From NCBI RefSeq assembly GCF_015694705.1, contig NZ_JADQDR010000001.1, positions 62,001 to 126,000 on the forward strand: 64,000 bases of DNA, in the 5' to 3' direction. Shown here in pieces: positions 1 to 64,000 of this stretch. The translations under genes and the position numbers were made by a program. Source of the DNA: Pontibacter rufus (GTDB lineage Bacteria; Bacteroidota; Bacteroidia; Cytophagales; Hymenobacteraceae). The notes beneath the pieces are model-generated. The model was not told the origin of the DNA. It worked only from the letters and a program-made list of their open reading frames with translations, and did no database searches. The first letter of the stretch is position 1. The number at the start of each line of letters is the position of its first letter.

Positions 1-366
1 GTATAGCTGATGTATAGCAACAGCTTTTGCCGCTACGCGTGATGTATGGGATGCCTGGCCAGCTTTGCCGGATGTTACTGCGGAAGATACATGTAAAGGA
101 AGAGAGGTAATAAGGCAGTAAGCTATTCTCAAGTACAAAACAGCAGCAACAAAGCTTTGTCGCTCACATCCTGCCATTCTGAAAACAGCCTGTGCATTAC
201 CGGTTGTCCGCCCGAAGTATGATTTTCAGGATTACAGAATTAAAAAACATATACCTGCCTGATGTTACCGGCACTTACCAGGCAGCAACAGCGGCTCAAG
301 TATAAACCAGTGCCTTACAAACTGCCCCACTCATAATTATGAGCAGGGCAGCGATGTATGTATCTC
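1..366. other. Intergenic stretch, nothing recognised
   Basis: No coding region with convincing composition is visible on either strand. One copy of the AAGTATA word lies near position 299. No terminator, tRNA or repeat was recognised. Confidence 0.5.
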
Positions 367-804
367 TTATCTACGGCGGCGTTCATCATCCCAGTACTCG
401 TCGCGGGGTGGACGGCGATCATTCCGGTGGTGTGACATAGAGGGGTCTTGTTGCCAGCGATCGTTGGCATGCTGGTTACTGCTATGGAAATGCACATCCT
501 GCTGCCGCCATATAGGTGGCCTGTCCTGATGCTCCTGCTGCCGGTCATCATACTCCTGCCTGCGCTGATCGGGTTGCCACTCGTGGCGGTTGTGCAGGCG
601 TCCTTCTCCGGGCGGATGGTTTTCCTCGTGCGAGCGCCACTCATTCCGGCGTGAAAATAGCGGTGCCGGATCACCCCAGCGGCTCCTGAAATCATGAAAA
701 TGATCATCCTCATATGGTTGCCGTTCATCTCTTCTTTGCTGCTGCTGGTATTCCCAATGACGTGGGTGGCGTGGATCGCGTGGATCGTTTTCGTGGTACT
801 GCAT
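367..804 (-). CDS. Hydrophilic, probably disordered protein (145 aa)
   Basis: I do not recognise a catalytic family. The protein is dominated by Arg, Gln, His, Asp and Pro, has no signal peptide or membrane segment, and ends in a run of arginines. Such composition suggests an intrinsically disordered protein. A short RWGDPA segment near residue 45 recalls the SWFGD-type proteins of Bacteroidota, but weakly. It lies downstream of a second protein of similar character on the same strand, and a strong terminator separates the two, so they are probably separate transcripts. The ATG at 804 is the first start in frame. The opposite strand is open for 68 codons here, but the amino-acid make-up of this frame and its paralogous neighbour favour the minus strand. 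A stress or desiccation role would be inference only. Confidence 0.6.
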   Translation of the reverse strand: MQYHENDPRDPRHPRHWEYQQQQRRDERQPYEDDHFHDFRSRWGDPAPLFSRRNEWRSHEENHPPGEGRLHNRHEWQPDQRRQEYDDRQQEHQDRPPIWRQQDVHFHSSNQHANDRWQQDPSMSHHRNDRRPPRDEYWDDERRRR

Positions 805-900
805 GTGTGTTAGATTAGGTACAACAATACTTTTGGTGATTTATACTTGTTTGTACGACATGACAGGGAGGATGTTTGAGTGAACGGGCAGCAGTGCATA

Positions 901-936
901 AAAAGGAAAGCCGGCTCTACGCCGGCTTTCCTTTTT
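901..936 (-). terminator. Strong intrinsic terminator
   Basis: Arms AAAGGAAAGCCGGC and GCCGGCTTTCCTTT flank a short loop. A run of A on one side and T on the other makes it able to work in both directions. It lies just after the stop of the 986-1795 gene and most likely ends that transcript. Confidence 0.85.
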
Positions 937-985
937 AATTTAAAATCTACTATCAAAATTACCTAATCTGAGGTGCTATACGGTA

Positions 986-1795
986 TTACCTGCGGTAACG
1001 TTGGTTCCGGTCGGTATCGTTGTAATAATTGTCGTTTCCGGAGTCCGTTTCATCAGCCCAGCGCGGCCCGTTCTCATAACCTTTGTTATAGTTGCGGTCG
1101 CGGAACACCTCAGAGCCGCGGCGCTCCCGATCAAAGCGGTCGTGCCGGGCGTGGCTGTGCGGGGTGTAACCGGGCTCATCAGAATGCATAATGTCGTTCC
1201 AGCCATCTTTTACGCGCTGGAAAAAGCCACGCTGATCGTGCTGGTGATCAGGCCTGTCAGGGGTATAGCGGCCCTCGCGGTACCAGTTATGCGAACCGCT
1301 GCCGTAGCGGTAATCATCTTCTTTGTAACGGCTGCGGGTGCCCGGGCCTTCACGTCCGGCAGTATCGTTGTTGTAATTGTTCATGTCGCTGTAGTTGCCC
1401 GGTCTTGATCTGTCATCAAAGCTGCCCTGATAGTTATAGCTGCTGCCGTGGCCGGTGCGGTTGCCATGGTTGATCATAGACTGCTCGTTGCGGTAAGGGC
1501 TGTCTGGACGGTTGCCGTAATGCTCGTTCTGGTTGCGGGAACGCTCATAAGTGGGGCGTTGCTGGTTTTCGCGGCTATAGTTGTTGCCGTACCGCCGCTC
1601 CGGTGCGTCCTGTGCGCCATGGCTGCTGGGCCCGGTATGGAAAAAGTTGCCCGCATCCCATTTCCGGTTGTTGTCGCCACGGTAGCCGTAGCGTTGCGAA
1701 GACTGGCTTTGCTCTTTGTCCTTTTGGTATAGCTCGCGGCCAATACGTTGGTTTTCACCGCCTATGTTGCCGTTTTCTTCTGGGTTATCTGTCAT
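986..1795 (-). CDS. Asn/Arg/Tyr-rich hydrophilic protein, SWFGD-like architecture
   Basis: The 269-residue protein is very rich in Asn, Arg, Tyr, Gly, Asp and Ser and has no signal peptide or membrane helix. Most of it should be disordered. One segment around residues 190-205 (GFFQRVKDGWNDI) looks like a short amphipathic helix and is followed by an acidic stretch. This order of glycine/arginine-rich region and then a GFF helix resembles Bacteroidota proteins annotated as SWFGD domain proteins, although the exact SWFGD motif is absent. Its start is the ATG at 1795. It has its own terminator downstream. Function unknown; assignment to the SWFGD-like group is inference from composition. Confidence 0.65.
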   Translation of the reverse strand: MTDNPEENGNIGGENQRIGRELYQKDKEQSQSSQRYGYRGDNNRKWDAGNFFHTGPSSHGAQDAPERRYGNNYSRENQQRPTYERSRNQNEHYGNRPDSPYRNEQSMINHGNRTGHGSSYNYQGSFDDRSRPGNYSDMNNYNNDTAGREGPGTRSRYKEDDYRYGSGSHNWYREGRYTPDRPDHQHDQRGFFQRVKDGWNDIMHSDEPGYTPHSHARHDRFDRERRGSEVFRDRNYNKGYENGPRWADETDSGNDNYYNDTDRNQRYRR

Positions 1796-2169
1796 AGCTC
1801 TGGGTTTGTTAGATTGAATAGTACAAATGAAATGTTGCCGCTGCCGCGGATTTATTTGTACGATGTTCTGTGGCTATAGTTGGTTCGGCGCCCTTTGAGC
1901 GGCAAAACCACAGGAATCTTCCTGTATACTTTAACTATAGTTGTTGTGGCAGATTTGTGAGAAATTTATACCTGTGCAGGCTGGAGAGAGGCGGAGGAAT
2001 TCTGGGGTAACAACTAACTCTGCCCGGTAGAACTGCATTGCCGTATAGGCCGTTGTTTAGCGCTTACTGGTGCTTTTACAGGCAAGCCATATTGCGGCAG
2101 CTATTGTTAGCTGGTGAAAACATACTTACGGACGAAAGTACCCGCAAATTCTGCTTTGCTGCATACCGG
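1796..2169. other. Intergenic stretch, nothing recognised
   Basis: This gap separates the disordered protein gene from the response regulator, both on the minus strand. It should hold the promoter of the former, but no Bacteroidota-type -7 box could be fixed with confidence. No RNA gene or long repeat was seen. Confidence 0.4.
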
Positions 2170-2580
2170 TTAATCGAAATACTCGCGTAGCAATTCGCGC
2201 ACGTCGGGCTCTGTCAGGGGTTTGGATACGTGCCGGCGCACATCCGGAAAGGCCTTCAGTCTTTCCAGATCATAAAAGCTGGCAGAAGAAGTCAGCATCA
2301 GCATGATGCTCTGCTGCTTCTGCGCCTCTGGTAACAGCTGGTATTGCTCCAGAAACTCAAAGCCATCCATTACAGACATTTTGATGTCTACAAAGATCAA
2401 ATCCGGGTAAGCATAATCGTCCAGGCTGGCATATGCTTTTTCCAGGTACTCAAGCGCCTGTTCCCCGTTCGTTACTACCCTGATGTCAGAAGCTACATTC
2501 ATGCGCGACAGCAACCGGTGGTTCAGGTAGTTGGTTGTTTCATCGTCGTCGATCAGTAGAATCGTATGCAGTGTTTTCAT
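2170..2580 (-). CDS. Single-domain response regulator (CheY-like)
   Basis: The 136-residue protein consists of one receiver domain and has no output domain. Visible key residues are the acidic cluster DDD at residues 11-13, the phospho-acceptor Asp at residue 65 (FVDIKM), the conserved Thr at 97 (MLTSS) and the Lys at 120 (SKPL). Family knowledge says such proteins pass a phosphoryl group from a sensor kinase to a partner protein. No histidine kinase gene lies in the window, so its partner cannot be named. This long-loop receiver type (insertion around residues 50-58) is common in Bacteroidota. It is probably transcribed alone. Confidence 0.9.
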   Translation of the reverse strand: MKTLHTILLIDDDETTNYLNHRLLSRMNVASDIRVVTNGEQALEYLEKAYASLDDYAYPDLIFVDIKMSVMDGFEFLEQYQLLPEAQKQQSIMLMLTSSASFYDLERLKAFPDVRRHVSKPLTEPDVRELLREYFD

Positions 2581-2795
2581 ATTTAACTGGCTAATACTGC
2601 TTTCATTTTTCTCAAATATAAGTATAATTTTTTTGCCGGTATTCGATGCGCCTGTTGTCTTAAAGCATGTGCCGGCTTTTATCCTTATACCTGGTCTGCC
2701 GATGTTTTATCCCTTTTTCTGGTACCGTTTGGCCCTGTATAGTGCCTCCTGGCATGATAAGAATTTGCATCCTTTTCGGGCAACTATGGCACTAA

Positions 2796-5700
2796 TCACG
2801 CTGATGTAACAGCTGCCACACCCAAGCCTTCAAATACTTCCTTCGCCTCCTGTATACTTCGGATGTCCTCCACGGTCACGACCAGTTTGTGCTTGGCTTC
2901 TTTCAGGCGGGAGCGGCGCGAATGCTGCTGCACATACTTGAGGATGTTGCCAAACGTGTCGGACTGGAAGTAGGCATCGTTGTTTTCGGACGGAATATAG
3001 CCTTTCATCACTTCTTTTTTGATGGTAAGCTTTTCGAAGCCAAGTTGCTGGGCCTGCCAGCGCAGCTTTACAATATCTACCAGCTTCTGCACCTCTTCGG
3101 GCAACGGACCGAAGCGGTCTACGATGCTGTCGCGCAGCTTCTCCAGTTCCTGCAAATCTTTGGTGCTGTCGAGTTTGCTGTAGAGACTCAGGCGCTCGGA
3201 AATATTGCTCACGTACCAGTCCGGTATCAGCACTTCCATATCGGTTTCAATACTACACTCACGCACCGGTTCAATAAACTGCTCCAGGTTGTCTTTCAGG
3301 AACAGGTCTTTGAATTCAGTTTCTTTGAGTTCTTTGATGGCATCGTCGAGCACCTGGTGGTACATCTCAAAACCGAGGTCGGTGATAAAGCCGCTCTGCT
3401 CGCCACCCAGCAAGTTACCCGCTCCCCGGATGTCCAAATCGCGCATCGCAATCTTAAAGCCTTCGCCCAGGTCCGAAAATTCTTCGAGCGTGCTTAGGCG
3501 CTTGCGGGCATCGCTTGGCAAACCGGCCACCGGCGGCGTGAGCAAATAGCAATACGCCTTTTTGTTGGAGCGCCCCACTCGGCCGCGCATCTGGTGCAGA
3601 TCCGAAAGTCCGAACATGTGTGCGCGGTTGATGATAATGGTGTTGGCGTTTTCGATATCAAGGCCCGATTCGATGATATTGGTACTGACCAGCACATCAT
3701 ACTCGCCGTTCACGAACTTCATCATGCGCTTTTCAAGCTTCTCGGGTTCCATCTGGCCGTGCGCGTAGGTTACCTTGGCATCGGGCACGTGGCGCAAAAT
3801 CATGGCGGCAATCTCTTCGATGTCTTTGATGCGGTTGTGCACGAAAAAGACCTGTCCGCCGCGCTTCATCTCGTACACCACGGCATCGCGAATCAGTGTT
3901 TCGTCGAACACGTGCAGCTCTGTTTTGACCGGCTGGCGGTTGGGTGGTGGCGTGGCAATCACGCTCAGGTCGCGGGCGCCCATCAGCGAGAAGTGCAGCG
4001 TACGCGGAATCGGTGTGGCCGTGAGCGTGAGCGTATCCACGTTGATTTTCATCTCGCGCAGCTTTTCCTTTGTCTTCACGCCGAATTTCTGTTCCTCGTC
4101 CACAATCATCAGCCCCAGGTCTTTGAACTGCACATCTTTGCTCACGATGCGGTGCGTGCCAATCAGAATGTCGATTTTGCCTTCTGCCAGTTTCTTTAGC
4201 GTTTCTTTGGTATCCTTGGCGGTTTTAAAGCGGTTGATATAATCCACGGTTACCGGAAACTGCTCGAGCCGTTGGTGGAAGGTGCGGTAGTGCTGCATGG
4301 CCAATATGGTCGTGGGCACGAGCATGGCGACCTGCTTGCCGTCGCAGGCGGCTTTAAAGGCAGCACGTATGGCCACCTCGGTTTTGCCGAAACCCACGTC
4401 GCCACACACCAGGCGGTCCATCGGGTGTGGCTGCTCCATGTCGGCCTTCACATCTTCAGTGGCTTTGCCCTGGTCGGGGGTATCCTCGTAAATAAACGAC
4501 GACTCCAGCTCCGCCTGCAAAAAGCCATCGCGGGTATACGCATAACCTGGCGCGGCTTTGCGCTTGGCGTATAAGCTAATCAGCTCGTGCGCAATGTCTT
4601 TAACCTTGCTCTTGACCTTCTTCTTTTTGTTTTCCCACTCCGGCGAACCCAGCTTGCTCATACTTGGCGGACCGCCTTCTTTGCCGCTATACTTGCTTAT
4701 TTTGTGCAGCGAGTGGATGCTGACATACAGCAGGTCATCGTCGCGGTACACCAGCCGGATGGCTTCCTGCAAACGGCCACCCACTTCCACTTTCTCCAGC
4801 CCGGCAAAGCGGCCGATACCGTAATCCACGTGGGTTACATAGTCGCCGGGCTGCAGCGAACGCAATTCTTTCAGCGTCATCGCCTTGGATTTGGAATGTC
4901 CTTCTTTGGCCTTGTGCTGGTAAAAACGGTCGAACAGCTGGTGGTCGGTGTAACAGGTAATTTTTAGCGTCTGGTCGATGAAGCCTTCGCGCAATGAAAC
5001 CGGCAGGTGCTGAAACCGCACGTCGTGGTCCAGCTCATCAAAAATCATGGTGAGGCGGTTTATCTGGCGCGGCGAATCGGTGGCGATGATATTCACAAAG
5101 CCATCGCCCTGCTGCTCGTGCAAGTCCTTCACCAGCCGCTTAAAATCTTTGTTAAACGAGGGTTGCGGCTTGGCCTGCAACTGTATAACCTCGGCACTTT
5201 TAAAGTAAAAACGCTTGCCGATTTCGATGACGTTGAAGTTATCCAACAGCTTTTTAAACTGCTTTTGCGTCTGAAACAATTGCTCCGGGTCCGACACAAT
5301 CTGGGTACCACCGCTGCCGGCCAGCATCTTTTCAAACGCAAACGAAGCCTTTTCAAAATATTCCTCAATCACGTCCAGCGTCAGGCGAATATCCTTGAAC
5401 CAGATGTTCGTGTTTTCGGGCAGGTAATCCAGGAAAGCCTCACGGGTTTCCTGCAAGAGCTTAGTTTGTACGTTTGGTATAATCGAAATCGCTTTCTTCG
5501 TCTCCACGCTCAGCTGCGTATCGGGGTCGAAGGTGCGGATGCTTTCAATCTCATCGCCGAAGAGTTCGATGCGGTAGGGTAGGTCGTTGGCGTAAGAGTA
5601 TACATCTACGATGCCGCCGCGTACGGCATACTGGCCGGCCTCGTACACAAACTCGGTGCGCTCAAAGCCATACTCGGCCAGCATCTCGCTCAGGAAAGCC

Positions 5701-6167
5701 GTATCCAGTTTTTCGCCCACCTTGGCCCCCAGCGTATTCTCCACCAACGATTTCTTATTGATCACTTTCTCCGTCAGCGCCTCCGGGTAGGTCACGATGA
5801 TTTCGCCTTTGCCGGTTTTCTGGTTCAGGCGGTTGAGCACCTCGGCCCGCATGAGGATGTTGGCGTTCTCAGTATCGTCGAAGCTGTATGGCCGCTTGTA
5901 CGAAGTCGGGAACAGCAGTACCTCCTTCTGGTCGCCGAGCAGGTTTTTGAGGTCTGTATAAAAATAAGCCGCCTCCTCTCTGTCGTGCAACACATAGAGT
6001 TGGTGCTGTTTATTTATCGTATACACCGCCGAAGCCAGCACCGCATCCAGGCTGCCTGCCATGCCTTTTAGTTGCAGGCGGTACGCTTTGTTGGCTTTCA
6101 GCCGTTCGGCAATGGTTTGCACCACGCTGTCGAGGCGGTACAGCTCTAAGAAATCTTTAACTTTCAT
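2796..6167 (-). CDS. mfd: Transcription-repair coupling factor Mfd
   Basis: This ATP-dependent translocase removes RNA polymerase stalled at DNA damage and recruits UvrA. The 1123-residue length fits the family. In order one sees the UvrB-homology N-terminal region, the RNA-polymerase-interacting (CarD-like) domain with GDYVTHVDYGIGRF near residue 455, and a RecG-like helicase core. The core has Walker A GDVGFGKTEVA near residue 589, the DEEQ Walker B near 689, TLTATPIPRT just after it and the MRGRVGRS motif. A C-terminal TRCF domain follows. The ATG at 6167 begins MKVKDFLELY. A 22-base tandem duplication and a possible promoter lie upstream. It appears to be a single-gene transcript. Confidence 0.98.
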   Translation of the reverse strand: MKVKDFLELYRLDSVVQTIAERLKANKAYRLQLKGMAGSLDAVLASAVYTINKQHQLYVLHDREEAAYFYTDLKNLLGDQKEVLLFPTSYKRPYSFDDTENANILMRAEVLNRLNQKTGKGEIIVTYPEALTEKVINKKSLVENTLGAKVGEKLDTAFLSEMLAEYGFERTEFVYEAGQYAVRGGIVDVYSYANDLPYRIELFGDEIESIRTFDPDTQLSVETKKAISIIPNVQTKLLQETREAFLDYLPENTNIWFKDIRLTLDVIEEYFEKASFAFEKMLAGSGGTQIVSDPEQLFQTQKQFKKLLDNFNVIEIGKRFYFKSAEVIQLQAKPQPSFNKDFKRLVKDLHEQQGDGFVNIIATDSPRQINRLTMIFDELDHDVRFQHLPVSLREGFIDQTLKITCYTDHQLFDRFYQHKAKEGHSKSKAMTLKELRSLQPGDYVTHVDYGIGRFAGLEKVEVGGRLQEAIRLVYRDDDLLYVSIHSLHKISKYSGKEGGPPSMSKLGSPEWENKKKKVKSKVKDIAHELISLYAKRKAAPGYAYTRDGFLQAELESSFIYEDTPDQGKATEDVKADMEQPHPMDRLVCGDVGFGKTEVAIRAAFKAACDGKQVAMLVPTTILAMQHYRTFHQRLEQFPVTVDYINRFKTAKDTKETLKKLAEGKIDILIGTHRIVSKDVQFKDLGLMIVDEEQKFGVKTKEKLREMKINVDTLTLTATPIPRTLHFSLMGARDLSVIATPPPNRQPVKTELHVFDETLIRDAVVYEMKRGGQVFFVHNRIKDIEEIAAMILRHVPDAKVTYAHGQMEPEKLEKRMMKFVNGEYDVLVSTNIIESGLDIENANTIIINRAHMFGLSDLHQMRGRVGRSNKKAYCYLLTPPVAGLPSDARKRLSTLEEFSDLGEGFKIAMRDLDIRGAGNLLGGEQSGFITDLGFEMYHQVLDDAIKELKETEFKDLFLKDNLEQFIEPVRECSIETDMEVLIPDWYVSNISERLSLYSKLDSTKDLQELEKLRDSIVDRFGPLPEEVQKLVDIVKLRWQAQQLGFEKLTIKKEVMKGYIPSENNDAYFQSDTFGNILKYVQQHSRRSRLKEAKHKLVVTVEDIRSIQEAKEVFEGLGVAAVTSA

Positions 6168-6177
6168 TCAATTATAT

Positions 6178-6221
6178 AACAAAACAGCAAAGGCAGAATA
6201 ACAAAACAGCAAAGGCAGAAC
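6178..6221. repeat. 22-base tandem duplication in the mfd leader
   Basis: Two adjacent copies (6178-6199 and 6200-6221) of a unit beginning AACAAAACAGCAAAGG differ only in the last base. They lie in the presumed 5' untranslated region of mfd. They may be a recent slippage product; no function is evident. Confidence 0.85.
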
Positions 6222-6261
6222 ACAGGGCTATCGTATAGCCGTGCTCTGCTGTTTCTTTTTA

Positions 6262-6269
6262 CAAAGATA
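6262..6269 (-). promoter_or_regulatory. Possible -7 box for mfd
   Basis: Read on the minus strand this is TATCTTTG, matching the Bacteroidota -7 consensus TAnnTTTG, about 95 bases before the mfd start. No clear TTG is present at the usual -33 distance, so support is partial. Confidence 0.4.
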
Positions 6270-6657
6270 CTACAAGATAATGTTTTATCAGAACTGTAAT
6301 GAGGGGGAGAAGGTTGCGTAGTGCTAAAAGAAGGATTGTTGATTTAAATAATCATAAACATATTACCGGTTAACTCAGAGTTATCTTAACAATATATAGG
6401 AGTTGAGCCTAGTTGTTAACAGTGTCTTGCCTCTATTTATGTGTCTTAGTTTATCTTCGTGTTTCCCTCTTGGCTTTCCTTTGTGTTTTCATCTTGTCTT
6501 ACCTTGTATGTAATGTAATATCATAAGTTGTCTTGAGAACATGCTCTAGATAAGACTTATTATCTAATTATTTCTTATAGTCTTGTATGAAGCAGGATAG
6601 ATGTATATGACACGGGTTTTGGGGCGGCCTATTTTTTAATAAAATCTTCTTCCCGTC

Positions 6658-6688
6658 TTGTTTCCTATTCATATGCCTTATATCTTTG
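6658..6688 (+). promoter_or_regulatory. Bacteroidota-type promoter of the orphan gene
   Basis: TTG at 6658-6660, a 20-base spacer, then TATCTTTG at 6681-6688 match the TTG-N19-21-TAnnTTTG consensus of the Bacteroidota primary sigma factor. The expected transcript start is about 6694-6696. This makes the ATG at 6711 a better start for the following gene than the ATG at 6699. Confidence 0.7.
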
Positions 6689-6698
6689 TGATACATTA

Positions 6699-7223
6699 AT
6701 GCATTGTTCTATGAACGCGGAGATTAGACAAGAACTAGAAAGGTTAAAGGAACTAATAAAGAAGGATCTAATAGCCAAGATAGAAAGTATAGATGATATG
6801 GTTGATTTGATGCAACTGTATAACTCTATGTCAAATATTCATGCTGAAGATTCCATATCCTCGACTGAAGATATACTTTCAGATAAGCCTGAAAAATATC
6901 AAGCTTATAACAACCCAAGTAGCTATAGACATAAAGTTGTTAGTGTTCTAAAAATAGAGAATAAGTTTCTAAATATTAATGAGATTAGTAACATTATACA
7001 TAAGCTGGAACCAGACATTTCATTTGAACAAATAAAAAAAGGTGTTAGTAGTGCTAAGTCTAATCTAATCAGTAGTGGTGCGATAGTGAAGTATGTTGTA
7101 GGATCGTCTAATCAAAATAGCTTTTATGGAAGTAGTAGTTGGTTAGACGAAGATGGAAATCCTAAGCCTGAACATATGTATAATGAAGAAAGCTTGGTTG
7201 TAAAAGAAGAAGTGAAGATATAA
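6699..7223 (+). CDS. AT-rich orphan protein of unknown function
   Basis: The 174-residue protein (170 if the start is the ATG at 6711) is not recognised. Its N-terminal 45 residues are charged and likely helical (NAEIRQELERLKELIKK). A central region around residues 85-140 (LNINEISNIIHKLEP) has the spacing of a small winged-helix-like fold, which is only a guess. Base composition is clearly more AT-rich than the flanking core genes, which suggests horizontal acquisition. It has a near-consensus promoter just upstream and a hairpin directly after its stop, so it is a complete single-gene unit. No partner gene of a toxin-antitoxin or restriction type lies next to it. Confidence 0.7.
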   Translation: MHCSMNAEIRQELERLKELIKKDLIAKIESIDDMVDLMQLYNSMSNIHAEDSISSTEDILSDKPEKYQAYNNPSSYRHKVVSVLKIENKFLNINEISNIIHKLEPDISFEQIKKGVSSAKSNLISSGAIVKYVVGSSNQNSFYGSSSWLDEDGNPKPEHMYNEESLVVKEEVKI

Positions 7224-7249
7224 AAATGGGTAGCTGTAGCTACCCATTT
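7224..7249 (+). terminator. Hairpin directly after the orphan gene
   Basis: Perfect 11-base arms (AAATGGGTAGC and GCTACCCATTT) enclose a TGTA loop and begin at the stop codon region. The T-tract is short (ATTTAAAA), so termination strength is uncertain. Confidence 0.7.
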
Positions 7250-7397
7250 AAAACACTGAGAAAGGTGGTTAAATGTGAATTAAGCATATGACTCATGCCA
7301 CATTAGAGTAGCAGATCGCTAAAATAGCCTCATTAACTATTTTGGAAAGTTGCCATTACCCACTCTTTCTTTAGTACAGGTTTGGTGTCCGCCTTTA

Positions 7398-7424
7398 AAA
7401 GGCTGTCTCTCTGAGACAGCCTTT
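7398..7424. terminator. Intrinsic terminator-like hairpin
   Basis: Perfect 12-base arms AAAGGCTGTCTC and GAGACAGCCTTT enclose a 3-base loop and are followed by TCCTGTTT. It is the second hairpin after the orphan gene, and no gene separates the two. Confidence 0.75.
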
Positions 7425-7580
7425 CCTGTTTAATATCACAAAGATAACTATGTTACACTAAATATACAATATACTTATTCCCTCCCATGCCGCAAGTTTA
7501 GCGTCAGTGCAATTTGTGGATTTACAAACTGGTGTTATCAGTAGTTCAATTTTACAAGCTAGTCATACATTACGGCCCTC

Positions 7581-7608
7581 GTAGGGACAGGTCGCGACCT
7601 GTCCCTAC
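7581..7608. repeat. 28-base perfect palindrome (REP-like)
   Basis: Each half reads GTAGGGACAGGTCG and the whole is perfectly self-complementary with no loop. It lies about 30 bases before the RAYT transposase start. RAYT enzymes are known to be associated with palindromic REP elements, so this is probably the cognate element. A second, shortened copy lies inside the transposase gene at 7909-7932. Confidence 0.85.
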
Positions 7609-7638
7609 AAACATGGTTTGGTGTCGTATACTTCATAC

Positions 7639-8235
7639 ATGACACGCCCAGATCGGAAACTGAACAGGTTATGTGATTTTGACTACAGCCAGGATGCTTT
7701 ATACTTCGTGACTTCATGTGTGAAGGACAAAATATGCGTTTTCGGCGAAGTGGTTGACGAGGAAATGCAGGTGAACGAGCATGGACATATTGCAGAACGG
7801 CAATGGTACTGGTTGGCAGAGCAATATCCGTATGTTATTTTACACGCCTTTGTGGTGATGCCAAACCACATGCACGGCATCATCGAAATTGACAGGGAAA
7901 ATAGTCCTGTAGGGACAGGTCGCGACCTGTCCAATCGTGCACCGATAACAAACCATGAGAAAACAACAACTGGTGCTTTGCCAACACAGAAAATCAAGTC
8001 CCTGTCAGCACTGATGGGCGTGTATAAAACTACGACATCGAAATTGGTACGCTTGGCGGGCTTGCCCGACTTTGCCTGGCAGCGCTCCTTTCACGATCAC
8101 ATCATCCGGCACAACAGCGCCTATATTCATATAAGGAATTACATCCAGGAGAATCCGGCGAAATGGCAGCATGATATGTTTTATCTGCCGGAGAAGCAGA
8201 GACGCCACGGCAAGTTAAAGCCATCATCAGGATAG
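7639..8235 (+). CDS. REP-associated tyrosine transposase (RAYT, IS200-like Y1 family)
   Basis: HUH-type Y1 transposases cut single-stranded DNA at hairpins; RAYT members are domesticated single-copy forms tied to REP palindromes. The protein has the metal-binding HUH motif in MPNHMHGI and the catalytic helix region in FHDHIIRHNSAYIHIRNYIQ, whose Tyr would be the nucleophile. The C-terminal ENPAKW is typical. The preferred start is the ATG at 7639 (MTRPDRKLNR, 198 residues); an upstream TTG at 7618 would add seven residues. Within the gene, 7909-7932 carries 24 of 28 bases of the palindrome found upstream, encoding VGTGRDLS, which lies in the variable loop after the HUH motif. It is likely mobile or formerly mobile. 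Confidence 0.93.
   Translation: MTRPDRKLNRLCDFDYSQDALYFVTSCVKDKICVFGEVVDEEMQVNEHGHIAERQWYWLAEQYPYVILHAFVVMPNHMHGIIEIDRENSPVGTGRDLSNRAPITNHEKTTTGALPTQKIKSLSALMGVYKTTTSKLVRLAGLPDFAWQRSFHDHIIRHNSAYIHIRNYIQENPAKWQHDMFYLPEKQRRHGKLKPSSG
7909..7932. repeat. REP-like palindrome copy inside the RAYT gene
   Basis: This copy keeps 24 contiguous bases of the palindrome at 7581-7608, losing only the last four. It is in frame and adds VGTGRDLS to the protein. An element inserted into a tolerant loop of its own transposase is unusual. Confidence 0.85.
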
Positions 8236-8237
8236 CG

Positions 8238-8705
8238 CTATTTGCCGGGCCTGTCGTTGTTGATTTCAATCCAGTGGCCGTCCGGGTCCTGGAAGTAAAT
8301 CTGCTTCACGCCGTCTACGCGGATGGTAGGGGCTTTTTCGGTTCCGGGCCAGTTCGTGTATGCCACTTTATGTTTGTCGAGGTTCGCGATAAAGTCCTCC
8401 ATAGATGCGACGCTGAAGCACAGGTGGTCGTTCTTATCGCGCTTTATGTTTTTTTCTGCGCCCTGTATCAGGTGCAGCTGACCGGCGTCTCCGATGGTGA
8501 ACCAAGTATGGCGTCCGTCGTGAAACGGCTCCGGTATTTCTTTGAGCTGCAGTACATCTTTGTAAAAGGCCGTGCTCGGCCCCAGGTCGTGCACGTAAAT
8601 GGCGATGTGATTGAGCATCAGGGGCGATGAACTTGTCTGGGCGTTTGCGGTATGTGCCGCAAAACCGAGCAGGCAGAGAATTAAAAGATTAGAGAGGATT
8701 CGCAT
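8238..8705 (-). CDS. Secreted VOC/glyoxalase-fold protein
   Basis: The start chosen is the ATG at 8705 (MRILSNLLILCLLGF), which gives a clear signal peptide ending near AHTANAQ; a longer frame to 8753 adds only unlikely residues. The mature part is one vicinal-oxygen-chelate domain of about 130 residues, with LNHIAIYVHDL at its start, DHLCFSV in the middle and YFQDPDGHWIEI at its end. His and Glu in these segments are the usual metal ligands. The substrate cannot be read from sequence. The VOC fold covers glyoxalases, dioxygenases and resistance proteins. A periplasmic location is predicted. It converges with the RAYT gene, with a 2-base gap between stops. Confidence 0.88.
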   Translation of the reverse strand: MRILSNLLILCLLGFAAHTANAQTSSSPLMLNHIAIYVHDLGPSTAFYKDVLQLKEIPEPFHDGRHTWFTIGDAGQLHLIQGAEKNIKRDKNDHLCFSVASMEDFIANLDKHKVAYTNWPGTEKAPTIRVDGVKQIYFQDPDGHWIEINNDRPGK

Positions 8706-8964
8706 ATAGTGTATAAAGTAAGGATACGGGATAATCCGACAGCAAGAAAGCAAAAAAGTAGGAAACCCGTTGGCAGTAGTATGGTTTTTATGTGCTGCCC
8801 TTGATGCAGCCGGATGATTATGGTGTTTTCTAAGCTAAAAAATAAAAATCAATTAGCAGAGAATCAGGTATAAAAATGAAGTTTATACTGTAGCATAGAG
8901 CGAAGTATAACTAATTTGGTAAGCAGCAGTTTATCAAATTAATACATCAGCAAATTTACTTGGT

Positions 8965-9846
8965 ATGGAAAGTATAAACGAACTCAAAATTGACCTGGAG
9001 GAACAATCGCTGCGGGCTTTGCTGAATACGCAAACCCATAAAGACTGCAAACTGGTGGCAGAGGGCGACTCGTGGTTTGCTTACCCGCTTGTGCAAGACA
9101 TCATCGATCACCTCCGGCAGATGGGCTACGCCATAAAGAACCACAGCAAATCGGGCGATACGCTGGAGAACATGGTGTATGGCACCGGCTTCAGTATAGC
9201 AGACCGGGTACACCGCGCTATCAACTATGGCCCGATTAGCCTGATTGAAACCCTGCGGTCGGTTAAAAACCTGCAACCCCGGTTTGTGCTGCTCAGCGCG
9301 GGCGGCAACGATGTGGTGGGCCCCGAGTTGACGCAGTACCTGAACCACAAAAGATCAGGGCTGCCGCTCTTTCGCGAGAGCTTTTTCCGGGGCAGCATAG
9401 ATGGCTATATCAGAAGCGCTATCATTACTTTTATGGAGAAAGTATGGTCGGTCGATCCGCACATACATATTATCATGCACGGCTACGACTATGCCATCCC
9501 GAACGGAACGCAGTATGAATTTGCAGGCATCAGCTTTGCGGGACCCTGGGTGCTGCCGGCCTTCGCCAGAGAAGCGATAACGGACAGGGCGGAGCAGGAC
9601 CAGATTATACGCCAGCTGGTAGATATTTTTAACGAACTGCTCATCAGCCTCGACAACAGCCACCCCAATTTCCACCACATAGATTTAAGAGGAATGTTTC
9701 CGGACGAAGCCCAATGGCACAACGAAATCCATCTGAAGAGCGAAGAGTATGCCCAGGTAGCGGCCTTGTTTCATAAAAAGATAGTGGAGATACTGAACTA
9801 CAATCCTGTTACCGTGTGGGGCAATGCAGCAGCTCCAGGTCAGTAA
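8965..9846 (+). CDS. SGNH/GDSL-family hydrolase
   Basis: SGNH hydrolases are esterases or lipases with a Ser-His-Asp triad. The 293-residue protein shows block I GDSW at residues 34-37 (nucleophile Ser36), block III GGND around residue 113, and a C-terminal HNEIHL segment carrying the catalytic His. No signal peptide is seen, so it is probably cytoplasmic. The ATG at 8965 follows an AT-rich leader. The substrate is unknown. Its 3' end overlaps by a few bases the remnant ABC-transporter frame on the other strand. Confidence 0.85.
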   Translation: MESINELKIDLEEQSLRALLNTQTHKDCKLVAEGDSWFAYPLVQDIIDHLRQMGYAIKNHSKSGDTLENMVYGTGFSIADRVHRAINYGPISLIETLRSVKNLQPRFVLLSAGGNDVVGPELTQYLNHKRSGLPLFRESFFRGSIDGYIRSAIITFMEKVWSVDPHIHIIMHGYDYAIPNGTQYEFAGISFAGPWVLPAFAREAITDRAEQDQIIRQLVDIFNELLISLDNSHPNFHHIDLRGMFPDEAQWHNEIHLKSEEYAQVAALFHKKIVEILNYNPVTVWGNAAAPGQ

Positions 9847-10166
9847 GGGGCAGGCGAAAAAGTTATACGATACACGCGGAAGCTGCGCATACTACGGATT
9901 TTTGCTGTTATTGGATCTAACTTGCGCTCGCCTATCTGCTGGCGCCACATGGCGTAGTATAAGCCTTTTTGAGCCAGCAGCTCGTTGTGGCTGCCTTGCT
10001 CCACAATCTTTCCTCTCTCCAATACATAAATAATGTCGGCGTACATGATGGTGGAAAGACGATGGGCAATCAGGATGGTGATTTGCTCGCGCAAAGCAGA
10101 TATCTCGCGTACAGTGGCGGTTATTTCTTCTTCGGTGAGGCCTTTGGGCTGTGGTTTGCATTTCAA
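9840..10166 (-). pseudogene. C-terminal remnant of an ABC exporter ATPase
   Basis: The 108-codon frame contains only the end of an ABC ATP-binding domain: a helix starting EEEITATVREIS, the H-loop in IAHRLSTI, YVLERGKIVEQGSHNELL and GLYYAMWRQQIGE. Walker A, the signature motif, Walker B and the whole membrane domain are absent, and the next gene begins 107 bases upstream on the other strand. It cannot be a working transporter. The residues after RQQIGE look like read-through past the original end. It is best read as the relic of a deleted transporter gene. Confidence 0.85.
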
Positions 10167-10272
10167 AATTACCAGCTTACCTGCTGAGCCTGTAAATCAA
10201 ACCGGCTTATACCTGATGCACGTAGTATAAAAGTTAGTATGCGCAAAGATAAGCGCCATACAATACAATAGA

Positions 10273-11217
10273 ATGGAAAACAGGCACACAGACAAGTATA
10301 AGATTCTAATTCTCGGGATTGGCGGCATTGGTGGCTACTTTGGCGGGAAACTGGCCGCACATTACAGGGATTCTCCGGAAGTGGAAGTCGGCTTTTTTGC
10401 CCGCGGCGCCCATGCCGATGAAATAGCGAAAAACGGCCTGCAGCTACACACCACGCAGGGCAACCTGACAGCCCGGCCGGCTTATGTCACCGATAATCCG
10501 GATGCTCTTCACCCTGTTGATTTGCTGATCTGCTGCGTGAAAAGTTATGATCTGGAGGACAGCCTGCAGCGCGTGCGCCCCTGCATCTCTGAGAATACCA
10601 TTATCCTACCGCTGCTGAATGGTGTGGATGCGCCGGCCCGCATCCGGGAAATGTTTCAGGGCACGGAAGTATGGGAAGGCTGCGTGTACGTGATAGCACG
10701 GTTAGCAGCACCCGGCATCGTAAAAGAGAAAGGCGGCATGGGCCTCTTATACTTTGGATCTTCAGAAGCGAGCCCGGATAAACTGCGCCGGGTAGAAAGT
10801 GTTTTCCAGGCCGCAGGTGTCAGGGCAGAGGCGGCGGTAGATATACTGCACACCATCTGGGCCAAGTTCCTGTTTATTTCTGCCGTCGCAACGGCCACCT
10901 CTTACCTGGATACCAGCATGGGCGCCATCCTGGAAAAGGAAGACAGCAGACAATTGCTGCTGCGCTTGCTGGGAGAATTGCAGGCGGTAGCAAAGGCAAA
11001 GGGCATTATACTCTCAGACGATATGATTCCGGCGATGCTGCAGCGGATGGCTTCCCTGCCTTATGGCACGACATCATCCATGCACAGCGATTTTCAGAAG
11101 GGCGGCAAAACAGAGCTGGAGTCTTTAACCGGCTATGTGGTGCGCGAAGGCGAAGCGCTTGATGTGCCGGTGCCCACGTATGCAAAGCTGTATGCAGCTC
11201 TAAAGGGGAGAAGCTAA
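10273..11217 (+). CDS. panE: 2-dehydropantoate 2-reductase (ketopantoate reductase)
   Basis: The enzyme reduces ketopantoate to pantoate with NADPH in pantothenate and coenzyme A synthesis. The 314-residue protein has the N-terminal nucleotide-binding motif GIGGIGGYFGGKLA near residue 16, CCVKSYDL near residue 92, LLNGV near residue 115 and the C-terminal helical domain. In that domain, WAKFLFISAVATATS around residue 200 carries the conserved Lys, and SSMHSDFQKGGKTELE follows. Other members of this fold act on different keto acids, so the symbol is a family-level guess. It stands alone, with no other pantothenate gene nearby. Confidence 0.85.
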   Translation: MENRHTDKYKILILGIGGIGGYFGGKLAAHYRDSPEVEVGFFARGAHADEIAKNGLQLHTTQGNLTARPAYVTDNPDALHPVDLLICCVKSYDLEDSLQRVRPCISENTIILPLLNGVDAPARIREMFQGTEVWEGCVYVIARLAAPGIVKEKGGMGLLYFGSSEASPDKLRRVESVFQAAGVRAEAAVDILHTIWAKFLFISAVATATSYLDTSMGAILEKEDSRQLLLRLLGELQAVAKAKGIILSDDMIPAMLQRMASLPYGTTSSMHSDFQKGGKTELESLTGYVVREGEALDVPVPTYAKLYAALKGRS

Positions 11218-11300
11218 CAATACAGCATGCGGGTAATCCGGGATCTTTTATACTTGCAGAGCTGTAATATTTTGCATTGTAGCAGTATACACCCTGGAGC

Positions 11301-11936
11301 TTACTCGGCCTGGCCTGGTATAAAGTTGAGCGCATTGTCCAGGGTATAAAAAATAGTGCGTGTGCCGCCGGAGGGGCAGCAGTTGGCATCCGTATCGAGG
11401 TAAACGGGGAAGGTGCGGACAAGGCGGTTGCCGGCTACCTGAAATTCGTCGTGGCCCATGTACCCCTGCTGCTGCTCAGGTGTTAGTTCGGGCATGTGGA
11501 GTTCGCCCCAATACTGGTTGTCGAACTCATAGCCGTAAACTTTGCCATAGCTGCCTGTGCCACCGCCGTTCAGAAAGACCAGCAGTTCCGGCTTTTTGTT
11601 GCCGTTCAGGTCCGTTATTACACTGTTGGTAACGGTGCCTTCAATGTCCTCATCGATGCGCGACGGCTGCTGTCCTTCACGCTCCAACTGGATGGTGAGG
11701 TGGCGCATGCTGCCTTCGCCGGTAGTGGTTACCAGAAAATGCATACTGCCGGACTCCAGTTTCTTTTCATAGCTGATGATATCGCTGGCTGGTTTGGGTG
11801 CCGGCTGCTGCGCTAAAGTGTCAACTGTTTCGGCAACAGGAGCTTCAGTATTCGTTTCCCTGGCTGCGTTGTCGCTGCTGCAGGCTGAAAAGAGCGCAAG
11901 AGAGAGGTAAAGTATAATCCGGGAGGTTGTTTTCAT
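11301..11936 (-). CDS. PliI-family lysozyme-inhibitor-like lipoprotein
   Basis: A lipoprotein signal peptide ends at the lipobox LFSAC (Cys19), followed by a Thr/Pro-rich linker to about residue 50. The rest matches the PliI-type pattern as I know it: ITDLNGNKKPELLVF, GSYGKVYGYEF, GYMGHDEF, LVRTFPVY and GGTRTIFYTLD in that order. PliI proteins inhibit invertebrate-type lysozymes in the periplasm; in environmental Bacteroidota the real target is uncertain. The start codon overlaps the stop of the small frame upstream (ATGA), which may be a broken gene. Confidence 0.75.
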   Translation of the reverse strand: MKTTSRIILYLSLALFSACSSDNAARETNTEAPVAETVDTLAQQPAPKPASDIISYEKKLESGSMHFLVTTTGEGSMRHLTIQLEREGQQPSRIDEDIEGTVTNSVITDLNGNKKPELLVFLNGGGTGSYGKVYGYEFDNQYWGELHMPELTPEQQQGYMGHDEFQVAGNRLVRTFPVYLDTDANCCPSGGTRTIFYTLDNALNFIPGQAE

Positions 11937-12260
11937 AAGGGGTGCTTCTGATGCTTTAATTCTAATTCATCAATTAAATATACAGGAATATCAATGTTTC
12001 TGCTGTCTGCGTAGAAGCTAATCTCAAATTTACCATCAGGACGTTTACTGCTTCCAGAGATGTCAATATAGTTTCTATAGTCTTTCGTTTTTTTCTTTAA
12101 ATGCATCTGCAATATTTCTGAGTCCGGCAATGCATACTTAGAAATAAGTGCTCGGATGAATTCATGAATACCCTGCCCTGTTATCAGCCCGGTAGATAAT
12201 CTTGCCGTAAAAAGGTTTTAGCCCTTCGCAACAGTCAATTTGCCAAAGCTCAGATGCCAT
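11933..12260 (-). pseudogene. Small gene apparently split by a frameshift
   Basis: Two minus-strand frames abut. The first, from the ATG at 12260 to a TGA at 12162, encodes 32 residues beginning MASELWQIDCCEGLKPFYGK. The second overlaps it and runs to 11933 with no ATG at its start (first usable codon TTG at 12130). It encodes a coherent hydrophilic protein ending LIDELELKHQKHPL. Joined by a single-base shift near 12160-12190 they would form one protein of about 110 residues. I recognise no family. Either this is a recent frameshift, a sequencing error, or a short gene starting at the TTG. The last codons overlap the following lipoprotein start as ATGA, an operon-like arrangement. Confidence 0.5.
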
Positions 12261-12323
12261 CGAAATACAAATTAGACCAGAACGTTTAATGCTTTTCGGG
12301 AAAATACAGCCTTGTTGCTGCCT

Positions 12324-12875
12324 TTAAGTATGGCAGCTCTGGTCAGTTATTTCCAGCTGTTCTACCGGGAAGCCTTCCTGCCGGGCCTGCTGCACTAAGC
12401 GGTGGTAAATGTCGTGATTTAACACAGGCGTACGGGATAATATCCAGAGGCTTTCACGGTCTGGAGCACCTACCAGCACATGTTGATAGTCTGGGTCCAG
12501 TTCCAGGATCCAATAGTCGCCTTTAAAGGGCCAGAAGAACTGTACTTTCAGCTTACTGCCGCCGCTGCCTTTTACCGGGAAAGCTTTGCCATGTGCTTGT
12601 TTCACTTTGCCGCCGGCACCGCCTTTGCGGCAGGAGTTAAGCACGTCCACATAGCCATCCGGATTTTTTGTATACTCGGCATACACGCAGTGGCACCCTT
12701 TCTCAAAGCGTTGCGGCAGTTTGGCAATCTCGTACCAGCGGCCCTGGTAGCGGTCCAGATCTACGGAAGGTACGGTGCGCAGCGGGGCATTTTTGCGTTG
12801 TTTGTCGCTGGTAAGTACAAGGGCGGCCAGCAGTACAGTGCCAGCGCCAAGTATGGTTTTCGTGTTTTTGTTCAT
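12324..12875 (-). CDS. Lipocalin family protein (Blc-like)
   Basis: The protein has an N-terminal hydrophobic segment (residues 8-22) and then a lipocalin beta-barrel. The signature GRWYEIAKLPQRFE lies near residue 45, with a conserved pair of cysteines in GCHCVYAEY, DYWILELDPDY near residue 118 and LWILSRTP near residue 143. Bacterial Blc-type lipocalins sit in the envelope and bind fatty acids or lysophospholipids. There is no clear lipobox, so the N-terminus may be a membrane anchor or signal peptide. It lies 12 bases after the GNAT gene and is probably cotranscribed with it. Confidence 0.92.
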   Translation of the reverse strand: MNKNTKTILGAGTVLLAALVLTSDKQRKNAPLRTVPSVDLDRYQGRWYEIAKLPQRFEKGCHCVYAEYTKNPDGYVDVLNSCRKGGAGGKVKQAHGKAFPVKGSGGSKLKVQFFWPFKGDYWILELDPDYQHVLVGAPDRESLWILSRTPVLNHDIYHRLVQQARQEGFPVEQLEITDQSCHT

Positions 12876-12887
12876 AGCAAAACAGGC

Positions 12888-13319
12888 TTAAAGCTGTTTG
12901 GCCATTTTGTAGTGTTGGATGGTGCCAAACAGCAGGTATGATTCTTCTACTATCTCATACCCGTTGCGGCGGTAAAAGTTTACGGCATAGTCGCGGGCGT
13001 GCAGCACCATGGTGGTGGCTCCCATCTGGCGGGCGCGGTCGTTCATGTACGTTAGCAGCAGGTTGCCCAGGCCCTTGCCCTGCTGGTCGGCGCGGATGCC
13101 CATAAAGCGGATTTGCCCCTCCTGCGGCGTGTTCAGGTGCAGTCGGCAAACGCCCAATGCTTGTCCTGCCTCATCTACGAGCATGGCGTGCACGGCGGTG
13201 GCATCGTCCTCCACGCGCTCACTGCCTTTGGGTTGGCCCCAGGGCTCACGCAGCGTCTGGTGGCGCAGCAGGTAATATTGCTCAAATTCTTCGGGAGAGG
13301 CGGGTTCTTTTATTTTCAT
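12888..13319 (-). CDS. GNAT-family N-acetyltransferase
   Basis: The 143-residue protein is a single GNAT domain. The acetyl-CoA-binding motif is IRADQQGKGLGNLLL around residue 75, and MVLHARDYAVNFYRRNGYEIV is the usual C-terminal signature. The beginning EFEQYYLLRHQTLREPWGQ resembles the ElaA-like subgroup. The acceptor substrate cannot be predicted. Translation starts at the ATG at 13319, and the lipocalin gene follows 12 bases downstream. Confidence 0.9.
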   Translation of the reverse strand: MKIKEPASPEEFEQYYLLRHQTLREPWGQPKGSERVEDDATAVHAMLVDEAGQALGVCRLHLNTPQEGQIRFMGIRADQQGKGLGNLLLTYMNDRARQMGATTMVLHARDYAVNFYRRNGYEIVEESYLLFGTIQHYKMAKQL

Positions 13320-13321
13320 TT

Positions 13322-13500
13322 CTTCAAAAGGCTGAACTATTGAATGGCTTAATGGTTAGCTTCACGGTTTTGGTTTTCCTTGCATCCCGGAAAAAGTAAT
13401 TCCGCTTATCATCAACCGTGCAGCAATTTAGCCATTCAACCATTTAATAATTTAGCTTTTTACGCCTTTAACCATCCAACAATTAAATAACTTTGTTGTC
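13322..13500. repeat. Imperfect inverted pair of ATGG-word repeats
   Basis: The left arm (about 13329-13360, containing TGAATGGCTTAATGGTTAGC) and the right arm (about 13422-13456, whose complement contains TAAATGGTTGAATGGC) are imperfect complements made of short words of 7-8 bases. A third stretch of the same kind follows at 13469-13490. They occupy the gap between the GNAT gene and yajQ, which diverge. Similar arms occur at 44962-45058. Confidence 0.65.
13488..13495 (+). promoter_or_regulatory. Possible -7 box for yajQ-terC
   Basis: TAACTTTG matches the TAnnTTTG consensus and lies 48 bases before the yajQ start. There is no good TTG at the expected -33 position, so support is partial. Confidence 0.4.
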
Positions 13501-13542
13501 TTTAAACCGTGTAATCTAAATTTAAGCTTAAACGACAAAACT

Positions 13543-14040
13543 ATGGCATCTTTCGACATTGTAAGCAAAGTGGACCCGCAGATTATGGACAATGCCGTAA
13601 ACACTGCCCGCAAGGAAATTATGAACCGCTATGATTTCCGCGACACCAAAGGCAGCCTGGAGTACGACAAAAAGGCCAGCGAGGTGCACATCTCTATGGA
13701 AAACGACATGCGCGTGCAGCACACCGAAGACGTGTTGATCGGTAAAATGGTGAAACAGGGGCTGGATGGCACTGCCCTGGACTTTTCGAAAGAAGCATAC
13801 CAGTCGGGCGCGATGATAAAGAAGGACATCAAAGTGAAGGCGGGCATCGACAAGGAAACGTCGAAGAAGATTATGAAGCTGATCAAAGACAGCAAAGTGA
13901 AAGTATCGGCTGCCATTATGGAGGAAACAATTCGCGTAACCGGCAAAAAAATAGATGACCTGCAGGATATTATCGCCGTGCTGCGTGCCAATACCGAAGA
14001 AATAGGCATGCCGCTCCAGTTCGTAAACATGAAATCTTAA
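13543..14040 (+). CDS. yajQ: YajQ family cyclic-di-GMP-binding protein
   Basis: The 165-residue length and sequence fit the family throughout: MASFDIVSKVD at the start, NRYDFRDTKGSLEY near residue 28, GTALDFSK near residue 76, VKAGIDKETSKKI near residue 98 and QVFVN-like LQFVNMKS at the end. YajQ has two ferredoxin-like domains. In Xanthomonas it binds cyclic di-GMP and a transcription factor; its role in Bacteroidota is not established. The following terC gene lies 73 bases downstream with no terminator between, so they may be cotranscribed. Confidence 0.95.
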   Translation: MASFDIVSKVDPQIMDNAVNTARKEIMNRYDFRDTKGSLEYDKKASEVHISMENDMRVQHTEDVLIGKMVKQGLDGTALDFSKEAYQSGAMIKKDIKVKAGIDKETSKKIMKLIKDSKVKVSAAIMEETIRVTGKKIDDLQDIIAVLRANTEEIGMPLQFVNMKS

Positions 14041-14100
14041 TGGTTGCGTCGTTTGCCGCCAACCATTTAACAACCAACAACTAACAATCCATCAATAACT
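14038..14100 (+). repeat. Hairpin and CAACAA-type word repeat between yajQ and terC
   Basis: AATGGTTG and CAACCATT form an 8-base stem just after the yajQ stop. It is followed by a run of related words (AACAACCAACAACTAACAA) up to the terC start. It belongs to the same ATGG-word family seen at 13322-13500 and 44962-45058. Confidence 0.55.
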
Positions 14101-14113
14101 AATAACTACTACT

Positions 14114-14911
14114 ATGGAGATTTTTGCTAATCCCGATACCTGGATAAGCCTGCTGACACTAACTTTTATGGAGGTGGTGCTCGGGATAGATAACATCGTG
14201 TTTATCTCGATTGTGGTAGGCCGCCTGCCCCGCGAGGAACAGGCCCGCGGCCGCACCATCGGCCTGATGCTGGCGCTGGTATTTCGTATTATACTGCTGC
14301 TGGCCATCTCCTGGATTGTGAGCGCCAACACGCCGTTGTTCACTATTGATGTACCTTTTGCTGCAGAAGATTTTGCTGTGTCGTGGCGCGACATTATTCT
14401 CTTTTGCGGGGGCTTGTTTCTGCTGGCTAAGAGCACCACCGAAATCCACAACAAACTGGAAGGCGCCGAAGAAGAGCATGGCGGTGGCAAGGTGCATACC
14501 ACACTCTCGAAGATACTGGTGCAGATTGTACTCATCGACATCGTGTTTTCCTTCGACTCCATCCTGACCGCCGTGGGACTGGCGCAGGAGGTGCTGGTGA
14601 TGATTATTGCTGTGATTCTGGCCATGGGCATTATGCTGGCTTTTGCCAGGTATGTGAGCGATTTCGTAAACGAGCACCCGACGGTAAAAATGCTGGCGTT
14701 GTCGTTCCTGATTCTGATTGGCTTTATGCTGGTGGTGGAGGCCTTCCATGGGCACATCCCGAAAGGCTATATTTACTTTGCCATGTTCTTCTCGCTGGTG
14801 GTGGAGATGCTAAACCTGCGGCTCCGCAAAAAGACTCAGCCGCCGGTGCATCTGCGCCAGAACGAAGTACTGGAGCCAGATACAAAACAGCCTGCAGAGC
14901 GGAAGGTATAG
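14114..14911 (+). CDS. TerC/Alx-family integral membrane protein
   Basis: The 265-residue protein has about seven membrane segments and the two acidic signatures of the family: EVVLGIDNIVFISI near residue 20 and DIVFSFDSILTAVGL near residue 143. The charged insertion NKLEGAEEEHGGG around residues 112-125 is cytoplasmic. TerC-family proteins are linked to tellurite resistance and, in recent work, to export of manganese or metalation of secreted proteins. No ter genes are nearby, so a general metal-homeostasis role is more likely. A perfect 20-base stem-loop at 15073-15125 follows. Confidence 0.92.
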   Translation: MEIFANPDTWISLLTLTFMEVVLGIDNIVFISIVVGRLPREEQARGRTIGLMLALVFRIILLLAISWIVSANTPLFTIDVPFAAEDFAVSWRDIILFCGGLFLLAKSTTEIHNKLEGAEEEHGGGKVHTTLSKILVQIVLIDIVFSFDSILTAVGLAQEVLVMIIAVILAMGIMLAFARYVSDFVNEHPTVKMLALSFLILIGFMLVVEAFHGHIPKGYIYFAMFFSLVVEMLNLRLRKKTQPPVHLRQNEVLEPDTKQPAERKV

Positions 14912-15278
14912 CGTGCCCCTGTGCTTGTTGAAGTATAACCACCGCAGTATTTGCGGATTGTAATGCTATCTTATACGCCGGTGCAAGCTTGTAGCTCGCA
15001 TCAGCCATACGGTTCCGTTTTCCCCTGCAAGATTAATCTCGCAGGCATTAAGTACAGTACATATTCTCAAGTATAAAGCAGAAAGCGGCGTTGCCTATAG
15101 CAGGTAACGCCGCTTTCTGCTTTATCAGAAATAATTTATATATTGGATGGATAGTAAGCAGGTAAATTAATTCGATGTTCTTCGGTTTAGTAAAAAGTTG
15201 ATATCAGTAGTTCATCTTCAAATTTATACATCTTCAGATTCTCAAATCTACATATAGCTGCTATAAACCATCTTTCTT
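14912..15278. other. Intergenic region terC to M28 peptidase
   Basis: It holds a decayed element similar to the GCTGCAAGC family (14978-15005, GGTGCAAGCTTGTAGCTCGC), a short imperfect palindrome (15026-15047, CCTGCAAGA and TCTCGCAGG) and the terminator at 15073-15125. No gene is seen. Confidence 0.5.
15073..15125. terminator. Strong stem-loop after terC
   Basis: Perfect 20-base arms (ATAAAGCAGAAAGCGGCGTT and its complement) enclose a 13-base loop. The T-rich 3' side is modest. It lies 160 bases after terC and most likely ends that transcript. Confidence 0.75.
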
Positions 15279-17597
15279 ATGCGCAACAGGAGTAACGTGC
15301 TTGCGGCTTTTCTGCTGATTACGCTTACCGGACTAGCCTGGCTGAGCTTATACCTGCTGCAGCCGCCCGAAGCCAAACCTACAGATGCGCCTGCTACAGA
15401 GTTTTCAGCGGCAAGGGCCATGCGCTATGTACGGCAGATTGCACAAGCGCCTCATGCCATGGGTACCACCGCCCACGCCAAAGTACGCGGCTACCTGGTG
15501 GGGCAAATGCAGGAACTCGGGTTGCACCCGCAGGTGCAGGAAACGAATGTGGTAAACAATGTCGGTGCCGTCTCATACGTCGGGCATGTATACAACATCA
15601 TCGGGAGGCTGGACGGCAGCGGCGGTGATGAACAAGCCATCCTGCTGATGGCCCATTACGATTCGCAACCCAATGCGCTGGGCGCCGGCGATGATGGCGC
15701 GGGCGTGGCCGCGCTGCTCGAAACTGCCCGCGCACTGCAACAGGGCGCGCCGCTACAGCATGACGTCATTTTCCTGCTGACCGATGGCGAAGAGTATGGC
15801 TTGTATGGCGCACAAGGTTTCCTGAAACATCCGTGGGCGAAGCAGGTGGCGCTGGTGCTGAACCTGGAAGCACGCGGCAACAGCGGCCCCAGCATGACTT
15901 TCGAGATGAACCCGGAGAATGGCTGGATAGCCCGGCAGTTTGCAGAAGCGGCGCCTTACCCGTTTGTCAGTTCGCTGGCTTACGAGATTTACAGCCGCAT
16001 GCCCAACGATACAGATTTTACCGTTTTTAAAGAGGCCGGTTACTCGGGCCTGAATTCTGCTTTTATTGATGGATTAATGCACTACCACAAACTGACAGAT
16101 TCTCCCGAAAATCTAAATCAAAACAGCCTGCAGCAGCACGGCAGCAATCTGCTGGCGCTCACGCGGCACTTCGGCAACATCTCATTAGCGCATACCAAAG
16201 CGCCCGATGCCGTATTCTTTAATTTTATAGATGGCTGGGTGATCAACTATAAAAAAGACCTGAACATACTTTGGCTGGCCCTCACGACGCTGCTGCTGGT
16301 AGTAACCTTTATTGTAGGCAAGCGGCGTACCGCGCTTACAGTGTGGCAGGTGGCCGGCGGATTCTTTTTATACCTGCTGATGCTGGTCATAGTGGTGGGA
16401 TTGTTCATTCCTGTCAACAACATGGTGCTGGGCCTGCTGCCATACTCCCATCCGTTTAATGGCGTGTTGTATAGCGCCAATGCATTTTTTATTGCTTACC
16501 TGTTGCTGGCGCTGGGTCTGTTTCTGCTGCTGAGCCGGGTGGCCTTGCGCTGGCTGCGGCTGTTCTCGCTGCTGATGGGTGTGTTTATACTTTGGTTTGT
16601 GTTGCTGCTGGCGCTGTTCCTGGCGGCACCGGCGGCCGGTTACCTGCTAATGTTTCCGCTGTTGTTTGCGCTGGGCGGCGTGCTGGTGGTGTTTCTGCTG
16701 GATCTGCATCAAAAGCCCAAAAGTCCTGGCTATAGTATGGTGCTGCTGCTATCGGTGGTGCCGGCTGTTTTTTTGCTGATGCCAATCGTGCAGGTGGTGT
16801 TTGTGGCTTTTTCGCTGCAGCTGTCTGTGGCCATGGTAGCCTTGTTCGTGCTGCTGCTGGGTCTGCTGCTACCTTTGCTTGCCACCATTGGGCGTGGCTT
16901 TAACTGGCGCGGCCTGCCAGTGCCGGCACTGGTGCTGCTGTTGCTCGGAAGTATAGAAGTAGCCTTGGCTGCAGCACATGAAAAACCTACGCCTGAACGC
17001 CCGCTGCACAGCCATATCAGCTATTTCCTGAACGCCGACACCAACAAGGCGCTCTGGATATCAGCCTTCCGGAAAACAGATGACTGGAACAGGCAGTTTT
17101 TTCCGAATCCGGCTATGGGCACCTTGAAAGAACTATACTCGATGGCCGGTATTCCTTACCTGAAAAACGAGGCCAAAGCGTTACCATTGGCTGTTCCGGT
17201 AGCTGAGGTGGTGCAGGATATTACAGCAGGAGATACACGTGTATTGCGTTTGCATCTTTCTTCGCCACGCGGCGCGGCACACCTGGAAATGGTATTGCAG
17301 CCGGAAAATGCAACAGACCTGGTTTCGGCAGAAGTAAACGGGGAGCCACTGTCCCTGCAGCCATCTTCAACAGAGGAGGGCCCGGCTTATTTTGTGCGAT
17401 TGCATGGGCTTCCGCCTTCTAAAGATGCTATGCTGGTCCTGCGCTTAAAGGCGGGCGGCAACATCCGGCTGCTGCTCTACGACCAGACAATAGGCCTGCC
17501 ACAAGAATTGATAAAGCAACCGAAGCCCGCTTACATCATCCCTGAGCAGGGCCGCGATAATAACCTGACAGTGGTGCGGAAGAGTTATACTTTCTGA
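15279..17597 (+). CDS. Membrane-bound M28-family metallopeptidase
   Basis: The 772-residue protein has an N-terminal membrane segment (residues 8-27) and a zinc aminopeptidase domain of the M28 type up to about residue 310. The metal ligands are visible as LMAHYDS near residue 126, AGDDGAGV near 139, TDGEEYGL near 171, NLEARG near 193 and MHYHKLTDS near 268. The C-terminal half has about eight or nine further membrane helices (residues 325-575) and a final soluble domain of about 190 residues. The layout resembles eukaryotic ER metallopeptidase 1 (Fxna) and its bacterial relatives. The catalytic part should face the periplasm. Substrates are unknown. No close operon partner. Confidence 0.93.
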   Translation: MRNRSNVLAAFLLITLTGLAWLSLYLLQPPEAKPTDAPATEFSAARAMRYVRQIAQAPHAMGTTAHAKVRGYLVGQMQELGLHPQVQETNVVNNVGAVSYVGHVYNIIGRLDGSGGDEQAILLMAHYDSQPNALGAGDDGAGVAALLETARALQQGAPLQHDVIFLLTDGEEYGLYGAQGFLKHPWAKQVALVLNLEARGNSGPSMTFEMNPENGWIARQFAEAAPYPFVSSLAYEIYSRMPNDTDFTVFKEAGYSGLNSAFIDGLMHYHKLTDSPENLNQNSLQQHGSNLLALTRHFGNISLAHTKAPDAVFFNFIDGWVINYKKDLNILWLALTTLLLVVTFIVGKRRTALTVWQVAGGFFLYLLMLVIVVGLFIPVNNMVLGLLPYSHPFNGVLYSANAFFIAYLLLALGLFLLLSRVALRWLRLFSLLMGVFILWFVLLLALFLAAPAAGYLLMFPLLFALGGVLVVFLLDLHQKPKSPGYSMVLLLSVVPAVFLLMPIVQVVFVAFSLQLSVAMVALFVLLLGLLLPLLATIGRGFNWRGLPVPALVLLLLGSIEVALAAAHEKPTPERPLHSHISYFLNADTNKALWISAFRKTDDWNRQFFPNPAMGTLKELYSMAGIPYLKNEAKALPLAVPVAEVVQDITAGDTRVLRLHLSSPRGAAHLEMVLQPENATDLVSAEVNGEPLSLQPSSTEEGPAYFVRLHGLPPSKDAMLVLRLKAGGNIRLLLYDQTIGLPQELIKQPKPAYIIPEQGRDNNLTVVRKSYTF

Positions 17598-17651
17598 AAG
17601 CGGGATGCTGGTTATGTATGAATTCAGTAAGGCCGGCTTCTCAGATAAAAT

Positions 17652-18308
17652 TTATTTCCAGAGCTCAGCAGCTTTATGGGCCATCCGGAAAAATAGATCC
17701 TTCTCCAGGCCAGCTACCTGACGGGCCTGCTCTTCGGTGTAGCCGTTTTCCACAGCATTCAGATAGTCATAGTATAGCTGGGCCAGTTCCAGAGAGTCGT
17801 CCTCGAAGCAGTCTGCCAGTTCTTCCCGCTCCAGCTTTTCAGGCTCAAAAACTTTAGAAGGATACAGCTTGTCGAGCTGATAGATAAAGTATTTTTGCTG
17901 CGTTTTGTCGGGCCTACCGCCCAGAAGCTGATCCAGTGGCAGATCCTCCTCGTCATCATACTCCTCCAGGTCATCTTCCACAGCCACGGGCTCATACACA
18001 ATCAGGTCGTGGGTAGTCAGTTCCAGGTACTCATTAAACTGCTCTTTGATGGGAATAAGCGTAGGAGCCTCGTAGGGCTGGTTCAGGACGTTGGCTACGT
18101 GCAGCGCAATTTCATCGCCCTTGTCGCCGGCCGCAATCAGGATCTGGTTAAACTGGGTGAAATCACAACCCAGGTATACGAATTTATACTCATCGTCGAG
18201 TACCGTAAAGCACCACAACGTGATAAACTCCGTGTCGTCAATGACAACGGTGTCGATGTAAAGCTCATTTATCTGTATGTAGTGCGGCGCGTATTCCTGA
18301 GCATCCAT
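17652..18308 (-). CDS. Acidic protein of unknown function
   Basis: The 218-residue protein is rich in Asp and Glu, including a run of acidic residues around position 140 (EDDLEEYDDEEDLPLDQLL). It has no signal peptide or membrane helix. The N-terminal half looks like an alpha/beta domain (IQINELYIDTVVIDDTEF) and the C-terminal part is helical with LAQLYYDYLNAVENGY. I do not recognise a named family. It starts at the ATG at 18308, ends 54 bases from the end of the convergent M28 peptidase gene, and appears to be single. Confidence 0.75.
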   Translation of the reverse strand: MDAQEYAPHYIQINELYIDTVVIDDTEFITLWCFTVLDDEYKFVYLGCDFTQFNQILIAAGDKGDEIALHVANVLNQPYEAPTLIPIKEQFNEYLELTTHDLIVYEPVAVEDDLEEYDDEEDLPLDQLLGGRPDKTQQKYFIYQLDKLYPSKVFEPEKLEREELADCFEDDSLELAQLYYDYLNAVENGYTEEQARQVAGLEKDLFFRMAHKAAELWK

Positions 18309-18437
18309 GGGCTGACCGGGTTATATATCACAAAGTATTGAAAAGCGTCCTGACTGGTGCAGTGCAGGTGCAGTTAAAAGCGTATACGGCAGTTTGCCGC
18401 GTAAGGAAATTTTCTGTACATAAAATTCGGCAACGGC

Positions 18438-18623
18438 TTAATCGTCGTGGCGGCAGGCATAATAAATGATGCCGCCAACTACAGTCACTGCCACGCGGAT
18501 AATCCAGCCAGTGGTTTCACCCCACTGGTTTACCCAGTTAAGCACCACCAGGTTAGCACCCGTAAACTGCAGTAAAAGCGATACAAGCCCGGCCAGAAAA
18601 AGAAGTAATCCGAGGAATTTCAT
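18438..18623 (-). CDS. Small membrane protein (61 aa)
   Basis: Two hydrophobic segments span residues 2-22 and 40-56, separated by a short loop NWVNQWGETTGW, with a charged CRHDD tail. This is a plausible small inner-membrane protein of the kind common in Bacteroidota. Its function is unknown. The ATG at 18623 is preceded by an A-rich leader. Confidence 0.7.
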   Translation of the reverse strand: MKFLGLLLFLAGLVSLLLQFTGANLVVLNWVNQWGETTGWIIRVAVTVVGGIIYYACRHDD

Positions 18624-18743
18624 AAAAACGGTTTAAATATTACATTACCGGTACAGCCTTAACAAGAAACTATAAATATAGGTTTTTGCTAATTAAGACA
18701 GGAGTACGGTTATCCTGGTAAAAAAGTTGTTACGCGGGCAACA

Positions 18744-19745
18744 CTAAGCCCAGATACGCTCTATGAAAGCTTGCACATTTCTGTAAGCCAGCTTCCTGAG
18801 CTGCTCTGATGGCAGTTGCTCCTGCAGGCGGTTCAGGATGTACGTATAGCTGGCGCCGGCCTGCTCGTGCTCTTTAAAATAGAACGGAATGCGCGACAGA
18901 TCCGGGTTGTCGAGGGTATAAAAATAATCGGCCCCAAAGCACAGGCAGTCCTGTGCGCCCTGCTCCAGGCCATACCTGATGTGGTGCAGCAGCGCTTCCG
19001 GGTCTTCGTTGTGCAGGAAAGCACGCAGAAAGTTTATGCCGATAAGCCCTTGGCGGTGAATGATTTCCTGTGTCAGTTCGTCGGGCAGGTTGCGGTTGTG
19101 CGCCCAAACCGGCCGGAAATTGGAGTGGCTGGCGATGACGGGAATGGCCAGCTTTTCGGTGTCGATGTGCGTCAGGATATCGTGTGCCAGCGCATCAGAC
19201 GTATGCGAGAGGTCTACGGCAATGCGGCGGCCGTGCAGGTAATCGAGCAGCATCCGGCCATCGGGCGTAATCCCTTGTGTCGTGTTATTACCACCGCCGA
19301 AGCGATTGGCCGCATGATGGGTAAAGCTGATGTACAACAGGCGGCCGCAGTCTTCAATTATCTTCTCCAGGCGCTTAAAGCCATCCTCCAGCGGCTCGCT
19401 TTCTTCGCAAAAGCCTGAGGCATTCTCGATAGCAGCTATCATACTTGTGTTGGTCTGACTTTGAAGCGCCTCGTGCAGACTGGTCACATTCGTTACTGCA
19501 GTCAGGCAGTTTCCGGCTGCAGCCAGCTGTTTAAACATCTCGCTTTGCAAAGCGGCGTAGCGGGTGCTGCCAATCTCAGTAGCCGTGTAAATGGCCATCA
19601 CCTGTAGCTTTACATTTCCCTCGGTTAGCGCAGGCAGGGCACAACCGATATCGGTTACTTTGTTGATGTCCGGTTCGGGGACATCTGTCAGGTACACGAG
19701 CAGATCGCAATGTGTGTCGATGATGGGAAGGCGGGCTGGGTGCAT
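18744..19745 (-). CDS. M19-family membrane dipeptidase
   Basis: Renal-dipeptidase-type enzymes hydrolyse dipeptides using two zinc ions. The 333-residue protein shows the first metal motif DTHCDLL near residue 10, the bridging Glu in AIENASGF near residue 99, HHAANRFGGGN near residue 140, DLSHTSD near 180, ASHSNFRPVWAHNRNL near 205 and GADYFYTLDNPD near 270. There is no signal peptide, so it is probably cytoplasmic. It may recycle D-amino-acid-containing dipeptides; this is inference. It begins at the ATG at 19745. Confidence 0.93.
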   Translation of the reverse strand: MHPARLPIIDTHCDLLVYLTDVPEPDINKVTDIGCALPALTEGNVKLQVMAIYTATEIGSTRYAALQSEMFKQLAAAGNCLTAVTNVTSLHEALQSQTNTSMIAAIENASGFCEESEPLEDGFKRLEKIIEDCGRLLYISFTHHAANRFGGGNNTTQGITPDGRMLLDYLHGRRIAVDLSHTSDALAHDILTHIDTEKLAIPVIASHSNFRPVWAHNRNLPDELTQEIIHRQGLIGINFLRAFLHNEDPEALLHHIRYGLEQGAQDCLCFGADYFYTLDNPDLSRIPFYFKEHEQAGASYTYILNRLQEQLPSEQLRKLAYRNVQAFIERIWA

Positions 19746-19870
19746 GTTTGCTTGTTTTGGTTAGCTGTTGATACGCAGCAAAAGGCTTTACGGCAACAGA
19801 AGTTTATTTTTGTTTCGCCGCAGTGCCATACTTGTTTCCGGATAAAAACAGAGCTACCCGAATCCATTGC

Positions 19871-22333
19871 TCAATACTCCATTTCTTCATCCGGCCCTTC
19901 CTGCTGGTTGTTCTGTTGTCTGCGGTTTTGCGGGTTGTTGTCGCTGTTGAGGCGGTATGTGAATCCGAGGTAAATAATGCGGCTCTGGCGTCGGTTTTCG
20001 CTCTCCGTCCTGAACCCCGGGCCATAGCTTAGAAAGTTGAACTGGCGGGTATTAAAAATATCTGATACGCGCAGCGAAATGGTGCCGTTCCCCTTCAGTA
20101 CATCTTTCTTCACGCCCAGGTCTGTGCTGAACATTTGCTCCATACGCCCTTGTATGTCAGCAGATGGCGCGCGGTAAAAGGCGGAAAGCTGTATGTCCAT
20201 ATCTTTCCACACGGTCATGTTGGAGTTTGCTTTTGCGTTCCAGCTCAGCTGGCTGTTGCTCAGTTCGGTGTCTCCCTGGGTAGTGCTCAACTGCGTTCTG
20301 AAACCCGACACGCTGCCGTTCAAGCGCCACCAGTTGGTTACCGGGTAATTAATACCCAACTCCACACCGTAAGAGGCATTGCTCGAGAGATTAAGAAAAG
20401 TAGTTTCGGTGCCGGGTATAGAGTCGCCATTGGACACAATGATGATTGGCGTCCTGAACCGTTCTATCTCGTCGGTGGTGTGCCGGTAAAAGACGGTGCT
20501 GTTTAACGAAATATTGCCCCAGTACCTGATATAGCCAAGCTCCAGCGAATTGACAAACTCCGGCTTCAGGTTGGGGTTGCCGTAATCAACGTTAAACCTG
20601 TCCGACCTGTCGACAAATGGATTGAGGAAACGGCTCCGGGGCCGGTTGATGCGGCGACTGTAGCTAAACTGCACCTTGTTGTTCGCATCAAAGTCGTTGG
20701 TGATAAACAGTGTCGGGAACAGGCTGAAGTAGTTGTTATCTGTAACGATGTCCTGGGTGCGCTGGTCGGAGGTGGTAAAAGTCTGCTCCGCGCGCAGGCC
20801 AAACTGGTAGCTGATGGTTTTAAACTTATTGCTATAGTTGGCATACACGGCGTGTACCATTTCGTCATACACAAAGTGGTTGCTCTGGTTCAAATCATAC
20901 TCCAGGGCGCCTGTGGCATTGTTCAGGTTAAAGAACCGCGAATCCTCGTCCAGCCGCTCGTACGTGCTCCGGAAACCGGTTTCGAAGCGGCTGTCTTCTG
21001 AGAGAGGGTGCACATAGTCTGCCTTGGCCACAAACTCAGTATTGCTGTCGTCTACGAGCGTTTGTTGTACTTCCGTGAGATCCTCAAACCCTGTTTCGCT
21101 GAAGTTGCTTTCTTCGTCATCCACATTGGTATTAAACACCAAATCAGCGGTGAGTTCCTGCCCTTTCCGCTCAAATGTCTGCCGGTAACCCAGCGTCAGG
21201 TCCATGGCTTGTTCATCCTCCACCTCATCGGTGTTGCGCAGGCTGGTTCCCGTTACGAGGCTGTTCGCATCTAAAAAGCGGTAGTAAATGTTGTTGGTGC
21301 CTTCGTCTTTGCCAAAGCGGTACAAAGCCGATGCAGAGATGGTATGCCGGGGAGTAAGATAGTAATCGGCGCCAAAGCGGAAGTTGTGCGAAATATCTGT
21401 ACTATTCCGGTCGCCTTCCTGCTGGCGGTAACTGGTGCTGTCTACCAGGCCGGCTTCATCAAAGTAAGAGTTGGTGGTAAAGCTGTTGCTAAAGCCCGGC
21501 CGGGTGCGCTGCCTGAAATCATACCCGCCGTTGAGCGACCATTTGTAGTAGCGGTAATTCAGGTTAAGGGACGTGTTGTAGTTGTCGTAGGTGCCGGCCG
21601 TAACGGAGGCAGAGCCGTAAAAGCCGGGCTTCTTTTCTTTTTTGAGCACCAGGTTAATAATGCCCGAGGTGCCCTCCGGGTTATACTTGGAAGACGGATT
21701 GGTGATAATCTCAATGCTCTCGATGAGGTTGGCCGGTATCTGATCCATCGTCAGGTTCGACAGCGCAGAACGTTTGCCATCTACCAGTATGGTTACGTTG
21801 GAGCTGCCCCGCATACTTACGTTACCGTCGATATCCACTGTTACGGAGGGGATATTCTGCATCACTTCGGCCACAGAACCGCTTTGCGCTGCAATGTCCT
21901 GGCTCACGTTTACTACCTTTTTATCAAGGTTATATTCCACCAGCGCCCGCTCCGTTGTAACCTCCACTTCGCTGAGCCTGGTTGCGGAGGCTTTCATAGC
22001 GATACTACCGAGTGCTACTGCGGTGTTGGCGGCTGTAACAGCTATGTCCGGAACAAAGCGGGTCGGGTAACCTACCAGCGACGCCCGAAGTATAAACCGG
22101 CCCAAGGGCACACGTTCCAGCACAAACCTGCCTTCCACATCGGAAGTGGCGCCCGTTACAAGACTGGAGTCTGAGGCGGAGAGCAGCACCACGTTGGCAA
22201 AGCCGATGGGCGTGTTGGTCTGGCCCTGCACCAGGGTACCCGATATGCGGCCCGATGCGGCCGGCTGGTTCTGCGCACGCAGCAAAGGCGATAGCAGCAG
22301 TAAAAGACAAAGTATAAAAGAAGCCGTTTTCAT
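19871..22333 (-). CDS. TonB-receptor-like outer-membrane beta-barrel protein
   Basis: The start is placed at the ATG at 22333 (MKTASFILCLLLLL), giving an 820-residue protein with a signal peptide cleaved near LLRAQNQ; the frame extends 20 codons further without a credible signal. A carboxypeptidase-regulatory-like domain covers about residues 25-110 (GRISGTLVQGQTNTPIGFANV). A plug domain follows (VAEVMQNIPSVTVDIDGNVSM, VLVDGKRSAL-like ILVDGKRSALSN). The rest is a beta-barrel ending near LGFTYRLN with a Gln/Asn-rich tail. It resembles the outer-membrane beta-barrel family of Bacteroidota that lacks a strict TonB-dependent receptor end. The substrate is unknown and no SusD partner is adjacent. 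Confidence 0.9.
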   Translation of the reverse strand: MKTASFILCLLLLLSPLLRAQNQPAASGRISGTLVQGQTNTPIGFANVVLLSASDSSLVTGATSDVEGRFVLERVPLGRFILRASLVGYPTRFVPDIAVTAANTAVALGSIAMKASATRLSEVEVTTERALVEYNLDKKVVNVSQDIAAQSGSVAEVMQNIPSVTVDIDGNVSMRGSSNVTILVDGKRSALSNLTMDQIPANLIESIEIITNPSSKYNPEGTSGIINLVLKKEKKPGFYGSASVTAGTYDNYNTSLNLNYRYYKWSLNGGYDFRQRTRPGFSNSFTTNSYFDEAGLVDSTSYRQQEGDRNSTDISHNFRFGADYYLTPRHTISASALYRFGKDEGTNNIYYRFLDANSLVTGTSLRNTDEVEDEQAMDLTLGYRQTFERKGQELTADLVFNTNVDDEESNFSETGFEDLTEVQQTLVDDSNTEFVAKADYVHPLSEDSRFETGFRSTYERLDEDSRFFNLNNATGALEYDLNQSNHFVYDEMVHAVYANYSNKFKTISYQFGLRAEQTFTTSDQRTQDIVTDNNYFSLFPTLFITNDFDANNKVQFSYSRRINRPRSRFLNPFVDRSDRFNVDYGNPNLKPEFVNSLELGYIRYWGNISLNSTVFYRHTTDEIERFRTPIIIVSNGDSIPGTETTFLNLSSNASYGVELGINYPVTNWWRLNGSVSGFRTQLSTTQGDTELSNSQLSWNAKANSNMTVWKDMDIQLSAFYRAPSADIQGRMEQMFSTDLGVKKDVLKGNGTISLRVSDIFNTRQFNFLSYGPGFRTESENRRQSRIIYLGFTYRLNSDNNPQNRRQQNNQQEGPDEEMEY

Positions 22334-22517
22334 AGTATAGAGTATCGTGCGCTGTAGCCTAAGAGGCTGAATGGTACATGCCTGAATCCACAACCGCGGC
22401 TCCGGAGCATATTCAAAAAGAGCAGGAATTACAGGAGCCTCATGGCTGCTTCTGACCTGACCGAAAGTATGACAGTTAGCAAAGCGATAGGTTTAACGCT
22501 TCAGGAAATTTTATAGG

Positions 22518-22559
22518 ATATCAGGCTAGTTAGCAAAGCGCTGCGAACTAGCCTGATAT
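22518..22559. terminator. Stem-loop between TrmH and barrel genes
   Basis: Perfect 14-base arms ATATCAGGCTAGTT and AACTAGCCTGATAT enclose a 14-base loop. There is no long T-tract, so it may be a repeat-type palindrome rather than a terminator. The loop shares GTTAGCAAAGCG with 22476-22487. Confidence 0.5.
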
Positions 22560-22622
22560 GCGGCCAGTCGCCCGTTTGGTTGAGCAGAACGGCATTTCAG
22601 AGCGTGTGGTTTGAGGTATAAA

Positions 22623-23162
22623 TTATACTTGCCGGGCCAGTGTTTTGCTTAGGAAGTCCCACACCACCACGCCTGTTGCAACCGAGATATTCAGCGAGTG
22701 CTTGGTACCAAACTGCGGGATTTCCAGCACCACATCCGACAGGCTCACCACTTCCTGCGCCACGCCAAATACTTCGTTGCCCAGTATAAACGCGTACAGC
22801 TTGCCTGCCTGCGGCTGAAAATCGTTTAATTTGGTGCTATTCTCGGCCTGCTCCACCGAGCAGATGGTGTAGCCTTCTGCCTGCAGGTTTTTCACCAGTT
22901 CCAGTGTATCCGGCACGTGCTCCCAGTCTACAGATTCGGTGGCGCCCAGGGCTGTTTTCTCGATGTCGCGGTGCGGGGGTGTGCCCGTAATGCCGCAGAG
23001 GTATACTTTGCCGGCCATAAACGCATCGGCGGTGCGAAACACAGAACCCACATTATTCAGGCTGCGCACATTGTCGAGCACCAGCACGAGTGGTATTTTT
23101 TTCTTATTTTTGAATGTCTCAACCGAATCGCGGTTCAGATCATCCATCGAGAGTTTACGCAT
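22623..23162 (-). CDS. TrmH/SpoU-family RNA 2'-O-methyltransferase
   Basis: The 179-residue protein is a single SPOUT domain that would methylate a ribose in tRNA or rRNA using S-adenosylmethionine. Motif 1 is LDNVRSLNNVGSVFRTADAF near residue 29, motif 2 is FILGNEVFGV near residue 125, and motif 3 is KHSLNISVATGVVVWDFL near residue 155, which forms the trefoil knot. There is no N-terminal substrate-binding domain, so it is a short TrmH- or TrmL-like form. The target nucleotide cannot be told from sequence. Start ATG at 23162. Confidence 0.92.
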   Translation of the reverse strand: MRKLSMDDLNRDSVETFKNKKKIPLVLVLDNVRSLNNVGSVFRTADAFMAGKVYLCGITGTPPHRDIEKTALGATESVDWEHVPDTLELVKNLQAEGYTICSVEQAENSTKLNDFQPQAGKLYAFILGNEVFGVAQEVVSLSDVVLEIPQFGTKHSLNISVATGVVVWDFLSKTLARQV

Positions 23163-23590
23163 TCTTTAGCTATTAGACGCTGGACATTAGATGTTAGACT
23201 TTCTTTTTGTAGCGTTATTACAAAGGTCAGGCAGCGAAGGCAGAAATCAAATTGATTGATAATTGTTGATGGGTTAACTGCCGGATAGTTGATTTTATTA
23301 TCATCATGTTCCATGCAAGTAAACGAGTTCTCTTTTGGATCTGTAATCCGCAGTTAACAAAATCAGCAATTACTATGAAAGCTAGACATTAGCCAAGTGC
23401 ATTTTATGACGCTCCACTGTTTGAGCGTTCAGCGAGTGGGGGTAGGGGCCCTCTCTTTTTCTTATCAAGAAGAAAAATAAGGCCCAGCCGGCGAGGCGAA
23501 AAACTAACTAAACACATTAAGGTTGAAGTGTAACAGTAAACCCGTTTCTATTATGTTGCTGCAACGCTCAAACGTGACGTAGTGGAGACA

Positions 23591-23612
23591 CGGGCTGCAA
23601 GCCCGCGCCAGC
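23591..23612. repeat. GCTGCAAGC-type REP-like element
   Basis: CGGGCTGCAAGCCCG is a short palindrome, and its 3' extension CGCCAGC makes it a near copy of the right arm at 36677-36700. It is probably a half-element of an intergenic repeat family. Confidence 0.6.
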
Positions 23613-23622
23613 GAAGGGACTA

Positions 23623-23685
23623 AAGTATAGCAAAGTATAAACAGGATTCTATACCACAAGCAAGTATAGCGCATCCAAAGTATAA
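23623..23685 (+). repeat. Cluster of four AAGTATAR words before mutS
   Basis: AAGTATAG at 23623 and 23662 and AAGTATAA at 23633 and 23678 lie within 65 bases, ending 7 bases before the mutS ATG. This is the densest group of the over-represented AAGTATA word in the window. Its role is unknown. Confidence 0.75.
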
Positions 23686-23692
23686 ACCAGGT

Positions 23693-26320
23693 ATGAAAGC
23701 AGAAAGCACAGGCACCGTTACCCCGCTGATGAAGCAGTACAACGCCATTAAGGCGAAACATCCGGGCGCGCTGTTGCTGTTCAGGGTAGGGGATTTTTAC
23801 GAAACGTTTGGCGAGGACGCGGTCAAGGCCAGCAAGATACTGGACATTGTGCTGACCAAGCGTGGTGCAGGCTCGCCCTCGGAAGTGGCGCTGGCCGGTT
23901 TTCCGCATCATTCCCTCGACACGTACCTGCCCAAACTGGTGCGGGCCGGGGAGCGTGTGGCCATCTGCGACCAGCTGGAAGACCCGAAATCAGTGAAAGG
24001 CATTGTGAAGCGCGGCGTAACGGAGCTGGTAACGCCGGGCGTGTCGTTCAACGACCAGGTGCTGGAGCGGCGCAGCAACAACTACCTGGCGGCTGTGCAC
24101 TTTGGCAAAATGGAAACAGGCATTTCCTTCCTGGATATTTCTACCGGCGAGTTTATTGCAGCCCAAGGCGACAAAAGCTACATCAGCAAGCTGCTGCAAA
24201 GCTTGTCCCCGGCGGAAGTGCTCTTCAGCAAACGCGAAAAAGACACGTTCACCGACCGCTACGGCCCCGACTTTCGCTATTATGCGCTGGAAGAATGGGT
24301 TTTCAAGTATGATTTCGCCTACGAATCGCTCACACGCCAGTTCAAGACCACCTCGCTTAAAGGCTTCGGTATCGAAGGAATGCAGGAGGCGATTATTGCG
24401 GCGGGCGCTATCCTGCATTATTTATCTGAAACGCAGCACCACGAAATCAGTCATATCGCCACTATTTCGCGCCTGGAGGAAGACAAGTATGTATGGCTCG
24501 ACCGCTTTACGGTGCGCAACCTGGAGCTGCTGTTTCCGCAGCACCACGAGGGCGTGCCGCTGATTCAGGTACTCGACCAAACCGTAACGCCGATGGGCGC
24601 GCGCCTGCTGAAAAAGTGGGTGGTGTTGCCGCTGAAAGATGTGGCCCAGATTCGGCGCCGCCTGGATACGGTGGAAGCTCTGACAAGGAACCCGGAACTG
24701 CTGGACGCGCTGACACAACACCTCAAAAATATAAACGACCTGGAGCGCCTTATCTCAAAGGTAGCCGTACGCCGCGTGAATCCGCGCGAACTGATGCAGC
24801 TGGCCAAAGCGCTGGATGCCATCGTGCCTATTCAGAATGCACTGGCGCTGAGCGATATTCCGGCCCTGCAAAAGCTGGCGGCGCAGCTGGCGCCCTGCGA
24901 CGGCCTGCGCGAGGAAATCAAAAACGTGCTGAAGCCGGATGCGCCCATGCTCGCTAACCAAGGCAACATGATAAACGACGGCGTGGATGCCGAGCTGGAT
25001 GAGCTGCGCACCATCGCCTTCTCCGGAAAAGATTACCTGGCGCAACTGCAACAGCGCGAAGTAAAGAATACCGGCATCAGCTCCCTCAAAATCGCCTTTA
25101 ACAAAGTATTCGGATATTACCTGGAAGTAACGCACGCGCACAAAGACAAAGTGCCGGCTTCCTGGATTCGCAAGCAGACCCTGGTAAATGCGGAGCGCTA
25201 CATTACGGAGGAGCTGAAAACCTACGAAGAGAAAATCCTGAATGCCGAAGACCGCATCTATACCATCGAGTTCAACCTGTTTAATGAATTGGTACTGCAG
25301 GCGCTGGATTATGTGGCGCAGGTGCAGCAGAATGCCAAGGTTATCGGTGTAATCGACTGCCTGAGTTCTTTTGCCGGAATAGCGCTGACCAGCAGGTATG
25401 TGAAGCCGGAGGTAAGCGACAGTCATGTGCTCGACATCAAAAAGGGCCGCCACCCGGTTATTGAAAAGCAGTTGCCGCTGGGCGAAGCGTACGTGCCCAA
25501 TGATATTTTCCTGGACAACGAAGAGCAGCAAATCATCATCATCACGGGCCCGAACATGGCCGGTAAAAGTGCCCTGCTCCGTCAGACCGCTTTGATTGTG
25601 CTGATGGCCCAGATAGGCTCCTTTGTGCCGGCAGAAGCGGCCAGCATCGGTATTATCGATAAGATATTTACCCGTGTGGGCGCTTCGGACAATTTATCAA
25701 AAGGCGAGTCGACGTTTATGGTGGAGATGACCGAAACAGCCAGCATCCTCAACAACCTCTCAGACCGCAGCTTGGTACTGATGGATGAGATTGGTCGCGG
25801 CACCAGCACCTACGACGGCATTTCGATTGCCTGGGCCATCGTGGAGCACCTGCACAACCACCCCAAGTATAGAGGGAAAACGCTGTTTGCCACACACTAC
25901 CACGAGCTTAACCAGCTGGCCGAAGACCTGCCGCGCGTAAAAAACTATAACGTGTCGGTGCGCGAGGCGGGCGGCAAAATCCTGTTTATGCGCAAACTGG
26001 TTGAGGGCGGCAGCGAGCACAGCTTCGGCATACACGTGGCGCAGATGGCGGGTATGCCGAACAGCGTGGTGCTGCGTGCCGACGAAATCATGCACCACCT
26101 GGAGCAGGAAAAAGTATCGGAGCAGGCGCCGCAGCAGCGCATGAAATCGGTCCCGAAAAGCAATTACCAGCTCAGCATGTTCGAGCTGAACGACCCGCAA
26201 CTGAGGCGTATGAAAGAGCTGATGGAGCAGCTGGACATCAACACCATTACGCCGGTGGAAGCGCTGCTAAAGCTGAACGAACTCAAGCTGCTGCTACAGG
26301 ACAAGCCGGAAAAAGTGTGA
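23693..26320 (+). CDS. mutS: DNA mismatch repair protein MutS
   Basis: MutS binds mismatches and starts repair with MutL. The 875-residue protein has the N-terminal mismatch-recognition domain with the Phe-X-Glu motif in GDFYETF near residue 34. The connector, core and clamp domains follow. The ATPase has Walker A GPNMAGKSALLRQ near residue 620, KGESTFMVEM near 670, Walker B LVLMDEIGRGTSTYDG near 692 and THYHELNQL near 735. The C-terminal part has a typical dimerisation helix. The start is the ATG at 23693. A weak hairpin follows the stop. Confidence 0.98.
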   Translation: MKAESTGTVTPLMKQYNAIKAKHPGALLLFRVGDFYETFGEDAVKASKILDIVLTKRGAGSPSEVALAGFPHHSLDTYLPKLVRAGERVAICDQLEDPKSVKGIVKRGVTELVTPGVSFNDQVLERRSNNYLAAVHFGKMETGISFLDISTGEFIAAQGDKSYISKLLQSLSPAEVLFSKREKDTFTDRYGPDFRYYALEEWVFKYDFAYESLTRQFKTTSLKGFGIEGMQEAIIAAGAILHYLSETQHHEISHIATISRLEEDKYVWLDRFTVRNLELLFPQHHEGVPLIQVLDQTVTPMGARLLKKWVVLPLKDVAQIRRRLDTVEALTRNPELLDALTQHLKNINDLERLISKVAVRRVNPRELMQLAKALDAIVPIQNALALSDIPALQKLAAQLAPCDGLREEIKNVLKPDAPMLANQGNMINDGVDAELDELRTIAFSGKDYLAQLQQREVKNTGISSLKIAFNKVFGYYLEVTHAHKDKVPASWIRKQTLVNAERYITEELKTYEEKILNAEDRIYTIEFNLFNELVLQALDYVAQVQQNAKVIGVIDCLSSFAGIALTSRYVKPEVSDSHVLDIKKGRHPVIEKQLPLGEAYVPNDIFLDNEEQQIIIITGPNMAGKSALLRQTALIVLMAQIGSFVPAEAASIGIIDKIFTRVGASDNLSKGESTFMVEMTETASILNNLSDRSLVLMDEIGRGTSTYDGISIAWAIVEHLHNHPKYRGKTLFATHYHELNQLAEDLPRVKNYNVSVREAGGKILFMRKLVEGGSEHSFGIHVAQMAGMPNSVVLRADEIMHHLEQEKVSEQAPQQRMKSVPKSNYQLSMFELNDPQLRRMKELMEQLDINTITPVEALLKLNELKLLLQDKPEKV

Positions 26321-26322
26321 TA

Positions 26323-26349
26323 GCAGCGCAAAGAACTTCTTTCGCTGCT
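26323..26349 (+). terminator. Hairpin after mutS
   Basis: GCAGCGCAAAGAA and TTCTTTCGCTGC pair with one bulged base and lie directly after the mutS stop. The T-tract is weak (CTATTTC), so termination is plausible but unproven. Confidence 0.5.
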
Positions 26350-26575
26350 ATTTCGACATTCTTGCGGCGACAGCCGAAAGGAGCCTACGCAGCTGTGAGG
26401 AATCTGTGTAAGAGGCTTCAGGAGTAGGTACTCTGGAAGGCTATTACGGTATAGATTATACTTCCTGCTTCTGTGTCGCGGTCGGCAATGCATCGGGTTC
26501 AGGAATTGGCATGAAACTTTATCATTGATAATCAGCTGCAAATGCCGGGGAAGTAGAAAATATTTGCGCCAACTC

Positions 26576-26605
26576 TTGACAAGTCAGATTTTGTCTATAT
26601 CTTTG
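26576..26605 (+). promoter_or_regulatory. tRNA promoter, Bacteroidota consensus
   Basis: TTG at 26576-26578, a 19-base spacer and TATCTTTG at 26598-26605 match the primary sigma-factor consensus exactly. It lies 39 bases before tRNA-Gly. Confidence 0.8.
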
Positions 26606-26644
26606 CATCACTAAATCACTACGGCGGTTTGGTGAAAGATAAAA

Positions 26645-26717
26645 GCGGGAGTAGCTCAGTTGGTAGAGCGCGACCTTGCCAAGGTCGAGGCCGCGGGTTC
26701 GAATCCCGTCTCCCGCT
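26645..26717 (+). tRNA. tRNA-Gly (anticodon GCC)
   Basis: The acceptor stem GCGGGAG pairs with CTCCCGC. The D arm (GCTCAGTTGGTAGAGC), the anticodon stem-loop CGACCTTGCCAAGGTCG with GCC at 26678-26680, and the T arm GCGGGTTCGAATCCCGT are all standard. No intron. CCA is not encoded. A terminator follows at 26736. Confidence 0.97.
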
Positions 26718-26735
26718 CCGCGAAAATAATAACCG

Positions 26736-26767
26736 AAGACGTTGTGCTGAACAACGTCTTTGTTTTT
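26736..26767 (+). terminator. Intrinsic terminator after tRNA-Gly
   Basis: Perfect 10-base arms AAGACGTTGT and ACAACGTCTT enclose a 5-base loop and are followed by TGTTTTTT. It would separate tRNA-Gly from tRNA-Leu unless it is read through. Confidence 0.85.
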
Positions 26768-26801
26768 TGCACGAATTGCTTCAGGAACGCTCCTGAAGTT
26801 T

Positions 26802-26885
26802 GCCGGGATGGTGGAATTGGTAGACACGCAAGACTTAAAATCTTGTGGACGCAAGTCCGTGCGGGTTCGATTCCCGCTCCTGGTA
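26802..26885 (+). tRNA. tRNA-Leu (anticodon TAA)
   Basis: The acceptor stem GCCGGGA pairs with TCCTGGT using G-U pairs. The anticodon stem CAAGA/TCTTG carries TAA at 26836-26838. A long variable arm (TGGACGCAAGTCC region) marks it as class II, and the T arm GCGGGTTCGATTCCCGC is standard. CCA is not encoded. The AT-rich accessory patch begins downstream. Confidence 0.96.
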
Positions 26886-26891
26886 CGATTT

Positions 26892-26926
26892 AAAGCCGCT
26901 TATACGTATGTGTAAGCGGCTTTTTT
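26892..26926 (+). terminator. Intrinsic terminator after tRNA-Leu
   Basis: Perfect 11-base arms AAAGCCGCTTA and TAAGCGGCTTT enclose TACGTATGTG and are followed by a T run. Confidence 0.88.
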
Positions 26927-27110
26927 ATGTTTGGCCCTTTTCTTCCTTTGTTTCTCGTCTGTTCCTTTCTTCAATTCTATTCATTATATTCGGGTATGAC
27001 ATTAAAATGCTTTCTCAGCCTTAGGTCAAACGTCCATGCAGCACATATCTAGAAGTACCTGAGCAGCAGATGAAGGCAAAGCACAGAAATGCTTTACTCG
27101 AAATTATGAT

Positions 27111-28073
27111 ATGATAAAAAACAATAAAGGCTCCAATACAATTTACTCAGTAGGTTGCCTACAGATTAAAGCTTCAGGAATAAAAAGTAATACTCTAACG
27201 TATGATTGGCCTTCAAAAAAGAGTAAATGGCTTGGAAGCTTAGAACATCAAGAAGTTGTAAGGCTGGCAAGGGAAAAAGGAGAGTTAACTATATGGGAAA
27301 GTGCTACAAAAGACATCTTAGACAATTTTGAAATGTATTTTGATTATGCCTGTAAACATAAGCAACCTGCTATTTTGGTTAGTATTCACTATGTTTGTAT
27401 AGGTGGCTTTATGGATTCATTTCTATTTGAAGGAAAATCAATGTTATATGCTGCTCAATATAACCAGGCTGATGAGTTAATAAAGAAGTGCTTACAAACA
27501 ATTGAAAAAGAAATAAGCGCCTATCAAAAAGTAATAAATTCTGTTATCGCTAATGAATTTTTAGAAGAGCTGTTTACATTTAGGGAGCACATGGGAAACC
27601 TTTTAAGGAAATCCAAAGAAGTTGAACTAACTGCCTATACTCTACAAGAAAATACAAATATAGAAAGTAATGATGTATCAGTTCAGAAAACACCAAAATC
27701 TAAATCTATTAGCTATGTATGGCAGGGCAAGCCAGAAGAAATAGACACGCTTTACAGCCAATTGATAAAAGACGGCTATTTGCCTGCAAGTACAGATGCA
27801 GAGAATTTCAAAGCACTTTTTACAGGAAAGACATTAAGCAGTATAGAACCTTTGCAATGGCTCAAAAATAAGAACCTGTTAGCCTACTTAATAGATGAAC
27901 TTTATGATATTGGCAAAATGCCTTCTGATACAAACTACTGGAGTATAGCAGAAGCCTGTTTTACAGACATTAAGAACCTGAAGCAGATTAAAATAAACTA
28001 TCTAAACAATAAGAATCAGTCTAAGCCTAAAGGGTTTGAAAAAATTGATACTATACTAAGAGAAGTAAAATAG
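27111..28073 (+). CDS. AT-rich protein of unknown function (320 aa)
   Basis: I do not recognise a named family with certainty. The C-terminal third (residues 205-320: YVWQGKPEEIDTLYSQLIKD, ALFTGKTLSSIEPLQWL, LAYLIDELYDIGKMP) follows a pattern often seen at the end of Bacteroidota accessory-region proteins. In those proteins a W-G-K start is followed by an F-x-G and an I-x-W segment. The N-terminal part is mixed helical with no signal peptide or membrane helix. The gene is clearly more AT-rich than the neighbouring mutS and lies just after tRNA-Leu, which suggests horizontal transfer. It may be cotranscribed with the next gene, 138 bases downstream. Confidence 0.7.
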   Translation: MIKNNKGSNTIYSVGCLQIKASGIKSNTLTYDWPSKKSKWLGSLEHQEVVRLAREKGELTIWESATKDILDNFEMYFDYACKHKQPAILVSIHYVCIGGFMDSFLFEGKSMLYAAQYNQADELIKKCLQTIEKEISAYQKVINSVIANEFLEELFTFREHMGNLLRKSKEVELTAYTLQENTNIESNDVSVQKTPKSKSISYVWQGKPEEIDTLYSQLIKDGYLPASTDAENFKALFTGKTLSSIEPLQWLKNKNLLAYLIDELYDIGKMPSDTNYWSIAEACFTDIKNLKQIKINYLNNKNQSKPKGFEKIDTILREVK

Positions 28074-28210
28074 TTTACCAGCCCTTTACCACCGCTTTAC
28101 CAGTAAATACCAGTCTATTCTTCTCCTTGTCTCACTGGCCTTTCTTTGCTACTGTTATAACAGAACAAGGATTGGCCAATCCATTTCTACAACTTTTAAA
28201 GTATAAAGGA

Positions 28211-28690
28211 ATGGAATCACAGCAGTTAAGTGGTACGAAAAAGAAACAATTTCTAAAAGTAGAAACTGCAGGTAAGTCGCCGGAGTTATTGAGCAGCCTT
28301 AAAGAAAAGATGCTCCAAGCTATCCATAGCTTTCTAGATATCACAATTGATGGTGTTGATAACAAAACGATTAGAGAAGAGGCAAAAGAGTTTAGTCATG
28401 CACTGCTAAAATATGGCAAAGACAAACTTGAAAAGGCAGGTTTTGAGAATGACAAAATACGGACAGAGATAGACTTCCTGTATTCCCAAAAAGAGAAAGA
28501 GTTTGCTGAAGCCAGGAAATTAAATGCGGAGGCACGAAAAGCAGAGTTTGAGAACGCTATCAGCCAACTACAGCTTTCTCTTAAAATAACCAGAGTTATG
28601 CTGATCAGTGAGTCGGGAGAAGAAGCTTTAGTTCTGGTAAAAGATGTGGAGCAGTTTATCGAAATTTTAGATGATTTTAAATACCCATAG
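28211..28690 (+). CDS. Coiled-coil protein of unknown function
   Basis: The start is placed at the ATG at 28211 (MESQQLSGTKKKQF), preceded by AAAGGA; the frame runs 28 codons further upstream without a better signal. The 159-residue protein is charged and largely helical, with a likely coiled coil at about residues 80-130 (KEKEFAEARKLNAEARKAEF). No signal peptide or membrane helix. I recognise no family. It is AT-rich like its upstream neighbour and ends at a bidirectional terminator, converging with the hicAB-type pair. Confidence 0.65.
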   Translation: MESQQLSGTKKKQFLKVETAGKSPELLSSLKEKMLQAIHSFLDITIDGVDNKTIREEAKEFSHALLKYGKDKLEKAGFENDKIRTEIDFLYSQKEKEFAEARKLNAEARKAEFENAISQLQLSLKITRVMLISESGEEALVLVKDVEQFIEILDDFKYP

Positions 28691-28756
28691 TTTCAAGCTC
28701 AATGGAGGGATTATAGGGAATCTGAGACACTTCCGGCGACATCAAAAATTAAAAGA

Positions 28757-28791
28757 AAAGGCACTGTTGCTAATCTGCAGCAGTGCCTTTT
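28757..28791. terminator. Bidirectional terminator between convergent units
   Basis: Arms AAAAGGCACTGTTGC and GCAGCAGTGCCTTTT pair almost perfectly around TAATCT, with A-rich and T-rich flanks. It serves the coiled-coil gene (plus) and the hicAB pair (minus). Confidence 0.85.
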
Positions 28792-28813
28792 AGTTATTAT
28801 TATACGCCACAGT

Positions 28814-29095
28814 TCAAGATTGTTCTGCTGCAACCAGTTCCATGTGTTTGCCTGTTGTCATATCAAAGACCAACTGGAATTGGTTTGCTTCTAACAGCGT
28901 ATGCTGCTCATAATTTTTAAGCGGCACTTTCTGATTAATATAATCTTCCAGAATAAGTTCGCTTGCCTCAACAGCAGTAGGCTTGATGTCTTCATGCTTA
29001 TAGCAATGCGTGTATATCTCATCTGTGTCGAGGCAGATGATAGAATAAGCTTCCTGCTCCTTTGTATATTCGTAAGTCAGTGTTAAGAGGGCCAT
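28814..29095 (-). CDS. HicB-like antitoxin candidate
   Basis: The 93-residue protein begins LLTLTYEYTKEQEAYSIICL, which fits the edge strand and partial RNase-H-like fold of HicB antitoxins, though it is divergent and lacks a recognisable DNA-binding tail. Its identity rests mainly on its position: it starts one base after the stop of the hicA-like gene on the same strand. HicB proteins bind and neutralise HicA and often repress the operon. An unrelated small protein is possible. AT-rich patch near tRNA-Leu. Confidence 0.65.
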   Translation of the reverse strand: MALLTLTYEYTKEQEAYSIICLDTDEIYTHCYKHEDIKPTAVEASELILEDYINQKVPLKNYEQHTLLEANQFQLVFDMTTGKHMELVAAEQS

Positions 29096-29096
29096 C

Positions 29097-29321
29097 TTAT
29101 TTTTCTCCTTTGCTTTCAGCTAAACTAACACTTTTCTTTATGCTGTTCAAGGTTCCGGTAGGTATATTGTTATTGCCGTGGTCGGCCACTATGCAATTTA
29201 TGCCATTTTTCCGGTACTTCTTGTGACTGCCTTTCTGCGAAACAAAGTCCCAGCCGTTACGGTTCAGCTCCTTTATAACCTCTTTAGAAGTCATAGGCGA
29301 CTTCCATCTGTAGTTGCTCAT
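29097..29321 (-). CDS. hicA: HicA-family mRNA interferase toxin
   Basis: HicA toxins are small double-stranded-RNA-binding-fold enzymes that cleave mRNA. The 74-residue protein has the family core: TSKEVIKELNRNGWDFVSQ, then KGSHKKYRKNG with the catalytic His, a second block VADHGNNNIPTGTLNSIKK, and a short tail. The Gly-Ser-His and the GTLNSI motif are the strongest signs. It precedes the HicB-like gene by one base, the usual toxin-first order. Regulation by the antitoxin complex is expected from family knowledge. Confidence 0.88.
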   Translation of the reverse strand: MSNYRWKSPMTSKEVIKELNRNGWDFVSQKGSHKKYRKNGINCIVADHGNNNIPTGTLNSIKKSVSLAESKGEK

Positions 29322-29599
29322 ATCTGCAATTTAGCACGCTCTTCAACCACTTTCTTTTATCTCAACTTATTTATACTTCAGTATCTGATATGTTTGTTAA
29401 AAACACCATTAAGGGCGAAAGAAGTACTGCTAAGGTAAAATGAAATTGTTCGGCTTTAAAATTAACCATAAACTTAAAGCCCTTATACTAACAAGTTCCT
29501 GCTGCCATACTTTCCTAACGACTTTTTAAACATGCACAGCAGCCAGGCTTCGGAAAAGACAGAATAATTGCGTTTATTGGTAAAACATCTTAGCCCTGT

Positions 29600-30637
29600 A
29601 TGCCAATGACTTGCGCTGCATCTTTCAAACGATCGTTTCGGATCTTACTGCTTATTGGCCTTATTGCCTGCCGGGGCGCTGGTGTGTATAGCCAAACAAG
29701 CGAAACCTATCCGAAAGGAACAATAGAACGGGTAAGCCCTGAGCTGGATGCCATAGTCAGCAAAGAGGCAAAGGTCGAAGTTATTGCCGATGGATTTACA
29801 TGGGTAGAAGGGCCTGTGTGGATAGAAAGCCAGAAGATGCTTTTAGTTTCGGATGTATTTACAAACAGTATTTACAAATGGACAGAACAGGAAGGCAAAC
29901 AACTATACTTAGAACCGTCGGGGTATACTCAGGCGAAACCGAGAGCAGGAGAGTTGGGGTCGAATGGCCTGGCAATAAACCTCAAAGGGCAGTTGCTGTT
30001 GTGCCAGCATGGCGACAGACGTGTTGCGCTGCTGAACTCATCTATACTTAATCCCCGGCCGACTTTTAAAACGCTTGCCGCTACTTATCGTGGCAAAAAG
30101 TTTAACAGCCCGAATGATTTAGCTGTAAGAAGCAACGGAGACATTTACTTTACAGACCCGCCATACGGCCTGGAAAAAGGGATTGATGATCCGTTAAAAG
30201 AGATCCCATACCAGGGCGTGTATAGAATTTCGGCAGCAGGTAAGGTTACGCTGCTTACCGATACCATCAGCCGCCCGAATGGCATAGCTTTTTTCCCTGG
30301 TGAGAAAAGTTTGCTGATAGCTAATTCAGACCCCGAAAAGCCTTACTGGTATGCGTATGACCTGAACGATAAGGGTGAACTCGTTAAGGGGAGATTATTC
30401 CATGATGGCTCCAGGGCTTTTCAAAAAGAACCAAGAACGCCGGACGGAATAAAGATTGATAAAAACGGAAACGTTTTTGCGCCCGGACCCGGCGGCGTAT
30501 GGATCTTCAACGAATCGGGCGATGTACTTGGCAGAATTAAAGTGAATGTAAAAACGTCGAACTGCGCCTTTGCAAATAATGATAAAACGCTGTTTATTAC
30601 AGCTGAACACTACCTGCTCAAAGTAGATTTAAGATAA
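29600..30637 (+). CDS. SMP-30/gluconolactonase family protein
   Basis: The protein has an N-terminal signal-like segment (residues 12-32, ending near VYSQTSE) and a six-bladed beta-propeller of the SMP-30 type. Visible motifs are WVEGPVWIESQKMLLVSD near residue 68, GSNGLAIN near 118, NSPNDLAVRSNGDIYFTDPPYG near 167 (metal-site Asn and Asp), RPNGIAFFPGEKSLLIANSD near 224 and PDGIKIDKNGNVF near 275. Family members hydrolyse lactones such as gluconolactone. Secretion or periplasmic location is predicted. It is a single gene. Confidence 0.92.
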   Translation: MPMTCAASFKRSFRILLLIGLIACRGAGVYSQTSETYPKGTIERVSPELDAIVSKEAKVEVIADGFTWVEGPVWIESQKMLLVSDVFTNSIYKWTEQEGKQLYLEPSGYTQAKPRAGELGSNGLAINLKGQLLLCQHGDRRVALLNSSILNPRPTFKTLAATYRGKKFNSPNDLAVRSNGDIYFTDPPYGLEKGIDDPLKEIPYQGVYRISAAGKVTLLTDTISRPNGIAFFPGEKSLLIANSDPEKPYWYAYDLNDKGELVKGRLFHDGSRAFQKEPRTPDGIKIDKNGNVFAPGPGGVWIFNESGDVLGRIKVNVKTSNCAFANNDKTLFITAEHYLLKVDLR

Positions 30638-30768
30638 CATTAACAGCACAAAGCTTTTCCTCTTGTAGATAGGATGCAAGTCCTAACCCAGATTTAGGGA
30701 ACAAGATTGTAGCCATTATAAAAGGCTCCAGGCCTCCTGGTTGGGGTGTAGACTGCAAGAAATACAAC

Positions 30769-32022
30769 TCACCTCACCAGCTCCTGGCTGCGGTTGGCAT
30801 CGATGGCGATGAGGATGAACAGCAGGATGGTGAACGACCACAGCGAGGAGCCTCCGTAACTGAAGAAAGGCAGCGGAATGCCCACCACCGGCGCGAGGCC
30901 AATCGTCATACCTACGTTTACCAGAAAGTGAAAGAAGATGATGGAGGCTACGCAGTAACCATAGGTGCGGCCAAATACCGATTTCTGGCGCTCCGCGATA
31001 AAGACGATACGGATTAGCAGCAGCATAAAAATGCTAATCAGGATGGTGCTGCCCAGCCAGCCGTGTTCCTCGCCAATGGTGCAGAAAATAAAGTCGGTAC
31101 TTTGTTCGGGCACGAAGTCGAACTTGGTTTGTGTGCCTTCCAGGAAGCCCTTTCCCCAGAAACCGCCGGAGCCAATGGCGATCTTCGATTGCGTTACGTT
31201 CCAACCATAGCCCAGCGGGTCGGCTTCGGGGTTAATGAGCGCCTTGATGCGGTTCTGCTGGTGCGGCTGCAGGATGTTGTTCACAAAATAATCGACACTG
31301 AAAATCATACCCACTACGGCTACCCACAGCACAATCATGGTTTTAAAGCGGCGTAGCAGGCGGTAATCCAGCCAGGTAGCCAGCGCCATCAGCAGGGTGA
31401 TGCCGATGATCAGGTATAGTTTGGGGACGAGGAGCGTCAGGATAAAGATAGCAGCTGCGGTGCCCCCTACAATCAGGATGAGCGGCGACATGCCCTCGCG
31501 GAAGTAGGCCAGCACAAACGCCGCGAACACCAGCGCAGAACCTGTCTCGTTCTGAAGTATAATGATAAGGGGCGGCAGCAGCGTAATAGCGGCCAGCTTC
31601 ATCTGGTCTTTGAAGTTCTGCTGGCGCAGGCTTATACTTCCCAGGAATTTGGAGGCCGCCAGCGCCGTGGCAAACTTGGCCAGCTCGGCGGGCTGCAGGC
31701 GTATGCCGCCCCCCAGGTCAAGCCAGGAGCGGGAGCCGGCAATGGGTTTGGCAATCACCAGTGTAACAAGCAGCAGCAGGATGATGGTGCCGTAAATAGG
31801 GTAAGCCAGGTGTTCGTATACTTTGTAATCTACCACCAGCAGCACAAGTATAAGCAGCAGCGAAGCGCCTATCCACACCAGCTGCTTGCCTGAATTGATA
31901 TCGAAGCTGAGAATGTTAACCACATTATCCGGGCTGTAAACGGCGGCATAAATGTTCATCCAGCCCAGGCCCACCAGCAGGAAATACAGGAGCACGGTCA
32001 CCCAGTCCATGTTCATGAGCAT
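30769..32022 (-). CDS. rodA: Rod-shape peptidoglycan polymerase RodA
   Basis: RodA is the SEDS-family glycosyltransferase that works with PBP2 in the elongasome. About ten membrane segments are predicted. Visible motifs are GSRSWLDLGGGIRLQPAELAKFA, LQNETGSALVFAAF and GIPLPFFSYGGSSLW near the end. The start is uncertain: I prefer the ATG at 32022 (MLMNMDWVTVLLY), 32 bases after the mrdA stop, because family members begin just before the first helix. An ATG at 32091 would overlap mrdA by 37 bases. It is the last gene of the mreBCD-mrdA-rodA operon. Confidence 0.95.
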   Translation of the reverse strand: MLMNMDWVTVLLYFLLVGLGWMNIYAAVYSPDNVVNILSFDINSGKQLVWIGASLLLILVLLVVDYKVYEHLAYPIYGTIILLLLVTLVIAKPIAGSRSWLDLGGGIRLQPAELAKFATALAASKFLGSISLRQQNFKDQMKLAAITLLPPLIIILQNETGSALVFAAFVLAYFREGMSPLILIVGGTAAAIFILTLLVPKLYLIIGITLLMALATWLDYRLLRRFKTMIVLWVAVVGMIFSVDYFVNNILQPHQQNRIKALINPEADPLGYGWNVTQSKIAIGSGGFWGKGFLEGTQTKFDFVPEQSTDFIFCTIGEEHGWLGSTILISIFMLLLIRIVFIAERQKSVFGRTYGYCVASIIFFHFLVNVGMTIGLAPVVGIPLPFFSYGGSSLWSFTILLFILIAIDANRSQELVR

Positions 32023-32054
32023 GCTGTTAGACGTGCGCCGGCTTTGCGGGGTTA

Positions 32055-33881
32055 CTATTCTACCTCCAAGTACTTTCGGCTCAACACCCATTTTTCCATT
32101 GGCTTTCTGGACACGGAGTCCGTTAAATACTTTTCTATCATCAGGCCTGCAATTGGCGCGGCCGATTGTGCGCCGAAACCGGCGTTCTCTACATAAACCG
32201 CAATTGCTATCTTGGGATTCTCGCGCGGCGCAAAGGCGACAAACACAGCGTGATCTTTGCCCTGCGGGTTTTCGGCGGTGCCGGTTTTGCCACACACCGT
32301 AATCCCCAGCTTCTCGAGGTTGGCGTTACGGCCGGTGCCGGAGGCCACCACATCGGCCATACCCTGTATTACAGGCTCATAATATTTCTTGTCGATGGTG
32401 GTATGATGCTGTTCTTCATACTGCGGCAGCGGATGCCCGCTGTTGCCAATCGATTTGATCATGTGGGGCGTAATATAGTAACCCCGGTTCGCCATAATAG
32501 CCATAAAGTTAGCCATCTGCAGGGGGGTTACGCCGAGTTCTCCCTGGCCAATACTGAGCGAGTAAATGGTTGAGAACTTCCAGCGGTTCTTTCCATACAT
32601 ATCGTCATACATACCCGGTGAGGCAATGATTCCTTTTTTCTCGTTCGGCAGATCTACGCCCAGCTTTTTGCCGAAGCCCATGCTCAGAATTTGCTCCCGC
32701 CAGTGCGCCAGACCCAGCGATGTATCTTTGTAGGTATTCCGTGATCGGCCCTGGTTAACCTCTGCCCGAAACGCCTGGTAGAAGTATGGATTGCATGAAT
32801 ACTTGATGGCAAGCGCCAGGTTAGACGGAGCGGGGTGGCCGTGAGCGCACTTTATCAGGCTTTGGTTGCAGGGGAACCCTGTTTCGGGTGTAATAATGCC
32901 ATCCTGTAAAGCAACCAGTGCCTGCGCCAGCTTAAAAATAGAGCCCGGCGGGTTGCTGCTCGCCATAATAGGCCGGTTAAAGAGCGTCTTGTTCGAATCG
33001 GTGAGCAGCGCCATGTAATTTTTGCCGTAGTCTTTTCCTGTAAACAGGCTTGGGTCATAAAAAGGCGCAGAGATGTAAGCCAGGATCTCGCCGGTGGCCG
33101 GCTCAATCGCCACTACGCTTCCCTTGGCGCCGTTCATCAGAAACTCGCCATACTCCTGCAGGTCCAGATCGATGCTGCTGGTCAGGTTCTGGCCTGCTAC
33201 CGAGAGGGTATCATAGGCGCCGTCTTTAAACGAGCCTTTCTCGATGCCGCGCACATTCACCATTTTATACTTCACACCGCGGCTGCCCATCAAATACTTT
33301 TCATACTCCAGCTCGATGCCGCTCTTGCCAATGTAGTCGCCGGGACGGTAGCCGGTGTAGGCCGGGTCATCCAGCTGTTTGGGGCTGATTTCGGCAATAT
33401 AGCCAAGCGCATGCGCCAGGCTGGCCTGCGGGTAGCCGCGCGCCGTGCGGGCGTTGATAAAAAAGCCGGGAAAATCTATCAGGTTATCCTGGATGTGGGC
33501 GAACTCCTGTGTGCTCAGCTTCTGATAAAAAGCAGAAGGTTGTACGTACGAAAAAGCGCGGGCTTTTCTGAAGCGCTCCCGCACGTCTTCGAGCGGCAGG
33601 TTAAGCAGGCGGCAAAGGCGCAGCGTGTCTACGTTTTTGGCCTCCTTGGGGATCAGCATCAGGTCGTATACCGGCGTGTTCTGCACCAGCAGTTTGCCGT
33701 TGCGATCGTAAATCAAACCCCGGAAAGGATACTGGATAACGGTTTTGATGGCGTTGGTTTCAGCCGCCTGTTTGTAGCTGCTGTCTACCACCTGTATGTA
33801 AAAAAGGCGCAAGGCAAAAAGTGCTCCTATCAGCAGAAAGATGCCTTGTATAACGTATTTTCGATTCTCTAAGTAGTTCAT
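32055..33881 (-). CDS. mrdA: Penicillin-binding protein 2 (MrdA)
   Basis: PBP2 is the transpeptidase of lateral-wall growth and is paired with RodA. The 608-residue protein has an N-terminal membrane anchor (residues 9-30) and the dimerisation region with FRGLIYDRNGKLL. Its transpeptidase domain has the SxxK motif in GSIFK near residue 313, the SxN motif in YSCNPYF near residue 364, and KTGTAE near residue 531. The gene begins directly after mreD (ATG at 33881, mreD stop at 33882), and rodA follows. The order matches the conserved Bacteroidota cluster. Confidence 0.97.
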   Translation of the reverse strand: MNYLENRKYVIQGIFLLIGALFALRLFYIQVVDSSYKQAAETNAIKTVIQYPFRGLIYDRNGKLLVQNTPVYDLMLIPKEAKNVDTLRLCRLLNLPLEDVRERFRKARAFSYVQPSAFYQKLSTQEFAHIQDNLIDFPGFFINARTARGYPQASLAHALGYIAEISPKQLDDPAYTGYRPGDYIGKSGIELEYEKYLMGSRGVKYKMVNVRGIEKGSFKDGAYDTLSVAGQNLTSSIDLDLQEYGEFLMNGAKGSVVAIEPATGEILAYISAPFYDPSLFTGKDYGKNYMALLTDSNKTLFNRPIMASSNPPGSIFKLAQALVALQDGIITPETGFPCNQSLIKCAHGHPAPSNLALAIKYSCNPYFYQAFRAEVNQGRSRNTYKDTSLGLAHWREQILSMGFGKKLGVDLPNEKKGIIASPGMYDDMYGKNRWKFSTIYSLSIGQGELGVTPLQMANFMAIMANRGYYITPHMIKSIGNSGHPLPQYEEQHHTTIDKKYYEPVIQGMADVVASGTGRNANLEKLGITVCGKTGTAENPQGKDHAVFVAFAPRENPKIAIAVYVENAGFGAQSAAPIAGLMIEKYLTDSVSRKPMEKWVLSRKYLEVE

Positions 33882-34409
33882 TTATACTCTGGTCGCTCTT
33901 TTGGACGGGAAGAACAGTAGTTGCAGAATAACCATCACTACACCCGTAAATAATGTGCTGACAAGAACTTTCAGTAAAGTATGGCCCGCTTCGGCAAAGC
34001 TGACAGTTTCCAGGAAAAAGACAGCCGTATGATGCACCAGCAGCAACAAAAAAGTATAAGCCATAAACCAGCGTACACCCATCACATGTATGTTCACCGA
34101 GTCACCTGTATCGTAACCATCGCGTGGCGTCAGAAGGTTCAAAACAAGCGGCCTTAAAAATGCAAGCAACACGCTGGCAGCGGCGTGTATGCCCATGGTA
34201 TCATAAAACACATCTACTGCAAAGCCAACGGCAAAGCCCAGAAAAAGCAGGAATACACGGTTGAGCTGGATGGGCAAAAAGAGCAGGAACCCAACATAGA
34301 TAAAGCAGAAACCTACCCCGAAGATGACCAGGTTGTCCATCAGCAGAATTTGAAGTGCCACGAACACCACAAACTGAAAGATATTTCCGATGCCGAATTT
34401 ACTGTTCAT
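33882..34409 (-). CDS. mreD: Rod shape-determining protein MreD
   Basis: The 175-residue protein has about five membrane helices and contains FVGFLLFLPIQLNR-like spacing (YVGFLLFLPIQLNR near residue 43) and a Gly-rich GFAVGFAVDVFYDTMGIHAAA stretch that is typical of MreD. It is a membrane partner of MreC in the elongasome. Its start overlaps the mreC end by 11 bases, and its stop touches the mrdA start, so translational coupling is likely. Identity rests on sequence and on position. Confidence 0.93.
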   Translation of the reverse strand: MNSKFGIGNIFQFVVFVALQILLMDNLVIFGVGFCFIYVGFLLFLPIQLNRVFLLFLGFAVGFAVDVFYDTMGIHAAASVLLAFLRPLVLNLLTPRDGYDTGDSVNIHVMGVRWFMAYTFLLLLVHHTAVFFLETVSFAEAGHTLLKVLVSTLFTGVVMVILQLLFFPSKRATRV

Positions 34410-35265
34410 CTGTAAGTATACCTGCGTTTTGTTCTAGTTTTATGCGCTCGTCCTGGTGCGGGTTTTCCACCACATACACGTAAGAAAGCTGTGCAAAGTC
34501 AACTGATAGTTTTACACGGATAGTATAAAAGCTCTTGTCCGATTCTTTTTTTACGGAGCTGATGGTGCCCACCATCACGCCTTCCGGAAACACCGTGTTG
34601 AAACCGCTGGTTACTATCGTATCGCCTTTAACCGGATTGACATGCAGCGGAATGTACTCCAACTGCGCGGTGCGGTAATCGCCGCCAGGCCATTTGATGG
34701 TGCCGAAGGTGTTGTCGCGCTTTATTTTGGCGGACAGCAGCATCTGGGAGTGCAGCAGCGACGTAACGGTGGCGTAATGCTCCGACACTGTTTTGACGCG
34801 CCCCACTACTCCATTTGAGGCAATAACACCCATGCCCGGCTGTACCCCGTCGGCGGTGCCGATAGACAGTGTCAGGTAGTTGTTGGTGCGGCGCACGGAG
34901 TTATTGATAACCCGGCCTGCGTGCAGGATGTAGGGCAGCACTTGGGCAGTATCGGAGGGAGCATAATACGTCGTATCGAGCTGCCGGGTGCTGTCGAGTT
35001 GCGCCATTGCTTTATACTGCAATACTTCCTCGCGCAACACGGCATTTTCGCGGGCCAGTGTGCTGTTGATGGAGGCCAGCCGGAAATAATCGGTTACACC
35101 GCTCTGAAACTCCAGTACCTGCCCCACATACTTGTTGGCAGAGTTGAAAAAGGCTGCGCCCTGGTACGTGTTGTAACGCACAATCAGGTATACGCACAGC
35201 ACCTCCAGCAACACAAACACGAGGAATGCACGGAACCGGTATATGAATGCAAAAAGATTCCGCAT
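34399..35265 (-). CDS. mreC: Rod shape-determining protein MreC
   Basis: The 288-residue protein has one N-terminal membrane helix (residues 12-30), a coiled coil at about 60-95 (NSTLARENAVLREEVLQY), and two beta-barrel-like domains. The latter contain GTADGVQPGMGVIASNGVVGRVKTV in split segments near residue 136 and GDTIVTSGFNTVFPEGVMVG near residue 217. MreC is periplasmic and activates PBP2. It lies 9 bases after the mreB stop. A typical Bacteroidota length. Confidence 0.96.
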   Translation of the reverse strand: MRNLFAFIYRFRAFLVFVLLEVLCVYLIVRYNTYQGAAFFNSANKYVGQVLEFQSGVTDYFRLASINSTLARENAVLREEVLQYKAMAQLDSTRQLDTTYYAPSDTAQVLPYILHAGRVINNSVRRTNNYLTLSIGTADGVQPGMGVIASNGVVGRVKTVSEHYATVTSLLHSQMLLSAKIKRDNTFGTIKWPGGDYRTAQLEYIPLHVNPVKGDTIVTSGFNTVFPEGVMVGTISSVKKESDKSFYTIRVKLSVDFAQLSYVYVVENPHQDERIKLEQNAGILTDEQ

Positions 35266-35274
35266 GCCACTCTG

Positions 35275-36300
35275 TTACGTCAGCAGGACGTTTTTGAATC
35301 CTTCTATACTTTTGATGGCAGCGCCTGTGCCGCGCACCACCGCTCTTAAGGGATCCTCGGCAATGTGAATCGGTAGTTTTGTTTTTACGGCCAGGCGCTT
35401 GTCGAGGCCGCGGAGCAGTGCGCCGCCACCGGTCAGGTGAATGCCGTTATCGTAAATGTCAGCCGAAAGCTCCGGCGGCGCAATTTCCAGCGCTTTGAGC
35501 ACGGCTTCCTCAATTTTGGAAACAGACTTATCCAGGGCAATGGCAATTTCCTGGTAGGTTACCTTGATAACTTTCGGGATGCCCGTCATCAGGTCACGGC
35601 CACGGATTTCATAGTCTGCCGGCGGATTTTCTATTTCAGTGAGCGCCGCGCCTACTTCAATCTTAATTTTCTCGGCAGAACGCTCGCCAATCAGGAGGTT
35701 GTGCTGGCGGCGCATGTGGTCCAGGATGTCTTTGGTGAACACATCACCGGCAATGCGGATAGACTGATCGCATACAATACCTGAAAGGGCAATCACCGCA
35801 ATTTCGGTTGTGCCGCCGCCAATGTCCACAATCATGGAGCCAATCGGCTGCTCCACATCAATACCGATACCGATAGCAGCGGCCATCGGCTCCTGTATCA
35901 TCCATACTTCCTTGGCCCCGGCGTGCTGGGCCGAATCGCGTACAGCCCGTTTTTCTACCTCCGTGATGCCCGACGGGATACAGATAACCATGCGGTGCGA
36001 TGGCTGAAACAGGCGGCGGCCGGTATCAATCATCTTGATCATGCCCCGGATCATTTCTTCCGCCGCGTGGAAATCGGCAATTACGCCATCTTTCAGCGGG
36101 CGGATGGTTTTGATGTTCTCGTGGGTTTTCTCGTGCATCTGCATGGCACTGCGGCCAATAGCCAGCACGCGGCCCGTGGTGCGATCCACGGCAATAATCG
36201 AAGGCTCGTCGACTACAATTTTATCATTATGAATAATCAGGGTATTGGCGGTACCCAGGTCAATCGCTATATCACTTGTTAAAAAATTGAATAGTCCCAT
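35275..36300 (-). CDS. mreB: Rod shape-determining protein MreB
   Basis: MreB is the actin-like cytoskeletal ATPase that organises lateral wall synthesis. The 341-residue protein has the phosphate-1 motif AIDLGTANTLI near residue 12, VIADFHAAEEMI near residue 74, the phosphate-2 motif MIVDIGGGTTEIAVI near residue 160 and the adenosine motif HLTGGGALLRGLD near residue 288. It is the first gene of the operon mreB-mreC-mreD-mrdA-rodA. A possible -7 box lies at 36373-36380 and the upstream purH terminator separates it from the purine genes. Confidence 0.98.
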   Translation of the reverse strand: MGLFNFLTSDIAIDLGTANTLIIHNDKIVVDEPSIIAVDRTTGRVLAIGRSAMQMHEKTHENIKTIRPLKDGVIADFHAAEEMIRGMIKMIDTGRRLFQPSHRMVICIPSGITEVEKRAVRDSAQHAGAKEVWMIQEPMAAAIGIGIDVEQPIGSMIVDIGGGTTEIAVIALSGIVCDQSIRIAGDVFTKDILDHMRRQHNLLIGERSAEKIKIEVGAALTEIENPPADYEIRGRDLMTGIPKVIKVTYQEIAIALDKSVSKIEEAVLKALEIAPPELSADIYDNGIHLTGGGALLRGLDKRLAVKTKLPIHIAEDPLRAVVRGTGAAIKSIEGFKNVLLT

Positions 36301-36372
36301 TTGGAAGAGGTATAGGCCTGCACTGCCTAATTATATTTTGTATATAGAATATTTCTGTTCAAAAACTTGAAG

Positions 36373-36380
36373 CAAAATTA
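36373..36380 (-). promoter_or_regulatory. Possible -7 box for the mre operon
   Basis: On the minus strand this reads TAATTTTG, matching TAnnTTTG, about 73 bases before the mreB start. No clear TTG lies at the usual -33 spacing. Confidence 0.4.
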
Positions 36381-36530
36381 GTGAAATTCAGCGGAATTAA
36401 TAATGCCGCTGCTTTTCTATGGCAGGAATATATTTTTTATAAGGATCACAAGCACTGTTTTGTGGAGTATAACGGCCGGAGAAGTACAAAATTGAGTGCG
36501 ACAGAATTTATCTGCCGGAATGCTGCAGGG

Positions 36531-36546
36531 CAGGTGTGCACACCTG
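36531..36546. repeat. 16-base perfect palindrome
   Basis: CAGGTGTG followed by its exact complement CACACCTG has no loop. Flanking GCAGGG and CGAGGTC extend it imperfectly. It is probably part of a REP-like intergenic element. Confidence 0.6.
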
Positions 36547-36625
36547 CGAGGTCTTTTGTGGTTTATGACTCTAAGTCCTGCAGGTAGCCTGAATGAAGTA
36601 TAAGTATGAAGTATAAGAAAGCACC

Positions 36626-36700
36626 CGCTGGTGCGAGCTTGCAGCTCGTTCCATTATATCTTCAGGGCTTAAAAGTACGAGCTGCAAGCCCGCACCAGCA
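36626..36700. repeat. Inverted pair of GCTGCAAGC-type arms
   Basis: The left arm 36626-36649 and the right arm 36677-36700 are complements at 22 of 24 positions (core GAGCTTGCAGCTCGT / ACGAGCTGCAAGC). They enclose a 27-base loop. A half copy of the same element lies before mutS at 23591-23612, and a decayed copy at 14978-15005. Confidence 0.8.
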
Positions 36701-36744
36701 AGTTATTGTTTCGACTATACCTGTAACCGGAAGTATAGGTATAA

Positions 36745-36778
36745 AAAATCCCTGGCTTTGGAACAGGCCGGGGATTTT
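36745..36778 (-). terminator. Intrinsic terminator of purN-purH
   Basis: Read on the minus strand, arms AAAATCCCCGGC and GCCAGGGATTTT (one G-U) are followed by a T run. It lies 23 bases after the purH stop and separates the purine genes from mreB. Confidence 0.85.
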
Positions 36779-36800
36779 AGAAAAACAGGGAATATGGATT

Positions 36801-38324
36801 TTAATGCTTAAAGTGGCGAACGCCCGTCATCACCATGGCCATACCATGTGCATCGCAGTAAGCGATGGAGTCCTTATCTTTAATGGAGCCGCCGGGTTGC
36901 ACCACTGCTTTGATGCCTGCTTTATCGGCGATCTCCACGCAATCCGGGAAGGGAAAAAAGGCGTCGGAAGCCATTACTGTTTTGCTCACGTCGAAGCCGA
37001 AGTTCTTGGCCTTCTCGATGGCCTGCAGGAGCGCATCCACGCGCGATGTCTGGCCTACGCCGCTGGAGAACATCATTTTATCAGTAGCCAGCACAATGGT
37101 GTTGGATTTGGTGTGCTTGCATACCTTGGCAGCAAACACCAGCGCTTTTTTCTCTTCGGCAGTTGGCTCGCGTTTAGTTACGGTTGTAAAGTCGGCTTCT
37201 GTTTCGGTGGCTAGATCCTTGTCCTGTTCAATTACGCCGTTCAGCAATGTTTTGAATAGTTTCTTCGGAAGCTCCACATCCTTTTGTTTCAGCACAATGC
37301 GGTTTTTCTTCGAGCGCAGCAATTCCAGTGCATCTGCATCGTAGTCCGGGGCAATTACCACTTCAAAAAACAGCTTGTTCAACTCTTCGGCAGTGGCCAG
37401 GTCGATGGTTCTGTTGGCGATAATCACACCGCCAAAAGCAGATACCGGGTCAGAAGAAAGTGCCAGTAAATAAGCTTCTTTGATGGTGCCGGCAGTGGCG
37501 CAGCCGCAGGCGTTGGTGTGTTTCAGGATAGCCACGGCCGGTTCCTCGAACTCAGCGCCGAGCGCTACGGCAGCGTCTACGTCTACCAGGTTGTTGTAGG
37601 ATAACTGCTTGCCATTGAGCTGCTCAAACAAATCGTCGAGCTTGCCATAGAAGGTGCCTTTCTGGTGCGGATTTTCGCCGTAGCGCAGCGGCGTGCTCTC
37701 GCGCAGGCTTTGTTTAAATACCGGTTGCTGATCCTCGCCGTTCAGGTAGTTGAAAATATGCGTGTCGTAGTGCGAGGATACGTCAAAGGCCTTTGCCGCA
37801 AAGCGTCTGCGGTCTTCCAACTCTGTGGCGCCATCGTTTGCTTGCAGCAATTCCACCACTTCGTCATACTGATCGCGCGACGATACAATCAGCACATCTT
37901 TAAAGTTCTTGGCTGCCGCACGGATAAGCGAAATGCCGCCAATATCGATTTTCTCGATCACGTCTTCCTCCGCTGCCCCGGATGCCACTGTTTCCTCGAA
38001 AGGGTATAAATCCACTACCACCAAATCAATCGGCGGAATGTTATACTGCGCACGCTCCGACAAGTCGCTTTCGTTGTCGCGGCGGTGCAGGATACCGCCA
38101 AATACTTTCGGGTGCAGCGTTTTCACACGGCCGCCAAAGATAGACGGGTAATCCGTAAGGTCTTCAACAGCGATAACTTCGGCGCCCTGCTCTTCCAAGA
38201 AAGCCTGTGTGCCGCCCGTGGAACAAATGGTGACATTGTGCTGCTTCAGGAGCTCCACAAGTGGTTCCAGGCGGTCTTTATAGTATACCGAAATGAGTGC
38301 GGATTTAATTTTAACAGATTGCAT
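36801..38324 (-). CDS. purH: Bifunctional AICAR transformylase/IMP cyclohydrolase PurH
   Basis: PurH carries out the last two steps of IMP synthesis. The 507-residue protein has the N-terminal IMP cyclohydrolase domain with KSALISVYYK near residue 6, STGGTQAFLE near residue 35 and FGGRVKTLHPKVFGGIL near residue 64. The transformylase domain has LRYGENPHQKGTFYG near residue 212, LKHTNACGCA near residue 268, VSAFGGVI near residue 293 and DAFFPFPD near the end. It follows purN by 18 bases on the same strand. A terminator follows the gene. Confidence 0.98.
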   Translation of the reverse strand: MQSVKIKSALISVYYKDRLEPLVELLKQHNVTICSTGGTQAFLEEQGAEVIAVEDLTDYPSIFGGRVKTLHPKVFGGILHRRDNESDLSERAQYNIPPIDLVVVDLYPFEETVASGAAEEDVIEKIDIGGISLIRAAAKNFKDVLIVSSRDQYDEVVELLQANDGATELEDRRRFAAKAFDVSSHYDTHIFNYLNGEDQQPVFKQSLRESTPLRYGENPHQKGTFYGKLDDLFEQLNGKQLSYNNLVDVDAAVALGAEFEEPAVAILKHTNACGCATAGTIKEAYLLALSSDPVSAFGGVIIANRTIDLATAEELNKLFFEVVIAPDYDADALELLRSKKNRIVLKQKDVELPKKLFKTLLNGVIEQDKDLATETEADFTTVTKREPTAEEKKALVFAAKVCKHTKSNTIVLATDKMMFSSGVGQTSRVDALLQAIEKAKNFGFDVSKTVMASDAFFPFPDCVEIADKAGIKAVVQPGGSIKDKDSIAYCDAHGMAMVMTGVRHFKH

Positions 38325-38342
38325 GTGTGTTGCGTGTATGGT

Positions 38343-38948
38343 TTAACGGTTGTTTTTAGATTGCTTCGGGGCTGTGAGCAGTTGCTCTACCACCAGCGGC
38401 AGGTGCCTGTGCTCGAGTTGCAGCACGCGGGCTGCCAGTTCTTCGGGTGTATCGGTGGGCAGTACGGGGCAGCGTGCCTGCAGTATAAATTCGCCCTCGT
38501 CGTAGGCCTCGTTGATGCGGTGGATGGTGATACCCGACTCCTGATCGCCTGCCTGCACCACCGCGCTGTGCACGTGCCGGCCGTGCATGCCTTTGCCGCC
38601 ATAATTGGGCAGCAGGGCAGGGTGTATGTTGATGATTTTATCCGGAAACGCCTGCAGCATATTTTTCGGCACCAGCCACAGGAAGCCTGCCAGTACGATC
38701 AGGTCAGGTTCGAAAGCCTGCACCTGTTGCAGCACTTTATCGGAGTTGTAAAAGTCATCCCGCGAAAACAAAAGAGCCGGGACGTGGTAGGTCTCGGCTC
38801 TTTTAAGGGCGTGCGCATTCGGGTTGTTGGAGAACAGGGCAGCCACACGGATTTCAGGGTGATGTTCGAAGTGCTCCAGCAGGCGCTGCGCGTTGCTCCC
38901 CGAACCCGAAGCAAAAATGACTATGTTTTTCTTAGCTGGCTGTTCCAA
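38343..38948 (-). CDS. purN: Phosphoribosylglycinamide formyltransferase PurN
   Basis: PurN transfers a formyl group from 10-formyl-tetrahydrofolate in the third step of purine synthesis. The sequence has IVIFASGSGSNAQRL near the start, FSNNPNAHAL near residue 40, the catalytic INIHPALLPNYGGKGMHG near residue 115 and SGITIHRINEAYDEGEFI near residue 145. The frame opens at an ATG at 38975. However, a -7-like TATATTTG lies at 38973-38980, and starting at the TTG at 38948 gives MEQPAKKNIVIFASG, the normal family length. I therefore choose the TTG; the ATG is the alternative. It is cotranscribed with purH. Confidence 0.9.
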   Translation of the reverse strand: MEQPAKKNIVIFASGSGSNAQRLLEHFEHHPEIRVAALFSNNPNAHALKRAETYHVPALLFSRDDFYNSDKVLQQVQAFEPDLIVLAGFLWLVPKNMLQAFPDKIINIHPALLPNYGGKGMHGRHVHSAVVQAGDQESGITIHRINEAYDEGEFILQARCPVLPTDTPEELAARVLQLEHRHLPLVVEQLLTAPKQSKNNR

Positions 38949-38972
38949 AAGTATAAACTTGTATTGAAGCCG

Positions 38973-38980
38973 CAAATATA
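38973..38980 (-). promoter_or_regulatory. Possible -7 box for purN-purH
   Basis: On the minus strand it reads TATATTTG, matching TAnnTTTG. The transcript would start near 38966, after the ATG at 38975, which argues for the TTG start of purN. No good TTG is present at -33. Confidence 0.4.
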
Positions 38981-39020
38981 GCGGATTTGCCCGTAGAAGC
39001 CAGCGCCACAGGTATAAGAA

Positions 39021-39548
39021 TTATGCGGAGGCAGTACGGAAGGGTGCTTTTTTCTTCAGCTTGGGCACAGCCGCCATGATCTCTCTGAATCTGAAAATTT
39101 GTTCCGGGCTGAACGTGTCCTTCGGTACCAGATGCGCGACTTGTTTACTCTGATAGATCAGGAACCAGCCTTTCAGTTCCTGTACCTTGTATACTTTGTC
39201 CCAGCTTGTTGTGGAATTAAAGGTTTCGCCCTGTATTATTATCTGCTCCGGCGTAAATGTATACGTCATGTTTTCCTGCAGATTAGCATGGGAAAGGAAA
39301 TTTTTCCGCGCACTCCGGTACACAGTGAAAGGTAAATAGAAAACAACAACGGTCCCAAAGATCAGCTGGAAATAAGGCGGCCCGTCTATACTGTTCCATA
39401 CACTCGCAAAGTCTAAAATGCCCGCCGTTAGCATTGTTACGCCAATAAAGCTGATGAAAAGCATGATAAACTTACGATAGGTAAGCCTGAACATGAGCCG
39501 GATGTACTTCTCCAGAGTAAGTTTAGATTGAATGGTTATTTCCTGCAT
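39021..39548 (-). CDS. YcxB-like membrane protein
   Basis: The 175-residue protein has two membrane helices at about residues 27-48 and 60-80, then a soluble domain with MTYTFTPEQIIIQGETFNSTTSWDKV in split segments and a WFLIYQSKQVAHLVPKDTF segment. This order of two helices and a PH-like domain is that of the YcxB-like family. The function is unknown. It stands alone on the minus strand. Confidence 0.8.
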   Translation of the reverse strand: MQEITIQSKLTLEKYIRLMFRLTYRKFIMLFISFIGVTMLTAGILDFASVWNSIDGPPYFQLIFGTVVVFYLPFTVYRSARKNFLSHANLQENMTYTFTPEQIIIQGETFNSTTSWDKVYKVQELKGWFLIYQSKQVAHLVPKDTFSPEQIFRFREIMAAVPKLKKKAPFRTASA

Positions 39549-39624
39549 AAAGCTGTTGGTAAAGCCAAGAGATACAAAAACAAATATATAAAATATATTA
39601 TATAAATCATCAGGAGATCACCCG

Positions 39625-40008
39625 TTACTCTTCCTCGTAAAACTCGATAAGCGAGCCGAAGTAGCTCTCGTCCCATCCTTCTGTAATGTCTGCATAGTCC
39701 TGGTCGGGGATGTTGAGGTGCCTGAGTTCTGCAGACGTGCCCTGTTTGTGCGGGTGCAGCTTGATGGTAACAATAGAGCGCTCCGGCTGATCGCCGAAAT
39801 ACCACTCCTGCACCAGCATTTTGCCTTCCTCAAACTCCAGGTTTTTGCCTACAATGCTGCCGTCCCACAGCGAGAACTCAGATCCGGGCTCTGTCGACAT
39901 CTCGGCCTTGTCGCCGGTCCACAACCGGAGGGTATCAGGGTTGGTAAGCGCAAGGTATACTTCCTCCGGTGAGGCAGGAATGATGTAATATTTCTTGTAG
40001 TCTTTCAT
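39625..40008 (-). CDS. SRPBCC/START-like (AHSA1-type) domain protein
   Basis: The 127-residue protein is a single helix-grip domain. It opens with YYIIPASPEEVYLALTNPDTLRLWTGDKAEMS, read in two parts. EFSLWDGSIVGKNLEFEEGK and a middle WYFGDQPERSIVTIKL segment follow, with a C-terminal helix GWDESYFGSLIEFYEEE. This is the AHSA1-like SRPBCC pattern. The ligand or partner is unknown. A single gene. Confidence 0.88.
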   Translation of the reverse strand: MKDYKKYYIIPASPEEVYLALTNPDTLRLWTGDKAEMSTEPGSEFSLWDGSIVGKNLEFEEGKMLVQEWYFGDQPERSIVTIKLHPHKQGTSAELRHLNIPDQDYADITEGWDESYFGSLIEFYEEE

Positions 40009-40283
40009 GGTTGTGGTGCTGGATATTGCTTTTGTTAATATGAGCGATTATGAGCGGTAAAAAGGGCTCGTGTAGCCGGTGAATGAGGCGTAGCCAAGTA
40101 TAAAAAATGAACTGTGTGGCTGCTGCACAGCTCATAAATCAAATTTTGAGCTTTCTGTAATGGCCAAGGATTTTCAATCTTAACCAAATACTTCCAATCG
40201 AAATATATAATCCATTATATAAACAGCGTTGTGCAACAGCCATCCTTGTTGTGCGTAGGTTTTTAACCGCTATTAATCTCAGA

Positions 40284-41000
40284 TTATGGAAAAGCGAGGA
40301 ACGACACCTGTAGTTCGCCAAGTTTTTTATATCCTAATACATTCATATGAATAGGGTCGCGGTAGTATAATTGCTTATTGTATATATTGTATCCGCCTAA
40401 AAAGAACTGATCAAGAACAGGTATTCCATGAAGCAAGCAGATCTTCTTTTGCATTTCAACGTATTTACCCATCCCCTCTGCATAAAATGGATCATATCCA
40501 CCCCGATCATTGAAGGCTTTACTTGATGTAAAAAGATATATAACAGCCTTGGGATTTATCTCATAAATTCTTTTGATACAATAGTTAATTCCTCCTGCCT
40601 GGGAAGTTAATTTTTTCTTATCATAACCATCAAATTCTGTATAGTCTGTGTAAGAGCCCACCTCTCTATGATTTGTATAGTCATTTGTTGAAGCCCAAAG
40701 GATGTAAATATCAAACACACCGGCTTCATCTACCTGTTGTTGAACAGATTTTCCCTGTAATGAAGAAAAGCCTGCCCCAGGTACTCCATAGTTGGTAATA
40801 GTCATTCCTAAGAATTTTTCCCACATACTTTTGGCGCTATCACTTTCAGGTATCACAGAAACAGAGCCACCAAAGACTGCTACAGATTTTCCATAATTGA
40901 AGGATTTTTCAAAAGCTAATTTCTCAGTCCTGTTTTGTGAAAATCCATTAATCGAAATTAAAAGAAACAAAATAACCAGATAATGTATGCTACCTCTCAT
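40284..41000 (-). CDS. Secreted SGNH-fold hydrolase-like protein
   Basis: A signal peptide at residues 1-21 ends near INGFSQ. The mature part fits the SGNH fold: block I reads VAVFGGSVS with Gly replacing the usual Asp before the nucleophilic Ser, then GVPGAGFSSL, LWASTNDYTNHREVG near residue 107 in place of GxND, and DPIHMNVLGYKKL near residue 222 with the catalytic Asp and His. The enzyme should be an esterase or carbohydrate deacetylase in the periplasm. The gene and its surroundings are AT-rich compared with the core genome, suggesting transfer. A single gene. Confidence 0.8.
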   Translation of the reverse strand: MRGSIHYLVILFLLISINGFSQNRTEKLAFEKSFNYGKSVAVFGGSVSVIPESDSAKSMWEKFLGMTITNYGVPGAGFSSLQGKSVQQQVDEAGVFDIYILWASTNDYTNHREVGSYTDYTEFDGYDKKKLTSQAGGINYCIKRIYEINPKAVIYLFTSSKAFNDRGGYDPFYAEGMGKYVEMQKKICLLHGIPVLDQFFLGGYNIYNKQLYYRDPIHMNVLGYKKLGELQVSFLAFP

Positions 41001-41222
41001 AGTAATATATTTAATATGTTAAATATTGATCCAAGACATGGTCCCGTTTTAAATTCTTATTTTTCTCTTTTGCGTGTCAAGATCACTAATGTGTATCGTC
41101 TCAATTTGATAGGCTACTACTTAGTAAGTATACTACTGCCAAACTTACGCAGAACGGCTGGTATATAAGGTGATCGAGGCGATAGCGAAGGTTGAGCATG
41201 CATTGTGTTGGCACATGTAGCT

Positions 41223-41684
41223 TTAGATTTTCTTTCTTTTCTCTATCTCTTCCCTGCTAAGGTCGAAGTGTAATGGAGTAGTGTCATATATTGGGCTGTC
41301 GTAACCGCTAATGATTTTATTTCGAAAACTTCTTAGGTCAAGTATTCGAAAAGTCCTTTTATACTGCGTCCACTCGCTTTTAATCACATCAATTACTGAA
41401 AGCTGCTGTATCGTGCCTTTGAAAAGGGTTCTATTCCAAATCGGTATAGCAACCATATTTCCTTCAGGATTCCATATTGGAGGCCCGCCGTACAAACCAC
41501 TTAACTTGTGCCTTTTATTGTCGCTATCACACCAATAGCATTCCCCTGCCAAAGGGCTTCCCATTGCAAGCTCTATTAACTCACTATATTCAATCCTATT
41601 CTGCTTATTAGGAGAAAACATCTGCTCATCAGCATTGTAAAATGCCCAAGGCCTTAATAAATGGTTTTCTGTTTTCTCTCCCAT
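41223..41684 (-). CDS. AT-rich protein of unknown function
   Basis: The start used is the ATG at 41684 (MGEKTENHLLRPW, 153 residues); a TTG at 41699 would add five. The sequence has no signal peptide and no membrane helix. It contains YWCDSDNKRHKLSGLYGGPP near residue 58 and PEGNMVAIPIWNR near residue 77, which looks like a beta-rich domain. No family is recognised. The composition is AT-rich like its neighbour the SGNH gene. Confidence 0.65.
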   Translation of the reverse strand: MGEKTENHLLRPWAFYNADEQMFSPNKQNRIEYSELIELAMGSPLAGECYWCDSDNKRHKLSGLYGGPPIWNPEGNMVAIPIWNRTLFKGTIQQLSVIDVIKSEWTQYKRTFRILDLRSFRNKIISGYDSPIYDTTPLHFDLSREEIEKRKKI

Positions 41685-41703
41685 TTCTATATGTGCCAAC
41701 TAA

Positions 41704-41732
41704 AGTATAAACGGAATTACTCCGTTTATACT
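41704..41732. terminator. AGTATAAACGGA stem-loop
   Basis: Perfect 12-base arms AGTATAAACGGA and TCCGTTTATACT surround ATTAC, with the AAGTATA word in both arms. It lies after the DUF4442 gene on the minus strand, with a weak T-tract. Confidence 0.5.
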
Positions 41733-41848
41733 GCCAAATATAGATGGATAAACGAAAGAAAGCTTTCGTATTAACATAAGTAAATCATACCGTAAAAGCA
41801 GTTCTGCCTGGCTGCTATCTACCTAAGTATAAATCCGGTTTCTACTTG

Positions 41849-42355
41849 CTATCCCAGCAGCTTGCTCTTGGCCTTCAGCGACCAGGTATAACGGAACTCC
41901 GCCACTTGTTCGCCCTGCTCGTCCAGGCCGATGCTGGTGGCCTGAACAGTGGTGGGCTCACCGGTAATTTTTGCGGTTTCCACGGCTTGCTGCACCCGTT
42001 TGCCGTCCTCGCACACAAACGTAATCTTGCCCGTAGCTTTCTTCGTAAAATCGGCATCCATGTGCACCACCAGCATCGACACGGCCGGGTCGGATTTATG
42101 AATGTACATCATGCAGAGCACGCCCGTTGAAAGTTCGGCGGCCATGCTGAGGCAGGCGAAATAAATAGAGCCAAACGGATTTTTGTTGAGGTACTTGTAC
42201 GGGATACTGACCGTGGCGCGCTCGTTGGTGAGCGAGGTAACCTGCAAATCGGCGAGGTAGGCCATGGGCAGCCGCGACAGCATAAACAGGCGGAACTTGG
42301 CCGGCGAAGCAACCAGTTTGCGGAAGTCTTCGGCAGATGTGTTTAAAGTAACCAT
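41849..42355 (-). CDS. DUF4442 family hotdog-fold protein
   Basis: The 168-residue protein has the pattern of DUF4442 proteins: FRLFMLSRLPMAYLADLQV near residue 22, NPFGSIYFACLSMAAELSTG near residue 59 containing the long hotdog helix, and VVHMDADFTKKATGKI near residue 96. The fold is that of acyl-CoA thioesterases, but catalysis has not been shown for most members. The start is the ATG at 42355. A single gene. Confidence 0.85.
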   Translation of the reverse strand: MVTLNTSAEDFRKLVASPAKFRLFMLSRLPMAYLADLQVTSLTNERATVSIPYKYLNKNPFGSIYFACLSMAAELSTGVLCMMYIHKSDPAVSMLVVHMDADFTKKATGKITFVCEDGKRVQQAVETAKITGEPTTVQATSIGLDEQGEQVAEFRYTWSLKAKSKLLG

Positions 42356-42518
42356 AGAGAAGGCCGGTTAAAAGCTACAGCTTATACTTCGTTTCCGCAG
42401 TCTGCGGTTTGGTAGCTGTTAAATATACGGGTTTTGAAGTATAAACAGGCTTTAAAATCCTGAAATGCTGCCTGTGACTTTTATTTTGCCTGTGCCCGGC
42501 ACTTGCAGATTACCTTGG

Positions 42519-43364
42519 TTAACCTACCAGCAACATCGACAAAATCCCTGTCAGCATAATAAATTTGTTCAGGTTGCTGAGGTAGGCGAAGTCGCGGCGG
42601 CGGTCGGAGCGGGCCAGTTTGATGACCAGCCAGATGCTGGGCAGCAGCACCAGCAGCAGCATGTAGGAATCAAACAGCAGGGCAGTGCGCCGGTGAAAAA
42701 CCACCACCAGCAGGAAGGCCAGGAATAGTGCCACCAGCGGATACAGTACCAGCTTGGTATTGCGGATACCCGCCACAATCGGCAGCGTGCGGCAGTCGAA
42801 AGAAGCATCGCCTTTCATATCTTCCATGTCCTTGATAATTTCTCTGATTAAGGATATCAGGAAAGCAAAAAGGGCATACCCCAGCGTTATTTTGTTCAGG
42901 GCATCATCATAAACAGCCACCACCAGCAGCATAGAGGCAGACAGCAGCGCAATGACGACATTGCCAACCAGCAGCATTTTTTTCAGACGGGCAGAGTATC
43001 CCCACAGCAGCAGCACGGCACCCATGTTTATGAGGCCCACAGGTATAGCTAAAGCCAGGCCGATGACTACGCCGGCGGTGGAAAGCACCAGGTGTGCAAA
43101 CATAGCGCGGCGGCGGCGGATGGCTTTGCCCACCAGCATGCGTTCGGGCTTGTTGATGGCATCGATTTTAACGTCGTAATAATCGTTGATGATGTAGCCG
43201 GCCGCTGCGATTAGCACTGTAGAAAGGGTAAGTGCGGCAAAGCCCGGCCTGGCAACCATGCCCCAGTTTACGCCCGCCACGAGCAGGCAGGCCTGCACCA
43301 GCGCCTGGCTCAGCACAATCAGCACCAGGTTAGGAAAACGGATAAGGCTCAGGTAAGCTTTCAC
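42519..43364 (-). CDS. UbiA-family prenyltransferase
   Basis: The 281-residue protein has about eight or nine membrane helices. The first aspartate-rich motif is NDYYDVKIDAINKPER near residue 60 and the second is KDMEDMKGDASFDCRTLPI near residue 177. These bind the prenyl diphosphate and magnesium. Many Bacteroidota orthologues are annotated as geranylgeranylglycerol-phosphate geranylgeranyltransferase, but the true acceptor is uncertain. The gene starts at the ATG at 43364. Confidence 0.9.
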   Translation of the reverse strand: MKAYLSLIRFPNLVLIVLSQALVQACLLVAGVNWGMVARPGFAALTLSTVLIAAAGYIINDYYDVKIDAINKPERMLVGKAIRRRRAMFAHLVLSTAGVVIGLALAIPVGLINMGAVLLLWGYSARLKKMLLVGNVVIALLSASMLLVVAVYDDALNKITLGYALFAFLISLIREIIKDMEDMKGDASFDCRTLPIVAGIRNTKLVLYPLVALFLAFLLVVVFHRRTALLFDSYMLLLVLLPSIWLVIKLARSDRRRDFAYLSNLNKFIMLTGILSMLLVG

Positions 43365-43429
43365 GTAAATAGAAAGTGTGGTATGCGAAGTGTAAAGGTA
43401 TGGCTGTGCGGCGAAAGCACAAGGTATAA

Positions 43430-43460
43430 AAAAAGCTCCTGCGGCAAACAGGAGCTTTTT
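43430..43460 (-). terminator. Intrinsic terminator of the cold-shock gene
   Basis: Perfect 11-base arms AAAAAGCTCCT and AGGAGCTTTTT enclose a 9-base loop, and the minus strand continues into a T run. It lies 26 bases after the cold-shock gene stop. Confidence 0.88.
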
Positions 43461-43485
43461 CTGTAACGGATAGTGTAAACTGTTA

Positions 43486-43680
43486 TCAGATTCTTTTCAC
43501 GTTTACAGCGTTAATTCCTTTTTTACCTTCCTGTGTGTCGAACTCCACACGGTCATGCTGCTGAATTTCTACGCCGTTCAGGCCGGTTACATGCACAAAG
43601 AAGTCTTCGTTTGTTTCGTCTTCCGTGATGAAGCCAAACCCTTTAGACTCAATAAAAAACTTTACTTTTCCCTGTTTCAT
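43486..43680 (-). CDS. Cold-shock domain protein (CspA family)
   Basis: The 64-residue protein is one cold-shock OB-fold. The RNP-1 motif is KGFGFIT near residue 13 and RNP-2 is DFFVHV near residue 26, with aromatic residues for nucleic-acid stacking in place. The family binds single-stranded RNA as chaperones. The gene has a strong terminator and an AT-rich leader of about 110 bases which may carry control signals. A single gene. Confidence 0.96.
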   Translation of the reverse strand: MKQGKVKFFIESKGFGFITEDETNEDFFVHVTGLNGVEIQQHDRVEFDTQEGKKGINAVNVKRI

Positions 43681-43799
43681 AAAGATGAATAATTAATGGT
43701 AATAAAATCCTCCGGTAAGGTAAAAATTATAAACTGCATACGCAATAGCAATTAAAAGAAATTTTATATTGAATTGCAGAAAAGTATGATAGTGCTGGC

Positions 43800-44297
43800 T
43801 TACCAGGTATCCTGTGCTTTCATTACCAGTTCCAGCAGTTCCCGCACGGCGCCTCTGCCGCCATCTTTGGCTGATACAAACATACTGATAGTTTTAATAT
43901 CGTCGGCGGCATCGGCCGGGCAGGCCCTGAACCCGCAACGCTGCATCACTTCCATGTCGGGCATGTCGTCGCCCATGTAAGCTGCGGTAGCCGGATGGAT
44001 GCCCTGCATGTATAAATAGTCCTCCAGCGTATCCACTTTGTCTTCCGAACCCAGGAAAATGTCTTCAATACCAAGCTGCTCCAGGCGTTTGCGCACACCC
44101 GGCTCATTTTTGCCGGAGATGATGGCGACGCGATAGCCTTGCCGGATAGCATGTTTGATGGCAAAGCCGTCTTTGATGTTGAAGGCCCGCACCTGCTCGC
44201 CATCGGCAAAGCAGTAGAGCAGGCCATCGGTCAGCACACCGTCTACATCAAAAATAAACGTATTGATCTGTGATAAATCTGTCTGTGTGATCGACAT
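43800..44297 (-). CDS. kdsC: KDO-8-phosphate phosphatase KdsC
   Basis: KdsC removes phosphate from 3-deoxy-D-manno-octulosonate 8-phosphate in lipopolysaccharide core synthesis. The start is placed at the ATG at 44297 (MSITQTDLSQ, 165 residues); the frame extends to 44354 with no support. Motif I is FIFDVDGVLTDG near residue 15, the Ser/Thr motif is AIISGKN near residue 57 and motif III is YMGDDMPDMEVM near residue 106. There is no cap domain, as usual in the KdsC branch of HAD enzymes. A single gene, with an intergenic repeat upstream. Confidence 0.93.
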   Translation of the reverse strand: MSITQTDLSQINTFIFDVDGVLTDGLLYCFADGEQVRAFNIKDGFAIKHAIRQGYRVAIISGKNEPGVRKRLEQLGIEDIFLGSEDKVDTLEDYLYMQGIHPATAAYMGDDMPDMEVMQRCGFRACPADAADDIKTISMFVSAKDGGRGAVRELLELVMKAQDTW

Positions 44298-44418
44298 AGG
44301 CGAAAAGCTAAAGAATTGTTTGACAAGAGACGAAAGTAAGTAAAAAGGACACAAGTATCAGGATGTTAGACACGCTTGTCTCTATACTTGGGTCTGGTTT
44401 AAGCAAGCTTCTTTTTTG

Positions 44419-44559
44419 TCCTCCTCTGAAGGCGGTGGGGATGATTACATGTGCTGATAATCATCCATAAGTATAAACATCGGAAACTGCTTAATAAAAG
44501 CAGCGCAGTTTGCATCTTCCGGCCGCTTCTCATCCCCCTTCTCTCCTTCAAAGAGGGAC
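44419..44559. repeat. Imperfect inverted pair of TTTGAAGG-type arms
   Basis: The left arm 44419-44446 (GTCCTCCTCTGAAGGCGG) and the complement of the right arm 44530-44559 (GTCCCTCTTTGAAGGAGAG) are similar over about 28 bases. They flank about 85 bases with no gene. Such elements are common in Bacteroidota gaps, from my general knowledge. Confidence 0.6.
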
Positions 44560-44643
44560 TTTCCTGCACTACGACTTCCACGCCCTTCGTAACGTTAATA
44601 AATCACCTTAGCTGGAAAGCCCGTCTGTATGCGCAAAAACAAA

Positions 44644-44670
44644 AAAGGTTCTTTACCGGAAAGAACCTTT
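44644..44670 (-). terminator. Intrinsic terminator of iscX
   Basis: Perfect 11-base arms AAAGGTTCTTT and AAAGAACCTTT enclose ACCGG and are followed on the minus strand by TTTTTTGTTTTT. Confidence 0.9.
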
Positions 44671-44716
44671 AAAGGCATTTAGTTAAGTGACAACATACTT
44701 GCAGCGGAGTTGGAAT

Positions 44717-44959
44717 TTAGTCCTGATTGTCGCGCCACTCATATACCCAGGCCGATTGTATCTGCTCCAGGTGTCCTTCGTTGGCCTGCTCGCGCGTGCC
44801 TTCAAAGTTGGGCAGCGACAATATCCAGTCCAGCAGTTCGGTAAAGCGGATGCGGTAAATTTTAGATTCGGAGAAGTCGTCGCCGAATTTTTCGTAGAGT
44901 GCCATGGCGATGTCCTCGTGGTCGCTCCAGGTCATAGGTGGCTCGTAGCTTTTATTCAT
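44717..44959 (-). CDS. iscX: IscX-family iron-sulfur assembly protein
   Basis: IscX is a small acidic partner of the cysteine desulfurase IscS. The 80-residue protein shows the family pattern: MTWSDHEDIAMALYEKF at residues 9-25, IYRIRFTELLDWILSLPNFEG near residue 34, and a C-terminal helix EQIQSAWVYEWRDNQD. It lies downstream of the 2Fe-2S ferredoxin gene on the same strand, as in the end of the isc operon of proteobacteria (fdx-iscX). No iscS, iscU or hscBA is nearby. A word-repeat inverted pair separates the two genes. Confidence 0.9.
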   Translation of the reverse strand: MNKSYEPPMTWSDHEDIAMALYEKFGDDFSESKIYRIRFTELLDWILSLPNFEGTREQANEGHLEQIQSAWVYEWRDNQD

Positions 44960-44961
44960 TA

Positions 44962-45056
44962 TTTAAATAGTTTAATGGTTATAAGGCTGAATGGTTTTAA
45001 AACGCCTGAGGTAATCTGCATGAGAAGCCCAACAATCTAACCATTCAACAATTTAG
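44962..45056. repeat. Imperfect inverted pair of ATGG-word repeats
   Basis: The left arm 44962-44996 (TTTAATGGTTATAAGGCTGAATGG) and the complement of the right arm 45028-45056 (TAAATTGTTGAATGGTTAG) share the words of the 13322-13500 element. The pair fills the gap between the ferredoxin gene and iscX. Confidence 0.65.
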
Positions 45057-45057
45057 A

Positions 45058-45387
45058 CTAATGCCCCAGAAAATCCTGCCCCGGAATAGTAACAACCACA
45101 TCTTCGTTGCCCTGCACCACACATTGGCAGGCCAGGCGCGAGTTAATGCGCGGGTCTACGGCGCGATCAATATAGTCTTCTTCTTTGTCAGAAATTTCCG
45201 GCAGGTCGCCCATGCCGGCCTCAATGTATACATGGCAGGTACTGCAGCCGCACACGCCGCCGCAGTTATGCTGTAATTTAATATCATTGTTTAGCGCCAC
45301 ATCCAGCACCGATTCCCCTTCTACCGCCGGATGCGATTGGTCTGGTGAGCCGTCTGCGAACTTATAGGTTATATTTACAACTTTCAT
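45058..45387 (-). CDS. fdx: 2Fe-2S ferredoxin
   Basis: The start is placed at the ATG at 45387 (MKVVNITYKF, 109 residues); the frame goes on to 45447 without support. The protein has the adrenodoxin-type cluster-binding pattern: Cys in HNCGGVCGCSTCHVYI around residues 42-51, and the fourth Cys in SRLACQCVV near residue 85. This is the ferredoxin type linked to iron-sulfur cluster assembly, and iscX follows on the same strand. The electron donor is not identifiable from sequence. Confidence 0.93.
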   Translation of the reverse strand: MKVVNITYKFADGSPDQSHPAVEGESVLDVALNNDIKLQHNCGGVCGCSTCHVYIEAGMGDLPEISDKEEDYIDRAVDPRINSRLACQCVVQGNEDVVVTIPGQDFLGH

Positions 45388-45503
45388 GTGTGTTCTATAA
45401 TTAGGCTGCAAGTTACAAAGCCTGCCTGCCGGATCAAAGTATGGCATTTATATGCCTTTAGCTGATAAACCGGCAAAAGCGGCAAATGGTTGTGCGGTTC
45501 GGG

Positions 45504-46286
45504 TTATACTTTGTTTTTGGTGGCCTGTATGCTGTCAGTCAGCTGCCGGTAAAGTTCGCTGTAGCGCGGGTGCTGTGCCAGTAGGTGCAGGTGCCCGGCA
45601 ATTACGTTTTCGTCGTGGCGCACAGCAGGGCCGGTTTGTACTTCAAATGGCGGGTGCAGGGCCGCTTTGGCAATGGTTTCGTGGATAAGAGGCTGCAGCA
45701 GGCCTGGCGGCAGGTTTGCTTCCTGCAGTAGTTCGCGGCTGATGCCCAGCAGGTGATTCGTGAAATTGCAGGCAAACACAGCAGCCAGGTGCAGTTGCCG
45801 ACGTGCTTCGGAACTTACGCGCTGCACCTGATCGCTTATACTTTGCGCCAGTTGTTCCAGCTTTTGCAATGCCTGCTCGTCCCGGGCTTCAATTAAAAGA
45901 GGCACCGCTTTAAAATCGACGGCTTTGGCCTTTGAAAAGGTCTGTAAGGGGTAAAAAACACCAGTCCGGGCTCCGTTTATATCCTCCAGTATAGCCAATG
46001 GTTGCGAACCGGACGTATGCGCAACCAGCGTGCCTGGCGGTACCTGCAGTTGTTGCGCTACTGTAGCAATAACTGCATCGGGCACCGCAATAAGTATGAT
46101 ATCAGCGGCCATACCTGCAAGTTCGGCAAGAGAAGCAACTGGCTTTGCTGCCGGAAGCAGCCGGGCCAGGGCTTCGCGCGAGGTGGCGCTACGGCTGTAA
46201 ACCGCTGTTATCTCGTGCCCGGCGGCGGCAAGCGCCTGCGACAGGTGCCAGGCAACATTACCTGCTCCGATAAAGGCTATTTTCAT
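45504..46286 (-). CDS. DUF2520 Rossmann-fold dehydrogenase-like protein
   Basis: Start ATG at 46286 (MKIAFIGAGNVAWHLSQAL, 260 residues), overlapping the TGA of the preceding glycosyltransferase remnant. The N-terminal dinucleotide-binding motif GAGNVAWHL is clear, with IILIAVPDAVI near residue 80, HTSGSQPL near residue 110 and VFYPLQTFS near residue 128. A helical C-terminal domain follows with a RRQLHLAAVFACNFTNHLLG segment near residue 175. This is the Rossmann-like plus DUF2520 architecture. The reaction is unknown. It resembles ketopantoate or pyrroline-carboxylate reductases. Confidence 0.88.
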   Translation of the reverse strand: MKIAFIGAGNVAWHLSQALAAAGHEITAVYSRSATSREALARLLPAAKPVASLAELAGMAADIILIAVPDAVIATVAQQLQVPPGTLVAHTSGSQPLAILEDINGARTGVFYPLQTFSKAKAVDFKAVPLLIEARDEQALQKLEQLAQSISDQVQRVSSEARRQLHLAAVFACNFTNHLLGISRELLQEANLPPGLLQPLIHETIAKAALHPPFEVQTGPAVRHDENVIAGHLHLLAQHPRYSELYRQLTDSIQATKNKV

Positions 46287-46840
46287 GGCTTGTAAATATG
46301 ATTCTCTATAACATCCTGGTAGCATTGCAGCAGTTGCGGCAAAACGGCTTTCGAAGAAAACCTGTTTAAAAAGTCCTGCCGGATGATGTTGCTGTCGTAA
46401 CTTTTATAGTTTTTGATCATGTTTAGCATGGCCGCTGCAAGTGCATCGGGATTGTTCTTTTCTACTAGCAAGCCATTAAAAGGTGTAACTATACTTTCAG
46501 GGCCGCCGCACTTGGTGGCAATTATGGGCTTTCCGCAAGCAAGTGCTTCTATGTATACGATGCCCATAGATTCGTATAAGCTCGGAAGTATAAATGCCTG
46601 ACAATGCTGAAATTCCTTAACAGCCTGTTCTCTGGTCAGCTCTCCGAGCCATTCCACATCGCTGGCTATATCTAAAGTTTTAGCTAACTGTTGATAAGCT
46701 TTGCTATGCGGGCCGGAGCCGCCAATCCTGAATTTTACAGAGCCTGCCCGCTGCCGGAATTTATTAATGGCGTGCAGCAACAAATTAAAAGATAGTCGGC
46801 TGACTGATACCAAGAGGGAGTAACAAAAACGTTCATAGCC
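46283..46840 (-). pseudogene. Truncated GT4-family glycosyltransferase
   Basis: The open frame (from about 46840, first usable start TTG at 46813, 176 residues) contains only the C-terminal half of a GT-B glycosyltransferase. RFRIGGSGPHSKAYQQ-like KFRIGGSGPHSKAY, EWLGELTREQAV, FILPSLYESMGIVYIEALACGKPIIAT and GGPESIVTPFNGLLVEKNN are typical donor-domain motifs. The acceptor domain is missing, and the start runs abruptly from VSVSRLSF into LLHAINKF, as if an internal piece such as the PRKGIDL region was lost. A small gene of this size would not be active. The upstream DNA does not continue the protein. Confidence 0.75.
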
Positions 46841-46870
46841 GCTGCTTTATCAGGGCTAAGGTAAACAAAA

Positions 46871-46897
46871 AAGCCCTTGCATGCGCTGCAAGGGCTT
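46871..46897 (-). terminator. Intrinsic terminator of the ccm cluster
   Basis: Perfect 11-base arms AAGCCCTTGCA and TGCAAGGGCTT enclose TGCGC and continue on the minus strand into TTTTTTG. It lies 25 bases after the ccmF stop and ends the ccm transcript. Confidence 0.92.
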
Positions 46898-46921
46898 CCT
46901 GATTTTATACTTAGGCGTAGT

Positions 46922-49522
46922 TTACACTGCCTGTGCTTTGCGTTTGCTGCCAAGCTTTACGCTTGGTTTAGGCGCCGTCTTAGGGCCATCCTGGCTGCGG
47001 CGCACAATGGCCATGATAAAGCCGATTGCCATAATTAAAGTGCCTATCCACAGTATGTTCACGAAGGGTTTTTCCATTGCCTTCAGGATTATCCATTCGC
47101 GCTGCGTGGTGTTTACGCCAATCTTAAAGCTTTCGGTAGCGGGGTCTATGTTCAGGAGCGTAACACGCAGGCCTAAATCGCCGATTTCCTCGGGGTAATA
47201 ACCGGCCATGCCATCCTTGAAAATAAGCAGCGGATGTACGTGGTAATTTTTCGTTTCGCCCAGAATCTGCATGTCTGCCTGCACCGCGATATCGCCCTGC
47301 TTCAGTTCCACACCCGGCACCTTGTTCACCATCTCCACGCCATGGAAAACAGCAATGTAATCGTTCAGGATAATGGTGTCGCCCATGGCAATATCATACT
47401 CTTTCATGGTGCTCCACTCTTTTTCTTCCGGCGCAATAGACGATACGTGGGTATACAGGTCTCTGTCTATAAAGCTTTTGATAGCTGGGGAAGCCAGCAG
47501 GCCCATGTTCGGGTTTACCTGTGCGCGTGGGTACAGCAGGAATGCCTTGCCGCTTTCGCGGTTCTTATACTCCAGTTCGTAGTAGGTGTTTTCCGGGGAG
47601 CTCAACTCCAGCGTATCGCCTGTTTTATAGTATACTTTGTCGCCTGCTTTTACATCGGCACGGGCAATGGCTTTATATGGATCAGCCGTGCGGAAAAGTA
47701 TCTCCTGGTTTACGTAGCCTGGCACGCCCGCCACCTCAAAAAACTTGCCGCGGTAACTTACACTATACTTGTCCATGTCTACGGGCGTGTTGCGCCACAG
47801 GAGCACGTTGTCGCGGTTTACCTCATCCGGAAACTCGCGGGAGTATAACAGGCCGGAAGTGTTTTGGGAGATGATCTTGGAATAGCCCGACGAGAAAAGT
47901 ATACCTATCAGCATCAAAGCAATGCCGATATGCGATACGGCACCACCGGATAAAGCCACCTTTTTGTGTATCAATCCAAGTATAATGCTCAGGTTGGCAA
48001 ACACCGAGAAGAGCGAGGCTATCAGCAGGGTAATGTAAACCCAGTTATCCAGCTTAAAGGGTAGGATATCGAATTTGTTGGACAGGATGATGATAAGGCT
48101 GGAGAACAGCAGCGTGAGCATGGCCGGCATGGTGATGGCATCCACAAAGCTGGCTTTGTCTACTTTGCGCCACCACAGCAACTGGGCTATACCTGAAAGC
48201 AGAGCTACCACCAACCCTGCCCACAGCTGGAATTTGGTATAGTGTGCAATCTGGTCGGCGGGCAGTGCGGCGTTTGTGTCGATGCCGATAAAGCCCATAA
48301 ACGAGTTATAGACAGGTATAGACGTGGTAGCCAGCACCTGGAAAGCCGCCAGGCAAAGCACCGCAGACCCTATAAATATCCAGAACTCGCCGTTGTAGGT
48401 GGTCAGTTCTTTTTCTGTAGCCGGAATCTTTTTCCAGTTGTATACCAGCAAGCCAATGGCCAGCACCGCAAATGCGGCCAGGTAGGTAAATAACTGCCCC
48501 GATAAACCAAGATCTGTAAAGGAGTGCACGGAGGCGTTTCCTAAAATACCGCTTCGGGTAAGGAAGGTAGCATAAAGCACCAGCAAAAAAGTCGTAATCA
48601 CCAGTATAAAGCTGGCGCGCAGGCCCTGTCGGCTGCGGCGGTAAGCCACCATGGTATGAATAGCGCCTACCAGCACCAGCCACGGAATGTACACAGCGTT
48701 CTCTACGGGGTCCCAGTTCCAGTAGCCGCCAAAGTTCAGGGTTTCGTAGGCCCAGTAAGCGCCCATTACCACACCCACGCCCAACGTTACGCCGGCAAAG
48801 TGCGCCCAGGGCAGGGCAGGCTTAATCCATTCTGTAAACTTACCTTTCCAGAGGCCGGCCATGGCAAAAGCAAACGGCACCAGCGTAGCAGCAAAGCCCA
48901 GAAACAGGGTTGGCGGGTGAATCACCATCCAATAGTTCTGCAGCAGCGGGTTCAGGCCGGTACCGTCCTGAGGTACGTAGTTCGGGTCCATCTGAAACAC
49001 AGGGGCATCGGCCATAAAGTCGCGCATCAGAATGAAAGGCGAGGAGCCGATTTTTACATCGCCCAGCACCACACCTAGGATCATGGAGGTCAGGAAGATT
49101 TGCACAAACGAGAACATCGCCATCACAGGCGCTTCCCATTCTTTACGCTTTTTGCCTACATTCATCAGCATCACTCCCAGCATTACATGCCAGAAAATCC
49201 AGAGCAGGAACGAGCCTTCCTGACCTTCCCAGAAGCAGGAAATCATGAAGTGAATGGGCAGGTGGTTGGAGGAGTGGCTCCAGGCGTAATAATACTCGTA
49301 GCGGTGCGCATAAATAATGTTGAACAGGCTGAAGATAATCATCAGCACGGCCGCGCCATGTACGTAAAATGCGCCACGCGCCAGGTTGCGCCAGCTGGTA
49401 TCGCCGGATATTTCTACTTTGGCGCGCGCCGCCATAAAGTAAGCGAGCGAGGATACTATGGCTGTTACAAAAGCCACAATCACACTGGCATGGCCAATAT
49501 CCCCAATCAGCGTATTTATCAT
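46922..49522 (-). CDS. ccmF: Cytochrome c haem lyase CcmF
   Basis: CcmF transfers haem from CcmE to apocytochrome c. The 866-residue protein is a long multi-membrane protein with the tryptophan-rich WWD motif GGYWNWDPVENA near residue 269 and the haem-contacting HPPTLFLG near residue 202. HYTKF-like stretches follow. The C-terminal part includes a large periplasmic segment (about residues 590-820) and a last helix. The length fits the fused CcmF of Bacteroidota. It is the last gene of ccmB-C-D-E-F; a word-repeat hairpin separates it from ccmE. Confidence 0.95.
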   Translation of the reverse strand: MINTLIGDIGHASVIVAFVTAIVSSLAYFMAARAKVEISGDTSWRNLARGAFYVHGAAVLMIIFSLFNIIYAHRYEYYYAWSHSSNHLPIHFMISCFWEGQEGSFLLWIFWHVMLGVMLMNVGKKRKEWEAPVMAMFSFVQIFLTSMILGVVLGDVKIGSSPFILMRDFMADAPVFQMDPNYVPQDGTGLNPLLQNYWMVIHPPTLFLGFAATLVPFAFAMAGLWKGKFTEWIKPALPWAHFAGVTLGVGVVMGAYWAYETLNFGGYWNWDPVENAVYIPWLVLVGAIHTMVAYRRSRQGLRASFILVITTFLLVLYATFLTRSGILGNASVHSFTDLGLSGQLFTYLAAFAVLAIGLLVYNWKKIPATEKELTTYNGEFWIFIGSAVLCLAAFQVLATTSIPVYNSFMGFIGIDTNAALPADQIAHYTKFQLWAGLVVALLSGIAQLLWWRKVDKASFVDAITMPAMLTLLFSSLIIILSNKFDILPFKLDNWVYITLLIASLFSVFANLSIILGLIHKKVALSGGAVSHIGIALMLIGILFSSGYSKIISQNTSGLLYSREFPDEVNRDNVLLWRNTPVDMDKYSVSYRGKFFEVAGVPGYVNQEILFRTADPYKAIARADVKAGDKVYYKTGDTLELSSPENTYYELEYKNRESGKAFLLYPRAQVNPNMGLLASPAIKSFIDRDLYTHVSSIAPEEKEWSTMKEYDIAMGDTIILNDYIAVFHGVEMVNKVPGVELKQGDIAVQADMQILGETKNYHVHPLLIFKDGMAGYYPEEIGDLGLRVTLLNIDPATESFKIGVNTTQREWIILKAMEKPFVNILWIGTLIMAIGFIMAIVRRSQDGPKTAPKPSVKLGSKRKAQAV

Positions 49523-49523
49523 T

Positions 49524-49625
49524 TTGAAAAGTTAGAGAGTTAAAAAGTTGGCGTGTTAAAGAGTTGGAAAGTTAAAGATGCTTCATTTAAACTCTTTAAC
49601 TCTTAACCCTCTAACTCTAAACTAA
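49524..49625. repeat. GAGTTAAAG-word stem-loop between ccmE and ccmF
   Basis: The left half (49529-49578) contains AGAGAGTTAAAAAGTTGG and GTTAAAGAGTTGGAAAG. The right half (49586-49621) contains AACTCTTTAACTCTTAACCC. They form a long imperfect stem. It occupies the whole gap between two cotranscribed genes, so it is probably in the mRNA. Confidence 0.8.
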
Positions 49626-49626
49626 A

Positions 49627-50049
49627 TTACAGGCTTGCAGTCTTGTTGATGTCTTTCTCCACGTATTTGGACGGGCACTTGAGCAGGATTTTATCCGCTA
49701 CAAACACATCCTGCTTCATGTTGCCTGTAATCACCACTTGTTCAGAGCGCTCGAAATCCTGTGGCTTAGGGTTAAAGTAAACCACGCGCTGCTCTACTTT
49801 GTTGGTGTCTACCAGCGTGAAGGCAAAGTAATTCGGGTCTACCAGCGGGTCGTACTGCATGTTTACAATGTGGCCCTGAGCATCCTTTTTCAGGCGGCCT
49901 ACTACGTGCACTTTGCTGTTATCGCCGTCGTGCGCGCGTTCAATGGCTTCGCCGAAGGTAACGTAGGTACTGGCGTCGCCGGCAGTAGACATGATAATCA
50001 TGATGGCCAGCCCGATAATGATGATGCCGAAGATGTGTGACTTTTTCAT
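49627..50049 (-). CDS. ccmE: Haem chaperone CcmE (CxxxY variant)
   Basis: CcmE carries haem between the CcmC/CcmD complex and CcmF. The 140-residue protein has an N-terminal membrane helix (residues 6-22), the OB-fold with HVVGRLKKDAQG near residue 48 and VVYFNPKPQDFE near residue 89. The haem-binding segment is LLKCPSKYV at residues 122-130. The usual haem-binding His is replaced by Cys125, giving CPSKY. From established work, a CxxxY form occurs in some bacteria and archaea in place of the HxxxY of the classic form. The rest of the family length is normal. Confidence 0.92.
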   Translation of the reverse strand: MKKSHIFGIIIIGLAIMIIMSTAGDASTYVTFGEAIERAHDGDNSKVHVVGRLKKDAQGHIVNMQYDPLVDPNYFAFTLVDTNKVEQRVVYFNPKPQDFERSEQVVITGNMKQDVFVADKILLKCPSKYVEKDINKTASL

Positions 50050-50157
50050 CCTTTTTATGGTAATCGTATAAGTGCTCTTGTGCTGTTAACCTAACACGCA
50101 TCCGTGAAATAAAAATCCACAGCGGCGGTTATTTTTATACTTGTTATACTAATGCAA

Positions 50158-50424
50158 TCAGCGGTTAACGTAATCGTCTTTCAGCTGCTTCTCCAGCTTG
50201 CTTACTTTGCGGTCCAGCGAAACCAGGTAGATAAGGATACCTCCCAGAACAGTTACCAGCACGGCCACCACTACATAAATTTTGCCATCCTGGCGCAGCG
50301 TATCGGCCATCTCTACATTCGTTTGATCTGCTGCACCGGGAGCAGCCTGTGCCTGTACACTTTGGGCGCCTGCTGTGGCGCAAAGTATAAAGCACCATAC
50401 AGCCAGTATTTTAAACAGTTTCAT
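50158..50424 (-). CDS. ccmD: CcmD-type small haem-exporter protein
   Basis: The 88-residue protein has a signal or anchor segment (residues 4-20), a short Ala/Gln-rich linker, and one membrane helix with IYVVVAVLVTVLGGILIYLVSLDRKVSKLEK split across residues 48-78. This helix plus charged tail is the CcmD pattern, and the gene lies between ccmC and ccmE. CcmD holds CcmC and CcmE together. It is longer than proteobacterial CcmD because of the N-terminal signal-like part. Its start overlaps the ccmC end by 14 bases. Confidence 0.85.
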   Translation of the reverse strand: MKLFKILAVWCFILCATAGAQSVQAQAAPGAADQTNVEMADTLRQDGKIYVVVAVLVTVLGGILIYLVSLDRKVSKLEKQLKDDYVNR

Positions 50425-51076
50425 ATAGGCGTTGTTTCAGTAATTCTAATCTTGCTTTTACATTCACTATCCAGACGCCCAGCAGTGTCCAGCCGATAAC
50501 GGCAGGGTAAAATACCAGGCGCAGGCGATTATCAAGGTCGTAGGAGTTAAAGCCGGGATTGCCGCCGTTGCCGGGGTGCAGCGAATCGGTGAGGCGCGGC
50601 AGGATAAACAGCAGCGGGATTAAAGCGAAAAAGGCAAAAATGTTGTACACTGCGCTGATGCGGGCGCGTTGCTGCTGCTCAGCAAAAGAACTGCGCAGCA
50701 CCAGGTAAGCAAAGTATAGCAGCAGGCCGATGGCAGCCGCATTTTGCTTCGGATCGTTGCTCCAGTATTCGCCCCAGGTAAATTTGGCCCACTCCATACC
50801 GGTAATAATACCCAGCACACCAAACAGAATGCCCACTTTGGCTGATTCGTAGGCAATCACATCGTTTTTGATAGTAGGGTTACGCAGGTACTTAATGGAG
50901 TATACTACCGATACCAGCAGGATAATGATCATCCCGAACCACATCGGCACGTGGAAAAACAGGTTCCGGATGGTTTCGTTGAGGATGGCCAGCCGGGGAA
51001 CCTCCGTCAGCAAGCCCGCTGTTACGGTAAACACCAGCAACAAGGCAGCCAGTATTTTCCACCAGTAATTTTTCAT
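50411..51076 (-). CDS. ccmC: Haem delivery protein CcmC
   Basis: CcmC attaches haem to CcmE. The 221-residue protein has six membrane helices, the tryptophan-rich motif KFTWGEYWSNDPKQNAA near residue 98, NLFFHVPMWFGM near residue 38 with a haem-ligand His, and TDSLHPG near residue 163 with the second His. The gene lies between the repeat-filled gap after ccmB and the overlapping ccmD. Its length and motifs fit the family. Confidence 0.95.
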   Translation of the reverse strand: MKNYWWKILAALLLVFTVTAGLLTEVPRLAILNETIRNLFFHVPMWFGMIIILLVSVVYSIKYLRNPTIKNDVIAYESAKVGILFGVLGIITGMEWAKFTWGEYWSNDPKQNAAAIGLLLYFAYLVLRSSFAEQQQRARISAVYNIFAFFALIPLLFILPRLTDSLHPGNGGNPGFNSYDLDNRLRLVFYPAVIGWTLLGVWIVNVKARLELLKQRLYETV

Positions 51077-51081
51077 ATTCT

Positions 51082-51300
51082 TTTAGATGCCAGATTTTAG
51101 ACGTTAGATACCAGACATGTTTCTACAATTTAACCTTTGTTAACTGTTCCTGATATTACAGCTATTCTCTATGCCTTTATTGAAACAAAAATTCTATCAA
51201 ATTTGCTCTATTTAGCGCTACATTTCTCAAATATAGCGCTTATGCCTCATGCGCTGGCTTTTAGAATGTGAAATCTAGTGTCTAATGTCTAACATCCAGC
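51082..51300. repeat. TTAGAC-word inverted pair between ccmB and ccmC
   Basis: The left arm 51082-51118 (TTAGATGCCAGATTTTAGACG) and the complement of the right arm 51269-51303 (CTGGATGTTAGACATTAGAC) are similar, and both are made of TTAGA/CAGA words. A related single copy lies at 23170-23197. The gap between the arms has no recognisable gene. Confidence 0.65.
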
Positions 51301-51305
51301 GCCTT

Positions 51306-51980
51306 TCATGAACGCCAAAGGTACGGGAATAAGATATAAGAAACAGTGACAACAATCATGTTTATAGCAAGCAGCGTGAGCAGTTCGTCGAGACTGAGGC
51401 TCCGGTCGAGGCCATCCAATGCGTTTTTTGATAGCTTGATGAGCATGAGCAACATGGGCGCCATCACCGGAAAGCCAAGTACGGCCATTAAAGTGCCGCT
51501 GTTGGCTGCTTTGGAAGCTATACCCGAAATCATGGTGAGAGAGGTGGAAAAGCCAACGGCACCCAGCAATATGGTGAGCAGAAACATAGGCACGTCCTGC
51601 ACCGGGTTGCCCAGCACTACCGCATAAAATACAAAGCAGATGAGCGCCAGCACCAGCATCAGCAGCGTGTTGTAAATGATCTTGGCCAGTATAACGCCCT
51701 GCGGACTCACGATGGAATAGAAGTATAGGAGCCGGCCACGGTTTTCCTGCATAAAGCTCTTGGCAATAGCGTTTACGGACGTAAACAGCAGTATAATCCA
51801 CAGCACCGCGTTCCAGACTGGCACTAGGCCCTGCCCGCTGATGGAGCGGAGGCCAAAGCTAAGATAGCATACAAACACAGTGCTGCCCACGTATAACAGC
51901 ATGCCATTAAACGCATACTTCTGCCGCCATTCCAGCACCAGGTCCTTCTGAATCAGGTATAAAATTTCTTTTAGCAGCAC
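51306..51980 (-). CDS. ccmB: Haem ABC exporter permease CcmB
   Basis: CcmB is the membrane part of the haem exporter CcmAB. The start is placed at the GTG at 51980 (VLLKEILYLIQKDLVLEWRQ, 224 residues). The frame extends to 52091 but those residues are not conserved. About six membrane helices are predicted. LEWRQKYAFNGMLLYVGSTVF near residue 16, FYSIVSPQGVILAKIIYN near residue 88 and a C-terminal ALIxx-type helix are typical. No ccmA gene is near; it may lie elsewhere. It heads the cluster and the gap to ccmC is repeat-filled. Confidence 0.9.
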   Translation of the reverse strand: MLLKEILYLIQKDLVLEWRQKYAFNGMLLYVGSTVFVCYLSFGLRSISGQGLVPVWNAVLWIILLFTSVNAIAKSFMQENRGRLLYFYSIVSPQGVILAKIIYNTLLMLVLALICFVFYAVVLGNPVQDVPMFLLTILLGAVGFSTSLTMISGIASKAANSGTLMAVLGFPVMAPMLLMLIKLSKNALDGLDRSLSLDELLTLLAINMIVVTVSYILFPYLWRS

Positions 51981-52136
51981 TATTCTGTTGTTTTGCTGCA
52001 AAGGTAAGGCACAATTTACTGCAAAGGTAACTTTGGGCTGCTTATTGTTGATTGTGAAATGGTTGTTTACTGCTGCTTTCAAACAGTTCATACCTTGTTT
52101 ATGCTACAAGTCAGAAGCTTGTGGTAAAGTATGATA

Positions 52137-52222
52137 GCAAGTTTCCAACTTGCGTCTGTAGGATTGTGGGTAACGCAAGTTGAAAACTTGCCCCAAGAAA
52201 AGCCACAAGTTGAAAACTTGCG
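52137..52222. repeat. Three REP-like AAGTTGAAAACTTG palindromes
   Basis: Copies lie at 52137-52154 (GCAAGTTTCCAACTTGCG), 52172-52191 (ACGCAAGTTGAAAACTTGCC) and 52205-52222 (ACAAGTTGAAAACTTGCG), spaced about 33-35 bases apart. Each forms a short hairpin. The cluster looks like a REP element family. No transposase is near it. Confidence 0.85.
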
Positions 52223-52250
52223 GCATGTATAGGCATGTATTATCAAAGTA

Positions 52251-52305
52251 TAATTAAAGTATAAAAGCACGAACCGCTCCGGCCCGTGCTTTTATACTTT
52301 AATTA
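52251..52305 (-). terminator. Strong terminator of the phosphate cluster
   Basis: Perfect 21-base arms, containing TAATTAAAGTATAAAAGCAC and its complement, enclose a 13-base GC-rich loop. It lies 24 bases after the phoU stop and closes that transcript. The arms each contain the AAGTATA word. Confidence 0.92.
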
Positions 52306-52328
52306 TGGTTAAGTATGAGCTTAACCTT

Positions 52329-53006
52329 TCAGCTACCCTTCTTCTTCTTTTTAACTCGATGCCTCACCACTTTGGCATCACGGTAGAAGATGATTTCCTC
52401 GGCAATATTGGTGGTTTGGTCGCCAACGCGTTCCAGCTTTTTAATGAGGTTGTAGAGATGCAGGCCAACTTCTATCTGCTCAGGATGCTCACGCAAATAC
52501 TTCGCCAGCACTTTGTCGGACTGGCGGTAGATTTTGTTCAGGAGCTTGTCCTGCTTCAGGATGAGGCGCGCTTCGGCCGTATTGGAGCTGAGGAAAACTT
52601 TGCGCGTGCTGGAAAACATAAACAGGGCTTTTTCATACATCTCGCTGGTACGTGTTGCGTCCAGCAGTTCCTGCGGAATAGGCTCCTTTAGTTTGGTAAC
52701 AATGCGGCTGATACCTTCGGCCGTATCGCCGATGCGCTCCAGGTTGTTGTTTATTTTCAGGGAGGCCAGCACCTGGCGCAAATCTACAGCCAGCGGGTTA
52801 AAAAGGGCAATAAAGTTTTCGCACTGGCGGTCGATCTTGATGTCGTAGCGGTTTACTTTCCGGCCAAGCTTCATTATTTTCTCCGCCAACACGACATCCT
52901 GGTTGAGCAAAGCTTCGCGGCCGCCGGCAAGCTGATATTCTACCAGGTCCCACATTTCCAGGAGCTTGTCCTGCAGCGCTTTCATTTCTACATCTATGTG
53001 CGGCAT
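52329..53006 (-). CDS. phoU: Phosphate signalling regulator PhoU
   Basis: PhoU links the Pst transporter to the PhoR/PhoB response. The 225-residue protein is all-helical with two repeats of the PhoU three-helix bundle: DIKIDRQCENFIALFNPLAVDLRQVLASLKINNNLERIGDTAEGI (given in parts) in the first, and a second bundle with LERVGDQTTNIAEEIIF near residue 190. The LERIGD and LERVGD motifs are the metal-binding signs of the family. It is the last gene of the block. The ATG at 53006 starts MPHIDVEM. A long gap with a word-repeat pair separates it from pstB. Confidence 0.95.
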   Translation of the reverse strand: MPHIDVEMKALQDKLLEMWDLVEYQLAGGREALLNQDVVLAEKIMKLGRKVNRYDIKIDRQCENFIALFNPLAVDLRQVLASLKINNNLERIGDTAEGISRIVTKLKEPIPQELLDATRTSEMYEKALFMFSSTRKVFLSSNTAEARLILKQDKLLNKIYRQSDKVLAKYLREHPEQIEVGLHLYNLIKKLERVGDQTTNIAEEIIFYRDAKVVRHRVKKKKKGS

Positions 53007-53106
53007 GTTTTTTCTGTATGGCTTTGATGATGAGATTTATACTTGTAAACGGGAATGCATACTTCTATAAGTATAAGCAACAATCAAATTATACTTTAGT
53101 TAAATA

Positions 53107-53254
53107 AAAGGACATAAGTATCAGGAAGTTAGATACAAGATTATCTTCTATTTTAGAATATTATACTTCTTAGCGAAGTGCTTAAAGTATAAAGTTAAGT
53201 TTGTCTGATTACTTATAATTCAAAAGTCTTGTGTCTGATGTCCTCATACTTTTG
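53107..53254. repeat. GGACATAAGTATCAGG-word inverted pair between pstB and phoU
   Basis: The left arm 53107-53139 (AAAAGGACATAAGTATCAGG) and the complement of the right arm 53222-53254 (AAAAGTATGAGGACATCAGA) are similar. The left arm is a near-exact copy of 44338-44371 (27 of 31 positions). Between the arms lies an AAGTATAA hairpin at 53161-53192. Confidence 0.65.
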
Positions 53255-53266
53255 CCTTTTAACGCA

Positions 53267-54031
53267 TCAACCGAAGCGGCCTGTAATGTAGTTTTGTGTA
53301 CGGGTATCGGACGGGCTGGTGAACAGTGTCCTGGTTTTAGAGAATTCTACCAGCTCCCCGATATAGAAGAAGGCGGTATAATCGCTCACACGGCCCGCCT
53401 GCTGCATGTTGTGCGTCACAATCACGATGGTATACTCATGCTTCAGCTCGTAGATTAGCTCCTCTATTTTAGCCGACGAAATAGGGTCCAGCGCCGAGGC
53501 GGGTTCGTCCATCAGCAGCACCGACGGCGAAATAGCCAGCGCGCGCGCAATACACAAACGCTGCTGCTGGCCGCCGGAGAGGGCAAGCGCCGATTTATTG
53601 AGGTTATCTTTTACCTCCTCCCACAATGCCGCCTGGCGCAGCGATTTTTCGGCTGTTTCTTCCAGCACTGCTTTGTTTTTGATGCCCTGTATTTTCAGGC
53701 CATACACCACGTTCTCAAAAATGCTTTTCGGGAAAGGATTGGGTTTCTGAAACACCATGCCTACTTCCTTGCGCAGTTCATCCACACGTATGTTTTTGTC
53801 ATAGATGTCTTTGCCATCCAGCAGGATATCGCCTTCGGTGCGGAAGCCATCTATAAAGTCGTTCATGCGGTTAAAGGTGCGCAGAAACGTGGATTTGCCA
53901 CAGCCCGACGGGCCGATGAAAGCGGTTACGGCTTTTTCTTCCATGCCAATGTTGATGCCTTTGAGCGCGTGGAAGTTGCCGTAGTAAGCATTGAGGTCTC
54001 TGGCCTGCAGCTTGTAGTTCTTTTTACTCAT
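53267..54031 (-). CDS. pstB: Phosphate ABC transporter ATPase PstB
   Basis: PstB powers high-affinity phosphate uptake. The start is the ATG at 54031 ([12 protein letters not shown], 254 residues); an ATG at 54046 overlaps the pstA stop and adds five residues. Walker A is GPSGCGKST near residue 38, [15 protein letters not shown] near residue 90, the signature motif is [16 protein letters not shown] near residue 152 and Walker B is [12 protein letters not shown] near residue 173, with the H-loop [13 protein letters not shown]. The motifs around the Q-loop match PstB specifically. It is in the pstSCAB-phoU order. Confidence 0.97.
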
Positions 54032-54039
54032 GGATAGTT

Positions 54040-54897
54040 TTACCACTTTATTTTTTTCTGCTGCCTGTTGCGCAGGTATACGGCAAGGCCGTTCAGCAGA
54101 AACGTAATCAATAACAAGACAATAATGGCCGCTGCCGCGTTGGTCTGAAAGCCTGCCTGCGGACGGGAGGTCCAGTTAAAAATCTGTATAGGCAACACCG
54201 TAAATTCATCCAGCGGCGAGGCCGGGGTAAAAGGCACATAAGCCAGCGCACCAATCACAATGAGCGGCGCCGCCTCGCCCACTGCCCGCGACAGCGACAG
54301 AATTATACCTGTAAGTATACCTCCGAAAGAAGCAGGCAGCACCTGGTTCCATATGGTTTGCCATTTAGAGGCACCCAGCGCAAAAGAACCGTCGCGGATA
54401 CTACGCGGCACTGCCTTGATGGCCTCGCGGGTTGTTACAATAATAATGGGCAGGATAAGCAGCGACAACGTACAGGCCCCGGCCAGCAAACTGCCACCCA
54501 TATGCATCTGGCGCACAAAAATCTCCAGGCCCAGCAAACCATAGATAATGGACGGCACGCCGGCCAGGTTCGCAATATTGATTTCCAGGAAATTGGCCAG
54601 CCTGGTTTTCCGGGCATACTCCTCTAGGTATATGCCGGCGCCCACGCCCAGCGGAAAAGCGATAATGGCTGTGAGCACCAGAATCCAGAGTGTGCCGGCC
54701 CAGGCGGTAAGGATACCGGTCCGGCGGGCGCGCCGCGAGGGCAGGTTCATAATAAAATCCCAGTCGATACGGGTTAAGCCTTCTTTCAGGATATTGAACA
54801 GAAAAATGGCCAGCACCACCAGCCCGATAAAGGTGCAGAAGATGCCAAACACCTGAAAGGCTTTGTCTTTGAGCCTGTTGCTTTCGGAGTTAGTCAT
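54040..54897 (-). CDS. pstA: Phosphate ABC transporter permease PstA
   Basis: The 285-residue protein has six membrane helices and the ABC-transporter permease motif [25 protein letters not shown] near residue 158, followed by [40 protein letters not shown] near residue 78 and [15 protein letters not shown] near residue 113 are typical of PstA. Together with PstC it forms the channel. It overlaps pstC by 8 bases at its start, and its stop overlaps the possible pstB start. Confidence 0.96.
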
Positions 54898-55765
54898 ATT
54901 TTTCCTGGTATTTCTTTTTTATCCAGAAGCTGATGTTGTTCAGCGCAAATGTGAAGATAAAGAGCGTGATGCCGGCGGCGAAAATAGTTTTATACTCCAG
55001 CGAACCATGCGGCACATCGCCCAGGCTTACCTGCACAATATAAGTCGTAATCGTTTCGATGGGCACCAGCGGGTTAAGCGTAAGGCGCGGTTGCTGACCG
55101 GCGGCAATGGCCACAATCATGGTTTCGCCTACAGCCCTGGAGATAGCCAGTATAACCGATACCATAATACCCGAGGAAGCTGCCGGCACCATTACGCCAA
55201 AGGCAGTTTGCAGGCGCGTGGAGCCCATGCCATAAGCAGCCTCGCGCAGCGACTTGGGCACGGCGCTAATCGCATCTTCGCTCAGCGACGAAATCATCGG
55301 AATAATCATGATGCCCATCACCATACCTGCAGACAGTGCATTAAATCCGGCCAGTTTAGGTATGAATGATTGCAGAAAAGGCGTTACTACCGTGAGGGCG
55401 AAGAAACCATACACCACCGTGGGGATGGTAGCCAGAATTTCCAGCAGGGGTTTTACGGTTTGCTTCAGCCGGGCATGTGCGTATTCATTCAGGTAAATGG
55501 CAATGGTTAAGCCAATCGGCAGGGCTACGGCAATAGCAATAGCTGTGGTCAGGAAGGTGCCGGCTACCAGTGGCATAATGCCAAACTTCTTCACGGCAAA
55601 TAGCGGTGTCCATTGCCTATCCGTCAGGAACTCCACGATGGAAACTTCCCGGAAAAAGCTGACCGACTCCGACAACAACACCCATACAATACCAATGGTA
55701 ATCAGGATGGTAATGACGGCAGAGAGCCACAGCAAGCCTTCGATAATTTTTTCTGATACGCGCAA
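54890..55765 (-). CDS. pstC: Phosphate ABC transporter permease PstC
   Basis: The 291-residue protein has six membrane helices. It has [31 protein letters not shown] near residue 72 in parts, [16 protein letters not shown] near residue 112, [25 protein letters not shown] near residue 166 and [16 protein letters not shown] near residue 208. These are the PstC signatures, with longer spacing than PstA. It lies after pstS with an intergenic hairpin between them. Confidence 0.96.
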
Positions 55766-55782
55766 AAGAGTTTTATTTTAAA

Positions 55783-55820
55783 CACAAGTATAGCAAACCT
55801 ATACGATTGCTATACTTGTG
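55783..55820 (-). terminator. Stem-loop between pstS and pstC
   Basis: Perfect 14-base arms CACAAGTATAGCAA and TTGCTATACTTGTG enclose a 10-base loop and are followed on the minus strand by TTTAAAATAAAAC. A partial terminator here would give more PstS than PstCAB, a common arrangement for binding proteins. The arms contain the AAGTATA word. Confidence 0.75.
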
Positions 55821-55919
55821 CGGTGATTACTTTATGAGCCTGCAAGCCCTGTTTAACTAAAAGACAAATGAAGTATAAAGCACTTCCTTGCAACGACATT
55901 ATACTTCAGGCTGCTTGCT

Positions 55920-56930
55920 TTACTCTTGTTTGGCTGTTGTGCTGTCAGGTTCATCGCTTTTCACAAAAGCATCAAACTTCTGCTGCTGTTCTTTATACTT
56001 CTCAGCCGGAAGCGGAATGTAGCCTACTTCTTCGCTTAGCGCAGGGGCATTTTCCAGGTAAAAGTTTACGAAATCAACTACTTCCGGCCGTTGCGCCGCT
56101 TTGGAGTTTACATAAATAAACAGCGGGCGCGACAGCGGTGCGTAAGAACCATCTTTTACTGTTTCCTGCGAGGGAAGTATGGCACCTTTGCCGTTGCTGT
56201 CGTTCTGGTCGTCCACCGGCACAGGCTTCAGTTTGTTCATATTTTCCTCGTAGTACGCAAAGCCGAAGAAACCGAGGGCAAGCGGGTCGGTTGATACGCC
56301 CTGCACCAATACGTTGTCGTCTTCAGAGGCGGTATAATCGCCGCGGCTGGAGTGGCTTTTGCCTACAACTGCTTCTGTAAAATAATCGTAAGTACCGGAT
56401 TCTACGCCCGGGCCATACAGGTGAATTTCCTTGTCGGGCCACTCCGGCCTAATCTGGTTCCATTTCTTGATTTTACCCTGCGCGGCGGGCTCCCATATCT
56501 TTTTCAGTTCGGCCAGTGTGATATCCTTTACCCAGTCGTTCTCCGGATTTACAACCACCGTCAGGCCATCGTATGCTACCGGAAGCTGTACATAGCTGAT
56601 ACCGTTTTCCCGGGCCATATTGTCTTCAGCCGGGCTCATGGCGCGGGAGGCATCGGCAATGTCAATATCGCCGCGTGTAAACTTTTGCATACCGCCGCCC
56701 GTTCCCGACACGCCGACTGTTACCCTTACGTCCGGCGCCTCCAACCTGTATTCCTCTGCCACGGCTTCTGTAATAGGATAAACCGTAGATGAGCCATCTA
56801 TCTGTATGCTGCCCGACATATCCGAGCCGCCTTCTCCATTTCGGTTGTCGCCGCAGGCGCCAAGCAGGAGTGTGCTGCCGAGCAAAAGGGTAAGGTTGTA
56901 TTTTGAATAATTTAACCTGAAGTTTAACAT
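55920..56930 (-). CDS. pstS: Phosphate-binding lipoprotein PstS
   Basis: PstS captures phosphate for the PstCAB transporter. The 336-residue protein has a lipoprotein signal ending LLLGAC (Cys26), then GSIQIDGSSTVYPITEAVAEEY near residue 40, a VGVSGTGGGMQKFTRGDIDIADASR stretch near residue 73 in parts, and DGLTVVVNPENDW near residue 123. These give the two binding loops of the type 2 periplasmic-binding fold. The lipid anchor suggests attachment to the outer leaflet of the inner membrane or the outer membrane. The gene follows the porin gene on the minus strand. Confidence 0.95.
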   Translation of the reverse strand: MLNFRLNYSKYNLTLLLGSTLLLGACGDNRNGEGGSDMSGSIQIDGSSTVYPITEAVAEEYRLEAPDVRVTVGVSGTGGGMQKFTRGDIDIADASRAMSPAEDNMARENGISYVQLPVAYDGLTVVVNPENDWVKDITLAELKKIWEPAAQGKIKKWNQIRPEWPDKEIHLYGPGVESGTYDYFTEAVVGKSHSSRGDYTASEDDNVLVQGVSTDPLALGFFGFAYYEENMNKLKPVPVDDQNDSNGKGAILPSQETVKDGSYAPLSRPLFIYVNSKAAQRPEVVDFVNFYLENAPALSEEVGYIPLPAEKYKEQQQKFDAFVKSDEPDSTTAKQE

Positions 56931-57112
56931 AGGTTCAGAATTAGGATTCCTTTTATGATGATGATCTTAAATGAAAGGCTGCCTTTTATACTTTAAAATA
57001 CGAAAAGCTGTTGCGGCTGTGTCCCTGGTGCTGCCATAGTGTTGTATTTTGTACAAAGGTGGTGTCGTGCAGCCGCAATTCCGCAGGGGCACTGTTATCT
57101 TATTGTTAAGTT

Positions 57113-58297
57113 TTACAGAGCCAGTTCAAGTTGCAGCCGGACCTGGTAATCATCGTCTGCTGCCGGAAAGGTGCTCATCGTTACATCGCTTTGTACCTTT
57201 AAGCTGTGCCCTACAATATACTTAGATAAGCCGAGCGTGTACTGTTTTTCCGGAGCGCGCATAGTTATAGCGGCAGGCTCGTAATTGGTGTAGCGGCCGG
57301 CAATTTCCCAGTTGCTTTTAAACAGGTAACCTGCCTGCACGTTAAAGGCATTGCCCGTTACATAAGCCTCTTTTACGCTGCCATCATCGTTGCGGCTCAC
57401 AACCGGCCCATTCTCTGCTTTACTGGTGGCATACTCGGCCATACCTGAAAACCCGCTGTACTTGAACATGGCATCCACAAATACTGTCTGTAAATCGCGT
57501 GGCTCGCTCAGGAATTTGCCCAACTGCCCACGTTCCCGCACAGCGCCATCGTTGTAATCATAAGCGGCAGCAAGCGCCAGCTTCGGCGTAGGTTCCCGGT
57601 AAATATCACCGCCGACGTACTCGCCTTCGCCTTCAAACTCACCGAAGGGCAGCACTTCAATGCGGGCTGTATAATCATGGCCACCAGTATTTTCTGCGGT
57701 GATATCACGTCCTTCGCCCATCGCAACAGAAGCAATTTCGCGGAAGATGACATTACCGCTTTCATGCTGGTGGTGCAATTGTATGCCCATGTCACGATCC
57801 AGGTTAAAGCGGGAATTAAGCAGGCTGCGGTCTACGAACTGCAGTTTTTGAGAGGATAGCAGGGCCTCTCTGTTGCCCGGAAGTTTGGTTTGACCTGCCC
57901 AAAGGGACAAGGCCGGCGTTAGCTGCCAGGCAACAAATGCATCCAGAACAATATTGTTGGCAAAATTCTGCTGCTTTATCAAATCACCGCCAATGTCGCG
58001 ATTGCTCAGGCCCAGCTGAATTTTATAGGTGAGGCGCGGGCTGTAGGCAAAGCCTTCGAACTTCAGGCGGGCCCGGCGCACCTGAAAGCCATCATCCCAC
58101 TCGTTGCCGTTTTCATCTTTGCTGCTGGCATACAACAACTGAAACCGTGTGCTGAACTTAAGGCTGAAGGAGGAGTCGGCTGCCACAAACTGCAGGCCTT
58201 TGCCAAACCTGGAGTGATTAACAGTTTGCGCCCGGGCAGCGCCAAACACTAAGCAGGTAAAGAGCACGAGGCATGCCCTCGTTAATTGCTTTTGCAC
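57113..58297 (-). CDS. Phosphate-selective porin (OprO/OprP family)
   Basis: The 394-residue protein has a signal peptide (residues 1-23, ending AARAQT) and a porin of the OprO/P type. VRRARLKFEGFAYSPRLTYKIQLGLS near residue 73 in parts, LWAGQTKLPGNREALLSSQKLQFVDRSLLN near residue 130 in parts, LQTVFVDAMFKYSG and a terminal segment VRLQLELAL fit the family. Such porins pass phosphate or polyphosphate across the outer membrane and are phosphate-regulated in Pseudomonas; here regulation is inferred from the neighbours. It precedes pstS, with a 182-base gap. Confidence 0.92.
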   Translation of the reverse strand: MQKQLTRACLVLFTCLVFGAARAQTVNHSRFGKGLQFVAADSSFSLKFSTRFQLLYASSKDENGNEWDDGFQVRRARLKFEGFAYSPRLTYKIQLGLSNRDIGGDLIKQQNFANNIVLDAFVAWQLTPALSLWAGQTKLPGNREALLSSQKLQFVDRSLLNSRFNLDRDMGIQLHHQHESGNVIFREIASVAMGEGRDITAENTGGHDYTARIEVLPFGEFEGEGEYVGGDIYREPTPKLALAAAYDYNDGAVRERGQLGKFLSEPRDLQTVFVDAMFKYSGFSGMAEYATSKAENGPVVSRNDDGSVKEAYVTGNAFNVQAGYLFKSNWEIAGRYTNYEPAAITMRAPEKQYTLGLSKYIVGHSLKVQSDVTMSTFPAADDDYQVRLQLELAL

Positions 58298-58787
58298 AAT
58301 TCTTTTAGTTTAGGTGAGAAATATGTTAAAGTCGTGACACTTTTATACTTCTATGCAGGGGAAGTGCCTTTGTGTTTCAGCTACAGAAGCTTCCCGCCAG
58401 CCATTCAGATCCAACAGAGTTCAGCTAGTCAGGCTGCAACTGCTGTTGGTGCCGGGTTGCGCTGCAAAGTACGGGCATGCACATTACCCCGCGGTTACTG
58501 CAATGTTAACTAATTGTTAAGATGTTAAGAAATGGTTGGCCGTGATTTGTAATATAACAACCTGATATACAAGTATACTGAAGATTAATTACTGGGGTGA
58601 GGAGAGCCCCGGCAGAGCCGGATGGCAGATTTAATGTTATGCTAACAGACCGGTAAAGTATAGGTAACGCAGGGTTAATCTTTTTATAACATGGTGCGCT
58701 GATACTTAATGATAGCATAACGATGGGGTAAAAATAGCTTAAAATCAGCGATCTACTTTTGCAGCGAGACTAAACAACAGTAGATCA
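58298..58787. promoter_or_regulatory. Divergent regulatory region between porin/pst and TonB receptor
   Basis: This is the only shared control region of the porin-pst block (minus) and the receptor-lipoprotein pair (plus). It contains TGTTAA words at 58503, 58514 and 58522, a GGGG...CCCC hairpin and a CCGGC...GCCGG hairpin near 58593-58621. A plus-strand -7 box TACTTTTG lies at 58754-58761. Two TGATA words 10 bases apart (58700 and 58710) lie about 45 bases before the -7 box. Whether these are sites for a PhoB-type regulator cannot be told from one sequence. Confidence 0.55.
58754..58761 (+). promoter_or_regulatory. -7 box for the TonB receptor and lipoprotein
   Basis: TACTTTTG matches TAnnTTTG and lies 26 bases before the receptor start. 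There is no TTG at -33, which would fit a promoter that needs an activator. Confidence 0.5.
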
Positions 58788-61589
58788 ATGAAATTTCTCT
58801 TCACACTTCTCCCTATTATACTTACCACGGCCGTTTCCGTGCTTGCCCAACCAGGTACGCTTAAAGGTAAAATAACCGACAAAAATTCCGGAGAAGGGAT
58901 TATCGGGGCAGTGGTGTTTATAAGAGGCACATCCAATGGCACTACCACTGATTATGAGGGTAACTATATGCTGCCGCTGGCGCCGGGCACTTATACAGTA
59001 TCGGTTACTTTCGTTTCTTATAAGTCTTCCGAAAACGCTGGTGTTATCATCACGGGCGGTCAGACCACCACGCTTGATGTGCCGCTGGCAGAAAATACCA
59101 CCGAGCTACAGGCTGTGGAGATTGTAGGTGCGCGCCACACCAACACAGATTTAGCGCTGATGCAGAGTATGCGTGCAAGCGAGGTGGTGGTAAGCGGCAT
59201 GGCTGCCGAGCAGATTGCCAAATCCATGGACCGCGACGCGGCCGCTGTGGTGCGCCGCATTCCGGGTGTAACCGTGATGAACGACAAGTACATCGTGATC
59301 AGAGGTATGAACCAGCGCTACAACACGGTGCTGCTCAACGACGCGCTTGCGCCCAGCACCGAACCCGATACGAAAGCTTTTTCTTTTGATGTGCTGCCTA
59401 CGAGCGTGATAGACCGCATCATGATTTATAAAAACGGCTCACCGGAGTTGCCGGGCGAATTTGGCGGCGGCATCATTAAGATATATACCAAGAGTATGGT
59501 GGACGAGAACAGCACCTCGGTCAGTTTGTCGGGTTCATACCGGGCAGGCACTACGTTCAGGAATGGCTTTCTTACTTCGCAGGGCGGCAAAACAGACTTT
59601 ATCGGCTTCGACAACGGCGGCCGTTCGCTGCCAGCCGGTTTTCCTGCCAGGGTAAATGCCAGCAGTACCCCGGACGGGTCGGAGAACCCTGGGCACAAGT
59701 TGCCAAACACCTGGGCTCCCGGAAGTATAAGAGCCCTGCCTGACCTGCGCTTTTTGCTGGGCTTGAACCGCCGCTTCGATGTAGGCGGTGTGCGGTTGAG
59801 CAACATTTCGGCCGCTTCCTACACCCGTACCACTACCTATACCGAAGGCTCCCGGGATTCTTATGGCGCTTACCGGCCCGAAACAGGTGCCAAACCAGAG
59901 TATAAGTTCCAGGATAAAATCTATACGCAAAGTGCCCGCATAGGGCTTGTGCATAACTGGACAGCCCGCCTCAACAATAACAACAAACTGGAATTCCGCA
60001 ATCTGTTTAACCAGATGGGCAGCAGCGAGGTACTCATGCGCTCCGGGGAGGACTATGAAAATGGGGAAGATGTGAAGAACTATGCTCTGCGTTACGAGAG
60101 CCGCACCATTTATACCAGCCAGCTGCAGGGCACCCACGACCTGAATGATGGCAACACCACCCTTACCTGGACAGGTGGTTACGCCTACTCCAACCGCAAT
60201 GAGCCGGACTACCGCCGTTTCCGGACAACACGCAGTCTCGGTTCTGAAGAGCCCTTTATACTTACTTACAAAAATACGCCGAGCTTAAACGATGCCGGCC
60301 GTTATTATGCCAAACTAAATGAAAACAGCTTTACGCTGAATGGCCAGGCCGAGCACCGCTTCAGCACAGCAGATGCTGCGGCTGAAAACACCCCTAAAAT
60401 CAGGGCGGGTTTTTATGCCGAGTGTAAGAACCGCGACTTCAGTGCCCGCTTCTTTTCTTATCGCCCGGCTAACACCGAGAAGTTCGACAACAGCCTGCTG
60501 ACGCTCCCTTTTGACCAGGTGTTTGTCCCAGAAAACATTAACGCCACAACCGGCTGGGAGTTGGTGGAAGACTACAATCCGCAAAACAATTACAAAGCAT
60601 ACAATACCTTGCTGGCAGTTTATGTTGGAGGCGTCTTGCCGCTGACACCTAAATTATCGGCATCCGGGGGCTTGCGCGTGGAGCATAATAACCAGGAACT
60701 ACAGGCAACGAACTTCGATGGCACGGCGCTTAGCCGCTCAAACAGTGTACTAAGCGTGCTGCCGTCTGCCAACTTTACTTACGCGCTTAACAAGCGCAGC
60801 ATGCTGCGCGCCGGGGCAAGTATAAGTGTGAACCGCCCTGAATTTCGGGAACTGGCGCCCTTCATGTACTATGATTTTGTGAACCTGCTGGAAGTAAGCG
60901 GTAACCCTGATCTACAGACGGCCACCATCTTCAACACCGATCTCCGCTACGAGTTTTACCCGAATCCCACAGAAATCCTGTCGCTGGGCGTGTTCTACAA
61001 GTACTTCAGCAAGCCTATCGAAACCGTGTTTGAGAATACGAGCGGCGGCAACAGCATTACTTCCGAAAATGCCCAATACGCCACCAGCTATGGCGTGGAG
61101 GCAGAAGTTAAAAAATCGCTGCTGAATTTATCGGAATCGAAATTTGTACAGAACCTGTCGCTGGTGTTGAATGCCGCCCTGATAGACAGCCAAGTAAAGC
61201 TGAGCGACAGAGACGCCGCCAGCCAGGACCAGAACCGCGTGATGCAGGGGCAATCGCCTTACGTGGTAAATACCGGCGTTTATTACCAGGATGATAATGC
61301 GAAGCTACAGTTCAGCTTGCTCTACAACGTGGTGGGGCAGCGCATTTTCGCCGTAGGCAACAACCTGCGCCAGACCGTGTACGAGCTGCCTAAAAACGTG
61401 ATTGACCTGTCTGTAACCAAAGGCTTCGGGAATTTTGAGCTCAAAGCGGGTGTCCAGGACATCCTGAACCAACAGACTCGCCTGATGCTGGATCTGGACC
61501 GCGATGGCAAAATAACCGAAGTAGATAAGTCTTTCCGCAGGTTCCGCCAAGGCCAGTACAGCACCCTCGGCCTGACCTATACATTCTAA
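58788..61589 (+). CDS. TonB-dependent receptor with carboxypeptidase-like domain
   Basis: The 933-residue protein begins with a signal peptide (MKFLFTLLPIIL, cleaved near VLAQPG). A carboxypeptidase-regulatory-like domain covers about residues 22-105 (GTLKGKITDKNSGEGIIGAVV). The plug follows (SMDRDAAAVVRRIPGVTVMND, VIRGMNQRYNTVLLNDA, EFGGGIIKIYTK). The barrel extends to the C-terminus, ending YSTLGLTYTF with a terminal Phe. Such receptors take in scarce large solutes using TonB energy. The gene is divergent from the phosphate block, and a lipoprotein gene follows 37 bases downstream, replacing the usual SusD. The substrate is unknown. Confidence 0.95.
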   Translation: MKFLFTLLPIILTTAVSVLAQPGTLKGKITDKNSGEGIIGAVVFIRGTSNGTTTDYEGNYMLPLAPGTYTVSVTFVSYKSSENAGVIITGGQTTTLDVPLAENTTELQAVEIVGARHTNTDLALMQSMRASEVVVSGMAAEQIAKSMDRDAAAVVRRIPGVTVMNDKYIVIRGMNQRYNTVLLNDALAPSTEPDTKAFSFDVLPTSVIDRIMIYKNGSPELPGEFGGGIIKIYTKSMVDENSTSVSLSGSYRAGTTFRNGFLTSQGGKTDFIGFDNGGRSLPAGFPARVNASSTPDGSENPGHKLPNTWAPGSIRALPDLRFLLGLNRRFDVGGVRLSNISAASYTRTTTYTEGSRDSYGAYRPETGAKPEYKFQDKIYTQSARIGLVHNWTARLNNNNKLEFRNLFNQMGSSEVLMRSGEDYENGEDVKNYALRYESRTIYTSQLQGTHDLNDGNTTLTWTGGYAYSNRNEPDYRRFRTTRSLGSEEPFILTYKNTPSLNDAGRYYAKLNENSFTLNGQAEHRFSTADAAAENTPKIRAGFYAECKNRDFSARFFSYRPANTEKFDNSLLTLPFDQVFVPENINATTGWELVEDYNPQNNYKAYNTLLAVYVGGVLPLTPKLSASGGLRVEHNNQELQATNFDGTALSRSNSVLSVLPSANFTYALNKRSMLRAGASISVNRPEFRELAPFMYYDFVNLLEVSGNPDLQTATIFNTDLRYEFYPNPTEILSLGVFYKYFSKPIETVFENTSGGNSITSENAQYATSYGVEAEVKKSLLNLSESKFVQNLSLVLNAALIDSQVKLSDRDAASQDQNRVMQGQSPYVVNTGVYYQDDNAKLQFSLLYNVVGQRIFAVGNNLRQTVYELPKNVIDLSVTKGFGNFELKAGVQDILNQQTRLMLDLDRDGKITEVDKSFRRFRQGQYSTLGLTYTF

Positions 61590-61626
61590 ATCAGACAAAC
61601 AACTCAAATTTAAAATCTAAGAAAGT

Positions 61627-62985
61627 ATGAAAAAGCTATTGAATTTAATATTGGTGGCCTTTGTAGTTAGCCTTGTTGCCTGTAACAACGAAGATGACAA
61701 CAATACGCCGACGCCTGCAGGTACGGCGTTTACCACGTCACAGTCTAATGGAATGACGGTGGTGTCCGGCTCTACAGAAGAAGACTTCACCATGATGGCG
61801 GATAAGAAATATCTGCTAAACGGGTTCGTGTCTGTAAAAGACGGCGCCACGCTGACCATAGAACCGGGCACCGTGATCATGGGCGACAAAGACTCTAAAG
61901 GGGCCCTGATAATTGAGCGTGGCGGTAAAATTATGGCCAATGGGACTGCTGCCAAGCCCATTGTCTTCACTTCGGCACAACCGGCGGACCAGCGCAGGCC
62001 AGGCGACTGGGGCGGCGTGATTATACTTGGCAAAGCGCCCGTAAACCTGGGTGCCAACGCTAAAATTGAAGGCGGGGTAGACCGCGAGTACGGCGGCACC
62101 GACGCCAACGACAACTCCGGCTCTCTAAAGTATGTACGCATTGAGTATCCTGGAATTGCATTTCAGCCCGACAACGAGATCAACGGTCTGACTCTGGGCG
62201 GTGTTGGCGCCGGTACAACCATCGACTACGTGCAGGTGTCTTACAGCGGCGACGACTCTTACGAATGGTTTGGGGGCACCGTAAACGCCAAACACCTGAT
62301 TGCCTACAGCACCGTGGACGATATGTTTGACACCGACAACGGCTACTCTGGCAAACTGCAGTTCCTGGTAGGCATCGCTAACCCGGCACTGGCTGACGTA
62401 TCGGGCTCCAATGGTTTCGAATCTGACAACGATTCCAAAGGAACAGATGCAACGCCGCAGACTTCTGCCGTGTTTTCTAACGTGAGCTTGTTTGGCCCGC
62501 GTGCTACTGCTGCCTCAACTTTTAACGAGCAGTTTGGCCGGGGCCTGCATATTCGTCGAAACAGTGCCATCCAGGTATACAATACAGTGGTGGCGGGCTG
62601 GCCGACAGGCCTTCTGCTGGATGGTGCCGCTACGCAGGCAAACGCTACTGCCGGTAAGCTTAAAATACAAAACACAGTTATCGCGGGAGCTCCTGCCGGC
62701 AAAGAACTAACCGTAGAGAAGGATGGGTCTTATGATGTGGTTACCTGGTTCAACGCATCCGGCAAAGCGAACACCATCGTGGCAGATAACGCTGCCTTGG
62801 GCCTGGGCGGAGCATTTTTCTCTGCTAACGAGCCAGACTTTACAACAGCTGCACAACTGCAGGCAGGCGCCAGTTTCACAGGCTTAGACAGCTTTTTTGA
62901 GCAGGTAAATTATATCGGCGCTTTCGGCGTAGAAGACTGGACCAACGGCTGGGCCAATTTTACGCCGAACAGCACCACCTACTAA
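61627..62985 (+). CDS. Surface lipoprotein with right-handed beta-helix fold
   Basis: The 452-residue protein has a lipoprotein signal peptide with lipobox SLVAC (Cys19), followed by NNEDDNN, an acidic stretch like the surface-export signals of Bacteroidota. The rest is a repetitive Gly/Asn/Asp-rich sequence with parallel-helix features: GATLTIEPGTVIMGDKDSK, RGGKIMANGTAAKPIVF, GDWGGVIILGKAP and EYPGIAFQPDNEINGLTLGG. No catalytic site is evident. I read it as a cell-surface binding protein paired with the TonB receptor just upstream. A terminator follows. Its ligand is unknown. Confidence 0.85.
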   Translation: MKKLLNLILVAFVVSLVACNNEDDNNTPTPAGTAFTTSQSNGMTVVSGSTEEDFTMMADKKYLLNGFVSVKDGATLTIEPGTVIMGDKDSKGALIIERGGKIMANGTAAKPIVFTSAQPADQRRPGDWGGVIILGKAPVNLGANAKIEGGVDREYGGTDANDNSGSLKYVRIEYPGIAFQPDNEINGLTLGGVGAGTTIDYVQVSYSGDDSYEWFGGTVNAKHLIAYSTVDDMFDTDNGYSGKLQFLVGIANPALADVSGSNGFESDNDSKGTDATPQTSAVFSNVSLFGPRATAASTFNEQFGRGLHIRRNSAIQVYNTVVAGWPTGLLLDGAATQANATAGKLKIQNTVIAGAPAGKELTVEKDGSYDVVTWFNASGKANTIVADNAALGLGGAFFSANEPDFTTAAQLQAGASFTGLDSFFEQVNYIGAFGVEDWTNGWANFTPNSTTY

Positions 62986-63590
62986 AGCATGAAAAAATTG
63001 ATTGCACATGTATGGGTGAGACATGCGTTGCAGTCAACAGCGGTACGGCTTAGTCTCCCGTGCTGCACGAAACCCGCCCTGGTGGCGGGTTCTTGTTTTT
63101 AGCTTTCTCGCAAAGGCAAAAGGAAAAGCCTTTAAAAAGAAGGGACATGAATGTGTACGTCGCAGGAGCGAAGCAGGAAGAAATCTAGCACAAGTATAAC
63201 AACCTGCCCTATGCAGCCAATGCCATTGCACCCACCTCTGCCATCTTTTTGTCTGTGCCGCCGGATAGCTTGTTCAGCAAAAATAACCGGAATAAAATTT
63301 TGAACATGCCCCTTATCATTAGATGGAATAAAACACATGCCTGATCTGGAGAGCCTTAATATACGGCGAAAGGAGGCAACGAAAGCATGTCTATTCATGA
63401 TAGCCAAATTTAACACTTTCAGTAAACCGGCCTGTTTAATACCAATATTAAGTCATCTATCTATGCGCATTTAATACTCCATTAATTGGGGAATCTCCAC
63501 TGTTATCTTCCTACCTTAAAGTCAAATACGCACAAGCGGTTTGCTATTGGTATTATCAAAACCTTAAGGCACTACTGTACCTCCTGGTTT
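62986..63590. other. Intergenic region, no gene recognised
   Basis: After the terminator at 63071-63091 there is no coding region with convincing composition. A minus-strand frame of 94 codons (63132-63416) and a 32-codon frame (63209-63307) are not supported by any family or composition signal. Confidence 0.5.
63071..63100 (+). terminator. Intrinsic terminator after the lipoprotein gene
   Basis: Arms AACCCGCC and GGCGGGTT enclose CTGGT and are followed by CTTGTTTTT. It ends the receptor-lipoprotein transcript, 86 bases after the stop. Confidence 0.85.
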
Positions 63591-64000
63591 CTACTTTGCT
63601 GATTGGGCTTTACTCCCATCAGTGATTTTGTCCTTTATATGGAAGTAGTCAAAGTCTACATAGCCGCTTGACGTTTTAGTAGCATAGTTGAACAGGCCAA
63701 AGCGATACCCCATAAAATGTGGCAGGGTGTACTCCATGTGCAGCTGTGAACCTATCTTCTTCCATGTCTTGCCATTAAGGCTATAATAGAAAGTGGCCAC
63801 ATCTCTGCGATCATTAAAATCTCCTTCTGCTTTCAGGTATACCTTTCTTTGATTGAGGGGCACACTTTCCGCTACAACCGGATTACCCGATTCGGCATTA
63901 ACCATCACAATGGATTTAGCGCCGTTCTCATATTTGACGCCAACCAAGCCATACTTTTGCTGCAGGAGGGCAAGACCAGCAAAATCACCCTCTTTCATGT
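63591..64000 (-). CDS. C-terminal part of a GH43-type glycosidase (partial)
   Basis: The gene continues beyond the window, so only the last 136 or so residues are seen. They form the concanavalin-like C-terminal domain found in GH43 beta-xylosidases and arabinofuranosidases: GDFAGLALLQQKYGLVGVKYENG, VYLKAEGDFNDRRDVATFYYSLNGKTWKKIG (in parts) and a closing FGLFNYATKTSSGYVDFDYF. This domain helps form the active site of the GH43 catalytic domain, which lies upstream outside the window. The methionine at 63998 is not the true start. Confidence 0.85.
   Translation of the reverse strand, partial: MKEGDFAGLALLQQKYGLVGVKYENGAKSIVMVNAESGNPVVAESVPLNQRKVYLKAEGDFNDRRDVATFYYSLNGKTWKKIGSQLHMEYTLPHFMGYRFGLFNYATKTSSGYVDFDYFHIKDKITDGSKAQSAK

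What the first reader, a model, noticed from the sequence alone, without database searches (positions are those of the whole stretch)
1..64000. AAGTATA / TATACTT is a highly over-represented word across the whole window
Seen directly: the 7-mer AAGTATA (or its complement) recurs throughout, in genes and gaps, on both strands, often with a following A or G. I counted by eye at least about 80 copies of AAGTATA or near forms. Equal base use would predict about 8 copies of a given 7-mer on both strands in 64 kb. Examples: 2603, 8896, 10222, 15069, 22088, 22312, 31553, 34050, 36596, 38950, 47978, 52246, 53186, 55871, 59722, 60818. Inference: this could be a repeated genome word such as an uptake signal, a Chi-like site, a methylation target or a structural mark, comparable in kind to the HIP1 word of cyanobacteria. 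I know of no description of it in this group.
Basis: seen in the sequence. Interest (0 to 1): 0.75.

Follow-up and report, generated by a model that had tools for sequence, protein, structure and literature searches.

The report
Genome-wide DNA word with species dialects
Chromosomes of the bacterial genus Pontibacter carry thousands of copies of one eight-letter DNA word, spelled differently in different branches of the genus, and it likely serves as a tag by which these cells would recognise and take up DNA from their own kind.

Summary
AAGTATA occurs 97 times in the window (50 +, 47 -) and is its commonest 7-mer; AAGTATAA occurs 4,293 times in the 5.03-Mb genome against 189 for the reversed word. 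Codon and dinucleotide shuffles leave a sixth and a tenth of it. It uses all six frames and both orientations, has random flanks and shows no replication polarity. The genome is a Pontibacter. Of 50 genomes of the genus, 40 are at least 3.5-fold enriched in ARSTATAR; of 100 genomes in five other genera of the family, none exceeds 1.4-fold. Inside the genus the word has dialects that follow the tree: AAGTATAA (20), AGGTATAG (12), AACTATAG (5), A/C mixtures (3), weak or none (10). One mutS column carries each dialect's spelling. Three second replicons and several islands are poor in the word; close copies prefer the hairpin orientation. These resemble DNA uptake sequences, yet no full-length type IV pilus motor gene was found, and no gene tested tracks the word, so the reader protein is unknown. 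Uptake is inferred, not shown; a methylation- or repair-linked word like cyanobacterial HIP1 is the main rival.

The parts
1..64000 (.). 97 copies of AAGTATA (50 on +, 47 on -); all starts are listed in the full report
23623..23629 (+). copy 1 of 4 in the 70 bp before mutS
23633..23639 (+). copy 2 of 4 before mutS
23662..23668 (+). copy 3 of 4 before mutS
23678..23684 (+). copy 4 of 4 before mutS
25865..25872 (+). AAGTATAG inside mutS; the same codon column carries the word in 14 of 20 A-dialect genomes
52246..52252 (+). copy beside the hairpin at 52257
52257..52299 (.). inverted pair AAGTATA...TATACTT capping a G+C-rich stem between genes (terminator-like)
53069..53096 (.). inverted pair in a gap
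55786..55817 (.). inverted pair in a gap, imperfect stem
55871..55906 (.). inverted pair in a gap
2853..2859 (-). copy inside mfd
4688..4694 (-). copy inside mfd
33266..33272 (-). copy inside the PBP2 (mrdA) gene
47631..47637 (-). copy inside the CcmF/NrfE-like gene
47764..47770 (-). copy inside the CcmF/NrfE-like gene
47897..47903 (+). copy inside the CcmF/NrfE-like gene, opposite orientation to the gene
47978..47984 (+). copy inside the CcmF/NrfE-like gene, opposite orientation to the gene
59723..59729 (+). copy inside a TonB-dependent receptor gene
60818..60824 (+). copy inside the same TonB-dependent receptor gene
60257..60263 (-). copy inside the same TonB-dependent receptor gene, opposite orientation

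Best explanation
AAGTATAA is a genome-wide word of Pontibacter chromosomes with branch-specific spellings, and it likely works as a DNA uptake (self-recognition) sequence. Shown: the excess, its independence of frame, strand and replication direction, the dialects, positional conservation with different spellings at one site, scarcity on the second replicons and islands examined, and a preference for inverted close pairs. Inferred: a cell-surface or periplasmic DNA receptor would bind the word on free DNA, so that fragments from kin, which carry it about once per kilobase, are taken up and recombined more often than foreign DNA; mutated sites would then be overwritten by intact ones, which keeps thousands of sites alive and rewrites them when the receptor's preference shifts. 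Because no full-length PilB/PilT/GspE-type motor was found in the genus, the receptor would belong to a pilus-free route such as the one described for Riemerella (Bacteroidota), not to the type IV pilus route of Neisseria and Haemophilus.
For: 4,293 copies against 189; excess survives codon and dinucleotide shuffles; all six frames, both orientations, CDS and gaps; random flanks; enriched at least 3.57-fold in 40 of 50 genomes of the genus, none of 100 in five other genera above about 1.4; three dialects in 37 of 50 genomes plus 3 mixtures that follow the mutS tree; mutS sites kept about twice as often as control 7-mers; one mutS column with AAGTATAG in 3 of 20 A, AACTATAG in 5 of 5 C and AGGTATAG in 10 of 11 G genomes; second replicons 0.27-0.30/kb against 0.85 and 1.25/kb on the chromosomes of two of the three; word-free gaps hold resolvases and defence-type genes; inverted pairs 25 against 8.5 and 9 against 4.0 expected; ComEC in 54 of 54 and HHH_3 proteins in 60 of 60 genomes searched; a pilus-free transformation route is described in Riemerella (PMC8459023).
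Against: No transformation or uptake data for Pontibacter were found. No tested gene tracks the word: ComEC and HHH_3 are also in weak or no-word genomes, DUF5689 is patchy, absent from the own genome and present in four weak-word genomes. The ComEC match carries an in-frame stop in two word-rich genomes, G021 and G040. Sites are not evenly spaced (variance/mean 1.28 and 1.31). The excess of inverted pairs is weak in G001 (P .02), and in the own sample same-direction pairs are also above expectation (16 and 17 against 8.5). Scarcity on acquired DNA would follow from any slowly maintained word.
Confidence: 0.5

Rival explanations
1. A HIP1-like word: a DNA methyltransferase or a methylation-linked mismatch-repair bias creates and maintains the sequence, and dialects follow changes of that enzyme's specificity; no DNA uptake is involved.
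For: HIP1 of cyanobacteria is the other known dense word, is replaced by alternate words in some species, and goes with cognate methyltransferases (abstract of PMC4390886). The word lies in genes and gaps alike.
Against: HIP words are palindromic and G+C-rich; AAGTATAA, AGGTATAG and AACTATAG are neither. A repair-type conversion would deplete one specific one-letter neighbour; of the 24 neighbours of AAGTATAA none is strongly depleted (lowest 7 observed against 14.4), and several are enriched, among them forms of the other dialects. Methyltransferases were not searched.
Confidence: 0.25
2. A structural, nucleoid or other DNA-binding mark of the chromosome, unrelated to DNA uptake.
For: Chromosomal rather than plasmid location; higher density in gaps.
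Against: Gives no reason for dialects inside one genus or for repeated loss.
Confidence: 0.15
3. A Chi-like or KOPS-like orienting site for recombination or chromosome segregation.
For: Length and density are in the range of such sites (recalled).
Against: No replication polarity in G001: 188 of 357 copies in leading-strand orientation; no bias to the coding strand: 134 against 117 and 118 against 115.
Confidence: 0.06
4. A by-product of codon or dinucleotide use, or of a repeat family that carries the word.
For: An order-5 Markov model trained on the window itself expects 84 of the 97 copies. Near mutS the word often stands at the edge of a G+C-rich intergenic repeat.
Against: Synonymous-codon and dinucleotide shuffles leave a sixth and a tenth of the copies; flanks are random in 450 and 357 instances.
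Confidence: 0.02

Closest known systems
DNA uptake sequence (DUS) of Neisseriaceae with dialects (PMC3630211; abstract and outline seen)
   Same: Thousands of copies per genome, single-letter dialects that follow the phylogeny within a bacterial family.
   Different: Other sequence and phylum; no full-length type IV pilus motor gene found in Pontibacter; no uptake data.
Uptake signal sequence (USS) of Pasteurellaceae (PMC2346458 abstract; PMC12616744 listing only)
   Same: Short non-palindromic word in genes and gaps, two or more variants, found inverted near gene ends (the last recalled).
   Different: The published intragenic orientation bias is not seen here (134/117 and 118/115); receptor thought to be a minor pilin there.
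HIP1 of cyanobacteria (PMC4390886; abstract seen)
   Same: Very dense word, replaced by alternates in some species, low or absent in others.
   Different: HIP1 is a G+C-rich palindrome with cognate methyltransferases; this word is A+T-rich and not palindromic; methylation untested.
Pilus-free natural transformation of Riemerella anatipestifer (PMC8459023; abstract, passages and section 20 seen)
   Same: Bacteroidota without pili; ComEC and HHH-domain proteins are also in Pontibacter.
   Different: The phrase 'uptake sequence' does not occur in its main text; its surface pair RS04915/RS04920 was not identified in Pontibacter.

Membership tests
DNA uptake sequence (DUS/USS) | Hundreds to thousands of copies, far above chance | tested here: met
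DNA uptake sequence (DUS/USS) | DNA with the word is taken up or transforms better | not testable with these tools
   needs a transformation assay
DNA uptake sequence (DUS/USS) | Dialects that follow the phylogeny | tested here: met
DNA uptake sequence (DUS/USS) | Inverted close pairs, partly at terminators | tested here: met
   25 against 8.5 (own) and 9 against 4.0 (G001); weak in G001; examples
DNA uptake sequence (DUS/USS) | Scarce in recently acquired DNA | tested here: met
   three second replicons and a few islands only
DNA uptake sequence (DUS/USS) | Read through a type IV pilus or pseudopilus | tested here: not met
   in 50 Pontibacter genomes no full-length PF00437; best 25.9 bits over 60 of 370 positions in a ~650-aa frame, 3 of 50 just over the cut-off of 24.9. 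Hence not filed as a member, only as working like one
HIP1-type word | Palindromic, G+C-rich core | tested here: not met
   sequence
HIP1-type word | Cognate DNA methyltransferase | not tested
Chi / KOPS | Orientation follows replication | tested here: not met
   188 of 357 in leading-strand orientation in G001
Repeat family (REP, MITE) | Conserved sequence beyond the word | tested here: not met
   random flanks

The most novel reading that the evidence does not exclude
The first DNA uptake sequence of Bacteroidota: a self-recognition word read by a pilus-free DNA receptor whose specificity has switched at least twice within one genus, rewriting thousands of chromosomal sites in place, and whose loss in several lineages went with larger genomes.
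Probability: 0.45. Interest if true: 0.92.

Novelty: new variant of a known kind. Interest (0 to 1): 0.8.

Why it matters
The uptake sequences that I know of (recalled) belong to two proteobacterial families that use type IV pili. A dialect-forming word of this density in a genus without that motor, with mixed intermediates and repeated weakening, would give a natural series in which to find the missing outer-membrane DNA receptor of Bacteroidota and to see how a whole genome is rewritten to a new spelling. Even if the function proves to be another one, the word marks native against foreign DNA in these genomes and needs an explanation.

Tried and rejected
Replication polarity: a hint from the place list was dropped, because the listing is ordered by strand (seen); the proper test was negative. 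Repeat family: flanks random. Codon or dinucleotide origin: rejected. Even spacing: not found. Type IV pilus motor: no full-length match in 50 Pontibacter genomes. ComEC, HHH_3 and DUF5689 (22 of 50 Pontibacter genomes) do not track the word. In four of the DUF5689 loci (G018, G038, G044, G046) the gene stands beside ~1080-aa and ~490-aa proteins that look to me like a SusC/SusD pair, by order and length only. Neighbourhoods of comEC (7 genomes) and of the ~315-aa HHH protein (12 genomes) show no gene limited to word genomes. The first count of inverted pairs included overlapping palindromes and was redone without them. G039 was dropped from the mutS tree and counts because its locus is cut short; two further outgroup loci (L190, L191) were not used. 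One note (entry 7) gives the AAGTATAA range in G-dialect genomes as 330-510; the counts are 276-453. Papers: one search found 0; one search found 1 (on LexA); one search found 1 (on Patescibacteria); one search found 92 with at least 3 of 5 terms, of which the 10 listed have no mention of Pontibacter; one search found 1 unrelated. None of those listed describes an uptake sequence or this word in Pontibacter or Bacteroidetes.
Full report
OBSERVATION. AAGTATA stands at 50 places on the + strand and 47 on the - strand. Starts on +: 298, 2620, 6785, 8903, 8970, 10294, 11910, 14931, 15069, 16949, 22088, 22310, 23623, 23633, 23662, 23678, 25865, 28199, 31555, 31846, 34052, 34414, 36596, 36609, 36731, 38949, 40096, 41126, 41703, 41825, 42437, 44469, 46586, 47897, 47978, 50383, 50712, 51721, 52246, 52257, 53069, 53185, 54313, 55786, 55871, 58571, 58656, 59723, 60818, 63192. 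Starts of TATACTT (copies on -): 842, 1925, 2853, 4688, 6872, 7470, 7627, 7700, 10748, 11249, 16586, 17586, 21682, 22624, 23002, 26457, 29372, 29904, 30043, 31633, 31817, 33266, 35305, 39190, 39956, 42383, 44383, 45505, 45837, 46490, 46906, 47631, 47764, 50136, 52293, 53038, 53090, 53162, 55811, 55900, 55994, 56987, 57217, 58344, 58817, 60257, 62022. It is the commonest 7-mer, and AAGTATAA (63) the commonest 8-mer, of the window.

NULLS. Markov models of order 1 to 5 expect 6.5, 10.9, 22.5, 52.4 and 84.2 copies of the 7-mer. The high orders are not independent of the word, since its inner 5- and 6-mers are themselves the most over-represented of their length. On 318 kb of the genome (the window plus 13 stretches), shuffling synonymous codons within genes leaves 42.1 +- 5.6 of 251 copies in CDS, and dinucleotide shuffles of the gaps leave 19.6 +- 4.5 of 192 (100 shuffles each). 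Over the whole 5,025,066-base genome AAGTATAA occurs 2,084 + 2,209 times and the reversed word 81 + 108 times.

ANATOMY. Flanks are close to random outside the word; position 8 is A .55, G .22, C .18, T .05 and position 9 leans to A (.40). In the own sample copies lie in CDS (1.06/kb) and gaps (2.3/kb), 134 with and 117 against the gene, in all six frames (27 to 56 copies each) (genes predicted by my own ORF script). In a near-complete relative (G001, 21 stretches) 188 of 357 copies have leading-strand orientation (summed by hand by the sign of GC skew). Close pairs in the hairpin orientation (7-59 bp, overlapping palindromes excluded) number 25 against 8.5 expected in the own sample, beside FF 16, RR 17 and RF 11; in G001 9 against 4.0, beside FF 5, RR 6 and RF 4. 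Some cap G+C-rich stems near gene ends (window 52257-52299; L015:7362; L033:11862 and 18653). Spacing is not even: variance/mean 1.28 and 1.31, with 6 empty 4-kb bins against 1.0 expected in the own sample and 12 against 6.3 in G001.

ORGANISM AND RANGE. The best named relatives of the window's CcmF/NrfE-like protein are Pontibacter species. In 50 genomes of the genus, ARSTATAR is at least 3.57-fold over its reversed control in 40 and at most 2.83-fold in 10. In 100 genomes of five other genera of the family the ratio stays at or below about 1.4 (read from the table). In the order-wide sample of 291 genomes, 5 of them of this genus, no genome outside the genus exceeds about 2.4-fold for AAGTATAA (read from the table).

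DIALECTS. A k-mer ranking of 20-kb stretches from 14 relatives (20 asked for, 6 contigs too short) put AGGTATAG first among 8-mers in five, AACTATAG in one and AAGTATAA in one (G001). Whole-genome counts then gave AAGTATAA-type 20 of 50 (own genome 4,293; G017 weak with 1,201), AGGTATAG-type 12 (2,823-5,222 copies, with 276-453 of AAGTATAA), AACTATAG-type 5 (6,288-8,208; G015 also has 2,125 AAGTATAA), both words in 3 (G013, G045, G049), and weak or none in 10. One of these ten, G035, carries another dispersed word, TATATA[AG], a possible fourth dialect; G041 and G047 show weak related words, and the stretches of G008, G034 and G030 show none. Named species, from 16-23-kb loci: P. roseus and P. 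virosus G; P. burrus C; P. fetidus C with A; P. arcticus A; P. vulgaris A with some C; P. pamirensis and P. qinzhouensis none. On a mutS codon tree (53 taxa, word columns masked, G039 dropped) the G type is one clade (support 1.0), the C type with G013 and G045 another (0.999), the A type is paraphyletic, and weak or no-word genomes fall in at least four places, some with modest support (0.84-0.999).

CONSERVATION IN PLACE. In mutS of 22 genomes with the A word (19 A-type and the three mixed), word sites are kept about twice as often as control 7-mers with one G or C.17 v .08.31 v .15.30 v .15.57 v .20 and .64 v .36 from the most distant to the closest bin (12, 693, 244, 94 and 28 site comparisons, not independent). 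Of 9 A and 9 C site columns 3 coincide; A and G share 1, C and G share 1 (its P values ignore protein constraint). Column 1682 is the clearest: AAGTATAG with Ser in 3 of 20 A genomes, AACTATAG with Thr in 5 of 5 C, AGGTATAG with Gly in 10 of 11 G, one of each in the three mixed, and no word in 10 of 10 weak or no-word genomes, which use Ser, Gly, Asn or Thr there with other codons. At column 1034 Ser occurs in 6 of 6 genomes with AAGTATAA and in 0 of 43 without it (Gln 40, Asn 2, His 1). So the word goes with changed codons and, at column 1034, a changed residue; these are shared by descent in part and are not independent events. The window's own copy at 25865 is column 2172, which carries the word in 14 of 20 A genomes.

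FOREIGN DNA. Second replicons of two-contig assemblies are poor in the 7-mer: G001 C2 0.29/kb (30 in 104 kb) against 0.85 on its chromosome, G002 C2 0.27 against 1.25 (one 20-kb chromosomal stretch), G020 C2 0.30 (chromosome not sampled). Three contigs of 5.5-5.9 kb have 0, 1 and 0 copies. Other contigs differ: G006 C6 0.45/kb, G022 C3 1.75 and G013 C6 2.65, the last two probably chromosomal. Word-free chromosomal gaps reach 16 kb, where about 23 copies would be expected at the mean density. Families found in such regions (20 proteins scanned) include resolvases, a ThiF/E2-type and a Schlafen-type gene, CAT- and beta-lactamase-family genes, UmuC and S24-peptidase (UmuD/LexA-like) genes and a ResIII helicase, but also ordinary enzymes.

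MECHANISM. The package of many copies, frame and strand indifference, dialects, rewritten sites and scarcity on foreign DNA is that of DNA uptake sequences (PMC3630211, abstract and outline seen). The known readers sit on type IV pili (PMC3868556 and PMC12616744, search listings only), and no full-length pilus motor was found in Pontibacter. Riemerella anatipestifer, also of Bacteroidota and without pili, is transformable through ComEC, DprA, ComF, RecA and proteins of unknown function, among them a predicted surface protein proposed to bind DNA, an outer-membrane barrel and an HHH protein (PMC8459023; abstract, passages and section 20 seen). ComEC matches are in 54 of 54 and HHH_3 matches in 60 of 60 genomes searched, so an inner half of such a route is present, but equally where the word is weak or absent, and the surface receptor was not found. 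Weak or no-word genomes are larger (mean 5.79 against 4.60 Mb, P 3.4e-6 without phylogenetic correction), which would fit a loss of kin-biased recombination but is a correlation. I commit to an uptake or self-recognition word at about even odds, with a HIP1-like methylation- or repair-linked word (PMC4390886, abstract seen) as the main rival.

VERDICT. A genome word with dialects inside one Bacteroidota genus was not found described in the library searched.

Noticed in passing
   Followed up: no
upstream of mutS in many relatives (loci L136-L165): A G+C-rich intergenic repeat (CCCCTCC...GGAGGGGTAGGGGTGGGTT type) recurs before mutS in many species, often with the word at its left edge.
   Followed up: no
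L008, L226, L286, L151 (relative G035): A dispersed word TATATA[AG], 6.1/kb in gaps and 1.1/kb in CDS, in a genome that lacks the other three words: a possible fourth dialect.
   Followed up: partly
L024:1956-18210 (own genome, contig C7): A 16-kb stretch without any copy of the word, with two resolvases, a ThiF/E2-type gene, a Schlafen-type gene and a CAT-family gene: looks like an acquired island.
   Followed up: partly
relatives G021:C1:2771217 and G040:C76:160505: The ComEC match carries one in-frame stop in each of these word-rich genomes; pseudogene or assembly error not decided.
   Followed up: no
50 Pontibacter genomes: Genome size falls with word enrichment (Spearman -0.61), and the ten weak or no-word genomes average 5.79 Mb against 4.60 Mb.
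   Followed up: partly
window 23623-23684: Four copies of the word within 62 bp directly before mutS, the densest cluster of the window by eye; most relatives have one to four copies in the 200 bp before mutS, G008, G034 and G035 none.
   Followed up: partly
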